Virus record (IMG/VR): IMGVR_UViG_3300020596_000062
Span: 1 to 38,013 of that record
Length of the DNA stretch: 38,013 bases
Source: a virus
Direction: 5' to 3' (one strand)
Below are positions 1 to 38,013 of the stretch, piece by piece. How positions within the stretch are numbered: the stretch's first letter is position 1; each line of letters starts with the position of its first letter. The notes under the pieces are model-generated. The model was given only the letters and a program-made list of their open reading frames with translations, made no database searches and was not told the origin of the DNA. The position numbers and the translations under genes were made by a program.

Positions 1-127
1 GCCGTCGACCCCCCGTATGGTATAAGATGGGCTAATGCTAATGCGCCCCACCCTTGTCTGCCGGTCATTACCGCCTCCTCGGCGGTCACATGTACAAAGT
101 CGTAGTCAAAGGTAAGCCAGTCGCTAA
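1..127. repeat. Left copy of the 127-bp exact terminal overlap
   Basis: Bases 1-127 are identical to 37887-38013. The repeat carries the short leader and first codons of the RusA gene, so the gene is continuous across the junction. Exactly 127 bases is the largest k-mer commonly used by de Bruijn assemblers, so this most simply shows a circular contig of 37,886 bp. Confidence 0.95.
70..86 (+). promoter_or_regulatory. Hairpin immediately upstream of the rusA start
   Basis: ACCGCC (70-75) and GGCGGT (81-86) form a perfect six-pair stem around a five-base loop, ending three bases before the ATG at 90. No other Shine-Dalgarno-like sequence lies there, so the stem could limit initiation. If translation starts at the TTG at 54 instead, it is simply coding sequence. 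Confidence 0.35.
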
Positions 128-449
128 GCAGCGCCCTAGGCTCGTAGGGACTCGCGTCTATACACCCAAGGAAACACATGACTACGAGGCGCTGGTGCGT
201 ACAGCGGCCCGTAGAGCGGGCGTCAAGGCCATTGTTGGCTCAGTCTCTCTCAGCGTGAGCTTCTACATGCCGACGAAACACCATGTCGACGTTGATAACC
301 TACTGAAGTCTGTGATGGATGGCCTGAATGGGGTTGCCTACGAAGATGATACCCAAGTGGTGCATGTCCAAGCCTGGAAAAGCTACGACAAAGACCAACC
401 CCGTTGTTCAATTTTCATCCAAGCGACCTCTGACCCCTCGGAGAGCTAA
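90..449 (+). CDS. rusA: RusA-family Holliday junction resolvase
   Basis: This 119-residue protein matches RusA in length and motifs. It opens with a beta strand and the basic loop KPVAKQRPR (about 9-17). It then has the acidic signature DVDNLLKSVMDGLNG (about 67-81) and a following EDDTQV. The aspartates near 67, 69 and 87 and the lysine near 73 correspond to the RusA metal-binding and catalytic residues. RusA enzymes are dimers that cut Holliday junctions symmetrically, and phages use them to clear branched DNA before packaging. ATG at 90 is preferred over TTG at 54 because family members start just before the first strand. The stop overlaps the next start (TAATG), which implies coupled translation. 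It fits functionally with the ERF annealase, exonuclease and SSB encoded elsewhere in this genome. Confidence 0.93.
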   Translation: MYKVVVKGKPVAKQRPRLVGTRVYTPKETHDYEALVRTAARRAGVKAIVGSVSLSVSFYMPTKHHVDVDNLLKSVMDGLNGVAYEDDTQVVHVQAWKSYDKDQPRCSIFIQATSDPSES

Positions 450-841
450 TGCGCACCCTCGCCTATTACACGCATGAGGATCGCCGACACGCGGACATGC
501 AACGCGCTGAATGCACGTGGCAGGAAGTCACTGCCGGGCTGGCCGAATGGGCACATCTGTTCGAAGTCCCCCTAAAAGCGGTGGAACCGGTTGCGACCGG
601 CTTCAGTACCGCTTCTATCGAGTGCCAAATCAACTTGGACGTTGGGGATTTGAATTGGTTGACCGCCGCTCATGAAATGGCACACGTCATCGATTTTAAA
701 ATGTGCGGGCTGCTGGGGCGGCGTCAGTTCCCCGCCTACTGGCGAGCACATTCCACGAGACACGCGCTTATTGTAGAATTGCTGATCGCCCATTTGAAAT
801 CCGAACGTTGGCACCGGGGCGCACTTAGGAGTACAAAATGA
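449..841 (+). CDS. Putative zincin-like metalloprotease (HExxH protein)
   Basis: This 130-residue protein contains AAHEMAHVIDF around 73-83. That is an HExxH zinc-binding helix with the usual hydrophobic surroundings; a downstream HSTRH (about 101-105) or glutamate could provide a third ligand. The layout resembles small SprT-like or minigluzincin proteins found in phage genomes, but the family is not certain and the substrate is unknown. It overlaps rusA by one base (TAATG) and the next gene by four bases (ATGA), so it sits in a tightly coupled early or middle operon. No signal peptide is visible, so it should act in the cytoplasm. Confidence 0.75.
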   Translation: MRTLAYYTHEDRRHADMQRAECTWQEVTAGLAEWAHLFEVPLKAVEPVATGFSTASIECQINLDVGDLNWLTAAHEMAHVIDFKMCGLLGRRQFPAYWRAHSTRHALIVELLIAHLKSERWHRGALRSTK

Positions 842-1020
842 GCCGCGGCATACTACGTGTAGCATCTTCATCAGCAACCGAGGAAGAGGTCTGGCTGTTG
901 AGGCTGGAACAACAACATAGGGCCAAGAAACGATTGCAGTTGATTAAGACAATCGCCGTCATTGCCACACATGTCGGATGTCTGGTGTTGGGAACCCTCA
1001 TTGGCCATTTTGTGATATAA
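838..1020 (+). CDS. Small single-pass membrane protein
   Basis: This 60-residue protein has a charged, helical N-terminal half containing a run of basic residues (KKRLQLIK). The last roughly 22 residues (IAVIATHVGCLVLGTLIGHFVI) form one hydrophobic segment ending at the C-terminus. It is probably tail-anchored in the inner membrane with its N-terminus in the cytoplasm. It overlaps the upstream gene by ATGA. No family was recognised. Its stop codon falls inside the palindromic element that precedes the next gene. Confidence 0.7.
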   Translation: MSRGILRVASSSATEEEVWLLRLEQQHRAKKRLQLIKTIAVIATHVGCLVLGTLIGHFVI

Positions 1021-1027
1021 TTTTACA
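1011..1027 (+). promoter_or_regulatory. 17-bp palindromic element (TGTAA-N7-TTACA class), abutting a start codon
   Basis: TGTGATATAATTTTACA ends directly against the ATG at 1028. It contains a perfect TATAAT (1016-1021) whose expected transcription start is about the A of the ATG, so it could give a leaderless mRNA. It is the least symmetrical of the plausible copies of this class. Confidence 0.5.
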
Positions 1028-1402
1028 ATGTCTGATCAAGACGATTCCGTTACAACCCTCACACCTACCCGCTTCGATGGTCGCCAAAACCTGACGGCAT
1101 GGGAAAAGGGCAAGTCTGGCAACCCGTCAGGGCTTCCGAAGTGGAAGACGATGAACGCCACGGAATATGCCAAGACGTTGGAAACGAAAGCCGTGCGCGC
1201 GCTGGAAAAGATTCTGGAAAATGAAGACGAGAAATTCAAGGGGGGTGACATCGTTTCCGCCGCAAAGCTGATTATCGCGATCGCGAATTCAGACAAAAGC
1301 GTCCCGTCGGGTAAAGACGTTGACGGGCAGGTTATTAACCTGACTGAGCACAGCAACGATGATCTGCTGGCGCTCCTAAATAAAACCTCAAAATCCCAGT
1401 AG
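1028..1402 (+). CDS. DUF5681-like protein, probable small terminase subunit
   Basis: This 124-residue protein has the sequence W-E-KGKSGNPSGLPK (about 25-37), which is the GxSGNPxGRP-type motif of DUF5681. Phages often encode such proteins just before the large terminase. The central part is strongly helical and the C-terminus is hydrophilic. A DNA-recognising small terminase role is inferred from the motif and from its position about 1.8 kb upstream of the large terminase, with small genes between. A palindromic regulatory element lies directly against its ATG. No Shine-Dalgarno sequence is visible, in line with a leaderless start. Confidence 0.6.
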   Translation: MSDQDDSVTTLTPTRFDGRQNLTAWEKGKSGNPSGLPKWKTMNATEYAKTLETKAVRALEKILENEDEKFKGGDIVSAAKLIIAIANSDKSVPSGKDVDGQVINLTEHSNDDLLALLNKTSKSQ

Positions 1403-1464
1403 TACCTAGATCGATTTCACCCCAGTGGGTCGCGTTTTGGTGCGCGCTTGACCCCAAAGCAGCC

Positions 1465-1497
1465 TTGCGATTGATGCAACGTTTGCAAGCATCGCAA
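1465..1497. other. Imperfect inverted repeat in a 130-bp intergenic gap
   Basis: TTGCGAT (1465-1471) is mirrored by ATCGCAA (1491-1497), and a nested GATGC/GCATC pair lies inside. There is no T-run, so an intrinsic terminator is unlikely. An operator or transcript-end structure is possible. The rest of the gap 1403-1532 shows nothing clear. Confidence 0.3.
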
Positions 1498-1532
1498 TAT
1501 TTTCAACTGTTTCCTTTTGTGCAACAATTGGC

Positions 1533-1844
1533 ATGAATGCAGCAATACCCCTCTGCATGGAAACTTCGAACTTGCAGGCAGAACTTGAAGCACTCGAAGC
1601 GCGGCACGTTTACGGCGTTGCCCGCGTTATTGAGCTGCACCACGACGGTGACCATGCCAACCGCAACATCTACGCAATACACGTGGACCTACTGCAACAG
1701 CAAATCACAAACCTGAAACGGAGAATAAAATGCACAACAACGAAACAATCAAAACCTACTATTTTTTTGGCGGTACCTCAGAAGGCCCTGCAGATTTGTC
1801 AGCAATTGCGGAATGCACTGAAAGCGATGCGAAAACGATGGTAA
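1533..1844 (+). CDS. Hypothetical protein, long out-of-frame overlap with the next gene
   Basis: This 103-residue reading frame has a convincing first two thirds: an acidic-basic helical stretch (AELEALEARH), a histidine-rich segment and a Leu/Gln-rich helix, like a small coiled-coil phage protein. The last roughly 38 residues overlap, in another frame, the start of the gene at 1730, which has a good ribosome-binding site. The overlapping tail is atypical, being rich in Lys, Thr and Gln. A one-base shift near 1722 would end the protein at a TAA just before the downstream ATG. This is either a real long overlap or a recent or sequencing frameshift. No function is recognised. Confidence 0.5.
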   Translation: MNAAIPLCMETSNLQAELEALEARHVYGVARVIELHHDGDHANRNIYAIHVDLLQQQITNLKRRIKCTTTKQSKPTIFLAVPQKALQICQQLRNALKAMRKRW

Positions 1845-1957
1845 CGCTGAATTCGAGGATTCACAGTTACAGCGAAACGCCCCCCTGGTGGTTGACGCGC
1901 TTCGATGATCACACCGGTAAAATGATCACCTTTTTCGACACCTGTTCACACGCTTAG
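1730..1957 (+). CDS. Small hypothetical cytoplasmic protein
   Basis: This 75-residue protein is preceded by GGAG (1720-1723) at good spacing from its ATG. The sequence starts polar, has an aromatic patch (TYYFFGG), an acidic middle and a tryptophan pair (PPWWLTRFDD). No membrane segment, metal site or known family was recognised. It overlaps the previous frame by 115 bases, and its good ribosome-binding site makes it the more credible of the two in the overlap. Confidence 0.65.
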   Translation: MHNNETIKTYYFFGGTSEGPADLSAIAECTESDAKTMVTLNSRIHSYSETPPWWLTRFDDHTGKMITFFDTCSHA

Positions 1958-1967
1958 GAGAATACAA

Positions 1968-2216
1968 ATGGAAACTTTCCACTGCGAAGCATGCAAAAAC
2001 GATTTTGCTTTAAATGGAGACATTGACTACCACGAATGTCGTGAGTCGGGAGAGGTACATTGCATCCCCTGCTACGACGCGCTACGTGCCGAAGCCATGG
2101 CCGACGCGCTGGGCGGTTACGTTCGTGCTCCGACTCCAGCGGACCACGACGTACGTTGCAGGTTGTGTGGCGATCACGGCCACGGAACGAATGCCCACCC
2201 CTGGATGTTGCAATGA
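1968..2216 (+). CDS. Small zinc-ribbon-like protein
   Basis: This 82-residue protein has three CxxC pairs: CEAC (about 6-9), CIPC (about 32-35) and CRLC (about 64-67), followed by HGHGTNAH. The pairs could bind one or two zinc ions. A strong ribosome-binding site (AGGAG) lies upstream of the ATG. Its stop overlaps the next start (ATGA). Small zinc-binding proteins of this kind are common in phage early regions; whether this one binds nucleic acid or protein cannot be said from the sequence. Confidence 0.75.
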   Translation: METFHCEACKNDFALNGDIDYHECRESGEVHCIPCYDALRAEAMADALGGYVRAPTPADHDVRCRLCGDHGHGTNAHPWMLQ

Positions 2217-2569
2217 CCGCCAGCGTTCACGACAAGGTTTTTCCAAGGCCGTACGACGACAACGACCTGCTACTGGCGGAGTTGGACAAAACTGATTTGT
2301 GTCATCAGTTTTCGGTTGGTGACACGGTTCGGTTGACAAGCAAGTTCCTCAAAAACACGGGACAACGCCGAGGCGGCGAGGGGTGTTCGACGTGGACGGT
2401 TTTGGGATTTAATCGTATTAGCGGTTGGGTTATCGTCAATGAGGAAGTGATTGAAGACTACTACCCAACGCCCGAAGAGCTTGCAGTGGACCCCACGCTG
2501 AAATTCCGCCGAATTGCGGCTGTTCATCTTTACCGCGTGGGAACTCAGACATCACGCAATAGTCCATAA
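2213..2569 (+). CDS. Hypothetical protein with an SH3-like beta core
   Basis: The protein has 118 residues from the ATG at 2213, chosen because it overlaps the previous stop as ATGA. The segment FSVGDTVRLTSKFLKNTG followed by WTVLGF and GWVIVNEE resembles small beta-barrel proteins that tile phage early operons, with the pattern GDxVRL...WxV. No catalytic motif is visible. The C-terminal 20 residues are basic and polar. Function is unknown. Confidence 0.65.
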   Translation: MTASVHDKVFPRPYDDNDLLLAELDKTDLCHQFSVGDTVRLTSKFLKNTGQRRGGEGCSTWTVLGFNRISGWVIVNEEVIEDYYPTPEELAVDPTLKFRRIAAVHLYRVGTQTSRNSP

Positions 2570-2570
2570 A

Positions 2571-2897
2571 ATGAAAACTCCATTACCTCCCGACGTGCTT
2601 GCCGACGCACTTCAAGCCCGCGTGCATCTCACCAGCGGTCGATTACTGGCATCCAAATCCATTAACCCGACAGGACAAACACAAATGAAAAAACCAATCT
2701 CAGAGTTGAAACGCTTAATTACTAATGATGAATTACTAAATGCTATGATTGTTGGGGGCATAGACTTTTCCACCTACGATCTTCCTTTCCAAACCAGACA
2801 GGATTTTTCTCGGTTGGCGCAACGGCTCGAAGCGTGTGGCGAGTTACTTGCTGAACTGGTGGATGAGCTGATGCAACCTGAGGTCACAAATGAATAG
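2571..2897 (+). CDS. Hypothetical helical protein
   Basis: The protein has 108 residues from the ATG at 2571, immediately after the preceding stop. An alternative ATG at 2685, behind the sequence AGGAC, would give 70 residues starting MKKPISELKR. The C-terminal half is helical and acidic (LAQRLEACGELLAELVDELMQ). No domain was recognised. It overlaps the next gene by eight bases. Confidence 0.6.
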   Translation: MKTPLPPDVLADALQARVHLTSGRLLASKSINPTGQTQMKKPISELKRLITNDELLNAMIVGGIDFSTYDLPFQTRQDFSRLAQRLEACGELLAELVDELMQPEVTNE

Positions 2898-3114
2898 CCA
2901 CCCATTATTACACCTACGCGCGCTTGTGGATGCGTTCTTTGGGAACACAGCTCAGACGGCGCTTTGGCTGCGAACACCGAACCCCCATTTTGGCGGGTTG
3001 TCTCCCAATGCCTTAATTTTGAGCGGGCGCACACATGTCGTCATTTCTTTTATGAACGCGTCTTTGGATCAAGGTGGCCCGCAATGGCGCAAGCGGGAAA
3101 AACTAGCCAACTAG
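2890..3114 (+). CDS. DUF2384 (MbcA/ParS/Xre antitoxin C-domain)-like protein
   Basis: This 74-residue protein contains the order A-x-x-WLRTPNPHFGG-x-SPNALI-x-SGR-x(4)-V, about residues 23-52. This is the hallmark of the DUF2384 or 'antitoxin Xre/MbcA/ParS toxin-binding' domain. There is no separate helix-turn-helix domain and no RES-type toxin gene next to it, so the domain stands alone, as in many phages. It might bind and neutralise a host toxin, or have another protein-binding role; both are inference. It is the last gene before the large terminase promoter region. Confidence 0.7.
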   Translation: MNSHPLLHLRALVDAFFGNTAQTALWLRTPNPHFGGLSPNALILSGRTHVVISFMNASLDQGGPQWRKREKLAN

Positions 3115-3121
3115 AGTAATA

Positions 3122-3138
3122 TGTAAATTAATGTTACA
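3122..3138 (+). promoter_or_regulatory. 17-bp palindromic element upstream of the large terminase
   Basis: TGTAAATTAATGTTACA is a perfect five-base-arm palindrome (TGTAA/TTACA, seven-base spacer). It ends 11 bases before the TTG start of the terminase and is followed by AT, giving a TACAAT that could serve as a -10 hexamer. Confidence 0.65.
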
Positions 3139-3149
3139 ATCAGCTTGTT

Positions 3150-4634
3150 TTGACCAAGAAATCCGGTGCAGACAAGCAAGTGCGAGACGCGCTGTGGAAA
3201 CGCGGCGACTTGCGTTGGAAGCTAGATGTGAATCAGCTGGAAATCTACAATACCACTCTAGCCAGTCTGAGAAAGCGGTGGGTGTGGAACTGTAGCAGAC
3301 GCATGGGTAAGTCGTACCTGCTATGTGTTATCGCTTGTGAAGTGGCGATCAAGAACCCGGGGTCACGCGTTAATTATGCAGCCCCCACGGCGACAATGGC
3401 CAAAGAGCTTTTGGCCGACCTGATGGAAGCAATCATCGACGATGCGCCGCCCGAATGTAAGCCTAAGTTTGACACGCGCACAGGTCATTGGCAGTTCCCA
3501 AACAAGGCCACCATCGTGATGAAAGGCTGCGAAGACAAAAAAAAGGCTAATCGCTTGCGCGGGCCAGCGGCGATCATGAACATCGTGGACGAGGCCGGCT
3601 TCATACCTGTGCTACATTACGTGTTGGGTTCGGTTTTGAATCCGCAGTTGCTGACAACGGGCGGGCGCACAATTATTGCGTCCACTCCCCCCATGTCGCT
3701 AGCGCACGATTTTAAAACACTGGCCGACTCTGCAATTGCGTCAGGCACCTACATTACACGCACGCTGTATGACAACCCGCGACTAACCAAAGATGCCGTC
3801 GAGGCGTACATCGCTGACGATGCGTCGATGTACAATTTATTGCCGGAACAGTTCATCCAAACCACGACATTCCGACGGGAATTTTTGGCCGAATTTTGCC
3901 AAGACGAACACCGCAGCGTAATCCCCGAGTGGTTGAAATACGGGCACGCCGCAATCAAAGAAGTTTCCGCCGGTCGGTTCTCCCAGCTTTATGTCGGAAT
4001 GGACTTCGGTATGCGCGACGGTGACGCTGCTGTGTTTGCCCACTACGACGCCCAGAACGGGCACGTATGCGTCGAGGGTGAGCTACATTTACGCGGCCAG
4101 ACCACGGGCACGTTTGCGTCACAAATAAAATCGACCGAATTCGAAATCTGGAAGAGTCGCTCGGTGCACCGACGCGTGGGTGACGCGGCCAACCCCAAAG
4201 ATATTCTAAACCTCACGGCCGAGTACGGTGTCGCGGTTACTCCTACGCGCAAAGATGACAAGCGGACACAGGTGAACCGCGTACGCCAACTGCTCACTCA
4301 AGGATTTCTGTTTATCCACCCGCGCTGCAAGCTGTTGTTGAACCAAATGCGTGACACCGTCTGGAAAGAAGACTTCACGACGTACGAACGGGACAAACAC
4401 GGCCACGGCGATTTGCTGGATGCGCTGGTTTATCTATGTAGGAATATTGACTACACCGCGCGCCAGGTTCCCGCGGAATTCTACAAAAGCGACACCGGTG
4501 AAATGGTTAAGTTGAATTCTGCTAACCAGGTGCGTTTGGACGCGGCACCCAATATGTCCAAAAGCGTTACTGAAATCGCACGGGCCTTTGGCGTCGACGC
4601 CGCCAAAAAGAAGAAGCCACTATCCTACATGTAA
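3150..4634 (+). CDS. terL: Large terminase subunit (packaging ATPase and nuclease)
   Basis: This 494-residue protein powers DNA translocation into the prohead and cuts the concatemer. It has a variant Walker A SRRMGKS (about 49-55) and a Walker B IMNIVDEAG (about 142-150, with D147 and E148). A coupling motif STP lies near 179. The RNase H-like nuclease begins at YVGMDFGMRDGD (about 281-292, D285 catalytic), and a second acidic cluster HGDLLDAL is near 420. The start is TTG at 3150, giving MTKKSG; no stronger start or ribosome-binding site lies nearby. The leader is unusually short, and a palindromic element sits just upstream. The stop codon lies inside the next copy of that element. Confidence 0.95.
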   Translation: MTKKSGADKQVRDALWKRGDLRWKLDVNQLEIYNTTLASLRKRWVWNCSRRMGKSYLLCVIACEVAIKNPGSRVNYAAPTATMAKELLADLMEAIIDDAPPECKPKFDTRTGHWQFPNKATIVMKGCEDKKKANRLRGPAAIMNIVDEAGFIPVLHYVLGSVLNPQLLTTGGRTIIASTPPMSLAHDFKTLADSAIASGTYITRTLYDNPRLTKDAVEAYIADDASMYNLLPEQFIQTTTFRREFLAEFCQDEHRSVIPEWLKYGHAAIKEVSAGRFSQLYVGMDFGMRDGDAAVFAHYDAQNGHVCVEGELHLRGQTTGTFASQIKSTEFEIWKSRSVHRRVGDAANPKDILNLTAEYGVAVTPTRKDDKRTQVNRVRQLLTQGFLFIHPRCKLLLNQMRDTVWKEDFTTYERDKHGHGDLLDALVYLCRNIDYTARQVPAEFYKSDTGEMVKLNSANQVRLDAAPNMSKSVTEIARAFGVDAAKKKKPLSYM

Positions 4635-4646
4635 AATAACATTACA
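4630..4646 (+). promoter_or_regulatory. 17-bp palindromic element at the end of terL
   Basis: TGTAAAATAACATTACA overlaps the terL stop (4632-4634) and precedes the ATG at 4665 by 18 bases. It differs by one base from the copy before the portal gene. Confidence 0.65.
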
Positions 4647-4664
4647 TTCATGTACACTGAGTGA

Positions 4665-4973
4665 ATGAATTACAACGGAATGACGTACAGCGCGGCGCGC
4701 CGAATGTTGGCCAATTCGATGGGCGCGGCATACAGCCTTAGGCGACTGCCGAAAAACCTCGGTTTCATCGTTACGCACGCGGGTTCTGAATACTGCCGGG
4801 GTTCAACGATGTCCGAAGCCATCTACATTGCCAACGCGGGAATGGCACGCCAGCTACGCACCAAACTACAGGAAATTAAAGCCGCCGCCGAAGCCGAAGA
4901 AATCCGGTTGACGGAAGAAGAAACTAAAGCGCTGAACGAAACCGACAAAGAATTGGCCGAGCGTTCGGAATGA
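4665..4973 (+). CDS. Hypothetical protein with a C-terminal coiled coil
   Basis: This 102-residue protein has a basic N-terminal domain (AARRMLANSMGAAYSLRRL) and an acidic heptad-like C-terminus (LQEIKAAAEAEEIRLTEEE). It overlaps the next gene by ATGA. Its own palindromic element places it under the same control as the packaging and virion genes. No family was recognised; a small virion or packaging accessory protein is possible. Confidence 0.65.
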   Translation: MNYNGMTYSAARRMLANSMGAAYSLRRLPKNLGFIVTHAGSEYCRGSTMSEAIYIANAGMARQLRTKLQEIKAAAEAEEIRLTEEETKALNETDKELAERSE

Positions 4974-5182
4974 ACAATGACACGTATGACAAGGCACTTC
5001 GTGCAGAGGCGACCGTCGACATTTACGAAACCGCGCGCGGCAACAACGTCGTTTTGCGCAAAGCACTCCTTAGCATTTTCGACCTGTGCCAAGACGACCG
5101 AATTCCCGCTTCACACATTCCCGACATGGTTAGCAGTCTCGTAGAGGACGCGCTGATTGCCGTGGACCCGAGAACACCATGA
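4970..5182 (+). CDS. Small hypothetical protein
   Basis: This 70-residue acidic protein is predicted to be helical (LRKALLSIFDLCQDDR, VSSLVEDALIAVD). It overlaps both neighbours by ATGA and so is translationally coupled between the previous gene and the ClpP-like protease. Function is unknown. Confidence 0.65.
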   Translation: MNNDTYDKALRAEATVDIYETARGNNVVLRKALLSIFDLCQDDRIPASHIPDMVSSLVEDALIAVDPRTP

Positions 5183-5823
5183 AACTTCTGGCTGCCCTGT
5201 CTGTGTTGTTAATTCCGTGTTGCGCCGCAAGCTCCGCCCACCGCGTTAAAGTTGCGCACGCGGGGATGATTAGAATCGGCGACGTCGAACCGGAAACGCT
5301 GGCGGGCGTTCAAGAATTGTTTGACATGCGCGTGCGCGCAGGTGACCGCAACATCCTGTTTCGAATCGACTCGTTTGGTGGCAGCATTTTTGACGGTTTG
5401 GATTTCATGCAACACGTCGAAGACGCCAAAAAACGAAACAACATTACGGTAACGTGTGTCGTTGACACCCACGCGATGTCCATGGGTTTTGTGTTCCTGC
5501 AAGACTTCTGTGACACACGGCTAATGACCAAGCGTTCTGTTTTGCTTGCTCATAACGGGTCAGCCAGAGCTGCAGGCACCTCCGAGGAAATGAAGAGAAC
5601 AGCAAAATTTTTGGAAGAAATCAGCAACGCGTTGTCAGAAGTTTGCGCCGCGCGGTTGAACATCTCAGTGGCTGAATACAAAGCAAAAATCCAACACGCG
5701 GATTGGGTGTTTGGTTGGGAAGAAGCGTTAGCAGTTGGCGCCGTTGACGGCGTCGTGAACGTTTCGGATTTGCCACCGGATTTTTCATTAACTCCGACCG
5801 GACTTTTCGGCTCACTTTTCTAA
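5179..5823 (+). CDS. ClpP-like serine protease with an N-terminal signal peptide
   Basis: This 214-residue protein has the ClpP/crotonase-fold signature. IDSFGGSIFDGLDF (about 63-76) matches the InSpGGsv-aG strand. VDTHAMSMG supplies the nucleophile S101, LLAHNGS supplies H125, and HADWVFG near 175 supplies the aspartate, so the triad looks intact. Phage relatives usually process capsid proteins and lie between portal and capsid genes. Here the gene lies before the attachment site, far from the capsid gene. It also starts MKLLAALSVLLIPCCAA, a clear signal peptide with a possible lipobox (IPCC). Export to the periplasm or envelope is therefore predicted, which does not fit a simple prohead protease. 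It overlaps the upstream gene by ATGA. Confidence 0.8.
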   Translation: MKLLAALSVLLIPCCAASSAHRVKVAHAGMIRIGDVEPETLAGVQELFDMRVRAGDRNILFRIDSFGGSIFDGLDFMQHVEDAKKRNNITVTCVVDTHAMSMGFVFLQDFCDTRLMTKRSVLLAHNGSARAAGTSEEMKRTAKFLEEISNALSEVCAARLNISVAEYKAKIQHADWVFGWEEALAVGAVDGVVNVSDLPPDFSLTPTGLFGSLF

Positions 5824-5831
5824 CGCCCACA

Positions 5832-5875
5832 GTCCCCCACTTGGTCCCCCACTTTTACGAAAAAGTCCCCCACTT
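5832..5875 (+). repeat. Left-arm repeats of attP (probable integrase arm sites)
   Basis: GTCCCCCACTT occurs at 5832-5842, 5844-5854 and 5865-5875. The same element recurs to the right of the tRNA match and inside the integrase gene. Clustered direct repeats flanking a tRNA-derived core are the usual layout of arm-type sites bound by the integrase N-terminal domain. Confidence 0.7.
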
Positions 5876-5925
5876 GTGCTTTTTCCGCTTACTTGTAGGG
5901 TTGACTCTAGAGGGAGAATTAATTT

Positions 5926-5987
5926 GATGTAGGGTGCGGCCGAGCTTCCCAAGCTCAGGGTCACGAGTTCGAGCCTCGTCTACCGCT
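5926..5987 (+). other. attP: attP core: 3' part of a tRNA-Gly(CCC) gene
   Basis: The stretch reads like the last three quarters of a tRNA. It has the end of a D-loop, then an anticodon arm GAGC-TTCCCAA-GCTC (loop 5946-5952, anticodon CCC). A T-arm ACGAG-TTCGAGC-CTCGT (5963-5979) follows, then the acceptor strand CTACCGC (5980-5986) and a T discriminator. No matching 5' acceptor (GCGGTAG) lies upstream, so it is not a functional tRNA gene here. Phages that integrate into tRNA genes carry exactly such a 3' fragment to restore the gene. Its position just before the integrase supports attP. The exact crossover cannot be defined without the host sequence. Confidence 0.8.
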
Positions 5988-6005
5988 TAATAAATTCAGG
6001 AGTTT

Positions 6006-6026
6006 ACCGCAGGACGTTGCGGTTTT
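6006..6026 (+). terminator. Short hairpin with a T-run behind the tRNA match
   Basis: ACCGCA (6006-6011), a six-base loop and TGCGGT (6018-6023) are followed by TTT. It could be a weak intrinsic terminator that after integration lies behind the restored tRNA-Gly gene, and it may reduce read-through into the integrase. Confidence 0.5.
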
Positions 6027-6045
6027 CCCCGCGAAATCCTAAAAA

Positions 6046-6065
6046 GTCCCCCACAATCCCCCACT
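6046..6065 (+). repeat. Right-arm repeats of attP
   Basis: GTCCCCCAC (6046-6054) and TCCCCCACT (6057-6065) repeat the left-arm element. Two further copies, at 6313-6321 and 6324-6333, lie inside the integrase coding sequence, where they encode part of a proline-rich linker. Confidence 0.65.
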
Positions 6066-6098
6066 CGTTTGGAGACTACTGGGGGACCGGGGGAAATT

Positions 6099-7163
6099 TT
6101 GGCCAAGAAATCGGTTAAACACGGAACAAAAGCGTGGATCGGCGGATACGTTTACGCCGGGATTTTCTACATCCGCAAACAGGTAAGCGGCCGACGTTAT
6201 GACTTTAGTACCGGCGCACGTACATTGGCCGAAGCCCAAAACCATTGGGTAGCCTTCCAGCAAAAGACGGGATTGGTTGAAACTCCAACACTTCCCCCAC
6301 CGCCGACGGAAGGTCCCCCAGTTGTCCCCCACTCAACAGTTCCACCCGTGGTCCAAGGGCGCAAGGTCGTCATGACGTACGAGCTAATTGACGCCTTTCT
6401 GCGGTACAGCACGACAGACAAACAAAACTGCGATGAGTGGCTGAAACGAAAACGGCGGGTACTGCTTTGGTGGTACGAACAACTGGCAAACCGCGATCTG
6501 CGGACACTTTCCTATCAGACCCAAATTCTGGCAGCCCTGAATAGCGTGGGTGGCCACATAAATCGGCTGAAAATCCTTTATGGCTTCTATAGCTATTTGG
6601 TGACCACAGAGATTCTAGGACCGGCCGAACACGTGATGGTTCGGAAGTTCAAGCAGCAAAAAGCCAAGCCGGAACAATGGCGGAAAACCAAAGCACTAAG
6701 CGCCGAAGAGTTTAAGAAGGTCCGGTCGGGGTTGGCGAGACATTGGCGGGATGCTTTTGACGTTCAGATGGCCACCGGCTGGCATCGAACCGAGTTGGAG
6801 CGTTTTGTGCGCGGGGGCGCGGTGCACGGCAACAGCACAATTGAATGCCCACAAGCGAAGTCCGGAGAGCCGCTGATCCGTCCGGTATCCAAGGGCGTGT
6901 GGGAAGCGGCAAAGCGATTGGTCGAACGGGGCACGCTAAGCAAAAAAAGGTACTACCTCAGTGTGAAGGAAGCCGCCAAAGCGGCGGGAGTTCCATGGTT
7001 TTCACCTGGGTATGCACGCCACACGTTTGCGTCCCGGGCCGTGCACGACTTTGGAGTCGACCCCAAGGATGTTTCGGAATGGCTTGGACATAAGTCGCCA
7101 GACACAGTCAAGCGCTTCTACATTCAATTTAAGGTACCCAAAAAGATGAAAACGCTGATCTAG
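6099..7163 (+). CDS. int: Tyrosine recombinase (phage integrase)
   Basis: The enzyme catalyses site-specific recombination between attP and a host attB, here probably a tRNA-Gly gene. The 354-residue form starts at TTG 6099 behind GGGGGA, giving MAKKSVKHG; a TTG at 6069 would add ten residues. An N-terminal arm-binding domain is followed by a proline-rich linker near 64-86, then core-binding and catalytic domains. Visible catalytic residues are R in GWHRTEL (about 230), K in QAKSGE (about 254), R in YARHTF (about 307), H in WLGHKS (about 331) and the nucleophile Y in RFYIQF (about 341). The usual first His of HxxR is replaced by Gly. The gene directly follows attP, as in many temperate phages. 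Confidence 0.93.
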   Translation: MAKKSVKHGTKAWIGGYVYAGIFYIRKQVSGRRYDFSTGARTLAEAQNHWVAFQQKTGLVETPTLPPPPTEGPPVVPHSTVPPVVQGRKVVMTYELIDAFLRYSTTDKQNCDEWLKRKRRVLLWWYEQLANRDLRTLSYQTQILAALNSVGGHINRLKILYGFYSYLVTTEILGPAEHVMVRKFKQQKAKPEQWRKTKALSAEEFKKVRSGLARHWRDAFDVQMATGWHRTELERFVRGGAVHGNSTIECPQAKSGEPLIRPVSKGVWEAAKRLVERGTLSKKRYYLSVKEAAKAAGVPWFSPGYARHTFASRAVHDFGVDPKDVSEWLGHKSPDTVKRFYIQFKVPKKMKTLI

Positions 7164-7181
7164 CTGTAGGCAGGCGTGGGA

Positions 7182-7198
7182 TGTAAAATAACGTTACA
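7182..7198 (+). promoter_or_regulatory. 17-bp palindromic element before the portal gene
   Basis: TGTAAAATAACGTTACA, perfect in both arms, lies 20 bases upstream of the portal ATG at 7218 in the short gap after the integrase. It probably controls the head-gene operon. Confidence 0.65.
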
Positions 7199-7217
7199 GT
7201 CTGGTAGACTGTTTCTA

Positions 7218-9311
7218 ATGCCCTCCCCATCCAAGCCGTACTTCGCCTCCCTGCCCCAAGAAGAAATCGGACCCGAGTTGTGGAAGCGGGTTGAGGGGTA
7301 TCGAGAGTTCCTGAATTCGTCGCCCATCAAGACGCGCATCGACAAAAGCTACCGGGCCTATTACGGGATGTCGGACGACGGCGTTCGCTCGTACGAGATT
7401 TCCCGCCAAGGTACCCAGGGGGAATTAGCGCGAACCAAAATTTCGCATTTCCGCAATCTGATTCAGCACATCATCATTTTGGTGACTGCGCAGAAACCGG
7501 CCGCCCAAGCCATCGCATCGAATTCGGACGCCAAGTCGCAACAGCAAGCTTTGTTGGCCAACGGTATTCTGGACTACTACATGCGCGAGAAACGCATAGA
7601 ACGCATTCTGCGCGACGCGGTGGAACAAGCCACTGTTTGCGGCGAGGGTTTCGTTCACGCGGTCTGGAACGCCAACGTTGGCCGCGAGGTGATGATGGAC
7701 CAGGACACCATGCGCCCCATCCGCGAGGGTGACGTGGACGTCAAAACCGTGAGCTGGTGGAATCTGATTCGCGACCACACGAAATCGCGCGCGTCCGATC
7801 ACACGTGGGTAATTGTGCGTGACACCACCAATCGCTACGAACTCGCCGCGCAATTCCCGCAAGCCGCCGAAGAAATTCTCAAAACCAGCATGGACGATGA
7901 TTCGTCGACGATTGATTCATTTTCTTCGACCGGAAATTCCAAGCTCGAATCTGACGACATTGCACTGTACCGATTTTACCATCTGGATACCGACGCCGTT
8001 AATGGCGGTCGGGAAGTTTGGTTTCTCAGCAACGGCAAAACCGTACTGTTGGACACGCTCGGACAGGCGGGTTTGATTTACAAGAAATTGCCCGTGCATC
8101 GTTTGGCGGCAGCCGAAATCATCGGCACCACGTTCGGCTATACCGCGGCGTTTGACGTGTTGGGCCCGCAAGAGGTTCACGACAAATTAACGGGCATTCT
8201 GCTTTCGAATAATCTTTCAACCGGCGCGCAACGAATCCTGATTCCCCGCACCGCGAACATCCAACTCAGTGCGCTTGCCGAAGACTTGGCCGCGATTGAG
8301 TACGACCTGATTGATGGTGCCAAACCGGAAAGCTTACAGCTCACGAAGTCAGCGCCAGAAACCTACAAGATGCTCGAGATGATGGATTCCTATATGGAAA
8401 CCCTCGCTGGCATTTCGAGCGTTACCCGCGGCGATCCGTCGGCCTCACTGAAATCCGGCAGCGCACTGGCGTTGGTTCAATCCCAGTCCATTCAATTTGC
8501 GTCGGGCCTGCAAGCGTCTTACGCCGCGCTACTCGAAGACGTTCTAACGGCCGTTGTCGACATGCTGAAAATGTTCGCCACGGAGCCGCGGAAAATTGCG
8601 ATTGGTGGAACGGCCAAAAGATGGATGGCGCAAGAGTTTTCAGCTGATGATTTAGAGCCTGTAGACCGCGTCACTGTTGAAGCGGTTAACCCGTTGCGCA
8701 GTACGACGGCCGGTCGCCTTGAACTTGCCCAGATGCTGATTAACAGCGGTCAGGGCGTCAATCCCCGCGAATTAGTTTTGCTGGTGGAAACCGGCAACTT
8801 GGACGGCATGTTAGAACCGGCCCAAACATCGTTGCTGAACATGCGCCGCGAGAACGAGACTTTGGCACGCGGTGAATTTGTCCCCGTTGTTGTCACAGAC
8901 AATCACGCGGAACACATTGCCACACACAAAGCGTTGTTGGATTCACCAGACGCGCGCGAGAACCCGGCCATCGTTGCCGCGTTCACCGAACACGTTCAGG
9001 GCCATATCTCTACGTGGTTGAGCACGGACCCCGGCGTGTTGCAGTTACTCGGACAGCAACCGCCACCTCAGTTCGTGATGATTGATCCTATGACCGGCCA
9101 GCCCGCAATGGGTGGCGGTCCCGCGATGCAAGGTCCGGTCGGAGTAAACAATGGAACTCCCCCGCCGATGGCCGGCAATCCCACACAGACCGCCGCGCCG
9201 ATGCAAAACGTAATTGCGCCCACAAATACCCCAACCCCCCGCATGCCTAGAATGCCCAAAAATCCGATGTCTGGTGAGCAGTTCGACCCCAACCAATCCC
9301 TTCCCGAATAA
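7218..9311 (+). CDS. Portal protein (P22-like podovirus type)
   Basis: This 697-residue protein has the size and features of P22-like portals. An N-terminal helical region has conserved patches YRAYYGMSDDG and RTKISHFRNLIQHIIILVTAQKP. A central wing/stem region contains EVHDKLTGILLSNNLS and a long helix GSALALVQSQSIQFASGLQASY. The C-terminus is rich in Pro, Gln and Met and ends PNQSLPE. Portals form the dodecameric ring through which DNA enters and leaves the capsid and the terminase docks. ATG at 7218 was chosen because a longer reading from 7176 would run through the regulatory palindrome. A copy of the dispersed TCGACCGGA motif (7926-7934) encodes part of a Ser-rich loop. Confidence 0.88.
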   Translation: MPSPSKPYFASLPQEEIGPELWKRVEGYREFLNSSPIKTRIDKSYRAYYGMSDDGVRSYEISRQGTQGELARTKISHFRNLIQHIIILVTAQKPAAQAIASNSDAKSQQQALLANGILDYYMREKRIERILRDAVEQATVCGEGFVHAVWNANVGREVMMDQDTMRPIREGDVDVKTVSWWNLIRDHTKSRASDHTWVIVRDTTNRYELAAQFPQAAEEILKTSMDDDSSTIDSFSSTGNSKLESDDIALYRFYHLDTDAVNGGREVWFLSNGKTVLLDTLGQAGLIYKKLPVHRLAAAEIIGTTFGYTAAFDVLGPQEVHDKLTGILLSNNLSTGAQRILIPRTANIQLSALAEDLAAIEYDLIDGAKPESLQLTKSAPETYKMLEMMDSYMETLAGISSVTRGDPSASLKSGSALALVQSQSIQFASGLQASYAALLEDVLTAVVDMLKMFATEPRKIAIGGTAKRWMAQEFSADDLEPVDRVTVEAVNPLRSTTAGRLELAQMLINSGQGVNPRELVLLVETGNLDGMLEPAQTSLLNMRRENETLARGEFVPVVVTDNHAEHIATHKALLDSPDARENPAIVAAFTEHVQGHISTWLSTDPGVLQLLGQQPPPQFVMIDPMTGQPAMGGGPAMQGPVGVNNGTPPPMAGNPTQTAAPMQNVIAPTNTPTPRMPRMPKNPMSGEQFDPNQSLPE

Positions 9312-9323
9312 CTGGAGCTTTTA

Positions 9324-10301
9324 ATGTCTGACGTTGCCGCCCCCGCCGTTTCCGCCACTCCCTCGCCCGCGCCGAAAGTTGCGCAAACGGTTGAGAATAA
9401 CCGACCCGAAAACGCGCATCATAAACCGGCGTACCGCGCGGAACCACCCGCCGATAAAAAGACGCCCGCGCAGCCGACCACGAGCGAACCGGTCAAGGGT
9501 GAACCGGTAAAACTCTGGAAGCTACGCGACGGCGACAAAGAGCTGACGTTGGACTCTGAAGACAAACTCACCGCGTACGCCCAAAAAGGGTACGGGTTGG
9601 ACAAGAAAGTCTCAGAGTTGAGCCGTACGGTTCGTGAAAAAGAGGAATTGTTGCGATTGGCCGAATCCGACCCCGATGCTTTTTTCCAGAAGATGGGTAA
9701 GGACCCGCGCAAGCTTTATGAGGAGCGTTTACTTCGCCAGCTCGACGAAGAGGAGAACAGGGCGAAGCTTTCGCCCCAAGAAGTGCGTTGGCGCAAAGAG
9801 GTCGAGGCGCAAAGCCAAGCTGCACAGCAGGCGCAGCAAGAATTAGAGCATTACCGCCAGATTGAACACAAGCGGAACGTCGATCACAAAATCAGCGAAA
9901 TCGACGACGGCATTATGAAGGCGCTGACCAGCCCAAATATCAACCTGCCCAAAACGGAGAGAACTGTTGCCCGCATGGCCGAATTAATGTTGGAAGCGGA
10001 CGCCAACAATCTGGACATCTCACCCGACCAAGTTGCAACGTTTGTGTCCCAAGAAATGGAAACTGAGGTTCTGGAATTGTTCGGTCACATGAGCGGCGAA
10101 CAATTGCTGACTAAAATGCCCCAAGAAATCATCCAGAAAATTCGCCAAGCGGATTTGGCCAGATTCCGGGCACAGCGTGCTCCCGGAAACCCCGAGGATG
10201 TACGGGCGGTTCAGCAACGCCCCGCGGCAGACCAACCACAAAAGAAGAAGTTTTTATCCAAACTAGAATGGGAACGCCAACTCGAATCTCGGATGAAATA
10301 A
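9324..10301 (+). CDS. Scaffolding protein
   Basis: This 325-residue protein lies between the portal and capsid genes, the classic scaffold position. It has an Ala/Pro-rich disordered N-terminus (about 1-60), a short globular segment (VKLWKLRDGDKELTLDSEDK), and long charged coiled-coil helices (about 90-210). The C-terminus is highly basic (PQKKKFLSKLEWERQLESRMK); basic helical C-termini of scaffolds bind the coat protein. A ribosome-binding site (GGAG) precedes the ATG. Its TAA runs straight into a copy of the dispersed TCGACCGGA motif. Confidence 0.8.
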   Translation: MSDVAAPAVSATPSPAPKVAQTVENNRPENAHHKPAYRAEPPADKKTPAQPTTSEPVKGEPVKLWKLRDGDKELTLDSEDKLTAYAQKGYGLDKKVSELSRTVREKEELLRLAESDPDAFFQKMGKDPRKLYEERLLRQLDEEENRAKLSPQEVRWRKEVEAQSQAAQQAQQELEHYRQIEHKRNVDHKISEIDDGIMKALTSPNINLPKTERTVARMAELMLEADANNLDISPDQVATFVSQEMETEVLELFGHMSGEQLLTKMPQEIIQKIRQADLARFRAQRAPGNPEDVRAVQQRPAADQPQKKKFLSKLEWERQLESRMK

Positions 10302-10318
10302 TTTTCTCGACCGGAACC

Positions 10319-10350
10319 AAACAGTAAGCTGTCTTTACAATTTACTGTTT
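10319..10350 (+). promoter_or_regulatory. Hairpin plus degenerate TGTAA-N7-TTACA element upstream of the capsid leader
   Basis: AAACAGTAA (10319-10327) pairs with TTACTGTTT (10342-10350). Inside it, AGTAA-N7-TTACA (10323-10339) matches the 17-bp element class except for its first base, and it continues as TTACAAT. It may be a weak terminator for the scaffold gene, a capsid-gene promoter element, or both. Confidence 0.4.
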
Positions 10351-10364
10351 TGCGTGTAGGCTTC

Positions 10365-10545
10365 AGAAATACGGTCAGACCCTACCTGGCCAGTTCTGCG
10401 GACGCCACGGCCATCCAACGACTGAGCGGGCGGTATCTGAATTCGCGATGTACCCACGTCCGGTAACCACGGGCCTTTAGGGACGCTACGGCCATCCCCA
10501 CTGAGCTCTGGAACTGACGGCGGATTCACCTCCCACCCCCTCAGG
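10365..10545 (+). ncRNA. Candidate structured leader of the major capsid mRNA
   Basis: A 251-bp gap separates the scaffold and capsid genes. It holds an imperfect direct duplication: GGACGCCACGGCCATCC...ACTGAGC (10400-10427) and GGACGCTACGGCCATCC...ACTGAGC (10481-10506). Possible helices include GTAGG/CCTAC, the palindrome CTGGCCAG and a long-range CAGTTC/GAACTG. No good forward reading frame explains it. A cis-acting RNA that boosts or times capsid translation is an inference; no known RNA family was recognised. Confidence 0.35.
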
Positions 10546-10552
10546 TCCCATC

Positions 10553-11797
10553 ATGGCTCAATACAATATTACGTCGACACTCAACGGCAATTTCAAAGAA
10601 ACCTACGGCGACACCCTTGTGCAGCTCATTCCTGCCAGCCGTAAGTGCATTCAGTTGTTCGATTTCGTTGCCGCCGAGCAAATGCCGGGCAACAAATATC
10701 ACCAACCGGTTCTTGTAACCTCCGAACAAGGCGTTTCGTACGCCGCTGCGGGCGCTGGCGTCGTGACGCTTGAAAACGCCATCGCGGCGCAAATGGTTGA
10801 CGCCCAGGTTGACGGTTCCCAAATGTGGATCCGTTCAGCCATTGACAACGAAGCGGCCGCCAAAGCCTCGACCGATGGTCCTCGCGCTTTCGTCAAGGCA
10901 ACCAAACTGCTGGTCGAAAACATGATGGTCTCCATTACCAAGCGGCTGGAGCACCAGTTACTGTACGGCCAAGACGGCCTGGGCGTGGCTGGCGCAAACA
11001 TCGTCGGCCAGGTTATCACCATCTCGGACGCCAGTTGGTGCCCGGCTTTGTGGGCAGGTGCAGAAAACGCGGAACTGGACGTATTCAGCACCACCGCCGC
11101 GACTGCCACCCTACGTAATTCATCCACGTTGGTCATCACCGCGGTTAATCTGACCAACAAAACTATCACCGTTTCCGGCACCCCCGGCGCGGTTGTCACT
11201 GGCGACGTTCTTTACTGGAGAAACGCTCGTACCACCACAGCACACAAGGAATTCGCGGGTTTGAACAAAATCATCACCAACGCGACCACGTTGTTCAACA
11301 TTGACGCGGCGGTTTATAACCTGTGGGCAGGAACGACCACCTCGTCTGTGGGCGCACTCACTTTCGGAAAAGTACAGGATACCATCGCCCGCTGTGTCGA
11401 GCGTGGTCTGGAAGAAAAAGTCATTTTGTTGCTTGCTCCTAAGGCGTTCCAGGTGTTGAACGCTGACTTGGCTGGTGCCCGCGTGTTTGACAGCTCGTAC
11501 AGCTCAGGCGAGACGAAAGTGGGAACGGAAAATATCAAATTTTATGGGATGAACGGCGAGGTCGAAGTCATGCCTCACTTGTTCGTGCGTGACGGCGATG
11601 CTTTCGTGGTGAACCCGAAAGACTTCAAACGCATTGGTGCAACGGACGTGACTTTCAACTGCCCAGGTCGCGGTGGTGAAATCTTCCTGCACTTGCCTGA
11701 CAAAAATGCGTTCGAATTTCGCGCGTACTCGAACCAGTCGTTGTTCTGCGAACGCCCTGCACAACAGGCCAAAATGACGGGCATTACCTACACCTAG
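10553..11797 (+). CDS. Major capsid protein
   Basis: This 414-residue protein is recognised by position (after portal and scaffold, before head-completion genes), by size and by typical sequence. It has an N-terminal arm (TYGDTLVQLIPASRK), a spine-helix region (FVKATKLLVENMMVSITKR), and an Ala/Thr/Val-rich beta insertion (about 185-260: TLVITAVNLTNKTITVSGTPG). The insertion resembles the inserted domains of P22-type coats. The C-terminal part has KFYGMNGEVEVMPHLFV and RDGDAFVVNPKDF, which look like P-domain and A-domain elements. It probably assembles with the HK97 fold; that fold and the insertion assignment are inferred. A strong terminator follows, consistent with a highly expressed transcript that must stop there in part. 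Confidence 0.85.
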   Translation: MAQYNITSTLNGNFKETYGDTLVQLIPASRKCIQLFDFVAAEQMPGNKYHQPVLVTSEQGVSYAAAGAGVVTLENAIAAQMVDAQVDGSQMWIRSAIDNEAAAKASTDGPRAFVKATKLLVENMMVSITKRLEHQLLYGQDGLGVAGANIVGQVITISDASWCPALWAGAENAELDVFSTTAATATLRNSSTLVITAVNLTNKTITVSGTPGAVVTGDVLYWRNARTTTAHKEFAGLNKIITNATTLFNIDAAVYNLWAGTTTSSVGALTFGKVQDTIARCVERGLEEKVILLLAPKAFQVLNADLAGARVFDSSYSSGETKVGTENIKFYGMNGEVEVMPHLFVRDGDAFVVNPKDFKRIGATDVTFNCPGRGGEIFLHLPDKNAFEFRAYSNQSLFCERPAQQAKMTGITYT

Positions 11798-11812
11798 TCT
11801 GATGTGAGTTTC

Positions 11813-11850
11813 GGGGGTTGGGTGTCTTAGAGACGCCCCGCCCCTTTTTG
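11813..11850 (+). terminator. Strong intrinsic terminator after the major capsid gene
   Basis: GGGGTTGGGTGTCT (11814-11827), a three-base loop and AGACGCCCCGCCCC (11831-11844) form a long GC-rich stem with one mismatch and two G-T pairs. TTTTT (11845-11849) follows. It separates capsid expression from the tail genes. Confidence 0.88.
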
Positions 11851-11851
11851 T

Positions 11852-11868
11852 TGTATACTTATTTTACG
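11852..11868 (+). promoter_or_regulatory. Degenerate 17-bp element downstream of the capsid terminator
   Basis: TGTATACTTATTTTACG keeps the outer TGTA and TTAC halves of the TGTAA-N7-TTACA class. It lies 23 bases before the ATG at 11892, directly after a terminator, where a new promoter would be expected. Confidence 0.4.
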
Positions 11869-11891
11869 TTTCCCCCCCTCTAGAGGAACAA

Positions 11892-12395
11892 ATGGCCAAA
11901 CTTACAGCGATTTTAACAACGGATGTGGCTGATTTTGCCATACGTTCTACGCGGCGCGAAAACATTGCTGACTTGCGCGATTACTTGAACGCGCTGAACA
12001 TCGGCGCAAAGAAAGCAACCGTTCTGTCCCTAAGCCAGACGGCCGCGACGGCAACCGTCACATTTTCCGATCCGCCCGTAGCTAACGATATCCTTAACAT
12101 TGGAGCACGCGTTTTCACGGCTGTAGCATCTCCGGCAGGCGAAACGCAATTTGCGCTTGGAGCAACCGCTGCCGATGCAGCGACCAACTTGGCCGCCAAA
12201 GTGAATGCCGTGACGGCAGCTTCAACCGGCGCGTTTGGTTGCTATTCGGCCTCGGCGGTCGGCGCGGTGGTTACGTTCACGTGTTTGGTTCCAGGATTGG
12301 TTGGTAACGCGATGCGTTTCGAAAAGTCTGGTGCGACCATGACACTCAGTGGAGCCAACTTTACGGGCGGGACAGAAACTTCTCAGAATTTTTAA
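11892..12395 (+). CDS. Virion protein with a repeated beta (decoration/Ig-like) module
   Basis: This 167-residue protein has a short N-terminal helix and then an Ala/Thr-rich beta domain. The domain follows the order VxVTFSDPPVANDILNIGARVFTAV, AGETQFALGATAADAATNLAAKVNA, and VVTFTCLVPGLVGNAMRFEKSGA. This pattern recurs in phage head- and tail-associated proteins, and a recognisably similar module lies inside the tail nozzle protein of this phage (about residues 410-530). A capsid decoration or head-tail role is inferred from position. A ribosome-binding site (GAGG) is present. Confidence 0.65.
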   Translation: MAKLTAILTTDVADFAIRSTRRENIADLRDYLNALNIGAKKATVLSLSQTAATATVTFSDPPVANDILNIGARVFTAVASPAGETQFALGATAADAATNLAAKVNAVTAASTGAFGCYSASAVGAVVTFTCLVPGLVGNAMRFEKSGATMTLSGANFTGGTETSQNF

Positions 12396-12407
12396 CGCGA
12401 GCAAACA

Positions 12408-12635
12408 ATGAACAATCCTAAACACGAATCCCTGCAGATGCTCATGGACGAAATGCGCAAGCGACGCATGGGCAAAATGAAAACGATGTCGGGTTTAGAT
12501 GAGGTGCCCGAACTCCAAGCAACGGCAACCCAAGCTGGGATGGCATCCCCACATGACGAGGAACTAGCAGCGCCCGAGGAAGACGTAGAATTAGAGGAAT
12601 TAATGCGTGCACGCGAATTAGAAGAACAGAGGTAA
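12408..12635 (+). CDS. Small acidic protein
   Basis: This 75-residue protein has a basic Met/Lys/Arg-rich N-terminus and a strongly acidic C-terminus (EELAAPEEDVELEELMRARELEE). It is predicted to be helical and partly disordered. Between decoration-like and adaptor genes, it may be a small assembly accessory. No family was recognised. Confidence 0.6.
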   Translation: MNNPKHESLQMLMDEMRKRRMGKMKTMSGLDEVPELQATATQAGMASPHDEELAAPEEDVELEELMRARELEEQR

Positions 12636-12638
12636 CAA

Positions 12639-13586
12639 ATGGCTTTGCCGTCATACGACACCACCGTGATGTTGGCGGCAATAAAGCGACGTGCATTCCG
12701 TCCCGTCTCGGATGGATTGCTTGCAGAGTCGGACATTCTGGCATTGGCCGATGAAGAAATCGCCACCGCCGTTGTGCCAATGCTTCTGCAAATCAGACAA
12801 GAGTTTTTCGTCACATACAGCGACTTAACTTTGTCGTCGACCCAAACGGATTATCAACTGCCCACGCGTGCAACGGCCGAGTCGTTACGTGACGTGACGC
12901 TGGTTGACTCCGCCGGGGGTATTTTTTCGATTCCGCGCTTAGAGGCTGACCAGCTCGACCGATTCAGTAATATTTCTTCGACCGGACTTTTGGGGTTTTA
13001 TCTTCGCGACAACACCGTTGTTTTGCTGGGTACCCCCGGTTCGTACTCGACACTGAGATTGAGCTACTTTACCCGTCCCAATAAGCTGGTGAATTTCGCC
13101 ACCGGGGCGGCTGGAAACACCGCAGTTGTGGCGTCCATTAATACCGCCACCAAGACAATCACGACGACGGCAACCATTCCGACGACGTTTACAACGTCCA
13201 CTCCGATGGATTTGATTTCGTACACGTCGCGATTCCAATCGCTGGCCATCGATTTAACTCCCACCGTAGCGGCTGGTACCACGCTGACGTTTGCGGCGAC
13301 GTTGCCCACCACGCTTAAGGTTGGCGATTATATAGCCTTGCAGGGTTATACGCCCGTCGCGCAAATTCCGGTCGAGTTATATCCCTACCTGTATCAGCGC
13401 GTGGCTTGCACAATTCTGGAGGTCGCCGGTGAATCTGGCCGTCTGGAACGGGCGCAAAAAGTACTAATTGAAATGGAAAAGAAAGTCATGACGGCGTTCA
13501 CGGAACGCGTGGCGGGCGAGGTTCGCAAATTGGTGAACGTGAACGGTGTTGGTGGCGTGAAAAACTGCCGGCGGCAGGTGTGGTAG
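12639..13586 (+). CDS. Head-tail adaptor-like virion protein
   Basis: This 315-residue protein begins with a helical segment (MLAAIKRRAFRP..., DILALADEEIATAVVPMLLQIRQEF) followed by SDLTLSSTQTDYQLPTRA. This start is typical of podovirus adaptor (head-completion) proteins that bind below the portal. A Thr-rich beta insertion (about 155-235) is followed by a C-terminal helical bundle (LYPYLYQRVACTILEVAGE, ERAQKVLIEMEKKV). The assignment rests on sequence style and on its place before the nozzle. It contains copies of the dispersed TCGACCGGA motif on both strands (12978-12986 and 13367-13375). Confidence 0.65.
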   Translation: MALPSYDTTVMLAAIKRRAFRPVSDGLLAESDILALADEEIATAVVPMLLQIRQEFFVTYSDLTLSSTQTDYQLPTRATAESLRDVTLVDSAGGIFSIPRLEADQLDRFSNISSTGLLGFYLRDNTVVLLGTPGSYSTLRLSYFTRPNKLVNFATGAAGNTAVVASINTATKTITTTATIPTTFTTSTPMDLISYTSRFQSLAIDLTPTVAAGTTLTFAATLPTTLKVGDYIALQGYTPVAQIPVELYPYLYQRVACTILEVAGESGRLERAQKVLIEMEKKVMTAFTERVAGEVRKLVNVNGVGGVKNCRRQVW

Positions 13587-13589
13587 CCA

Positions 13590-16187
13590 ATGGCAAAGAA
13601 AACAATCACCGCCGCAAAGGGGTTACGCACTTACGGGAATGTGTACACACGCCCCGAGGGTTCGGCGACAATTGCGGACAATGTTGTTATCGATCAGGGC
13701 GACGTCTGGGAAAAACGCCGTAGCTTTGGGAACAGTGGTACATACGCGGTATCCACGGCGTTAGACCTGCCGAACAAGCTGTTTTCATACCGCGACGGTC
13801 TGGTTATTCATCACGGCGCGGCCAGCATAACCGCCAACACCAATGCGGGTGCGCGCGTTCTAAGTACCGGGTGCGCACCGCCATCCGCGACGGCACGTGT
13901 GCAAGCAGCCCAGTCCAACCAGAATTTATATTTCACAACTTCGACCGGAATTCAGAAGCTAGAAAACATATCGGGCTCCGGTGCAACAGTGGGCGCTGCT
14001 GGCGGTAAAGTCGCGTTGGACATCTCGACGCTTTATGCCACCGACACCTCCGGAATGGGTTGGTTGCCTGCGGATTGCCAAGTTGCCTACCGGTATTGCG
14101 TAGGGCGAAAAGACACAAATAACAATCTACTGTTAGGGCCGATGTCCGGTCGGAAAATACTGACAAACCCACCCGGGACATTCACAATTGTGGCCGGACA
14201 GATCGCAGTTAATCTCGCGGCAACCTATGCGACGGTTACAACACCAACCGCGCATAACTTCAATCCTAATGACACCGTCTCTGTGGTTTTGGGTGGAGCT
14301 GGTGATAATGGTTTAAAGTTGATCGCGCAAGCTGGCGGTAGCGGCGGTTTCATTACTTTTGCGGCACCGGGAACGTGTGTTGTTCTTAGTACTCCGACTT
14401 CGACAACCTTCACGATTCAGTCCATTGGTGCAGTACCAGGATTGACTAGCGGAAGCACAACCACCCTTTCAACAGCATCTCGCAATGTAGATGTCACAAT
14501 CGACTTAGCATCTGCGTTGGGTGCAGATGAATTTGTTCAACTGTACCGCTCGCAACCCTCCGCGGGCGTATTAACCCCCCCAGACGATGAATTAAATTTA
14601 ATTTACGAAGGGACGGCATTTAACGCCGGTACGCCTGCCACCTACAAGGATATTGTGAGCGAGACTGGTCGCCGGGGCGCCTTGCCTGCGTACACCAACG
14701 CAACACAAGCCAACGGCGGAATCATCAACAACCATTTGCCCCCGCCGTTTGCAAAAGATATCGCATTATTTAATGGCGTGATGGTTTACGCCAACACTGT
14801 TTCCAAACAGCGAATGTTTTTGTCGTTGCTGGGTACAGGGTCAACAAGTTTGAACGTGGGAAACACGGTTACGATAGGGGGCCGTACATATACCGCGATT
14901 ATTGACACAACCTCAATTCCCGGCGCAAATCAGTTCCGTGTTTACACATCCGTTTATGCAAGCACAATTACTAAGAACATCGAAAACACCGCGCGGGATT
15001 TGATTAGGGCAATAAACGCCGATGCCAGCTCAACCTTATATGGTTTTTATGCGTCGACTGAGACTGACGCACCGGGCAAACTTTTACTCGAGAGCCGCCT
15101 GCTAGGTGCAAGCGCTTTTGCATGTACCGCTTCTAGTACGACGGCCGGAAACGCGTTTGTTCCCTCTTTGCCCACGACCGGTACGACGGTCCTGTCGAGT
15201 GATGATGCGGCCCCGAATCGTCTTTATTTCGCGCTGCCCGGGCAACCTGATTGTGTCCCCATCGCAAACTATATCGACATTGATGCGCGCACGGCCATTT
15301 TGCGCATTGCTGTTTTACGCGACTCCCTGTTTGTCTTTAAGGTGGATGGCATTTGGCGGCTAACCGGCAAGTCTAATTACACGGTTGATGTATTCGATAA
15401 CACCGCATGGTTGGTGGTTCCCGAGTCGCTGGCGGCATTGGGCAATCAGCTTATGTGTCTGACGAACCAGGGTGTCGTTGCTGTTTCTGAAACCGGCGTC
15501 CGTATTCTGAGCAATGACATCGAAGATGTTTTGGACGAGGCCGTTGTCACCGGACTGACGACTGAAATGTTTGGCGTCGGGTACGAATCTGACCGGCGAT
15601 ATCTGTTGTTTCTGCCGACTGACAACACGCGCGCAAATCCGAACGTTTGTTACTGCTTCAATACGATTACGGAAACGTGGACGCGGTGGAAGCCAGACGT
15701 CACAACAGACTTTGCCCGTTGCGGCATCGTTAATGCGTTCGACGATAAGCTGTATCTCGGCCAAACACTGACAGCGCTCACGGCATTGGCCGTCGAGTCC
15801 AAGCTGTATACGATCGCCGATTACGTCGGGGACACCGCGTTTATGGAAAGTGGCTTAAAGGGCGTCGTTGCTAACGTGCAGCTAACGCCGTTCACGGGCG
15901 GGGACGTCACCGACGGCAAGAATTTCCAAGAGGTCATCTTTGAATTTAATGAGCTAATTGAAGGCACGTTGGATGCTGGTTTCACGTCGGATTTAAGCAC
16001 TACCGAGGTCATAATTGCCGAGACCATTTCCGGTGGGCGCTACACGTGGCGGGTTGCTGTACCTCCCGACATGCGTCGCGCGGGTTGGTTACAAATACGT
16101 GTACAACACGCGTCCACCTCAATCAATTTCGCGTTGGCGGGCATTGCAATCAAATTCGAGCCTGTGAGCACAGAGGCCAGACGCTAA
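13590..16187 (+). CDS. Tail nozzle/stabilisation protein, beta-propeller-like
   Basis: This 865-residue protein starts in the manner of podovirus nozzle proteins (GNVYTRPEGSATIADNVV, DVWEKRRSF). It contains propeller-like blades such as FSYRDGLVIHHG, LRIAVLRDSLFVFKVDGIWRLTG, LGNQLMCLTNQGVVAVSE and YLLFLPTDN. These features resemble T7 gp12 or P22 gp10-type proteins that plug the tail and hold DNA in. A beta module around 410-530 (VGNTVTIGGRTYTAIIDTT...ENTARDLIRAIN) resembles the protein encoded at 11892. Two dispersed motif copies (13941 and 14145) lie in it. The stop overlaps the next start (TAATG). Confidence 0.75.
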   Translation: MAKKTITAAKGLRTYGNVYTRPEGSATIADNVVIDQGDVWEKRRSFGNSGTYAVSTALDLPNKLFSYRDGLVIHHGAASITANTNAGARVLSTGCAPPSATARVQAAQSNQNLYFTTSTGIQKLENISGSGATVGAAGGKVALDISTLYATDTSGMGWLPADCQVAYRYCVGRKDTNNNLLLGPMSGRKILTNPPGTFTIVAGQIAVNLAATYATVTTPTAHNFNPNDTVSVVLGGAGDNGLKLIAQAGGSGGFITFAAPGTCVVLSTPTSTTFTIQSIGAVPGLTSGSTTTLSTASRNVDVTIDLASALGADEFVQLYRSQPSAGVLTPPDDELNLIYEGTAFNAGTPATYKDIVSETGRRGALPAYTNATQANGGIINNHLPPPFAKDIALFNGVMVYANTVSKQRMFLSLLGTGSTSLNVGNTVTIGGRTYTAIIDTTSIPGANQFRVYTSVYASTITKNIENTARDLIRAINADASSTLYGFYASTETDAPGKLLLESRLLGASAFACTASSTTAGNAFVPSLPTTGTTVLSSDDAAPNRLYFALPGQPDCVPIANYIDIDARTAILRIAVLRDSLFVFKVDGIWRLTGKSNYTVDVFDNTAWLVVPESLAALGNQLMCLTNQGVVAVSETGVRILSNDIEDVLDEAVVTGLTTEMFGVGYESDRRYLLFLPTDNTRANPNVCYCFNTITETWTRWKPDVTTDFARCGIVNAFDDKLYLGQTLTALTALAVESKLYTIADYVGDTAFMESGLKGVVANVQLTPFTGGDVTDGKNFQEVIFEFNELIEGTLDAGFTSDLSTTEVIIAETISGGRYTWRVAVPPDMRRAGWLQIRVQHASTSINFALAGIAIKFEPVSTEARR

Positions 16188-16912
16188 TGGCCGGGAAAGT
16201 TAAGACCAAGTCCATCCTGAAGGAGCAACTGCCCGGTTCCCCCGAGTGGGTGGAACAGCTGTTGACGCCGTTGAACACCACGTTGTCGGATTTGGGGACG
16301 TCGTTTGGTGGCGGGTTGTCTTTGGTCGAGAATTTCGCGGCGGATATTCGTGAAATCGCCATCACTACCCCGCCCTCTTTCGTAACCGTTTCCGGTTTCG
16401 GCGCATCGTGGGCAAGGCATAGCAATTTGAACTTTGGCCCCCCTGGGTATGGACGAACTGGTAACACGTGCTTCCTGCAGGGACTAATAACGGCCGGCGC
16501 GGGAGCATACTCCGTCCCCTTTACGCTACCCCTCGGGTATCGACCGGCGGCGTACCGCTTGTTTTGGGACCCCACCGGCCTGGACGTCGAAATCGGCTCT
16601 GATGGTAGCGTGCGGATTCAGACCCCCGCGGGGGGGAATTTAGTGCGTCTGGACATTTGCCGGTGGCAAACGAACGAACCCTTTCCACTGATTTCCCCCT
16701 ATCCCATTCAAATTAAAACCAAGCTAACTGCCAGAATTACGGGCGCTGTGGTACTATCTGTAAAGGAAGTTAACAGTGCTGCAACCCTGGCAAACGGGCC
16801 GGTGTGGGCGGATGTGCAGGATGTTGGCGGGGGTATGGCGCAACTGAATTACGTGCACGGGCTTAGGCCCTCGACGACTTACAAATTACGGCTTCTTTTC
16901 CTGACCGAGTAA
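16187..16912 (+). CDS. Virion protein with a C-terminal fibronectin-III-like domain
   Basis: The protein has 241 residues from the ATG that overlaps the nozzle stop. An N-terminal helical portion (SPEWVEQLLTPLNTTLSDL) is followed by a Gly-rich beta region (FGPPGYGRTGNTCFLQG, PLGYRPAA) typical of fibre or tail-tip domains. The C-terminal part ends YVHGLRPSTTYKLRLLFLTE, which looks like the last strands of a fibronectin-III fold. It may be a short fibre or tail-attached protein. Confidence 0.6.
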   Translation: MAGKVKTKSILKEQLPGSPEWVEQLLTPLNTTLSDLGTSFGGGLSLVENFAADIREIAITTPPSFVTVSGFGASWARHSNLNFGPPGYGRTGNTCFLQGLITAGAGAYSVPFTLPLGYRPAAYRLFWDPTGLDVEIGSDGSVRIQTPAGGNLVRLDICRWQTNEPFPLISPYPIQIKTKLTARITGAVVLSVKEVNSAATLANGPVWADVQDVGGGMAQLNYVHGLRPSTTYKLRLLFLTE

Positions 16913-16916
16913 ATAA

Positions 16917-18053
16917 ATGGCTTACATCTACAACAAAGACGAAGAAGACAAGGTGGCCCAGCAAGAGGCCGCAACAGCGCAGCCGGGTCAAAACCCGTTG
17001 CAATCGTCCGCACCGTCTGGCGGGGCAGCTGGGGGCACGGAAGCGCAATTAGCAGGCGCGAGCGAAGCGCCAAAGCCAGCCGGCAGTGGTTTTATCAACC
17101 TGTCACGTTATTTGGACGCCAATAAACCCGCAATCGCCACCATGGCGAAAGCCCGCATTGGTGGACTGGAAGCTCAAGGAACCGCCGCGCAAAAACAAGT
17201 GGCGGGCGCACAAGAATCTACCTTGGCCGACATTAACAAGAATACTTTTAAAGACACCTCTGATGTTAATTCCATCGCAGCAACTCAACAGGCCGCAAAC
17301 CAGGGACAATATCAGGGTCCGACCGGACTAAAACTGGCCTCGGGGCTTGAAGAACAAGTTATGGACACCAGTAGCAAATTCAATGCGCTGGGTTCCGAGG
17401 GCGGGTTACAAAGCACGTTTGGGTTGGGTGGCTTTGATTCACAGCTACTGCAAGCTGGCGCCGGTTCGCAATTTGCGGACAGCAAACAAAAATTCCGCGG
17501 GCTGAATAACCTGCTTGTGGATGCCCACACCCGCGTAGGCGCCGCGGCCAACCACGCAATGGAGTCCTCGAACCAAGCACTCGGGGGGGCAAAAGCGCGC
17601 GCGTTGAAACACCAAGAAATTATGGCCCAGGCGCGCGGAGAAAAGGATGTGATGAACCGAGACTACGTCCAAGCGATGAACGACCGATTCACGAAGTCGA
17701 TGGGTGCTGGATACAATTCGTGGCAAGAGTACGAAAAGCGTCAAGGGCGCAAAGTTGATCCGTTGTTAGAGGCAATGCAGGCGGAATCGGATCCAGGCGT
17801 GAATTTAGCAGCCATCCTCAAAGCCCGGTACGGATTGACCGGTGCTGGTGGACATGAAGCTTCTCTGAAAGACCTGCAAGAGTACGAAAAGCGGAGCAAG
17901 GGAGTAGATTTAAACTTTGCTTCTGATGAGGCCGGACATTTTGGGGAAGCGCCCGCCAGCGCGCGTTTAACACCCGAAGAAAGCCGCGCGAGGGCGACGC
18001 GGTTTCAACAACTTCAAAAACTCTTAGAACAGAAGAAAGCGAAACAGGGGTAA
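16917..18053 (+). CDS. Probable ejection (internal virion) protein, Ala/Gln-rich
   Basis: This 378-residue hydrophilic, Ala/Gln/Gly-rich and mostly helical protein has a disordered N-terminus, a central LGSEGGLQSTFGLGG segment and a Glu/Lys-rich coiled C-terminus (RATRFQQLQKLLEQKKAK). Podoviruses carry three or four such proteins after the nozzle genes; they leave the virion to build a channel across the cell envelope. The assignment rests on composition and order. Confidence 0.55.
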   Translation: MAYIYNKDEEDKVAQQEAATAQPGQNPLQSSAPSGGAAGGTEAQLAGASEAPKPAGSGFINLSRYLDANKPAIATMAKARIGGLEAQGTAAQKQVAGAQESTLADINKNTFKDTSDVNSIAATQQAANQGQYQGPTGLKLASGLEEQVMDTSSKFNALGSEGGLQSTFGLGGFDSQLLQAGAGSQFADSKQKFRGLNNLLVDAHTRVGAAANHAMESSNQALGGAKARALKHQEIMAQARGEKDVMNRDYVQAMNDRFTKSMGAGYNSWQEYEKRQGRKVDPLLEAMQAESDPGVNLAAILKARYGLTGAGGHEASLKDLQEYEKRSKGVDLNFASDEAGHFGEAPASARLTPEESRARATRFQQLQKLLEQKKAKQG

Positions 18054-18056
18054 CTC

Positions 18057-18881
18057 ATGTGGCCAGCGTTAATTGCAGCGGGAGCATCATTAGCAGGCGG
18101 GGCAGTGGGTGCGGGAGCCGCCGCCGACGGTCGACGTCAAGCTGAACGCATTTGGAACAACGTCACCAAGCGATACGAGCTGCTTGACGTGCCTGATTTG
18201 CTGGAACGCGAATCCCAACAATACTTACAGCCTGGCGCGTCGGAAAACGTCAACGCCGATCCCGAAGCGGTTGGACTGCAACGACAGGCGTTGATGCAAA
18301 TGATGCAACGATCTCGCATGGGTGGATTCAACCCAGAAGACCAAGCGCGAATGAATGACGCCGTGATGCAATCGCGCGGTGAGGAACAAGCGCAACGCCA
18401 AGCCGTGATGTCGAACGCACAGCAGCGCGGTGTTGCCGGTTCCGGAATGGAAATGGCGCAACAAATGATGGCGCAACAGGGTGCCGCCAATCGCGCATCC
18501 ACCCAGGGCGCAAACATTGCAGCCAGTGCCAATCGCGCAGCCTTAGAAGCGCTCAAGGCGAGTGGTGGGATGGCGTCGCAATACCGTCAACAGGGCGTCA
18601 AGGAAGCGCAAGACCGTGCCCGTGCACACGATGATATTTCGCGGTTCAATGTGGCCAACGCGCAGTCAACCAATCAACGCAATACCGACCGCGCACTGAG
18701 TGCACAAAAAGACCGCTTCGGTATGGAAGTCGGCAAAACCCAGGGCATCGCAAACGCCGGCGTTGGGCAGGCCAATAATTCTATCCAGTCAGGGAACCAA
18801 ACAGCGGCCATGTGGGCAAATGGTGGCGCCGCCGCGGGTGATTTGGTGTTGGAATTAGCGAAGCGAAAGAAGGAGGAATAA
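18057..18881 (+). CDS. Probable ejection protein with an N-terminal hydrophobic segment
   Basis: This 274-residue protein starts with WPALIAAGASLAGGAVGAGAAA, a Gly/Ala membrane-interacting segment. It continues as a Met/Gln/Ala-rich helical body (MEMAQQMMAQQGAANRAS). This composition is shared by the injected proteins of many podoviruses. Its stop overlaps the next start (TAATG), which is preceded by AGGAGG. It is likely co-translated with its neighbours. Confidence 0.6.
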   Translation: MWPALIAAGASLAGGAVGAGAAADGRRQAERIWNNVTKRYELLDVPDLLERESQQYLQPGASENVNADPEAVGLQRQALMQMMQRSRMGGFNPEDQARMNDAVMQSRGEEQAQRQAVMSNAQQRGVAGSGMEMAQQMMAQQGAANRASTQGANIAASANRAALEALKASGGMASQYRQQGVKEAQDRARAHDDISRFNVANAQSTNQRNTDRALSAQKDRFGMEVGKTQGIANAGVGQANNSIQSGNQTAAMWANGGAAAGDLVLELAKRKKEE

Positions 18882-20194
18882 TGCCCCCACGCACTCCAGC
18901 AATGTTTGGCGTTGGTCCCTCGTATCGAGATGAGGAGGCCGACGCGCTACGGTTATCTGAGCATCTGCAAAGTCTACGGGTGGACGAAGCACCTGTAGAA
19001 GCTGCCCCCTCGATGGATTTTACATCCAACCCCGAAGCATTGGCCGTAACTACCCCCGCTCCGCTGTCCGCCAAGGACCGGTTGGGTGAGTATTTGGAAC
19101 GGGTCCGGTCGGGGAAAATTGAGCAAGAAGCCTCGATGCGGAAAGCTCAAGAACGGGCCGATTGGATGAGCCGGTTATCTGGCGCGTCGCGAGTTGGTCA
19201 TTCAATTGCGGCCGCGTTTAACCCGTTAAACCCCAAAGCGGACTACAGCAACGCGAATGCACTGGACGCTGAGGGCCAAAAAGAGTTGGACATGGCCAAA
19301 ATGGGTAGTGCCACGGCCAATGCCAACAACAAAGAAGAATTCGGCGCGATGCGATATGGGAGCGCTTTGGACACCGAAGCGGCGACGCACGAATTTAACA
19401 CGCGTAAATTGGCGGTCGGCGAAGCACGCGCGCGGGTGGAAATGGAAGCCAAGCTATCACGTGAATCCCAGATGAACGACCAGCGCGAACGGTTCCACTC
19501 GGACGATATGGATATTCGCCGACAAAACGCTGCCTCTGCGCGTTTGGCTGCCGGCACCCGAATAGACCTAAAAGCCGGCGAGGATGATCAAAAACGCCTC
19601 GACAAAATGGACGCGCTGTCCGTAGAAGAGCACGCCTTTCGCACGGACGCTGTAGACGGGCACCCTATTCTGCCCAGCTCGCAGTCTGCCGAAAAATTCA
19701 AAAAGGGGTATTCGTCCTATCAAAAACTGGTGAGGTTGGCAGACAAGTACGAACAGGCGGTCGCGGCGGCGGGTCCTGGGGCGGCTGTGACGCCAGGTAC
19801 GGATGTACGGGCTGATCTGCAGGCGATGGAACAACAAATGCTGGTTGAGGCAAAGAATGTTGGCGAGTTGGGACAATTGACGGCTGGCGATATGTCAATT
19901 GTGAATCCCATGATCCCTAATGAGACCAATATCCTCACGGGCCAGGGTCCAAAATTGGCAGGCCAAAACCCAGCCGCTGCGCGTCTTAAATCACTGCGCA
20001 GGTGGGCAGACATTCAGTTGGAATCGGGGCGCAATGCGTACGGATACCAAGCGGGCAAAGGCCCCGCGGCGGGCACCCCTAAAACAGCTGGGCAGGGTCG
20101 AACTGAGACCGGTCGCCAATACAGCCCCTCGCGCAATTCGACGCGGATCACATATTCCGACGGGACAAACGAGGTAGTAGATGGCCGACCTTAA
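18881..20194 (+). CDS. Probable ejection or internal virion protein, long coiled coil
   Basis: This 437-residue protein has an excellent ribosome-binding site (AGGAGG). The first 130 residues are mixed; the middle (about 145-240) is an alanine- and charge-rich helix (ATANANNKEEFGAMRYGSAL, RARVEMEAKLSRESQMNDQR). The C-terminus is basic and Ser/Thr-rich. No enzymatic motif was seen. Position and composition suggest an internal virion component. It overlaps the next gene by 14 bases. Confidence 0.55.
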   Translation: MPPRTPAMFGVGPSYRDEEADALRLSEHLQSLRVDEAPVEAAPSMDFTSNPEALAVTTPAPLSAKDRLGEYLERVRSGKIEQEASMRKAQERADWMSRLSGASRVGHSIAAAFNPLNPKADYSNANALDAEGQKELDMAKMGSATANANNKEEFGAMRYGSALDTEAATHEFNTRKLAVGEARARVEMEAKLSRESQMNDQRERFHSDDMDIRRQNAASARLAAGTRIDLKAGEDDQKRLDKMDALSVEEHAFRTDAVDGHPILPSSQSAEKFKKGYSSYQKLVRLADKYEQAVAAAGPGAAVTPGTDVRADLQAMEQQMLVEAKNVGELGQLTAGDMSIVNPMIPNETNILTGQGPKLAGQNPAAARLKSLRRWADIQLESGRNAYGYQAGKGPAAGTPKTAGQGRTETGRQYSPSRNSTRITYSDGTNEVVDGRP

Positions 20195-21293
20195 TGATTG
20201 GGTTGACGTACCCTCGCCCACCCCCGAGGTTGATGATTGGCAGGATGTTCCGGTCGAGAAAAATATTACGGGTCCAAAAACCTCGGTGGGTGACGCGTTA
20301 CTTTCGGGCACGGGACAAATTCTCGGGTTGGGCGACGAAGCCGCTGGTTTGGGCGGCGGTATCGCCACGGCACTACGCGGGGGCAAGTTTACCGCGGGGT
20401 ATTTGCGGGAACGCAACGCGGAACGGGCGCGAATGGAAGCGGCGGGTAGCGAACACCCGGCGGCATATTACGGACCGATGGTTGGCGGCGCGATTGCCAC
20501 ATCGTTTACTCCGACCGGAATTGCTTCTCGTGCCACTCAAGGCGCTGGAGCTCTTGCGAAGATTGGCACGGCAGCCGGCGTCAACGGCGCAATGGGTGCA
20601 TTTCAGGGCGCAACGCTTAGCGAAGCGGAAACTGCCGGCGGGGTGGTAAAAGATTCGCTCGTGGGGGGTGGAATTGGCGCCGCGTTCGGTGCCGCCGGTG
20701 AAGCACTTGGCCAGGGGGCAAACAAAGTTGGGCAGTACTTGAACAAGCTACGTGGGAAAAATTTGGATGATGCCTTGAGTCCCATAGCTCACGACACCTC
20801 TGTGGAACGGGCGGAAATGAAGTGGGTCCGAGACACACGAGACCGCCTTGCATCGGGGGGGCCTGGGCCGATACCCGTCCACAAACAACGCTACGCGGAG
20901 GGCATGGCAAAACTTGCACAAGCGCCGGCGACGGCGGAGGGCCTCGCTGAAAAAGCAGCGCGGCTAGAAGCCGTCACCCGCGCGCACAATCCAACCATTG
21001 CAGAATCCGTGAAACATTTCGGAAGAGAAACCGCGCAGAGTCTTATCGGTACCGCGGTTGGTTATAATATTGGGGATACAGTTGGCGGAAACGTCGGTGC
21101 CATGGTGGGTGCCGGTTTGGGTGGAAGACTGGGCGCCACAAACATGAGTCCGGGGAAACTCTCGCTAGGTGCAAAATTGGCCGATATGGCGGGCGGCGCG
21201 GCGAGACAATCTACAGGCCCCCTGCCCACACGGTTTCTCATTTCTGCGTATTTGGACGCGCAGCGCGGCAACGATGAGGAGACCGTTCCATGA
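20181..21293 (+). CDS. Gly/Ala-rich membrane-active ejection protein
   Basis: This 370-residue protein has an acidic, Trp-containing N-terminus (LNDWVDVPSPTPEVDDWQDV). Glycine-zipper-like segments follow: GLGDEAAGLGGGIATALRGG, GGGIGAAFGAAGEALG, and GGNVGAMVGAGLGGRLGA. Such glycine zippers insert into membranes and occur in podovirus pore or ejection proteins. It is the last large virion gene on this strand. The dispersed motif occurs twice (20249 and 20511); the first encodes VPVEKNIT. Confidence 0.6.
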   Translation: MADLNDWVDVPSPTPEVDDWQDVPVEKNITGPKTSVGDALLSGTGQILGLGDEAAGLGGGIATALRGGKFTAGYLRERNAERARMEAAGSEHPAAYYGPMVGGAIATSFTPTGIASRATQGAGALAKIGTAAGVNGAMGAFQGATLSEAETAGGVVKDSLVGGGIGAAFGAAGEALGQGANKVGQYLNKLRGKNLDDALSPIAHDTSVERAEMKWVRDTRDRLASGGPGPIPVHKQRYAEGMAKLAQAPATAEGLAEKAARLEAVTRAHNPTIAESVKHFGRETAQSLIGTAVGYNIGDTVGGNVGAMVGAGLGGRLGATNMSPGKLSLGAKLADMAGGAARQSTGPLPTRFLISAYLDAQRGNDEETVP

Positions 21294-21553
21294 ACCTCGA
21301 GCTTTTAACCGTACAGCTTCAAATGGTATTGACACAGCTTACGGAAGTTAAAGTTTTACAAGCACGAAACAACGCTTCGTTAGACGAACACATGCGTCGA
21401 ACCGCCGCGCTGGAAACGCATTTAGAGAATATCCGGACAGAGTTATCTCCACTAAAAGCCCACGTCGCGGCATGGGCGGGGGTGTCAAAGGCTTTGATTG
21501 TTATTGTTGCCATTACGACGATTGTTGGATCGCTCGCGAAGGTATTGCTCTAG
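21290..21553 (+). CDS. Small coiled-coil membrane protein, XhlA/holin-like
   Basis: This 87-residue protein has an amphipathic coiled coil (about 1-55) and one C-terminal transmembrane segment (SKALIVIVAITTIVGSLAKVLL). The design resembles XhlA-type holin-associated proteins, although the lysis cassette proper is on the opposite strand 4 kb away. It could instead be a virion membrane component. It overlaps the previous gene by ATGA. Confidence 0.6.
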   Translation: MNLELLTVQLQMVLTQLTEVKVLQARNNASLDEHMRRTAALETHLENIRTELSPLKAHVAAWAGVSKALIVIVAITTIVGSLAKVLL

Positions 21554-21632
21554 TTCCGCCTCGTTCATGATCCGCATGGATTGGCGCCCAAAAGTGCCCT
21601 ATGTAAGCGAAAAGTGCCGGTTTTGATTAAAC

Positions 21633-21649
21633 CCAGTTCCAGCAACTGG
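21633..21649. terminator. Possible weak bidirectional terminator between convergent operons
   Basis: CCAGTT (21633-21638), a five-base loop and AACTGG (21644-21649) form a perfect stem in the 163-bp gap between the rightward virion operon and the leftward tailspike gene. T-runs are poor, so efficiency is doubtful. A direct AAAAGTGCC repeat also lies in the gap. Confidence 0.35.
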
Positions 21650-21698
21650 TTCAGAACGGGCCGTTGGCCTGTGTTCGCAGTAATGTGACTTTAACAAA

Positions 21699-21715
21699 TG
21701 TAACAATTATTTACA
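21699..21715. promoter_or_regulatory. 17-bp palindromic element at the end of the tailspike gene
   Basis: TGTAACAATTATTTACA lies two bases past the tailspike stop. It matches the class perfectly (TGTAA/TTACA, seven-base spacer), yet no convincing gene starts within reach in either direction. This is the one copy not explained by a following gene. Confidence 0.55.
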
Positions 21716-21716
21716 A

Positions 21717-23486
21717 TTACGCCATGACGCCAGACACTTCGTGGGTGCCAGACGCACCTTTGGCCGTGACATCTACGCCGTTAATTCGTAGCTTGTTCGC
21801 AGACAACCCGCCCGTAAGCGAAGTGGTATTAATCAGCGTACAGTTCACCTCACAGTACGTATTTGCGGCACCTACCAACTCAACTCCCTTCGAGTATTTG
21901 TTGGCACTGGCACTTCGGATTGCCGGCGCGACGTAACACCGATTGGCGGTTGAGAGGTAGACAGCTGCTTGCGTCGGTACCGCGCTGGAATCCGCCGCGA
22001 TGTTAATCGTGGGGCAAATTCGGCAATCCCCTGACGTAGTAATCGTCACAGGCCTTTGCGAGTTTTGAATTGCCAGTCCCGTTGCATCGACGCCCGTTGA
22101 ACCTACGACATACAAACCAATGGTCGAGGGTACCGAGTTAGAAATGGCCTGTGCCCCCGCGAATACAATTATTCCGGTCGAGTCGCGCACCTCGTAGCAT
22201 GCGATGGGTGCCGACCCGGCGGCAGCCGCGTAAGTACCTCCGCCGACAATAACGCATGCACCCGTTGGCATATCCTGGAACATGATGCCGCGGTCAGAGA
22301 ACTGGTCGACTATGCAACCCATGACTTGAACGTCAATGTGGCCGTTTAGTCGCTGTGTCGCGGTACCCCCTGCGCCCACGCCACCAAACATCATTCCCTT
22401 CTGAGTTTTCAATGTTTCACAACGTAAAAAGAACAAATCGGAACAGGGCCCGGACATATTGAAGCCCACGGACGTGATGGGCGACGCCCCCGTGGATGAA
22501 ATCACGCCCCCCAGGGATGCGTTACAATCGGTGAAAAACGCACTCGCGTTAGCAGCTGGGAATGGGGAGGTAGGATATCCATTCATGAACCAGCCCCACC
22601 AATAGTCTGCATTGGGCGCGGCACCATCTTTAGCGATAGCACGTGCCGCGTAACATTTGGTGAAGTGGGGTTGCACTGTTGCTTCGCACGCAAAGCCAAT
22701 AATGCTTTCCCGTGACCAGACGTTGACGAGAAACGTGTAGAGAGTCCACTTTAAACGCACCCCAGCGCAGCCGGTGGATTCTGAACCCCCCGCCGGAGGC
22801 TCTACACCCCTGTCTCGCGTAAGCTCGAGATCTTCTACTCGAACGTTCGCAAGCCAGTTATTGTTGTCTGCATCATATGCCGCAAGGCCGATTTGCATGA
22901 CGTCTGCAGTCGCAGAACGGATTATGATACGCGTTCCGCCGGCCCCCGTGCCTAACTCGCCGGGCACTCCCTTAATGGTGACGCTTTCAGTGCGAATGTT
23001 CCACGTGGTTTGAATCCAATAATCGGTCTTACTTAACGACGTAACAGCAACAGCCTGCACGCACGCATCAAGGCATGTGTTGTTATTCGTCGCATTCGTC
23101 GCATCACCAGCCGCAACCACGGCGCCCCACCATTCGGGGTAACCGGTGACGGTTTTCTTTCCGCTGAATACCGCGATTCCGACATCGCCAATTGTCGAAC
23201 CCGCACGCTTAAAGACCTGAGATACAGAAGCGGTGAATCCGCCGTTGAATGTTACCGCTTTCGTCGCGGCAAGTTGCAAAACAGCGCCGTTTTCCATCGT
23301 GACGTGACCGGTAAATGTTACATTTTCTGACAGGACATAAGTCCCTGCAGGGAAATACAACGCGGACCGGTTGGCTAATGCCGTAATTATGGCTGTGTCG
23401 CTAGAGGTGCCGTTACCCACCGCACCATAGGTTTTAACGTTAATTCCTGTGTTACCTGACGCTATTGGAGCGGGTGCCGTAATCAT
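21717..23486 (-). CDS. Tailspike with a right-handed beta-helix (pectate-lyase-like) fold
   Basis: The protein has 589 residues from the ATG that overlaps the upstream stop (ATGA). The N-terminal part reads INVKTYGAVGNGTSSDTAII followed by ALYFPAGTYVLSENVTF. This is the classic beginning of pectate-lyase-3-type beta-helix tailspikes that bind and often cut host surface polysaccharide. Repeating short beta strands rich in Gly, Asn and Val continue to a small C-terminal cap. No catalytic pair can be fixed by eye. It is encoded on the strand opposite the other tail genes, as part of a leftward tailspike and lysis module that may be exchanged as a unit. Confidence 0.82.
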   Translation of the reverse strand: MITAPAPIASGNTGINVKTYGAVGNGTSSDTAIITALANRSALYFPAGTYVLSENVTFTGHVTMENGAVLQLAATKAVTFNGGFTASVSQVFKRAGSTIGDVGIAVFSGKKTVTGYPEWWGAVVAAGDATNATNNNTCLDACVQAVAVTSLSKTDYWIQTTWNIRTESVTIKGVPGELGTGAGGTRIIIRSATADVMQIGLAAYDADNNNWLANVRVEDLELTRDRGVEPPAGGSESTGCAGVRLKWTLYTFLVNVWSRESIIGFACEATVQPHFTKCYAARAIAKDGAAPNADYWWGWFMNGYPTSPFPAANASAFFTDCNASLGGVISSTGASPITSVGFNMSGPCSDLFFLRCETLKTQKGMMFGGVGAGGTATQRLNGHIDVQVMGCIVDQFSDRGIMFQDMPTGACVIVGGGTYAAAAGSAPIACYEVRDSTGIIVFAGAQAISNSVPSTIGLYVVGSTGVDATGLAIQNSQRPVTITTSGDCRICPTINIAADSSAVPTQAAVYLSTANRCYVAPAIRSASANKYSKGVELVGAANTYCEVNCTLINTTSLTGGLSANKLRINGVDVTAKGASGTHEVSGVMA

Positions 23487-23872
23487 CGCAAATACCCCGG
23501 GGTGTGAGCTGGGATGTAACCGAGCTGTGAGATTTGAACGGTCGTGCCACCGGAAACCGTGACGCCGCTGGCGGCCCACAGAACGCGTGAGTTACGGGCG
23601 CCAGCTACCAACAGGGCCGGGAACGCTTGGTCTTGGACGCCGGAAATCGTAATGGTCAAATCCAAGCCTGGACAACGTGCCCACCGGCCGACATCGACAT
23701 CGTACAAATAAGCATTCAGGGTACCCGACCCGCTGAGGGTTCGAGTCAACTCGGCAGAAACCACAACCGTGATGGCCGACAAATCCAAAAGCGCCTGACC
23801 CTCAGTTGCAAGAGTCGGCGCCGCACGGGTTAAAATTTGAGATTCTTGGAACGTGGATTTGGCAACGGGCAT
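23483..23872 (-). CDS. Small virion protein linked to the tailspike
   Basis: This 129-residue protein is rich in Ser, Thr, Val and Ala beta segments (LLDLSAITVVVSAELTRTLS, VTVSGGTTVQISQLGYIP). It has no enzymatic motif. Its overlap with the tailspike gene and its own palindromic promoter element suggest a tailspike adaptor or fibre-base protein. The start ATG follows AAGG. Confidence 0.6.
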   Translation of the reverse strand: MPVAKSTFQESQILTRAAPTLATEGQALLDLSAITVVVSAELTRTLSGSGTLNAYLYDVDVGRWARCPGLDLTITISGVQDQAFPALLVAGARNSRVLWAASGVTVSGGTTVQISQLGYIPAHTPGYLR

Positions 23873-23879
23873 ACCTTAT

Positions 23880-23896
23880 TGTAACATAAGTTTACA
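23880..23896 (-). promoter_or_regulatory. 17-bp palindromic element before the tailspike operon
   Basis: On the minus strand it reads TGTAAACTTATGTTACA followed by AT, so it has the same TTACAAT ending as the terL copy. It lies seven bases before the ATG at 23872 and overlaps the stop of the upstream metallophosphoesterase gene. Confidence 0.65.
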
Positions 23897-24662
23897 ACTT
23901 AATTAATTGCCCCCAAACCTCACATTCGTAGTTAATTATGGGGTTTGTGTGGACAAACGCCGTCCCGTCCATTTTCAACAGGGCTGTTCCGAAGCCCAAT
24001 TGCCAGTTTTTCTGCTTTGAGCGGGTTTTTGCGTAGTTGAAGACGGGCGATTTCTTGTCACCTAACCAGCCAAACATGGCGCCCACGTGCCGACGGTCTA
24101 GGACGTCTCCAATGTAGCACATGGCCATTTGGTGGGTGTGTCCAATGCCCACGCTGCCGTTGAAGTTATTGACGGCGGCAATATGAGCGACTGGGCCCGC
24201 TTTCCCGTCGTCATGCGTCAGATGCAGCTTTCCTTCCTTGTGGTAATCCCCGTACTCCTTAAAGCCGTAACCTCTTTCTTTCAGCCGCAATAGGTTGTCT
24301 ACGCGCAGTAACCGACGTACCGAGGGCATTTGCGCCATCACGGAACGATACAGCCGATTTTCGTGATTTCCCTCAATATAGGTTTTGTCCTTGACGCCCG
24401 ATTTCTTACACGCGTGGTCCAGTCGGTCTAACTCGGCATTGATTGCGTCTGCCTCTTCCGCGATGCAGTCGGCGATGTCGGGATCCTTTAAATGGCCAGA
24501 CACGGAATACATGTCCCCGAAGTCGCCCAGAATAACCAACCGGTCAAACTTAATGGTGTTCAAAACCTTGAGCACCAGGTTGAACGCTTTTTTGTCGTGA
24601 AAGGGTACATGAGTATCAGGCACAATAAGCAGACGTTTCAGACCCGTGGCGCGGTTGGTCAT
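23892..24662 (-). CDS. Calcineurin-like metallophosphoesterase
   Basis: The 256-residue protein carries the family motifs in order. PDTHVPFHD (about 15-23) supplies D16 and H18, GDFGD is at about 46-50, and GNHENR at about 98-103. LTHDD lies near 150 and GHTH at about 174-177. Together these bind two metal ions and hydrolyse phosphoesters. In phages, related enzymes act on nucleotides, RNA 2',3'-cyclic ends or DNA; the substrate here is unknown. The ATG at 24662 was chosen because upstream residues lack family character. It lies between the spanin-like gene and the tailspike operon. Confidence 0.85.
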   Translation of the reverse strand: MTNRATGLKRLLIVPDTHVPFHDKKAFNLVLKVLNTIKFDRLVILGDFGDMYSVSGHLKDPDIADCIAEEADAINAELDRLDHACKKSGVKDKTYIEGNHENRLYRSVMAQMPSVRRLLRVDNLLRLKERGYGFKEYGDYHKEGKLHLTHDDGKAGPVAHIAAVNNFNGSVGIGHTHQMAMCYIGDVLDRRHVGAMFGWLGDKKSPVFNYAKTRSKQKNWQLGFGTALLKMDGTAFVHTNPIINYECEVWGQLIKL

Positions 24663-24687
24663 TTTAGGGAAGCCTTTGAAGGAGGGA

Positions 24688-25005
24688 TTAGCGGGCGATA
24701 ACGACTGCAGAGGCACCCGCGGCGATGCACACCACGGCAACCAACGCCATGGTCAAAAATGATGGGCCGGATGGCGTCGCTGCAATGACATCCAAGCTAG
24801 ACTTTAAGGACTTGTTTTCCGCCTCGAGGGACGTAATTCGTTTGGCGTGTGTCAAAGCCGCTTCGTCGTTTAGGTAAAGCCCAGGTCCGACGTAAACGAT
24901 TTCACCCTGGACCATTAATGCCGCTTTGTCCGCCGTGATGATTTGCTCTTCCGCCATTCCGGTCGAAGAAAATATTAAACCGATCATTAATAATGCGCGG
25001 TTCAT
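24688..25005 (-). CDS. Spanin-like lysis protein with signal peptide and C-terminal membrane segment
   Basis: This 105-residue protein has an N-terminal signal peptide (MNRALLMIGLIFSSTGMA, cleavage about 18), a periplasmic part with a short coiled coil (ITSLEAENKSLKSSLDV), and a C-terminal hydrophobic segment (FLTMALVAVVCIAAGASAVVIA). With endolysin and holin just upstream in the same operon, a role in outer-membrane disruption is likely. The topology is not the textbook Rz arrangement. The start overlaps the stop of the 29-residue gene before it (ATGA). One strong dispersed motif (24958-24966) lies in the signal-peptide region. Confidence 0.6.
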   Translation of the reverse strand: MNRALLMIGLIFSSTGMAEEQIITADKAALMVQGEIVYVGPGLYLNDEAALTHAKRITSLEAENKSLKSSLDVIAATPSGPSFLTMALVAVVCIAAGASAVVIAR

Positions 25006-25091
25006 CGAAAACACCCGCGCGCAAGCAAAAACCAACCCACGGCCGCGAGCGACACGTAAAACGTCACGACAAAACGCTCGCGGGGGTTCAT
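25002..25091 (-). CDS. Tiny membrane protein (29 residues) in the lysis cassette
   Basis: The frame encodes MNPRERFVVTFYVSLAAVGW followed by FLLARGCFR. That is one hydrophobic helix flanked by basic residues, N-terminus in the cytoplasm. Its start overlaps the upstream stop (TAATG) and its stop overlaps the next start (ATGA); two perfect couplings would be unlikely for a chance frame. It could tune holin timing, as an antiholin or pinholin partner; that is inference. Confidence 0.6.
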   Translation of the reverse strand: MNPRERFVVTFYVSLAAVGWFLLARGCFR

Positions 25092-25210
25092 TACGCGCCC
25101 CTGCGATAATCGCGTCGAATCTCGCCAACCAGACACGAGATCCACACAAGCAAAAGCACGACCGGGGGCAACAAAACACAGACCGTCATAAACACTCGAA
25201 GGGTATTCAT
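25091..25210 (-). CDS. Tiny membrane protein (39 residues) in the lysis cassette
   Basis: The frame encodes MNTLRVFMTVCVLLPPVVLL then LVWISCLVGEIRRDYRRGA: a single hydrophobic helix with a double proline, then a basic cytoplasmic tail. Both ends are coupled as TAATG overlaps, with the 92-residue holin-like gene upstream and the 29-residue gene downstream. The double coupling and strong hydrophobicity support a real gene. Confidence 0.65.
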   Translation of the reverse strand: MNTLRVFMTVCVLLPPVVLLLVWISCLVGEIRRDYRRGA

Positions 25211-25488
25211 TACTTGCCGCCGTTCAGGATGCGAGCTGCATCAGCAAGCGACTTGGCACCCTCGGAAGCGGACCGACCGGCCTCTTGAGCTTCGGCCTTG
25301 GCAACCACCGTCTGCTTTGTTTTCGAAGAGACCACGAACGTGGCGATTAACCCGCCGACGGTCATAAGCACTTCGGGCGAGATATGAAATCCCGAAAGGT
25401 CCATAACAAGAATGGAAACCAGCGTTGCCAGGGTCATTAAAAATGATTTGTCTTTGAGGGGATTGGTGTGAATTCTGCTGTCTGCCAT
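25210..25488 (-). CDS. Holin-like two-helix membrane protein
   Basis: This 92-residue protein has two hydrophobic helices, SFLMTLATLVSILVMDLSGF (about 14-33) and VLMTVGGLIATFVVSS (about 40-55). A charged, Ala-rich cytoplasmic tail follows (KAEAQEAGRSASEGAK). That is the general plan of a class II-type holin. It lies directly after the endolysin gene in the same direction and has a ribosome-binding site (GGAG). Holins collect in the inner membrane and release the endolysin at a programmed time. Confidence 0.7.
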   Translation of the reverse strand: MADSRIHTNPLKDKSFLMTLATLVSILVMDLSGFHISPEVLMTVGGLIATFVVSSKTKQTVVAKAEAQEAGRSASEGAKSLADAARILNGGK

Positions 25489-25507
25489 TTGCTGCTCCTG
25501 TTTGGGG

Positions 25508-25987
25508 TTAAAGCGTGACCAGTGAACCGAACTGCAAAAAGTCTGGGCGGTAGCGGTATGATTTTTTCTTGGAGACTTTCGCGCCGGGTTGCGGCGACGT
25601 TGTTAAGCTGTTGCCGCCGTTAGCGCCGATGATTTGACCGTCACCCAAGTAAATGACGACGTGGGTTGCGATTGCGATGTTTGTGCTGCGCTTCTTTCGC
25701 CCGTAAAAACACAAGTCACCCATTGTGGGTTCTGGGGTTTTCGGCAAATTCCGCATCAGCCGATCAGCATTACAAAAGTGCATCCAATTTTTTGCGGTGA
25801 TTTTGTTTGCTTGGATTTCGACGGGCGAAAATAGCAGCTCTAGTTTCTTGAACCCTGCTTCAATCAGGCAAAACGTTGCCAGCCCGCTACAGTCAAAACG
25901 TTCAGGGCCTTTTGCTCCCCATATGTAAGGCTTTCCAATTTGCGTCAGCGCCGCGTCTAGGACGGTCAAGCGTTGGTCTGAATTCAT
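25508..25987 (-). CDS. NlpC/P60-family endolysin
   Basis: The protein has 159 residues from the ATG at 25987; a TTG ten codons earlier is possible. The motifs are LTQIGKPYIWGAKGPERFDC followed by SGLA, with catalytic C33, then PTMGDLCFYG and ATHVVIYLGDG with catalytic H109. A polar third residue lies in the following IIGANGG. NlpC/P60 enzymes are cysteine peptidases that cut peptidoglycan stem peptides. There is no signal peptide, so release should depend on the holin. It is the first gene of the leftward lysis and tailspike unit. Confidence 0.88.
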   Translation of the reverse strand: MNSDQRLTVLDAALTQIGKPYIWGAKGPERFDCSGLATFCLIEAGFKKLELLFSPVEIQANKITAKNWMHFCNADRLMRNLPKTPEPTMGDLCFYGRKKRSTNIAIATHVVIYLGDGQIIGANGGNSLTTSPQPGAKVSKKKSYRYRPDFLQFGSLVTL

Positions 25988-26008
25988 GTATGCCACCAAT
26001 GCAATCAA

Positions 26009-26039
26009 TTGAGCCAATGCGATGTTTTAATGATATAAT
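26009..26039 (+). promoter_or_regulatory. Sigma70-like promoter of the rightward island
   Basis: TTGAGC (26009-26014) and a perfect TATAAT (26034-26039) are separated by 19 bases. The predicted start near 26046 leaves a short leader with CAGGAG before the GTG at 26068. The region is divergent to the endolysin gene. Confidence 0.6.
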
Positions 26040-26067
26040 ACTAACAGAACCTTTCAGGAGTTTCGAC

Positions 26068-26310
26068 GTGAGCGCAAAGACGGAAAAGACAGACATGAAG
26101 GCCGGCGTTGTTGTAGAAACAAAATTCTATTCAATCGAGAAACGCACCGATGAACGCGGCGTGTCTTGGTATTCCGTCATTGAAGGAAAATATGACTCGA
26201 CCGGAAAAGTCGTATCGAAAAAAATTCTTCATGCTGAAGACACCATGGGGTTCGCGCGCGAACATTTCTTTTCGCATATGAAACGCCAAGCAATGAAGGG
26301 AGAGTTATAA
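26068..26310 (+). CDS. Small protein of a self-contained rightward island
   Basis: This 80-residue protein starts at GTG behind CAGGAG with good spacing. It is basic and mixed alpha/beta (VVVETKFYSIEKRTDERGVS, WYSVIEGKYDSTGKVVSKK), ending in a helical His/Met-rich tail. No family was recognised. The gene points against both neighbours (leftward polymerase and leftward endolysin) and has its own promoter. That is the arrangement of a moron gene, which may be expressed from the prophage. The dispersed motif at 26197-26205 encodes the residues DSTG. Confidence 0.65.
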   Translation: MSAKTEKTDMKAGVVVETKFYSIEKRTDERGVSWYSVIEGKYDSTGKVVSKKILHAEDTMGFAREHFFSHMKRQAMKGEL

Positions 26311-26514
26311 ATGATTGCGTTGGCGGTTGCGTTGGTTGCCATTGCCGCGATGGTACATGACGCCTTTAGGAGGTGGCTGGCCAGTCAGCACACTCAGCGT
26401 GTCGATGGCCAAAACACGGAACTGATACAACTAGCTCAACGTGTCAGTGAATTGGACGAACACGTTAGGCGGCTATCTCAACGCTCGGAGCTGTCAAAGC
26501 TTTCTGTGCGGTAA
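26311..26514 (+). CDS. Small membrane-anchored coiled-coil protein
   Basis: This 67-residue protein begins with a membrane segment (MIALAVALVAIAAMVHDAF). A basic stretch and a coiled coil follow (LIQLAQRVSELDEHVRRLSQ). It begins right after the stop of the previous gene and is probably its operon partner. Its last 50 bases overlap, antisense, the end of the DNA polymerase gene. Confidence 0.6.
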   Translation: MIALAVALVAIAAMVHDAFRRWLASQHTQRVDGQNTELIQLAQRVSELDEHVRRLSQRSELSKLSVR

Positions 26515-28453
26515 CCCGCTCGGGGGTCCAGGGCACCAGCCGCCCGTTCTCCCAAACCGGTTCAGCATCTTTGTACCACTTGCGCATCATTGCCGGTTCA
26601 ACCCTGATGAGTACGTCTGGAACGTAGACTTCCATCGCCGTCTTCATCACTTCACACAGACGCATGGCCGCGTTGTGCGCAGCGGCATCCGGCGATTCCA
26701 GGATGATTTCATCGTGGATGAAACAGACCGGCCTGGAACCAAACAGCGGGGAATTCCGGTCGAGAAAACATTCGCGGGTAACTTGGTATAACGCCCATTT
26801 CGCACCGTCGGCAGCGAGCCCCTGGAAGTACGTGTTGCAACCGTCAGTATACCCGCATCCGCCGCGTAACCGGCGCGACACAAATTGACGGAACGTCGTC
26901 GGGCCACTGCGAACTTTGTCGCCCACGTGTTTAAAATATTTGACCATTTCCGGCCATCGTTTCAGCCACACCTCGCCGTAACGTTGGGCTTGGATTTTGG
27001 TCATCTTTACGCCGTATGTTTTATCCGCGAACTCAACCAGCTTGTCCGCACCCAATCCCCCCGGTTTGCCGAAATTAAAAACTTTTCCGAACTGGCGACC
27101 GTTTTTAAAATCGGGTTCGCCCTTGCGGCGCACTGCATCGTCGTATGACACTTTTAGCATTTGCGCGGCAAAGTCCAAGTGGAGGTCACGCCCCGCGTTG
27201 ATGGCGTCTGCCATTGCGCTGTCTCCGAACAGAAACAGGTTGCTTTGCGCGAGGGTGCATAGCTCCAATTGGGAGTAATCCGCCGAAATCCACACTTTCC
27301 CCCTAGGGGCTGAGAAGCATTCGCGCACCCCCACGAAATCCGGGATGCCCCACCGTTGGCGGTCGGCCTTGGAAAAGCCCCGCGGCAGGTTCTGTAAATT
27401 GGGACCGCTGCATGATGTTCTCCCCGAGCTCACCAGAACGTTGAACCGCGCGCGGATAGGATCCTCGCCACCTTGGCGCAACATGGGTAGGTATGTATCC
27501 AACTGCTTGTCTATTTTGGACAGCTGGGCCAGCTCCATTAATTCCGGATCGCCAGATTTCTCCAGCGTCTCGCGCGATATGGAAACTGCCCCCCCGCCCT
27601 TGCCGTCTTTGTCTGGTTTGGTCAACGGTGCCCGCATGCCCAGATTGGCATAAACGGCAATTACCCGCTCTTTGACATATTTTGTGTTCTTGGCCAGCTT
27701 AATGGTTCGCTTACGGGTGTTGTAATAGATGCCCGTTTGGAACAAGCGTCCACGGGATTCTTCACGGACACGAGACAGCAAAAGTTCCAGTCGAGAAACA
27801 TCTTGGATGTCGCACGTCATCCCCTGCACACGCATTAACTGCAGTGCCCATGCGTGTTGGCACTGGGTTTCGAAATCCGGGGTTTCAATGCCCGCGAGAG
27901 CCTGTCTCAAAAAAACTTGGAGGGTCGATTCTGCGTCGCGCTTGGAATACTCGACGGCTTCGGCCGGCCACTCTGCGATGGGGGTGCCGTCCAGCTCGGC
28001 GTACCGCATGCGCCAACCATCTTCGGATTTGTTCAGCTCCCACCCAAGGTAACGTTGTGCCAACGCGGCCAGGGTGTAGTGCACGCGCTCAAAAGTTTCG
28101 TCGCCGGGCTCATCTTCGTTTTCTTCGACCGGACGAAAAACCAGCTCGTTCTTTGCTATGTTAATCAGCTTTTCTCGGACCATCGTGTCCAAAATCCGGT
28201 GCTCATCATAGGCTGCCCACACCGCATCAGAACACTCCGGCCGCGCCTTTATTAGAACGGCACAGTCGAACGCTATATTATGCCCGATAATGGCGTCACC
28301 GCGCCGTAAACACTGTTCGAAAAATTTTGCACCTGTGATTGCGTCCAGTAAACCCACGTTGCCTTTTTCGTCCGCAAACGAAACACAGACCAGATGGGGA
28401 ACCGGATTCTCAGGAGTAATCACGTGTGTTTCCGTGTCGAACGCAATCAACAT
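26465..28453 (-). CDS. polA: DNA polymerase, family A, with 3'-5' exonuclease domain
   Basis: The 662-residue protein has an N-terminal proofreading domain: FDTETH with D6 and E8, GHNIAFDCAV near 60, and YSKRD near 170. The polymerase follows: SGRTSCSGPNLQNLPRG, motif A SADYSQLEL (about 390-398), the O-helix-like RQFGKVFNFGKPGG (about 453-466), and motif C FIHDEII (about 578-584). There is no 5' nuclease domain, as is usual for phage enzymes. ATG at 28453 is supported by TTTTGGAG upstream. It is probably the replicative polymerase, working with the primase-helicase on the other strand and with SSB. Confidence 0.95.
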   Translation of the reverse strand: MLIAFDTETHVITPENPVPHLVCVSFADEKGNVGLLDAITGAKFFEQCLRRGDAIIGHNIAFDCAVLIKARPECSDAVWAAYDEHRILDTMVREKLINIAKNELVFRPVEENEDEPGDETFERVHYTLAALAQRYLGWELNKSEDGWRMRYAELDGTPIAEWPAEAVEYSKRDAESTLQVFLRQALAGIETPDFETQCQHAWALQLMRVQGMTCDIQDVSRLELLLSRVREESRGRLFQTGIYYNTRKRTIKLAKNTKYVKERVIAVYANLGMRAPLTKPDKDGKGGGAVSISRETLEKSGDPELMELAQLSKIDKQLDTYLPMLRQGGEDPIRARFNVLVSSGRTSCSGPNLQNLPRGFSKADRQRWGIPDFVGVRECFSAPRGKVWISADYSQLELCTLAQSNLFLFGDSAMADAINAGRDLHLDFAAQMLKVSYDDAVRRKGEPDFKNGRQFGKVFNFGKPGGLGADKLVEFADKTYGVKMTKIQAQRYGEVWLKRWPEMVKYFKHVGDKVRSGPTTFRQFVSRRLRGGCGYTDGCNTYFQGLAADGAKWALYQVTRECFLDRNSPLFGSRPVCFIHDEIILESPDAAAHNAAMRLCEVMKTAMEVYVPDVLIRVEPAMMRKWYKDAEPVWENGRLVPWTPERVTAQKALTAPSVEIAA

Positions 28454-28516
28454 TTTAGTCTCCAAAATCCATCACGTCGATGCTAATTTTTTTTTTCGTG
28501 TTTGTGTTTGCTCCAA

Positions 28517-28619
28517 TGCGCGAGGCCGGATTTGAACCGGCTTTGTGGTTACCGAGATATCAAAGGGCAGTCCCACGATGCCCATTCTCGGGTGCTAGTT
28601 CCCACCTAGCCGCTCCCGC
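28517..28619 (-). ncRNA. tRNA-like RNA with an extended, non-standard anticodon arm
   Basis: On the minus strand a seven-pair acceptor (GCGGGAG/CTCGCGC, one mismatch) encloses a D-arm GCTA-GGTGGGAAC-TAGC. A textbook T-arm GCCGG-TTCAAAT-CCGGC follows. Between them a normal anticodon arm cannot be drawn. Instead CCGAGA/TCTCGG closes an internal loop and a second stem GGGCA/TGCCC with a nine-base loop. CCA is not encoded. It could be a decayed tRNA, a tRNA with an insertion in the anticodon arm, or a tRNA mimic. It lies between a strong terminator and the polymerase gene. Confidence 0.5.
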
Positions 28620-28657
28620 AAAAAAATGTGGATTCCGTGCGCACCGGTGAACCCACA
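28620..28657 (-). terminator. Strong intrinsic terminator of the leftward early operon
   Basis: On the minus strand TGTGGGTTC pairs with GAATCCACA (nine pairs, one G-T) around a 13-base loop, followed directly by seven T residues. It ends the transcript of genes 33155-28694. The tRNA-like element starts immediately after the T-run. Confidence 0.85.
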
Positions 28658-28693
28658 AAGCCCGGCCAGGAACCTAGCGAACTAGGATGCGCG

Positions 28694-29050
28694 TTAATTC
28701 ACGTCAGGGAGCTTGTGCCACTTGTCGGGGTCGCGCTCATTTAGTTCAGCGTCCGCCACACATCGTCGATACATTGCGATTTCCTCAACGGAGGGCACTG
28801 TCACGTCTACTTCACAGGCGGTCGCGGAGATAACCCGCACTACCGTTCTAAGTAGTAGACTCTTGTTCGGATCCGCCAATTTCACTCTCTCGCTAACACA
28901 ATCGCAAACAAAGTTGACAACCTTAGACAACTCCGCGGCATCCACCGGCCTATCAAACATGCACGTAAAAGACACCGGAACAGTGTCAACCGTGGTCATT
29001 TTTGGAAACAAATCGATTTCAAGCGGACCGTGGGTGGGGGCGTTAGTCAT
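28694..29050 (-). CDS. Hypothetical protein
   Basis: This 118-residue, Val-rich, mixed alpha/beta protein (VDTVPVSFTCMFDRPVDAAE, RTVVRVISATACEVDVTVPS) has no membrane segment or recognised motif. It is the last gene before the strong leftward terminator and overlaps the upstream gene by ATGA. It is probably an early protein of unknown function. Confidence 0.65.
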   Translation of the reverse strand: MTNAPTHGPLEIDLFPKMTTVDTVPVSFTCMFDRPVDAAELSKVVNFVCDCVSERVKLADPNKSLLLRTVVRVISATACEVDVTVPSVEEIAMYRRCVADAELNERDPDKWHKLPDVN

Positions 29051-29382
29051 TGTGCATTCCTTTTGAAACGATCATCAGTTCCGGTCGAAGTTAATTGATA
29101 CGTCAGCAAGAACAACACACAACAACCCGCGTGAGCCAAGTGGGACAGACCACTTTCTGGGTCGTTATCTTCCCCGCGCGCGAATGCCCAGAGGTGTCGC
29201 ATCGTCGCGCCAATCAGACGAGACCAAGCCAGACCCTTACGCCAATTGTGCGCGTCATATTTCAGCGCGCCGAAACCCAAAACTTTGGCAATCTCTAACA
29301 TTGCCTCGGACGGCAACAATTCGACCGGGGTTTTGGTTGCATCGTATTTTAACGCCTCCCCAGGTGGGGGTGGAAAGCCCAT
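29047..29382 (-). CDS. DUF5664 / MazZ-like dATP/dGTP diphosphohydrolase
   Basis: This 111-residue protein contains KYDATKTPVELLPSEAMLEI, VLGFGALKYDAHNWRKGL, RHLWAFARGEDNDPESGLSH and HAGCCVLFLL. This is the conserved pattern of the small phage DUF5664 family, annotated as a dATP/dGTP diphosphohydrolase domain. Some members (MazZ) supply dGMP for 2-aminoadenine DNA synthesis, but no PurZ-like gene was seen here. A more general nucleotide-pool role is therefore likelier. It lies next to a second MazG-like gene. Confidence 0.8.
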   Translation of the reverse strand: MGFPPPPGEALKYDATKTPVELLPSEAMLEIAKVLGFGALKYDAHNWRKGLAWSRLIGATMRHLWAFARGEDNDPESGLSHLAHAGCCVLFLLTYQLTSTGTDDRFKRNAQ

Positions 29383-29383
29383 G

Positions 29384-29734
29384 TTACGCCACCCTTCGTT
29401 TGACGGCTTCGGCCCATGCCGCCGCGACCGCCGCGACTTGGATTAATTCGACGTACAGTTTTTCGGGGTCGGATTCGGCCAAGGCTTCACAAACCTCTTC
29501 ATGCAAAATGTGGCGCCACTCTAGTGTCCCATTGTTTGCGTGGGCGTCACACTCATCGCGGGCCCTTGCTGCCACGTCGCCATCCATTGGCCGGCCAGTT
29601 CCGTCTGGGTGATTTTGCTCGCCCCATTTCTCGTCTTGCGCCTTGCGCTCGCGGGCGATGTCACCCAACACGCCTAGGGATTGTGCGTGCAAAAAGTTCC
29701 GTATCCGCTGTAAACCTTCGGTGACATCTTTCAT
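29384..29734 (-). CDS. MazG-like (all-alpha NTP pyrophosphohydrolase family) protein
   Basis: This 116-residue helical protein has IARERKAQDEKWGEQNHPDG, then EWRHILHEEVCEALAESDPE and LYVELIQVAAVAAAWAEA. The EExxE-like and ELxQVAA helices match phage MazG-like nucleotide pyrophosphatases, which hydrolyse NTPs or dNTPs to monophosphates with magnesium. It probably shapes the nucleotide pool together with the DUF5664 gene that follows one base later. Confidence 0.78.
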   Translation of the reverse strand: MKDVTEGLQRIRNFLHAQSLGVLGDIARERKAQDEKWGEQNHPDGTGRPMDGDVAARARDECDAHANNGTLEWRHILHEEVCEALAESDPEKLYVELIQVAAVAAAWAEAVKRRVA

Positions 29735-30171
29735 CGCTGTACCTTTGCCCTAGAGGGGCGCGTTAGTATTTTCACTTTGTTGGCGCATACCGTGCCACAA
29801 TATTTTCGGGGTTTTCCACCCACCCGCGGCCGCGAGAACGGAACGCTGCAATGCGCGCACACCAAGAACTGTATTTGTCCCAATGCTTTGCGTCGGCGTG
29901 CGGTCGCCGCACGACAAAAGTGTGAAACACGGCAAGAGGCCGAACAGAACATTCGAAGCCAGCCCGTCGAGCGATTATCAAAAACTTTCTGACAACCACG
30001 ACACGGCATCGATGGCGGGCGTTTAGTCCCTAGGCGGCACTGCCCTAAAAAACTGCGACGCGCGGCAATATAGGCCACTCGTTTAGACAGCCCGAATTGC
30101 AGACGTTCCCAAAGCGGAGTGTTATGAAAAACTTCAGAAGTTATTTCTTCGGCGAGATTGTCCCAACTCAT
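29731..30171 (-). CDS. Two-zinc-finger protein
   Basis: The 146-residue protein has CRGC...FCSASC (about 57-79) and CAHC...YCGTVC (about 103-127), two treble-clef-like zinc knuckles of the CxxC-x(n)-CxxxC type. They lie in a basic chain that ends RPSRAKVQR. The arrangement suggests nucleic acid binding, perhaps like HNH-related or transcription-modulating proteins, but no nuclease motif is visible. It overlaps both neighbours by ATGA. Confidence 0.75.
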   Translation of the reverse strand: MSWDNLAEEITSEVFHNTPLWERLQFGLSKRVAYIAARRSFLGQCRLGTKRPPSMPCRGCQKVFDNRSTGWLRMFCSASCRVSHFCRAATARRRKALGQIQFLVCAHCSVPFSRPRVGGKPRKYCGTVCANKVKILTRPSRAKVQR

Positions 30172-30380
30172 TTTTCCCCCGCGTGCTTAAAGCACTCGGT
30201 CACACCGTAACCGTCGAGCGTGGGAGTCAACTCCGCTTTGCATGCCGTACAGCGACCGTATTTCGTAGGCCCCTGAAACCCCGGAAACTTGAGGGGTTGT
30301 ATAGATGGCTTGGGCGTGGGCTTGCCGGGTGGCACTTGCGCGCCACCGCACCACGGGATTTCTTCGTAGGGGTCCGTCAT
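30168..30380 (-). CDS. Small zinc-binding protein
   Basis: This 70-residue protein has a Pro/Lys-rich first half and a CTAC...ECFKHAG segment that may bind one zinc ion with two cysteines, a third cysteine and a histidine. It overlaps the next gene by ATGA. No family was recognised. Confidence 0.65.
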   Translation of the reverse strand: MTDPYEEIPWCGGAQVPPGKPTPKPSIQPLKFPGFQGPTKYGRCTACKAELTPTLDGYGVTECFKHAGEK

Positions 30381-30438
30381 GATAGGCTCCAGTGGAAAAC
30401 GTGTTAATACAAACCCCCTCCCTGGATGTTGCTAAATC

Positions 30439-30786
30439 CTAGAACAACTCTGCTGCTGTCTCGGTTGTGGCTTCTTCGCTCTTGTCTTTGCGTGACGGCG
30501 TAAAGTTAATCTTGTCTGCTTTGACGGTGACGTAGTACCCGTTCCCTTCTTTGGCTTTGTCCAAAGTCATCGAACCTTGGATGATTACGTTGCTGCCCTT
30601 CTTTAGATATTTTTGGGCAAAGCTGTTGTCCCAAACTTCCACGTTGAACCAGTCGGTAACAGTCTCGCCCTTGCGGGTTCGGTCAACGGGAATCGAAAAC
30701 TTGGTGACAGTCTTTTCACCAACCGCTTTGTGTTCTGGGTCTTTGGCAATGAATCCAACCAACGTCGTTTGAATAAATCCACTCAT
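30439..30786 (-). CDS. ssb: Single-stranded DNA-binding protein
   Basis: This 115-residue protein has the bacterial SSB OB-fold order: MSGFIQTTLVGFIAKDPE, KTVTKFSIPVDRTRKGETVT, DWFNVEVWDNSFAQKYLKKG, and VIIQGSMTL. It coats single-stranded DNA during replication and annealing. The C-terminus is acidic but ends ETAAELF rather than the canonical DDDIPF. Host partner binding through the tip may therefore be weak or adapted. It overlaps the exonuclease gene by ATGA. Confidence 0.92.
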   Translation of the reverse strand: MSGFIQTTLVGFIAKDPEHKAVGEKTVTKFSIPVDRTRKGETVTDWFNVEVWDNSFAQKYLKKGSNVIIQGSMTLDKAKEGNGYYVTVKADKINFTPSRKDKSEEATTETAAELF

Positions 30787-31973
30787 TCGTTTAGCTCCGG
30801 TTTGGGGGTTGCGACTTCTCTTATTGAGGATGATGCGCGGATCGACATTAACCCGCGACGGGTTAACAGGGTTTCAGCTTCACGGTACAATTTGGCGGCC
30901 GGTTCGTTCAGCGTCTTGGCATGAGACTGTAGGGCCTTTTTAATTGCTGTCTGGGTAAGGTCTAAACTGTTAAAAACAACATTGCGCGCGACCTCATCTC
31001 CGAACTCTTCTTTAAGAGCGTCGATTACTTTATTTGCATCAGAGTCTATCACTTTGTTTTGTACGTTAACTAGTTTCAATGTACGGCCATTTCCGATGTC
31101 TACAGGTTCTTCGTGAACACTGTCTTTTACCGCTTTAATAATTTGTTCAGCGATGTCACGAATTGCCGACGCTTTTTGATACGCCTCCGCTTTAGCTTTT
31201 GTGGATAGCGTTTTTGCAATTGTCTGCACATCTAGACCAAACACTTTTTGCAACAACCCCAACCGCGCGGGGCAATGCAACTGCGCGGGGCAGTTCTTAC
31301 AGTGCGGACCTTCCACGACGTCCGGAACGCCACGGTCCACTTGCTGGCGTTGCGCTTTGCGCACGTTCGTCGCGATGTCGCGCAATTCGGACTCAACCAT
31401 CAGTAGGTCAAGTTCCCCTAAAGAATGGTCCAGTCGAGTTATATCTCCCTCTTCGTTGATTTTGATTAACCCAATGCGCGCCTCTAGTTTTCCGTGGGCG
31501 CGCGCCGCCGCCAACGCGTAGAACTTGAGCTGTAAATTGTGTTCCGGCGCCGTCAAATGGCCACCAAAGCCAACCTTCCAATCCCAGATTTCAACATGGT
31601 TTTCAAAGATGCCCACGACGTCTGAGGTTCCATAGAATTCGGCGGGGTCGATGTCTTTGTATTTGCGGTTAACAACCTCGAATAAACGCCCCGCGCCCGT
31701 TGCGTGGTTCCACGCCAGACCGACCTCGCGTTGGTATTGCTCGCCAATGGGCAGACCAGACAATTCAATCAGCCGGCACAAATCTTGGTACTCGACCGGA
31801 ACCTGCGCGATTGCTGTTTCGCGATCCGACTCCGGACGCACCAGCTCCAAAAAGCGGTGAATTGCCGTGCCTCGTTCCATCGCGCCCGAGGCCAGTGAAC
31901 GGACATGTGGCAACACTTGGGAACCAGCGCAGATTGCTGCCAGTTGTAAACTAGAGGCACTGGGTAAGCTCAT
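30783..31973 (-). CDS. PD-(D/E)XK exonuclease, DUF2800/Cas4-like
   Basis: The protein has 396 residues from the ATG overlapping the upstream stop. The RecB-like nuclease core shows G-x-x-IHRFLELV (about 37-45), DVVGIFENHVEIWDWKVG (about 118-135, the D...E-x-K active site in variant form) and a Gln-containing helix HNLQLKFYALAAARA. A cysteine cluster HCKNCPAQLHCPARL (about 223-237) resembles Cas4/AddB-type iron-sulfur binding. Such enzymes resect DNA ends for the ERF annealase two genes upstream. The C-terminal 150 residues are helical. The dispersed motif at 31792-31800 encodes PVEY. Confidence 0.85.
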   Translation of the reverse strand: MSLPSASSLQLAAICAGSQVLPHVRSLASGAMERGTAIHRFLELVRPESDRETAIAQVPVEYQDLCRLIELSGLPIGEQYQREVGLAWNHATGAGRLFEVVNRKYKDIDPAEFYGTSDVVGIFENHVEIWDWKVGFGGHLTAPEHNLQLKFYALAAARAHGKLEARIGLIKINEEGDITRLDHSLGELDLLMVESELRDIATNVRKAQRQQVDRGVPDVVEGPHCKNCPAQLHCPARLGLLQKVFGLDVQTIAKTLSTKAKAEAYQKASAIRDIAEQIIKAVKDSVHEEPVDIGNGRTLKLVNVQNKVIDSDANKVIDALKEEFGDEVARNVVFNSLDLTQTAIKKALQSHAKTLNEPAAKLYREAETLLTRRGLMSIRASSSIREVATPKPELNE

Positions 31974-32161
31974 TTTGGACCCCGCTTGAGATTCAGACAC
32001 AGCCAACTAACCTTGTGTTTCTTGGGTTTAGTTGTCTGGGCTATTGCGCCCGCCGTCTGACACTCCACGCGCGTTTCGAATCCCGTCAGCACTTCGACTT
32101 CGGAGCGTGCGCGGTTGTCTACGTTCATCGACACAGCCAGAATTAGAACCCATGAAGTCAT
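31970..32161 (-). CDS. Small protein with a hydrophobic N-terminus
   Basis: This 63-residue protein begins MTSWVLILAVSM, continues with a polar stretch containing GFETRVECQTAGAIAQ, and ends KVSWLCLNLKRGPK. It resembles the many small exported phage proteins with two cysteines that could pair in the periplasm. Coupled by ATGA on both sides. Function is unknown. Confidence 0.65.
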   Translation of the reverse strand: MTSWVLILAVSMNVDNRARSEVEVLTGFETRVECQTAGAIAQTTKPKKHKVSWLCLNLKRGPK

Positions 32162-32823
32162 TGGGTCACCTTGGTTAATTCTGCGATTCGTTGCTGATAC
32201 AGCGGAGTCACCATTTTTTTCTCCGACTCCGACAACTGCAGCGACTTCAGTGCCGCCAACGCGGCGCGTTCATCTTGTGCGGACGCGAGCAACTGTTTGG
32301 CTTGGTCTACTTTACTCGGGTGACCGCGGTCAGAAGACACAGAGGTGGAAGCGCCGGCTGCTTGTCCCAACGAGATAGAAGCGTTTCCAGCATATTTCTT
32401 AGGTGCGTCATGTTTTGACTCCTTTGAATGAGAGGCGGCATTTGCATCGTCGTCGTCGTCGGCGACAATTCCGAGCGCGGCGCACAGGGCGTACCGCTTT
32501 AAATATGTGATGGCTGAACCAACACCCTGAGGATCGTTCTTCGCAAGCGCGGTGCTAAACGGGGGGAACGCCATGAACTCACCGGAGGTGTGAACTAACA
32601 TCGTAGTCATACCCAGACGGTTATTCTCCGCGTCACAGGGGTACTGAATTACAGCCAGCCCGTTGTTGCTGAGGACGTCGCGGCAAGCCGCCCACACAGC
32701 GCCGAGATCCGCGTACCGCGATTTGAAATGAGGATTGGTAGAGTCTTTGATGGCAACTTGCATTGAGCCTTGGGCAGACACGAATGCTTTTAATAGTGAC
32801 GCCACGCTGTCGGATCGGTTCAT
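32158..32823 (-). CDS. erf: ERF-family single-strand annealing recombinase
   Basis: This 221-residue protein carries the ERF signature GVGSAITYLKRYALCAALGI followed by the acidic run VADDDDDAN (about 101-129). Earlier conserved parts are NPHFKSRYADLGAVW and GLAVIQYPCD. ERF proteins form rings that anneal complementary single strands, helping circularisation and recombination. The C-terminal third is Ser/Ala-rich linker and helix. It works with the neighbouring exonuclease and SSB. The start overlaps the previous stop as TAATG. Confidence 0.93.
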   Translation of the reverse strand: MNRSDSVASLLKAFVSAQGSMQVAIKDSTNPHFKSRYADLGAVWAACRDVLSNNGLAVIQYPCDAENNRLGMTTMLVHTSGEFMAFPPFSTALAKNDPQGVGSAITYLKRYALCAALGIVADDDDDANAASHSKESKHDAPKKYAGNASISLGQAAGASTSVSSDRGHPSKVDQAKQLLASAQDERAALAALKSLQLSESEKKMVTPLYQQRIAELTKVTQ

Positions 32824-33155
32824 TAGTTGTTCCTCAATAGTTTGCGGTGTGGGTTTGTTTCGTCGTTGGCGATTTGCTGAAAGGGCGAAGCGGCCGGATA
32901 CTCGCCATAGCTTTGGTCATACACTTCAACGTCTTGCCAGTAGCGGCTCTCCAGACATTCACGAATCCGCACCAACAGCTTGATGCGTTCGTTCAGGCGT
33001 AACCAAGTGCCCAGCGGAACCTTTCCGCGTTGTCGTGCCCGGGTCATCTCAATCAACCGCTCAGCGTGCTGAATGCGGCCGGCAGTCTTCTCTATGTTCC
33101 ACTGCAATCTTTTCTGTTCAGTTGAAAGAACCACCAGACACCCGCCTGAGCGCAT
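32823..33155 (-). CDS. Hypothetical basic helical protein, first gene of the leftward early operon
   Basis: The protein has 110 residues from the ATG at 33155; a TTG at 33188 would give 121. No good ribosome-binding site marks either start. It is helical and basic (LQWNIEKTAGRIQHAERLIE, RARQRGKVPLGTWLRLNERI) with a Tyr-rich acidic C-terminus. No family was recognised. The early leftward promoter should lie in the divergent gap 33156-33296, where GCTATTAAT on the minus strand is a possible -10. Confidence 0.6.
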   Translation of the reverse strand: MRSGGCLVVLSTEQKRLQWNIEKTAGRIQHAERLIEMTRARQRGKVPLGTWLRLNERIKLLVRIRECLESRYWQDVEVYDQSYGEYPAASPFQQIANDETNPHRKLLRNN

Positions 33156-33296
33156 GCACCGTTTGCAAGCTTGCAGAACAATACACAAACATTAATAGCA
33201 TTGCAATTGGGGTGTGTATGCGGTGTTTCGACACATTCCCGGTACTTCGTGTTTGTGTTATTGTTTGTCTCTGCGTTGCACACCAAGAGGTTTCAA

Positions 33297-33494
33297 ATGC
33301 CCGTGCCCAAGCTGGATCCAAAACAAAAAGGCAGTAGTTTCAACGTCGTCGTCAGATTCCCAAACTCGACAATCAAGCAAATCAGGAGAACCGCAAAGGC
33401 TTACGGGTACGCCAGTGTGTCCGAGTACATCCGGGAGGCTGCCGCCGCATTCCCCGTGCTTATGGATGAGGCAGTGGAGAGAGGTGACAAGTGA
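33297..33494 (+). CDS. Ribbon-helix-helix DNA-binding protein (Arc/CopG-like)
   Basis: The protein has 65 residues from the ATG behind AAGAGG. The sequence GSSFNVVVRFPNSTIKQIRR then TAKAYGYASVSEYIREAAAA is a beta strand followed by two helices, the MetJ/Arc fold that binds operators as a dimer of dimers. As the first gene rightward from a divergent control region, it is a likely autorepressor or early switch protein. The next gene starts at a GTG overlapping its stop. It is a candidate binder for one of the palindromes described here. Confidence 0.8.
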   Translation: MPVPKLDPKQKGSSFNVVVRFPNSTIKQIRRTAKAYGYASVSEYIREAAAAFPVLMDEAVERGDK

Positions 33495-35779
33495 GTACCT
33501 CCCAACGCGTTGATACTGAGCGGCTCATGGCCGATGCGGGGCAAGAAGGCTTTGTGAAGTTCCTGGACAAGGAAGGGATTGCGTTTTCTCGTGCGGGGGA
33601 AACATTGCGTTTGGATTGCCCCACCACCGCGTGCAAACACAAAGATCCTGGCGACGAGGATGCGGCTGTGTTCTACGGCGACCAACATGGTTGGAAGTGG
33701 AAATGTCACAGCTGTAGCACGTACGGATCGCTGCTCGATTTGGTCCAGACGGTTAAACGAATAGATTTCAAGCCTGCGCTTGCTTACGTAGAAGAGTTGC
33801 TGGGCATTTCCGCAAAACCGGCAGCTCCTGGCATGGGCAAAGTACGTAAGCTGATTACGCCCGATGCCGAGAAGATTTGGGAACAGCTCAATCCAACCGG
33901 AACGCCCGCGGCTATGGACTATCTGGCGGGGCGCAATTTACGGGGCGCTGCGACCGAGGAAATGTCTTTAATTCGTTTCGCCCCTGGCACGTGCCAGAAT
34001 GACTTTGTTAAATTCATCAGCACGACGCATCCTGTTGCGGTGCCGTTGTCTGATGTGAACGGCGACATCCAATCCATCGTGTTTCGCGCCATTACAAAAG
34101 TTGAGGGGGCCACCAAACTCAACCTTAAGCATTGCCCAACAAAGGGGGTCTTCTTCGGTGAGCCGTGGCGTCTAGATGAATGCAACACCGTTGCTGTCGC
34201 CGAGGGTATGGCTGACACGCTTGCGCTACAGCTGTGGGCGCCGAAGGATGTCTGTGTTGTAGGCGCACCCGGAAAGGATTGTTTAGTTGCCCTAGCAGAG
34301 GTCCTGTCGGGTAATGATATTGATGTGGCGGGCAAGTTTTTCATGTTGTTCCCTCAGAATGACAGACCCAAGAACGCGAGCCGCAAAGAGTTTCTTAAGC
34401 TCGCGGCGTTATTGCGAGCGCGTGGAGCAAAGGCGCGTGTTGTCGCTACACCGGGGCAGTTTGAAGATGTTGCTGCCTGGCGCAATGATGAGAGGGATGC
34501 AGCGTGGCCGGAAGCGGAACGCCGAGAACCCGAAAGCACTTCGAGCAGCAAGACAATCAGAATGGACGCCCCCGAAGAAATTGAGTGGGGCGCTAATTTA
34601 CAATCATTGGTTAGAGCATTTCGCGATCCGGAAATGCGCAAGCTTATACTGCAGCAGTCCGAGCACCTTCGCTTTAACGCATTGAGCTTGGATGTTGTTT
34701 TGAAGAATGGTCCGCTGACAGATTGGGACATCACGCCGATTCGATACCAGCTCGAGATCCATATTCCCTCAGCCCGTAAGGTGAGGTTCTCCAAGGATGA
34801 TGTCGGTGACGCGCTGATGGCCGTGGCCCGCGAAAATATCTTTAACCCCATCCAAGACTATTTGAATGGGCTGCAATGGGATGGCGTTTCTCGACTAGGT
34901 CCGGTCGGAGTTATCAATAAGGTTCTGGGGCGTGACGGAACCGAGCTTGAAACTGCTTTCATTCGTAAGTTCATGGTGGCCGCGGTTGCGCGTGCCATGG
35001 CACCTGGCTGCAAGTTTGACAGCACGCTGATTATGACCGGCCCCGGCGAATCTTATAAGAGCACGTTTTGTAGAGTGCTGGCCGGTGACGATTACTTCCG
35101 CGATTCCCACATTGACATTAACACCAAGGATGGATTGACCGCCCTCAAGGGCAATTGGATTATCGAGTGGTCCGAGCTGACAGCGGTCAAGCGCGCGAAG
35201 GACCAAGACACCATTAAATCGTACTTGTCCGCCACGGTTGACAAATACAGACCCCCGTATGGCAGGACAGACATTTCGGTGCCCCGCGCATGTGTAATTG
35301 TGGGAACCACTAATGACTCGGAGTTTTTGAGTGATCCCACAGGCAACAGACGCTACTGGCCGCTAACCCTCAAGGGGAATATCGACATCGCGTGGGTTGT
35401 AGCGAACCGAGACCAGTTATGGGCAGAGGCGGTTTCTATTTTCAAAACGTGGTTGGCGGGGCGCCCCATCAGCCACTGTTATGTACAGAATGACCCAACC
35501 AAGCCGTGGTTGCTCACCAAGACCGAGCAGCAGCTACAGGCGCCCGAGGCCAGGAAGTACGAACTGTCGGACGAATGGGAAGACGAAGTACGTGGGCGTG
35601 TCGCTAAGTTACCACGTGGCTTTTCCATCCGAGAGGTTTTGGTGGACATAGGCAAACAAGAAGGCCACATCACCCGCGCAGATGAAATGCGTATGGGCAA
35701 GGTCCTGAGGACTCTGCGGTTTACCAAACGCCAGGATGGTCATGGCCGTAATCGCTGGTTTCCATTAGACGCTGCCTAG
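33491..35779 (+). CDS. Primase-helicase (zinc finger, TOPRIM-like, VapE/VirE-type ATPase)
   Basis: The 762-residue protein starts with a CHC2-like zinc finger (LDCPTTAC around 41-48, WKCHSC around 70-75). A TOPRIM-like segment (TVAVAEGMADTLALQLW, near 230) follows. The C-terminal ATPase has Walker A GPGESYKST (about 517-525), Walker B-like NWIIEWSEL (about 555-563), then IKSYLSATVDKYRPPYGRT and VIVGTTNDSEFLSDPTGNRR. The last is the hallmark of the virulence-associated E family. It probably makes primers and unwinds DNA at the phage origin, with the family A polymerase. It starts at GTG 33491, coupled to the ribbon-helix-helix gene. Confidence 0.9.
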   Translation: MSTSQRVDTERLMADAGQEGFVKFLDKEGIAFSRAGETLRLDCPTTACKHKDPGDEDAAVFYGDQHGWKWKCHSCSTYGSLLDLVQTVKRIDFKPALAYVEELLGISAKPAAPGMGKVRKLITPDAEKIWEQLNPTGTPAAMDYLAGRNLRGAATEEMSLIRFAPGTCQNDFVKFISTTHPVAVPLSDVNGDIQSIVFRAITKVEGATKLNLKHCPTKGVFFGEPWRLDECNTVAVAEGMADTLALQLWAPKDVCVVGAPGKDCLVALAEVLSGNDIDVAGKFFMLFPQNDRPKNASRKEFLKLAALLRARGAKARVVATPGQFEDVAAWRNDERDAAWPEAERREPESTSSSKTIRMDAPEEIEWGANLQSLVRAFRDPEMRKLILQQSEHLRFNALSLDVVLKNGPLTDWDITPIRYQLEIHIPSARKVRFSKDDVGDALMAVARENIFNPIQDYLNGLQWDGVSRLGPVGVINKVLGRDGTELETAFIRKFMVAAVARAMAPGCKFDSTLIMTGPGESYKSTFCRVLAGDDYFRDSHIDINTKDGLTALKGNWIIEWSELTAVKRAKDQDTIKSYLSATVDKYRPPYGRTDISVPRACVIVGTTNDSEFLSDPTGNRRYWPLTLKGNIDIAWVVANRDQLWAEAVSIFKTWLAGRPISHCYVQNDPTKPWLLTKTEQQLQAPEARKYELSDEWEDEVRGRVAKLPRGFSIREVLVDIGKQEGHITRADEMRMGKVLRTLRFTKRQDGHGRNRWFPLDAA

Positions 35780-35821
35780 CAGGCAATTAAACGTTTGGTA
35801 CGATGGATACGCTTGCGCCAA

Positions 35822-35851
35822 TTGACGGAATGTATTACACGCCTCTATGTT
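35822..35851 (+). promoter_or_regulatory. Possible promoter of the HTH-receiver gene
   Basis: TTGACG (35822-35827) and TATGTT (35846-35851) are 18 bases apart. The predicted start near 35858 would favour the ATG at 35862 with little or no leader. Confidence 0.4.
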
Positions 35852-35861
35852 TGAGGCGCTC

Positions 35862-36455
35862 ATGCAAGGAACTAAGAAGACCGCAGACGATGCACTTCCC
35901 AAGGTTGGAGAATATTACTCCACTATTGAGATCGGGAAGATGTTGGATGTCACACCATCTACGGTGTGGCGTTGGATTAAGCAGGGCAGACTGAACGCGT
36001 ACAACACGCCAGGCGGACACAGACGAGTCCCCATCGCGGATCTACGCGAGTTCATAATCAAGAACGACATTCCCGTACCCACGATGCTGAGCTCGGCGGT
36101 CATCAAGTTATTGGTGATTGACGACCATGCAAAGGTCCTGTCGAGTCTTGATAAAGAAATCAAATCCGCGAAGGCCCCAATTGAGCTGATTGTGACCACA
36201 TCGGGCATTGATGCGATCATGATGATGGACAAGGAGAAGCCAGACGCCGCGCTGATTGATTTGAACATGCGCGAGGTTGATGGGCTGGCATTGGTTCGCA
36301 GGTTGGCCCAGAAGTACGCTGGCGGCCCGCTGAGGGTACTTACGATGACTGACTCGCTGACGGCCAAGGCCACAACAGAATCCGCCAAGGCGGGTGCAAT
36401 GGGGTGTCTGAAGAAACCCATCAAAGCGGCCATGCTGATGAAGCTGTTGAAGTAG
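35862..36455 (+). CDS. Excisionase-type HTH fused to a response-regulator receiver domain
   Basis: The protein has 197 residues from the ATG at 35862, behind GAGG; ATG at 35847 is possible. The N-terminal domain (about 18-66) reads EYYSTIEIGKMLDVTPSTVW then RWIKQGRLNAYNTPGGHRRV, a MerR/excisionase-type winged helix-turn-helix. The C-terminal half is a CheY-like receiver with all key residues: LLVIDDH (D87, D88), ALIDLNM (phospho-acceptor D133), VLTMT (switch Thr about 161-163) and CLKKPI (K185). It could be a phosphorylation-controlled excisionase or a lysis-lysogeny regulator that senses host kinases or acetyl phosphate; this is inference. No kinase gene is present in the phage. Confidence 0.88.
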   Translation: MQGTKKTADDALPKVGEYYSTIEIGKMLDVTPSTVWRWIKQGRLNAYNTPGGHRRVPIADLREFIIKNDIPVPTMLSSAVIKLLVIDDHAKVLSSLDKEIKSAKAPIELIVTTSGIDAIMMMDKEKPDAALIDLNMREVDGLALVRRLAQKYAGGPLRVLTMTDSLTAKATTESAKAGAMGCLKKPIKAAMLMKLLK

Positions 36456-36571
36456 CGTTACCTGGGAGGGGTGCGCTGCTGGGGCGGCGGAACGAACTGG
36501 CCAAGTCCGGTCGAAGAATATTATGTGCGAGGCTCGAGTCGGATCTATACGCACACAACCCAGGGATACCC

Positions 36572-36585
36572 TGAACAGCTGTTCA
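36572..36585. promoter_or_regulatory. Perfect 14-bp palindrome TGAACAGCTGTTCA
   Basis: The site contains GAAC-N4-GTTC, the core pattern of LexA boxes of the Bacillus type. It lies about 115 bases past the HTH-receiver gene. It may be an SOS or repressor operator; the binding protein is unknown. Confidence 0.4.
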
Positions 36586-36700
36586 TGTAGGTTTTACCTG
36601 ATACTACCGACTACTTACAGGCTACCTTTTTTTTGTGATGTCTTGGCACTTTCCTTAATGATTTCATGCATTAAGAACCATACTAGATACTATAGATAAC

Positions 36701-36738
36701 TATTATATATATATATATATATATAAATATAGCTATAG
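36701..36738. other. AT tract, possible DNA unwinding element
   Basis: About 38 bases consist of alternating TA with two short breaks, ending TATAGCTATAG. Nothing comparable occurs elsewhere in the genome. Low melting stability next to repeat arrays fits an origin. Confidence 0.5.
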
Positions 36739-36922
36739 CAGTACAGCAGCACATGCACTGAGCCAGGGTTAGGAAACAGGGGTCTAGATATCAGGTGTTA
36801 TTTGGCCCCAGTAATTCCAGGCACTTGGGTCCAAAAATACAGGTGACCTCAGAATGGGGTGTTTTTAGCCACCAATCGCTCAGGTAGGATCACCCGCGAA
36901 AGGTAGGACACCAGTCCACATC

Positions 36923-37054
36923 CAGTCTCGTTTGTGAGACGGGTGATTATCGACCCGCGTAAATGTTTACGCACCTGGACCGACTGCGTAAATGTTTACG
37001 CACCTGGAAACCGGCCGCACACCAAAAACAAACAGTCTCGTTTGTGAGACGGGT
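36923..37054. repeat. A-B-B-A array of paired palindromic repeats
   Basis: Repeat A (CAGTCTCGTTTG then TGAGACGGGT, 22 bp) is at 36923-36944 and 37033-37054; each can form a GTCTC/GAGAC hairpin. Repeat B (GCGTAAATGTTTACGC then ACCTGGA, 23 bp) is at 36957-36979 and 36986-37008, spaced 29 bp start to start. Its palindrome GCGTAAA/TTTACGC is perfect. The two types of dimer-binding site suggest initiator or repressor binding. Confidence 0.85.
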
Positions 37055-37193
37055 CATCAGCACCCCGCGCATAATATTTACCTCGACCGGAACCACAGCA
37101 GTTCCCGCGACTTACTGTACTGGACTGGCAATTGTACCGTAACTCGTCCACGAACACTACCAGTGGTATGTGGGCAAGCGCCCTACCCCGACA

Positions 37194-37252
37194 GGTGGGG
37201 GGTGTGGGGGTGGGGTATGACACCTCGGGGGGTGGGGTATGAGAGTGGGGGG
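37194..37252 (+). other. G-rich direct repeats with G-quadruplex potential
   Basis: Six runs of at least four G (starting 37197, 37206, 37212, 37227, 37234, 37247) lie within 56 bases. GGTGGGGTATGA occurs twice. The first four runs could form a quadruplex on the plus strand. Confidence 0.6.
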
Positions 37253-37271
37253 CATACATTAAAAATTTTCA

Positions 37272-37333
37272 GGAATAAGTCAACGTTTCTTTACATACCT
37301 GCGGAATAAGTCAACGTTTCTTTACATACCTGC
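37272..37333 (+). repeat. Perfect 31-bp tandem duplication
   Basis: Units 37272-37302 and 37303-37333 are identical, running from GGAATAAGTCAACG to TTTACATACCTGC, with no spacer. They may be protein-binding iterons or a recent slippage duplication. Confidence 0.9.
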
Positions 37334-37340
37334 CCCCATG

Positions 37341-37367
37341 TGTATAGTTTTACTGGTTTTCTATACA
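37341..37367. promoter_or_regulatory. Inverted repeat TGTATAG/CTATACA
   Basis: TGTATAG (37341-37347) and CTATACA (37361-37367) flank a 13-base spacer directly upstream of the duplicated gene start. The right half includes TATACAAT, a possible -10. It is a likely operator or promoter for the gene at 37409. Confidence 0.5.
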
Positions 37368-37421
37368 ATACACCCCATGAATCCATCAGTTTCTATACAA
37401 TACACCCCATGAATCCATCAG
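37358..37421 (+). repeat. Perfect 32-bp tandem duplication spanning promoter and start codon
   Basis: Units 37358-37389 and 37390-37421 are identical. Each holds TATACAAT, a short CACCCC leader, and the first four codons ATGAATCCATCA. The upstream copy opens only an 11-codon frame ending at the TGA that overlaps the downstream ATG (CATGA), so it acts as a decoy or upstream frame. Confidence 0.9.
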
Positions 37422-37600
37422 ACTGGATTGAATTCAGCCCAGAAACGCTAATTCGGACCACGAATAAAGCTTATTGCATCCGAATGCATGGATTGCCTGT
37501 CTGGGTCCCTAAGTCGGCCACACGGTGGCCTCCCACGAAATTCGAAGATGGGGTCACGCTGGTGGTCGTAAAGCGCTGGTGGGCCGCCAAGGCGCTGTAA
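37409..37600 (+). CDS. Small phage protein (WVPKS-type)
   Basis: The protein has 63 residues from the ATG in the second 32-bp unit. The pattern LIRTTNKAYCIRMHG then LPVWVPKSATRWP resembles a family of small phage proteins of unknown function with a central W-x-PKS turn. A C-terminal beta strand and a Trp pair (LVVVKRWWAAKAL) follow. It is the first gene after the control region, in an operon that continues across the junction to rusA. Confidence 0.7.
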   Translation: MNPSDWIEFSPETLIRTTNKAYCIRMHGLPVWVPKSATRWPPTKFEDGVTLVVVKRWWAAKAL

Positions 37601-37767
37601 TGGGCTACGGCGGGTGTTTCTACCCCCAATGCACCATAAACCGGCTCGGTCCCGCTAAATTGACGCATTGCGGCATGATTCTGACGGACACTATCTCGAT
37701 GGACCGCAAAATCGGCAGCTTTCGCGCATTACCGATGCATTACCCCGCAGCTTCCATCGGCATATGA
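37600..37767 (+). CDS. Small Cys-containing hypothetical protein
   Basis: This 55-residue frame starts at the ATG that overlaps the upstream stop as TAATG, the coupling used repeatedly in this genome. It contains three cysteines (GGCFYPQC and HCGM) and ends ALPMHYPAASIGI. No family was recognised. Its stop overlaps a palindromic operator-like site. Confidence 0.5.
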   Translation: MGYGGCFYPQCTINRLGPAKLTHCGMILTDTISMDRKIGSFRALPMHYPAASIGI

Positions 37768-37785
37768 GTACCCATATGTACTCAT
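37764..37785. promoter_or_regulatory. Inverted repeat ATGAGTAC/GTACTCAT
   Basis: Two perfect eight-base arms (37764-37771, 37778-37785) surround six bases. It lies in the roughly 208-bp gap before rusA. The gap also holds two ACATCGGCAA repeats, a strong dispersed motif (37869-37877) and a weak TATAAG box in the junction overlap. A repressor site is likely. Confidence 0.5.
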
Positions 37786-37886
37786 TACGGCCGTTTATGG
37801 ATACGTTTAGGTTCGCGCAACATCGGCAACGCACATCGGCAAAATGACGCCCCGGGCTTAATATTTTCTCGACCGGACCTTAGATG

Positions 37887-38013
37887 GCCGTCGACCCCCC
37901 GTATGGTATAAGATGGGCTAATGCTAATGCGCCCCACCCTTGTCTGCCGGTCATTACCGCCTCCTCGGCGGTCACATGTACAAAGTCGTAGTCAAAGGTA
38001 AGCCAGTCGCTAA
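37887..38013. repeat. Right copy of the 127-bp terminal overlap
   Basis: It is identical to 1-127. The partial RusA reading frame starting at 37976 is the same gene as at 90, not a second gene. Confidence 0.95.

Follow-up and report, generated by a model that had tools for sequence, protein, structure and literature searches.

A dispersed, AT-armed DNA word in a phage genome that resembles bacterial uptake signal sequences

Why should a phage genome be marked about once per kilobase with the same short, oriented DNA word? The question is raised by IMG/VR record IMGVR_UViG_3300020596_000062, analysed here as one window of 38,013 nt in which an earlier note had recognized a repeated core word with an AT-rich arm. 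The last 127 bp of the window (37887..38013, +) are a direct repeat of positions 1-127, therefore the genome is probably complete with a unit of 37,886 bp. A tyrosine integrase gene (6069..7163, +; PHROG 1, 9.7e-16) suggests a temperate phage, and a protein with HTH_17 and receiver domains is encoded at 35847..36455 (+; Pfam Response_reg 2e-18, HTH_17 1e-11). Neither tRNA genes nor Rfam families were found in the window.

The dispersed word is real, and its copies lie where they had first been reported. In the whole window, TCGACCGGA occurs 16 times exactly (9+, 7-), CCGACCGGA 8 times (3+, 5-) and CGACCGGA 24 times, with 12 copies in each orientation. Position five of CGACCGGA accepts any base: when the YY and M flanks are required, nine copies carry one of its three alternatives, and a single copy carries any of the 21 alternatives at the remaining seven positions (26 without the flanks). 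The core, YYCGAC-N-GGAM, is therefore wrongly described as “almost palindromic”, and the first reading of the motif was incomplete in missing nine non-C copies. This brings the total to 33 copies, 24 with N=C and nine with another base. The arm is an AT-rich stretch of 9-12 nt, TAATATTTTC-like, lying 5′ of the core, and in the N=C copies it holds 76% A+T over 10 nt as compared to 46 +/- 3% in random sets (maximum 58% in 5000), confirming what the earlier note had seen; the flank on the other side has 51% against 46%. At 23 of the 33 window sites the arm has at least 7 of 10 positions A+T, and six of the nine TAATATT strings in the window begin at most 32 nt upstream of a site. Refined by EM, the window motif reads TCC.GTCGga.aaa, and in this orientation, opposite to that of the core as given above, the consensus is TCCNGTCGRR.

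Sites are present in head/tail genes and replication genes alike, and 29 of the 33 are inside genes, 16 with transcription and 13 against it. The residues that they encode follow a preferred frame: of the genic N=C sites, 10 of the 11 on the same strand as their gene encode S/P-T-G, and six of the nine on the opposite strand P-V-E/G. S-T-G is encoded at 7925..7935 (+, portal gene), 12968..12987 (+, with a TAATATTT arm), 13940..13950 (+), 22172..22182 (-, without arm), 24957..24977 (-, TAATATTT arm), 26196..26206 (+) and 29079..29089 (-), and P-T-G at 5793..5803 (+, in gene 5179-5823), 17318..17328 (+) and 20510..20520 (+). P-V-E is encoded at 13366..13376 (-), 20248..20268 (-, TAATATTT arm), 28124..28134 (+, DNA polymerase gene) and 31791..31801 (+), and P-V-G at 9133..9143 (-, portal gene) and 34899..34909 (-). 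Further N=C sites lie at 6720..6730 (-, arm weak, in the integrase gene), 14144..14154 (-), 19103..19113 (-) and 26754..26764 (-, DNA polymerase gene). Non-coding DNA, 10.5% of the window, has the remaining four sites, all N=C: 10306..10316 (+, arm strong), 36505..36523 (-, TAATATT arm), 37072..37092 (+, TAATATTT arm; counted as intergenic, although a small ORF without family match, 36992-37309, would contain it) and 37859..37878 (+, TAATATTT arm). The non-C copies are those with N=G at 1301..1311 (-), 3871..3881 (+) and 20156..20166 (+), with N=A at 2666..2676 (+, AT arm), 15189..15199 (-, arm weak), 34301..34311 (-, AT arm) and 36135..36145 (-, within the HTH-receiver gene), and with N=T at 27785..27795 (-, DNA polymerase gene) and 31428..31438 (-). 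A motif desert at 1-5.8 kb, suspected when no copy had been noticed up to 5.79 kb, is ruled out by three of these, at 1302(-), 2668(+) and 3873(+).

Could such a series arise by chance, or as an artefact of codon usage? The word does prefer a few reading frames, as an artefact would; however, no 8-mer in the window is more strongly over-represented than CGACCGGA (24 copies, 1.44 expected under an order-3 Markov null), which also ranks first within genes, with 20 copies against 1.84 +/- 1.29 (maximum 7) in 1000 synonymous-codon shuffles. The Markov table, like that of the polymerase relatives below, required a word to have at least three different letters and at least four copies, and the gene calls are our own, with 12 gene starts trimmed to internal ATGs by eye for the codon-shuffle test. 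For the motif with any N, 29 genic copies compare with 1.41 +/- 1.16, and 0 of 1000 codon-preserving shuffles reach 29, so that the excess over a codon-matched null, named beforehand as the check that could refute the word, is confirmed. The reversed pattern occurs 0 times in the window against 33 sites, the four copies counted as intergenic have strong arms, and random placement leaves the arm unexplained. An artefact is thus scarcely credible.

The copies amount to 33 per 37,886-bp unit, one per 1.15 kb or 871 per Mb (N=C copies alone, 631 per Mb of window), and both orientations occur throughout the genome, 15+/18- with frequent alternation. On the circle the 33 sites are spaced more regularly than random placement gives (cv 0.633, P=0.002), a regularity that rests on the nine non-C copies since the 24 N=C sites alone give P=0.17 on the circle. 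Strict strand alternation was considered and dropped: the 24 N=C sites give P=0.01 on a line and 0.03 as a circle, but all 33 sites taken together give 0.07. A dispersed, asymmetric, genome-wide distribution would also suit another host chromosome-wide signal adopted by the phage, such as a Chi-like hotspot or a segregation or nucleoid-occlusion site. From signals of the Chi or KOPS type one expects strand polarity along replication, and an AT arm is unusual for Chi; such polarity is not seen in the phage (15+/18-), and a host with this kind of excess was likewise absent from the genomes scanned below. We consider this explanation rather improbable.

We take the word to be a DNA recognition signal spread over the whole genome, whose copies probably arose by point mutation, and the main rival to a signal imposed by the host is a phage-encoded protein, be it silencer, repressor or nucleoid-type, that binds the sites and coats or partitions the phage genome. 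A DNA-binding protein is indeed encoded: the HTH_17-receiver protein is, judged from its domains, a possible candidate binder, and four sites lie within or past its gene in the repeat-rich right-end region. We used as a yardstick the stoperators of Bxb1, a Cluster A mycobacteriophage, searched over 49,999 of 50,550 bases with what we take to be the stoperator pattern, which agrees with words found de novo in Bxb1. Like the phage motif, they form 20-30 dispersed asymmetric sites per phage genome. However, 23 of 28 Bxb1 sites are not wholly inside a gene and 27 of 28 have one orientation relative to the nearest gene, whereas the phage sites are intragenic in 29 of 33 cases and ignore transcription (16 against 13). 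This disfavours the stoperator alternative raised by the earlier note, and a phage-encoded binder in general strikes us as unlikely, though less so than a Chi-like or segregation signal.

A much closer match is phage HP1 with the Haemophilus uptake signal (Hin-USS, AAGTGCGGT), which shares with our phage density, even spacing, occurrence on both strands and a preferred frame for genic copies. HP1 carries 525 signals per Mb as compared to 871 in the phage, evenly spaced in both (cv 0.51, P=0.003 on a line in HP1), with 10 of 15 genic HP1 copies in one frame, perfect copies outnumbering one-mismatch copies (17 against 9) as in the phage, and an AT-rich flank on one side, so the resemblance to uptake sequences first proposed is borne out in most of these respects. 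The phage differs in its core (TCCNGTCGRR, without GCGG), whose middle base is free, and in showing a single AT arm where Hin-USS has two. Genic HP1 signals also favour one orientation (11 against 4), as known uptake sequences do (PMC2346458), whereas the phage shows no preference (16 against 13).

One study gives as traits of uptake sequences about one copy per kb, unbiased orientation, regular spacing, perfect copies far exceeding singly mismatched ones, and AT-rich motifs on one side (PMC1626085). The phage motif has these traits if the middle base is counted as free: its strong consensus recurs at about one per kb, the free middle base being a departure, with no genome-wide orientation bias, regular spacing and a one-sided AT-rich segment of the Pasteurellaceae type. 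Its density is comparable to the saturation of about 750 per Mb given for uptake signals in a second study, where Pasteurellaceae prophages are almost all signal-rich and large, likely lytic phages poor (PMC6776037). The DUS of Neisseriaceae (GCCGTCTGAA and its dialects) likewise occurs about once per kb without genome-wide orientation bias, but according to the first of these studies it has no flanking motif (PMC1626085), unlike the armed phage word. Uptake signal cores are GCGG in Pasteurellaceae and CTG, the inner core of DUS, in Neisseriaceae, as given in a 2025 paper (PMC12616744); both are absent from the phage consensus TCCNGTCGRR, thus the motif is neither a Pasteurellaceae nor a Neisseriaceae signal.

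Does any known bacterium or virus share the word? A bacterium that uses an uptake signal has hundreds to thousands of copies in its genome. Among 84,980 species scanned, the armed word gave 35 single hits in 34 genomes and no enriched genome; at the window rate (5 per 38 kb) several hundred would be expected in a 3-Mb host. Another armed pattern, found twice in the window, had one hit each in three of the 34 hit genomes and none in the rest, leaving out L036, which is the same organism as L023. The host-wide excess that the earlier note had proposed to look for was not seen in any genome scanned, a set that may lack the true host. In IMG/VR, the armed pattern had two single hits for N=C and ten for any N, those two included, and another set of armed patterns had none, therefore IMG/VR shows no further phage from such a host. 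Local sequence around one site is identical in the two N=C hits, and YYCGACNGGAM is absent from both contigs. Among 14 records searched for YYCGACNGGAM, a 52-kb record has 4 against 0 reversed and a 189-kb record 5 against 4; of the other 12, four have 1 or 2 and eight none. One further locus, L063, has seven CGACCGGA, all without arm. Single armed copies at most in the other records scanned are what a phage's own binder would leave.

Relatives of the phage were also followed. The nearest one (portal 38%, capsid 40% identity) has 0 CGACNGGA in an 82-kb contig, and its host genome has 4 YYCGACNGGAM against 18 control; across 78 genomes of that host's class, WTTNYYCGACCGGAM occurs 13 times against 27 reversed, at most 3 per genome, as compared to 11 in the window. 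No armed hit was found in 398 Pseudomonadota. In 80 polymerase-relative loci (1.29 Mb), all included in the count, YYCGACNGGAM occurs 35 times against 25 for the reversed pattern, and a single copy has an arm with 7/10 A+T or more; the word table of these relatives dropped 13 loci below 9 kb. The armed word is thus not in excess in the nearest relative or the polymerase relatives, so no lineage-wide binder is seen, all relatives being distant, and with structural and polymerase relatives both lacking the excess, the pressure seems to have been exerted on the assembled genome. Searches of IMG/VR for TerL, portal and portal-alignment relatives confirmed none. A portal profile found no match in 369 genomes of one class; from a second phylum, with 297 genomes covered, it recovered just one portal of 22% identity, whose genome has 90 YYCGACNGGAM against 106 reversed. 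One polymerase relative, MW202816 (30%), has dispersed words of its own around CCGWCG (24 genic CCGTCGGA, 2.5 in codon shuffles); refining them yielded no sharply defined motif, so we build no conclusion on it. A literature search for the 9-mer returned unrelated titles only, among the matches listed, and one for a dispersed DNA uptake sequence in a bacteriophage genome found none.

Taken together, we favour a host-imposed, uptake-sequence-like signal of a bacterium as the best reading, giving it a little under an even chance. The integrase counts in its favour; against it we count the negative host scans, the near lack of hits in IMG/VR, the lack of orientation preference inside genes, the dependence of even spacing on non-C copies, the at most slight preference for non-coding DNA (4 of 33 sites in 10.5% of the window) where uptake sequences favour it, and the lack of GCGG or CTG. 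From these comparisons, the signal most likely works like Pasteurellaceae uptake signal sequences. We infer a host with the same signal, its competence, and uptake as the function: the host would be naturally competent with an uptake machine favouring DNA that bears the signal, and a temperate phage long associated with it would gather copies at host-like density, because, as we propose, signal-bearing phage DNA would be preferentially taken up and recombined. The first interpretation is thus partly upheld, in its likeness to uptake sequences, and not in the palindrome or the empty first 5.8 kb.

According to the same 2025 paper, discrimination of self DNA through short, enriched sequence motifs is known in Neisseriaceae and Pasteurellaceae alone (PMC12616744). 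That the armed YYCGACNGGAM is a third, independently evolved uptake dialect of an undiscovered competent lineage outside both families is plausible, yet somewhat less probable than a host-imposed signal as such. If the sites instead answer to a phage-encoded protein, they would differ from the Bxb1 stoperators as an array that covers the whole genome at even spacing and lies mostly inside genes. The signal sequence is new, and its pattern is much like that of the uptake signals in Haemophilus and its phages. If a third signal is true, sequence-specific uptake would have evolved again, a simple word count could identify the host of the phage, and a virus could reveal an uptake dialect while its host is still to be found.

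The dispersed word forms part of a wider motif, YYCGACNGGAM with an AT-rich arm on its 5′ side. The earlier note had reported TCGACCGGA 16 times and CCGACCGGA 8 times, and both counts are right; however, its motif was too narrow, as the flanks are restricted and the fifth base of the 8-nt core word CGACCGGA is variable. Alignment of 24 copies revealed the AT-rich arm 5′ of the core, pyrimidines at the two bases 5′ of CGACCGGA in 24/24, and A or C at the base 3′ of it, again in 24/24. Further sites differing solely at the fifth base were recovered by a weight-matrix scan: with both flanks required, single-base variants at this position gave 9 extra copies and those at the other seven positions together 1 (26 when the flanks were not required). 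The full set thus consists of 33 sites (24 C, 4 A, 3 G and 2 T at the fifth base), and the reversed pattern has 0 copies in the window. Nine non-C copies compare with 0.55 under a first-order Markov null (maximum 3 of 200) and 0.88 in codon-preserving shuffles of genes (maximum 7; 0/1000 reach the count). Counting the non-C copies in the set has independent support: their arm is also AT-rich (62% vs 46%, P=0.003) and their inclusion turns a spacing that is unremarkable for N=C alone (P=0.17) into a significantly regular one (P=0.002).

By our own gene calls, 29 sites are genic, against 1.41 in codon-preserving shuffles (maximum 5; 0/1000 reach 29), and 4 are intergenic, all with strong arms; the site at 37084 was counted as intergenic, where a small ORF without family match would contain it. 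Among the 20 genic N=C copies, 10/11 on the same strand as the gene encode Ser/Pro-Thr-Gly and 6/9 on the opposite strand Pro-Val-Glu/Gly. Homologue alignments, examined for 17 sites (6/17 lacked a covering homologue), place several in gap-prone, tolerant loops, with a gap nearby in 47/48 covering homologues at polymerase site 28126 and in 8/8 at primase site 34900, while others, among them 13367 and 13942, align gap-free (one homologue each for these two). The simplest origin would be point mutation in place; insertion may have occurred at the gapped sites, the alignments being distant.

The 38,013-bp contig carries an identical 127 bp at both ends (1-127 and 37887-38013, an exact terminal direct repeat), therefore the genome is probably complete, a circular or terminally redundant unit of 37,886 bp. 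Among its products are terminase, portal, capsid and further head and tail proteins, as well as an integrase, DNA polymerase, Erf annealing protein, exonuclease and primase-helicase. A ClpP-like protein (5179-5823; Pfam CLP_protease, 2e-11) lies between terminase and integrase, and at 35847-36455 this phage has an HTH_17 domain fused to a response-regulator receiver domain. The stretch 36699-37421 has no clear genes; in it lie a TATATA tract (36704-36725), directly repeated GCGTAAATGTTTACGC-type units and two tandem doublets, both perfect, one of 31 nt and one of 32 nt. Part of the stretch is flanked by an inverted pair of sites, 36506(-) and 37084(+). The stretch may serve as an origin of replication or as a control region.

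As yardsticks we used Haemophilus phage HP1 and mycobacteriophage Bxb1. In 32 kb, HP1 carries its uptake signal AAGTGCGGT 17 times, and a further 9 copies have one mismatch. The signal ranks first among the 9-mers, its spacing is even (P=0.003), and one frame holds 10/15 genic copies. The window motif follows largely the same pattern, apart from its orientation within genes, where HP1 prefers one direction (11 vs 4) and the window motif neither (16 along the gene, 13 opposite). Uptake sequences are described in passages of PMC1626085 as occurring about once per kb, with regular spacing, strong consensus and no orientation bias, those of Pasteurellaceae having AT-rich motifs on one side; an account of Pasteurellaceae phages has them accumulating uptake sequences, large, likely lytic ones excepted (PMC6776037), and another notes one favoured orientation inside genes (PMC2346458). 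These descriptions agree with the yardstick results. In Bxb1, by contrast, 23/28 stoperators are not wholly within a gene and 27/28 face the same way relative to the nearest gene, in line with a description of stoperators as oriented along transcription (PMC6550527); the window motif differs in both genic placement and orientation. This statistical profile speaks for a signal of the uptake type, and a host uptake signal is the reading that we tentatively place first, at a little short of evens.

The search for kin and host gave no such host. The armed word matched 35 stretches, once each, among 84,980 species genomes, and IMG/VR gave single matches only (2 for N=C, 10 for any N, the 2 included). 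In 80 polymerase-relative loci (1.29 Mb), YYCGACNGGAM occurs 35 times vs 25 reversed, at most 4 per locus, and 1 copy has an arm with at least 7 of 10 A+T; the window alone has 33 copies, 23 of them with such an arm. The Manatee Spring myovirus MW202816.1 (30% polymerase identity) carries scattered words of a different kind, built around CCGWCG, with genic CCGTCGGA at 24 vs 2.5 in codon shuffles. The nearest structural relative, with identities of 38% in the portal, 40% in the capsid and 33% in the terminase, is a phage region within a genome from the same phylum as genome G020, which we infer to be Pseudomonadota. CGACNGGA is absent from its contig, its genome shows no excess of YYCGACNGGAM (4 vs 18 for the reversed control), and the motif is not enriched in its class (78 genomes) or in 398 genomes drawn from its phylum. 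This relative is the phage region G279:C114 (loci L146, L148-L150, L152, L153); its contig measures 82 kb and has 33% GC.

That no enriched host was found among the genomes scanned argues against any host signal, including some other host-wide signal, which we consider improbable. In everything scanned the excess is private to this virus, which fits a phage-encoded protein binding at many sites, a reading we rate as rather unlikely; it also fits an unsampled host, because the collections scanned hold no close relative of the virus. The motif is filed as working like an uptake sequence, and not as an uptake signal sequence (USS) or a Neisseriaceae DNA uptake sequence (DUS), since its core fits neither known uptake family.

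Follow-up and report, generated by a model that had tools for sequence, protein, structure and literature searches.

A phage regulator joining an excisionase-type helix-turn-helix to a potentially phosphorylatable receiver domain

The phage genome analysed here appears to encode a DNA-binding regulator in which a helix-turn-helix of the excisionase type is joined to a potentially phosphorylatable receiver domain, an assignment that is well founded in the domain matches and the predicted structure. Phages read the state of their hosts through SOS, quorum and peptide signals, and this phage may read the signalling state of its host through an excisionase-like head joined to a phosphorylation-sensing receiver. 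If this is true, a response-regulator output of the phage's own, with no sensor among the scanned genes, would amount to direct listening to host kinases or acetyl phosphate.

The window, that is, the whole stretch of DNA analysed (38,013 nucleotides, IMG/VR record IMGVR_UViG_3300020596_000062), has 127 identical bp at both ends (1-127 and 37887-38013), and because of this terminal repeat we regard the contig as a complete phage genome with a circular map of 37,886 bp. The phage genes identified are those for a terminase, head protease, portal, SU10-like capsid protein and DNA polymerase A, together with an Erf annealing protein, SSB, RusA and VapE. Just 5' of the terminase gene, a toxin-binding domain of the Xre/MbcA/ParS type (PF09722, E 1e-7) is found in a protein of 74 aa encoded at 2890-3114(+). 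Rfam and tRNA scans of the genome gave no matches. The regulator gene and its parts are as follows.

35862..36455, + strand: coding sequence of the HTH_17-receiver protein, 197 aa (open reading frame; SD-like GAGG; Pfam; model pLDDT 90)
35913..36062, + strand: winged helix-turn-helix of the HTH_17 / excisionase-BldC type, residues 18-67 (PF12728, TIGR01764, BldC structures)
36102..36452, + strand: receiver domain, residues 81-197, last helix short (PF00072, E 2e-18; Foldseek)
36258..36260, + strand: codon (GAT) of the phosphoacceptor D133 (alignment with CheY D57)

The longest open reading frame of the regulator starts at 35847 and comprises 202 aa, the alternative ATG adding 5 aa. We prefer the start at 35862 because an SD-like GAGG lies five bases before this ATG; residues are numbered according to the 197-aa form, with 5 to be added for the 202-aa frame (D133 = D138). 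The coordinates and the D133 numbering given in an earlier interpretation of the letters alone (hereafter, the sequence-only reading) are thus right. Codon usage and GC3 of the gene match those of the other phage genes. The HTH_17 winged helix comes first and the receiver second, an order opposite to that of the OmpR and NarL proteins. The sequence-only reading had described precisely this join and had proposed structure prediction of both halves and HMM searches for the two families as checks, and both checks bear it out: Pfam HTH_17 and Response_reg each match above the curated cut-offs, and an AlphaFold2 model built with an alignment (A6, 35 rows, all from the window and viral-locus sequences) contains the winged helix and the receiver with a mean pLDDT of 90.4. 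This model supersedes a poor single-sequence fold (pLDDT 55). Chance as the source of the domain matches is rejected by Pfam scores above the curated cut-offs.

The head matches HTH_17 (PF12728) with E 1e-11 (45 bits vs a curated cut-off of 27) and the NCBIfam family TIGR01764, 'excise', with 36.1 bits (cut-off 28.8), so that its proposed assignment to the excisionase/MerR type holds; the score against NCBIfam HTH_BldC is 40.5 bits, under the cut-off of 77. In the model, the winged helix consists of a strand at 18-20, helices at 21-27 and 32-40, a wing at 54-57 and a helix at 58-67, and its closest solved relatives are the BldC-DNA complexes 6ama and 6amk (E 5e-7). Among the DNA-contacting residues of BldC are Trp31, Lys33, Thr27, the wing residues His46-Arg47-Arg48 and Arg30, the last of which reads the G in a YpG step (PMC5859096). 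In the alignment, R30, W31, K33, T27, H46, R47 and R48 of BldC correspond to R37, W38, K40, T34, H53, R54 and R55 of the phage protein, and BldC Lys26 and Thr29 are changed. BldC and RdfS are examples of this fold binding, as multimers, to repeats or AT-rich DNA (PMC5859096, PMC11963761). Of the BldC inter-subunit pair Arg22-Glu16, the Glu is kept as E23 and the Arg is replaced by Asp29; because of this replacement, head-to-tail assembly in the style of BldC is not assured for the phage regulator. Sequence and model together support the view that the head is probably a DNA-binding regulator of the excisionase/BldC/MerR type.

For the second half, the Response_reg (PF00072) match reaches 67 bits (E 2e-18; curated cut-off 30.2), the model shows five beta-alpha units at 81-196, and Foldseek matched hundreds of solved receivers, including CheY, NarL, Spo0A and 3cnb, with E of about 1e-8 to 1e-7; the third-ranked match, 3cnb, is the receiver domain of a merR-type response regulator from Colwellia. 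Alignment with CheY shows that the catalytic quintet is intact (D87, D88, D133, T163 and K185), in agreement with the initial claim that all phosphorylation residues are kept. A small residue at T+1, Pro at D+4, an aromatic residue at K-3 and a full last helix are common in receivers, although not defining, and the phage receiver has none of them. Its T+1 residue is D164, whereas the other receivers in the comparison have Ala, Gly, Ser, Thr or Val there; in the viral contigs, T+1 is Ala or Gly in 32 of 35 readable receivers and Asp in none (0/35), these receivers having been picked by the DLMMPxMDG pattern, which biases counts at D+2 and D+4 but not at T+1 and K-3. At D+4 the phage protein has R137 where the compared receivers have Pro and, once, Ala; the coupling aromatic (Tyr/Phe) at K-3 is replaced by C182; and only 13 residues, the Lys included, remain to the C-terminus, compared with 21 in CheY, so that the last helix ends early. 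The description of the receiver as complete accordingly stands for the quintet and the fold but not for T+1, D+4, K-3 and the last helix, and the expectation that it should be active is weakened by the Asp at T+1, the absent Pro and aromatic residue and the short helix.

These departures raise the possibility, in our view rather unlikely although far from negligible, that the receiver no longer signals by phosphorylation and serves instead as a dimerisation or protein-binding module, a pseudo-receiver in practice. According to a 2025 review, small T+1 residues open access to the phosphorylation site; Ala or Gly is found at T+1 in 74% of receivers and Tyr or Phe at K-3 in 86%, both being rarer in pseudo-receivers, which have gained acidic residues in these loops and lost the D+4 Pro (PMC12632262). 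The Asp at T+1, the loss of the D+4 Pro and the K-3 aromatic and the shortened helix all fit this pattern. Against it, all five catalytic residues are retained, where drift should have removed some, and the K-3 change alone means little because most bacterial HTH_17-receiver relatives are likewise without the aromatic residue. By the definition of the same review (PMC12632262), the phage domain is, judged by its residues, a receiver rather than a pseudo-receiver. Its phosphorylation seems plausible but, given D164, R137, C182 and the short last helix, may be slow or uncoupled.

No histidine kinase was found among the ORFs scanned in the complete genome, which implies that any phosphodonor would come from the host, as had been proposed. 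Orphan response regulators exist, and a missing cognate kinase is not disqualifying.

The position of the gene suggests what the regulator might control. The elements concerned are the following.

33297..33494, + strand: 65-aa ribbon-helix-helix-like protein, first gene of the operon (RHH_1, E 0.027; PHROG 'transcriptional repressor', E 0.053)
33491..35779, + strand: VapE-like primase/helicase gene, directly upstream of the regulator (PF05272, E 3e-68)
36918..37069, no strand: paired near-palindromes, repeat families D1 and D4 (exact copies)
37272..37421, no strand: exact tandem repeats, 31 bp x2 (37272-37333) and 32 bp x2 (37358-37421) (repeat analysis)

The regulator is the last gene of a rightward operon, after the ribbon-helix-helix-like gene and VapE, and lies 82 bp behind the VapE gene on the same strand; the genes from 21.7 to 33.2 kb are all leftward. 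The RHH_1 and PHROG matches of the 65-aa protein are below curated or usual thresholds, and the strand-helix-helix pattern is our interpretation of its sequence, which makes it a candidate Arc-type repressor. The sequence-only reading had spoken of a phage with an integrase but no recognisable CI repressor; indeed, no CI-like protein is found among the ORFs scanned, but this possible repressor at the head of the operon had gone uncounted.

Directly behind the regulator gene are about 950 bp without a convincing gene and rich in repeats, so the gene does lie beside a putative control region, as first described. Between 36456 and 37407 there are 63 repeated 12-mers, compared with 0.04 in shuffles, and chance as the source of these repeats is rejected. 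The near-palindrome GTCTCGTTTGTGAGAC has copies at 36925 and 37035; GCGTAAATGTTTACGC forms an exact pair at 36957-36972 and 36986-37001, 29 bp apart, which resembles LacI-family operators and is perhaps a site for a host protein. The region also includes a (TA)n tract and, between the 31-bp and 32-bp tandem repeats, a weak promoter-like match (37321-37348); promoter-like matches in the noncoding stretch are not above chance, and the array shows no enrichment of AATTnnnnC, the consensus of BldC (1.0 vs 3.0 per kb). Beyond it come a 63-aa ORF (37409-37600) and, across the junction, RusA and later the terminase; the array precedes the RusA and terminase genes because the genome is complete (circular).

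We favour, though tentatively, the reading that the regulator binds this adjacent control region and sets transcription, possibly gated by a host phosphodonor. Under this reading, a phage transcription factor of the response-regulator type, with reversed domain order, would be produced from the last gene of the rightward replication operon and would most likely bind the noncoding region directly downstream (36.46-37.42 kb). Once bound, it would set rightward transcription through the circular junction, into the small ORF, the RusA resolvase, the terminase and the head genes; the last place in an early-type operon, just before the next block, would be the position of a switch to the next transcription phase. 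Phosphorylation of D133 by a host kinase or acetyl phosphate would then cause the receiver to alter DNA binding or assembly on the repeated sites. Of this scheme, the two folds, the five catalytic residues, the place of the gene and the non-random repeats are observed; we infer which DNA is bound, in which direction transcription is changed, and that the receiver is phosphorylated and by what donor.

Alternatively, the noncoding repeats may function in an origin or for a different protein. If the repeat-rich, AT-containing region is an origin, the protein would be an origin-binding regulator working with VapE, which we consider improbable. The gene does lie directly behind that of the primase/helicase, and tandem direct repeats, the (TA)n tract and palindromes follow downstream, members of the BldC/HTH_17 family being able to bind direct repeats (PMC5859096). 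However, receivers are more typical of transcription control, and the GC skew shows no clear sign of an origin at the noncoding region. Also counting against this possibility, we know of no replication protein with the HTH_17-receiver architecture.

A second potential target is a motif dispersed over the genome, two of the four best copies of which fall in the noncoding stretch behind the regulator.

36494..36534, - strand: best-scoring motif copy, just behind the regulator gene (PWM score 32.2, top of 27)
37063..37103, + strand: fourth-best motif copy, inverted with respect to the copy at 36494 (PWM score 30.2; inverted repeat I2)

Other copies lie at 10287-10327(+) and 24946-24986(-). The motif is asymmetric, 20-22 bp long, with an AT-rich 5' side followed by YCGACCGGA (core TCGACCGGA). 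The pattern YCGAC[CTA]GGA[AC] has 31 matches in the genome, compared with 1.2 expected (at most 5 in 100 third-order Markov genomes), which rejects chance as its source; its density is 0.82 per kb in the phage, whereas 719 kb of other loci have 0.021 per kb. We consider it a DNA-level signal because its copies lie on either strand and fall into several codon phases. Noncoding DNA makes up 10.6% of the genome, and 5 of the 31 sites are intergenic; the remaining 26 are in genes, 14 in the same orientation as transcription of the gene and 12 in the opposite one. The motif is absent from 21 Chloroflexota genomes and yields no clue to the host.

A BldC-like head reads sites of this kind, with an AT-rich half and a YpG step, and a site composed of AT-rich DNA and YCGACCGGA suits such a head because of its YpG-reading Arg and the wing that reads the AT groove; from this we infer a possible link, the motif being a candidate target of the regulator. 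Under the most far-reaching version, the head would read all 31 copies, gated by phosphorylation, and set transcription or compaction throughout the phage genome. We regard this as a long shot; if true, host two-component signalling would set the transcription or compaction of the entire phage genome at once. The motif could also be an uptake-like, recombination or stoperator-like signal. Mycobacteriophage L5 has 24 asymmetric stoperators across its genome, compared with the 31 sites here, but the sites of L5 fall mainly between genes and in a single orientation with respect to transcription (PMC5712189), unlike the mostly intragenic phage motif of mixed orientation.

The family of the head invites a further explanation, the one preferred in the sequence-only reading, namely, that the protein is an excisionase (recombination directionality factor) or a lysogeny switch responding to host kinases or acetyl phosphate. 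The phage does carry a recombinase gene.

6069..7163, + strand: tyrosine recombinase (integrase-like), between the head protease and portal genes (PHROG integrase, E 1e-15)

Precedents for such a role exist: the excisionase RdfS doubles as a regulator (PMC11963761), and TorI ties an excisionase to TorR (PMC3509656). The same HTH family, however, holds many proteins that are not excisionases, such as BldC regulators and IS607 transposases, and on the sequence evidence nothing but this family would tie the regulator to the recombinase. The two genes are 7.5 kb apart on the circular map, in separate operons, the recombinase gene lying inside the head-gene cluster; no attP was identified in the phage genome. 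Tyrosine recombinases usually have the motifs TGLRxxEL and HxLRHTFA, and this one shows the atypical TGWHRTEL and SPGYARHTFAS at the catalytic motifs; it scores 26.5 bits against Pfam PF00589, just under the cut-off of 27.1, and has no relatives in INPHARED at E 1e-3. The excision half of the proposal is weakened by this distance, setting and sequence, and we consider the proposal as a whole, the lysogeny switch included, quite doubtful.

No close relatives of the regulator were found in the collections searched. Searches of INPHARED and IMG/VR, the latter with exact patterns that sample part of codon and sequence space, detected no full-length relative and, as far as the sequences can tell, no other phage HTH_17-receiver protein. 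A single-sequence search retrieved nothing from the viral contigs and one locus, HTH only, from bacterial genomes. Alignment A1 found two HTH-only proteins in the viral contigs and only ordinary receivers at the top in Chloroflexota genomes; in the viral contigs, receiver alignment A4 had no matches and A5 matched one hybrid kinase. The KTxGGHRR DNA pattern occurred in 23 stretches of the viral contigs, which encode BldC-like or IS607-type proteins or, in a few cases, unrelated frames, and none has a receiver; DLMMPxMDG occurred in 35 receiver-containing stretches, and no HTH_17 head precedes any of these receivers. Searches of the viral contigs with VapE and with the terminase of the phage also gave no relatives. 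A 98-kb IMG/VR contig (L035) encodes, at 3007-4920(+), a 637-aa hybrid histidine kinase with receivers at both ends; its 725-aa neighbour (822-2999) resembles a sugar-nucleotide dehydratase into which an intein-like sequence is inserted.

Compared with known systems, each half of the regulator is a known module, and the HTH_17-receiver join is, by sequence, one already known in bacteria. Plasmid proteins of Methylomagnum, Limnohabitans, Ideonella and Phaeobacter (L003-L006) align over the full length with 22-26% identity and share with the phage regulator the order of HTH before receiver, a length of about 200-215 aa, the GGHRR wing motif and the receiver quintet (readable in L003-L005). They differ in the recognition helix (TVQ or SVQ, compared with TVWRW in the phage), in the D+4 Pro that they retain and, in three of the four, in a GGLP stretch before the last strand; the phage protein lacks TVQ/SVQ and GGLP, which suggests a distant branch or an independent fusion. 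Together with 3cnb of Colwellia, which carries the annotation of a merR-family response regulator, these relatives show that the architecture, whose output domain the sequence-only reading set apart from the usual OmpR or NarL type, is not unique to this protein. Sensor-kinase genes adjoin two of the four, those of Methylomagnum and Ideonella. Given these neighbours and the lack of a kinase in the scanned phage ORFs, the protein might be directed at the host, reprogramming the cell by binding host promoters or by accepting phosphate from a kinase of the host; its gene sits, however, within the core phage operon, not a typical position for an accessory gene, and we consider this very unlikely.

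Among viruses, the two modules are familiar separately. Receivers in viral contigs and BFVD belong to CheY-like proteins, longer receiver-first regulators or kinase hybrids, none of them headed by HTH_17, and phage HTHs of the regulator's type are BldC-like or IS607-like. BldC resembles the phage regulator in HTH sequence and in most DNA-contact residues but has 68 aa and no receiver, compared with 197 aa and a receiver here. RdfS, which is paired with the integrase IntS, and Xis of phage Pukovnik have the HTH_17 fold of the phage regulator but are small and without a receiver (PMC11963761). TorI, an excisionase linked to the TorR response regulator (PMC3509656), binds a response regulator, whereas the phage protein appears to be of the response-regulator type itself.

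Follow-up and report, generated by a model that had tools for sequence, protein, structure and literature searches.

Gene layout and boundaries of the non-coding gap

The locus at 36456–37408 raises the question of what function is served by 953 bp of geneless phage DNA in which sequence elements of several kinds lie in pairs. A first-pass annotation had proposed a combined origin and switch, served by several dimeric DNA-binding proteins. The window, meaning the whole stretch of DNA analysed, is a 38,013-bp record with identical first and last 127 bases (1–127 and 37887–38013), and therefore it closes into a circle of 37,886 bp. Because the exact length of the overlap, 127 bases, points to an assembly k-mer, which we take to be more probable than true terminal repeats, it does not place the ends of the virion DNA. 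The virus is an unclassified virus of bacteria, and no near relative was present in the phage collection searched. It is probably temperate, since a tyrosine integrase gene adjoins an apparent attP site (5824–6068), in which the apparent 3' part of a tRNA-Gly(CCC) gene at 5940–5987 is flanked by repeated GTCCCCCAC arm-type sites; the anticodon was called by reading the sequence, and Rfam gave the fragment no score.

The rightward genes run from about 37409 through the closure to 21553 and code for RusA, terminase, integrase, portal, capsid and tail proteins, and the leftward genes extend from 33188 to 21717 and code for an Erf annealing protein, a PD-(D/E)XK nuclease, SSB, a family A DNA polymerase, lysis and fibre proteins. 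A second rightward set occupies 33297 to 36455 and ends at the gap, which is the largest geneless gap in the genome, contributing 953 bp (28%) to the 3434 bp of non-coding DNA. The gap is bounded by the VapE/HTH-receiver operon on one side and by the rightward genes running to 21553 on the other, with the following genes next to it:

33297–33494, plus strand: putative ribbon-helix-helix protein, 65 aa (Pfam RHH_1, E 0.027, below the cut-off; tentative)
33491–35779, plus strand: VapE-type primase-helicase (Pfam PF05272, E 3e-68; PHROG helicase/primase families)
35847–36455, plus strand: BldC/excisionase-type HTH (HTH_17) fused to a receiver domain, 202 aa (Pfam PF12728 and PF00072)
37409–37600, plus strand: 63-aa ORF, the first of the rightward genes, without a family match in the searches run

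The ribbon-helix-helix ORF overlaps the start of the primase-helicase gene. The two longest ORFs of the gap itself (36992–37309 and 36996–37259) were rejected as genes because of their non-coding codon statistics, and no RNA family was detected by Rfam in the gap region. The local fold after the HTH/receiver gene was no better than those of shuffles, giving no sign of an intrinsic terminator at this place. A palindrome, ATGAGTACCCATATGTACTCAT, is present at 37764–37785 in the non-coding stretch separating the 63-aa ORF from the RusA gene.

Some other loci of the genome were recorded in passing. A 103-nt tRNA-like gene on the minus strand (28517–28619) has acceptor, D and T arms and an anticodon arm expanded by some 30 nt; it scores 20.3 bits with the Rfam tRNA model, which is below the gathering threshold, and ARAGORN finds no tRNA there. 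The gene at 29047–29382 (minus strand) codes for a dATP/dGTP diphosphohydrolase-type domain (PF18909), with no PurZ recognised, and its neighbour at 29384–29734 codes for a small protein which appears by eye to be possibly MazG-like.

Paired elements in the gap

The elements described in the first-pass annotation, consisting of two kinds of palindrome arranged A-B-B-A, paired G-rich repeats, perfect tandem pairs of 31 and 32 bp and an AT tract, are all present at the places given for them. Two details had to be corrected: the TA tract, reported as 38 bp long, contains an uninterrupted TA run of 24 bp (28 bp in TRF), and the 32-bp pair, which is indeed perfect, does not end inside the gap, since its second copy covers the first 13 bp of the next ORF, including the ATG at 37409.

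36683–36742, no strand: AT-rich imperfect palindrome with the 24-bp TA run at 36703–36726, candidate DNA-unwinding element
36923–36944, plus strand: repeat A, copy 1, 22 identical bp, with GTCTC-N6-GAGAC at 36925–36940
36957–36979, plus strand: repeat B, copy 1, palindrome GCGTAAATGTTTACGC plus ACCTGGA, 23 identical bp
36986–37008, plus strand: repeat B, copy 2, 23 bp identical to copy 1
37033–37054, plus strand: repeat A, copy 2, 110 bp from copy 1, with GTCTC-N6-GAGAC at 37035–37050
37195–37256, plus strand: G-rich stretch (G4Hunter) with repeated GGGGGTGGGGTATGA, including a 15-mer at 37206 and 37228
37272–37333, plus strand: 31-bp perfect tandem pair, 100% identical copies about three helical turns apart
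37358–37421, plus strand: 32-bp perfect tandem pair, 100% identical copies, containing two ATGs

Repeats of this kind greatly exceed chance expectation and are almost restricted to the gap. The region contains 58 repeated 14-mers, compared to a mean of 0.004 and a maximum of 2 in dinucleotide shuffles, and the only direct 14-mer repeats within 600 bp found elsewhere in the genome are the integrase arms (5860/6041) and a pair within one gene (17723/17876). At 62 and 64 bp, the tandem arrays do not reach the length of the 127-bp end overlap, and we consider it unlikely that the assembly has collapsed or expanded them. Both perfect pairs, with units of 31 and 32 bp, may represent young duplications.

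The arms of the A palindromes measure just 5 bp. The right flanks of the two copies resemble each other over about 18 bp (a similarity matched by 3.2% of shuffles), and repeat A may have been duplicated together with its right flank. Folded as RNA, the A-B-B-A stretch outperforms shuffles by 4.1 sd, as the palindromes predict, and the G-rich stretch has the top G4Hunter score of the genome (2.2). Repeat B and the 31-bp repeat have TTTACNNACCTG in common, a sequence with four occurrences in the record, all of them in the gap and in the same direction; since these four copies come from two duplicated elements, they make a weak case that both repeats could represent one type of site. Another palindrome of 14 bp at 36572–36585 (GAACN4GTTC), which resembles a Gram-positive SOS box, occurs at chance level for the genome and was discarded as a signal.

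A candidate promoter of the rightward operon in the right part

Our best explanation of these elements is that the gap represents a combined control region, providing a promoter for the rightward operon in its right part and the likeliest replication origin in its left part. We propose this tentatively, as a reading that could well be correct and is slightly more apt to be wrong. The gap would then be the main non-coding control region of the genome, composed of two adjacent parts.

The right part (about 37195–37421) would contain a regulated promoter of the operon for the 63-aa ORF, RusA, terminase, portal, capsid and tail proteins, for which we identified the following candidate:

37321–37348, plus strand: promoter-like TTTACA-16-TATAGT, sigma-70-like, 10 of 12 consensus positions

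This is the best promoter match in the stretch of 32800–38013, in which matches occur at background level (3 found vs. 4.5 expected from shuffles). It faces the packaging/structural operon and its −35 element lies within the second 31-bp copy, suggesting that the two phased 31-bp repeats may act as binding sites for a regulator. Further downstream, the 32-bp pair opens, with the first of its two ATGs, an 11-codon frame (37377–37412) that ends with a TGA overlapping the ATG at 37409 (ATGA); this frame possibly codes for a leader peptide and would owe its existence to the 32-bp duplication. Because the rightward packaging/structural operon is the only operon that the gap can serve, turning on this operon is a likelier role than that of a lysogeny switch.

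Candidate DNA-binding proteins

Two candidate binders are encoded next to the gap, namely the weakly supported ribbon-helix-helix protein and the BldC/excisionase-type HTH-receiver protein. We infer that the 31-bp repeats would probably be bound by the latter, whose gene is located just upstream. Its HTH domain scores above the cut-off of TIGR01764 and below the cut-off of the NCBIfam BldC model itself, and the matches in the PDB are to BldC (6ama) and to receiver domains. As judged from alignments, the acidic pair, the phospho-acceptor Asp and the Lys residue are all retained in the receiver, and therefore its phosphorylation appears possible. Such proteins are rare among phage records, 50,697 of which gave a single weak receiver match with 30% identity over about half of the protein. 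A single-sequence structure prediction of the protein reached a mean pLDDT of 54 and was left unused.

BldC of Streptomyces binds head-to-tail on direct repeats and not as a symmetric dimer (PMC5859096). By analogy, this binding mode fits the repeats at the candidate promoter, which are direct and not inverted. For the several dimeric DNA-binding proteins proposed in the first pass, the neighbouring candidates are these two regulators; their dimeric binding is unproven, and BldC itself does not bind as a symmetric dimer.

No phage sharing the region was found in viral contigs using the HTH/receiver, VapE, portal and terminase proteins, alignments of VapE and portal, and two DNA patterns, nor in genome contigs using the HTH/receiver protein. 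Likewise, tblastn searches of 80 VapE loci gave no match to the HTH/receiver protein, the ribbon-helix-helix protein or the 63-aa ORF; these loci share only the helicase region and are perhaps too distant or too short to exclude such partners elsewhere. The Silvanigrella phage CP017838.1 codes for distantly related portal, capsid, terminase and tail proteins (24–29% identity), and its replication genes match only over a 97-residue stretch of DNA polymerase.

A candidate replication origin in the left part

The left part of the gap (about 36680–37060) would be the likeliest replication origin, with the AT-rich palindrome as unwinding element, the A and B palindrome pairs as the targets of an initiator or of a protein regulating it, and the VapE-type primase-helicase as the enzyme using it. 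We rate the presence of an origin in the gap at somewhat less than an even chance. The duplex stability minimum of the entire genome is located here, in a 50-bp segment at 36681 with a dG of −43.0, compared to a mean of −73.5 (sd 4.7) and a next lowest value of −57.2; the AT-rich DNA around the TA run extends over about 60 bp. The origins of phage-inducible chromosomal islands (PICI) are located immediately 3' of the pri/rep genes and consist of an AT-rich melting site with two sets of short iterons, one on each side of the AT-rich region (PMC6092414). In the phage genome, a gene with a helicase domain (33491–35779) is present upstream, separated by one regulator gene, and the potential melting site 3' of it coincides with the stability minimum. 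Two iteron sets around the AT-rich region were not detected, as no 5- to 7-mer on either side exceeded the range of shuffles. The density of CAGG/CCTG is increased near the AT tract (23 per kb vs. 6), which refers to a motif picked post hoc, and the A/B cluster with its two A and two B sites lies about 190 bp away from the tract. GC skew, which had been suggested as a check, proved uninformative as an origin test because it tracks the coding strand and gene direction. The origin proposed in the first-pass annotation is favoured by its position behind the VapE-type primase-helicase and regulator genes, by containing the least stable DNA and by the paired sites in its vicinity, but it lacks flanking iterons and receives no signal from the skew.

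Some of these observations would equally suit a gap that controls transcription only, with the A, B, G-rich and 31/32-bp pairs all regulating the rightward operon and the origin being located elsewhere, e.g., in the primase-helicase gene or at 33189–33490. This operon is the sole clear cargo of the gap, and both the distance between the A/B sites and the AT tract and the absence of iteron sets agree with such a role. It would leave the extreme stability minimum at the AT tract unexplained, as well as its position 3' of a pri-rep type gene, which is the usual place of a PICI origin, and we therefore regard a purely transcriptional role as unlikely, if a serious contender.

If the combined reading of promoter and origin is true, a short cloned segment would make origin and late-promoter function testable in an uncharacterised phage lineage, and the phage would provide an example of employing a phosphorylation-ready BldC-like regulator.

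Other explanations of the repeats

The repeats may also be largely neutral, representing young duplications that persist in the largest non-coding gap since insertions of 31 or 32 bp break genes. This would account for the complete identity of the tandem copies, for unit lengths of which neither is divisible by three, for the duplicated start codon in the 32-bp pair and, given that the gap makes up 28% of the non-coding DNA, for part of the clustering. It does not explain all five pairs: we estimate the chance of finding five independent pairs in this one gap at roughly 0.28^5 (about 0.002) if they were placed at random over the non-coding DNA, and the A and B repeats are palindromic and non-tandem, with diverged flanks around A. 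We regard this largely neutral origin of the repeats as improbable.

We give even less credit to a cos or pac region with repeated sites recognised by terminase. A putative small terminase gene at 1028 follows about 1.6 kb downstream of the gap, and the true ends of the genome are presumably not fixed by the 127-bp overlap, but cos and pac sites are usually adjacent to or within the small terminase gene, from which the gap is separated by RusA and other genes.

A lambda-type lysogeny switch with A and B as repressor operators would suit the temperate features, with a tyrosine integrase by the apparent tRNA-Gly attP, and the paired palindromic sites, but it is hardly credible because no copies of A or B with up to 4 mismatches are present at the divergent early promoter region (33189–33296), both being restricted to the gap, and because no CI- or Cro-like gene was recognised among the proteins scanned. 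The switch proposed in the first pass is supported by the promoter-like site pointing into the packaging/structural operon, and a lambda type of switch is disfavoured by the lack of A and B sites at the early promoters.

A dispersed octamer motif

Beyond the control gap, the more unusual feature of the genome is the exact octamer CGACCGGA (C motif), which occurs 24 times on both strands, compared to 1.4 expected copies. Three copies are found in or near the gap:

36506–36527, minus strand: C motif (CGACCGGA with AT-rich upstream flank), pointing left and outward
37070–37091, plus strand: C motif, pointing right and outward
37858–37877, plus strand: a third C motif close by, located upstream of the RusA gene

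Positions of the motif include 5795, 10308, 20256(−), 24965(−), 36513(−), 37084 and 37870. It is preceded by a flank of about 11 bp which is first AT-rich and then pyrimidine-rich, so that the whole motif reads roughly TAATATTTTCTCGACCGGAA. The core is exact, because its one-mismatch neighbours occur in only 0 to 5 copies each. Most copies are inside genes (20, compared to 1.7, and at most 8, in 1000 synonymous-codon shuffles) at about equal sense and antisense frequency, and the orientations are balanced with a tendency to alternate (19 runs in 24 sites, about 13 expected). T7-like promoters were ruled out by the occurrence of both orientations within genes, and stoperators were ruled out by orientation as well. 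The nearest analogy would be an uptake-sequence-like or Chi-like site, and a literature search for the octamer yielded nothing relevant. Three of four comparison phages do not contain an octamer as strong, the exception being the environmental phage MW202816.1, in which CCGTCGGA occurs in 28 copies (2.2 expected) and also has AT-rich flanks.

We also considered that the HTH-receiver protein would read a host phosphorelay and couple replication initiation to switching on the late operon via the paired repeats, with the outward-pointing C motifs linking the gap to the 24-site system. There is a slim chance at best that this extended scheme is correct.

Comparison with known systems

The gap is a real and well-bounded control region, and its repeats are fairly ordinary, falling within known kinds of phage control region. 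It resembles the pri-rep-ori arrangement of PICI such as SaPI and EcCI in containing AT-rich non-coding DNA 3' of a gene of the primase-helicase type, with repeats nearby, but differs in that iteron sets are not significant and a regulator gene intervenes between the primase-helicase gene and the gap (PMC6092414). Repeat B, as a directly repeated palindrome, is reminiscent of the semi-palindromic direct repeats in the RepA_N-type origin of PLE (PMC7145576), but only two copies are present and no RepA_N protein was recognised in the phage genome.

The C motif shares with the stoperators of mycobacteriophage L5 the presence of about two dozen asymmetric, dispersed sites with an invariant core. 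The L5 sites mostly follow the direction of transcription and have been described in short intergenic gaps, whereas the C motif is mostly genic and about equally frequent in sense and antisense (PMC9283540, PMC6550527).

BldC-regulated promoters of Streptomyces provide a parallel to the right part of the gap, where a BldC-type HTH is encoded beside direct repeats at a promoter-like site. In contrast to these promoters, the HTH is fused to a receiver, the repeats are 29–32 bp apart instead of one helical turn, and no AATTNNNNC series is demonstrated in the gap (PMC5859096). The same pair of domain types occurs in MerR-family HTH/receiver response regulators (e.g., PDB 3cnb), from which the protein described here differs in being encoded by a phage, near a primase-helicase gene.
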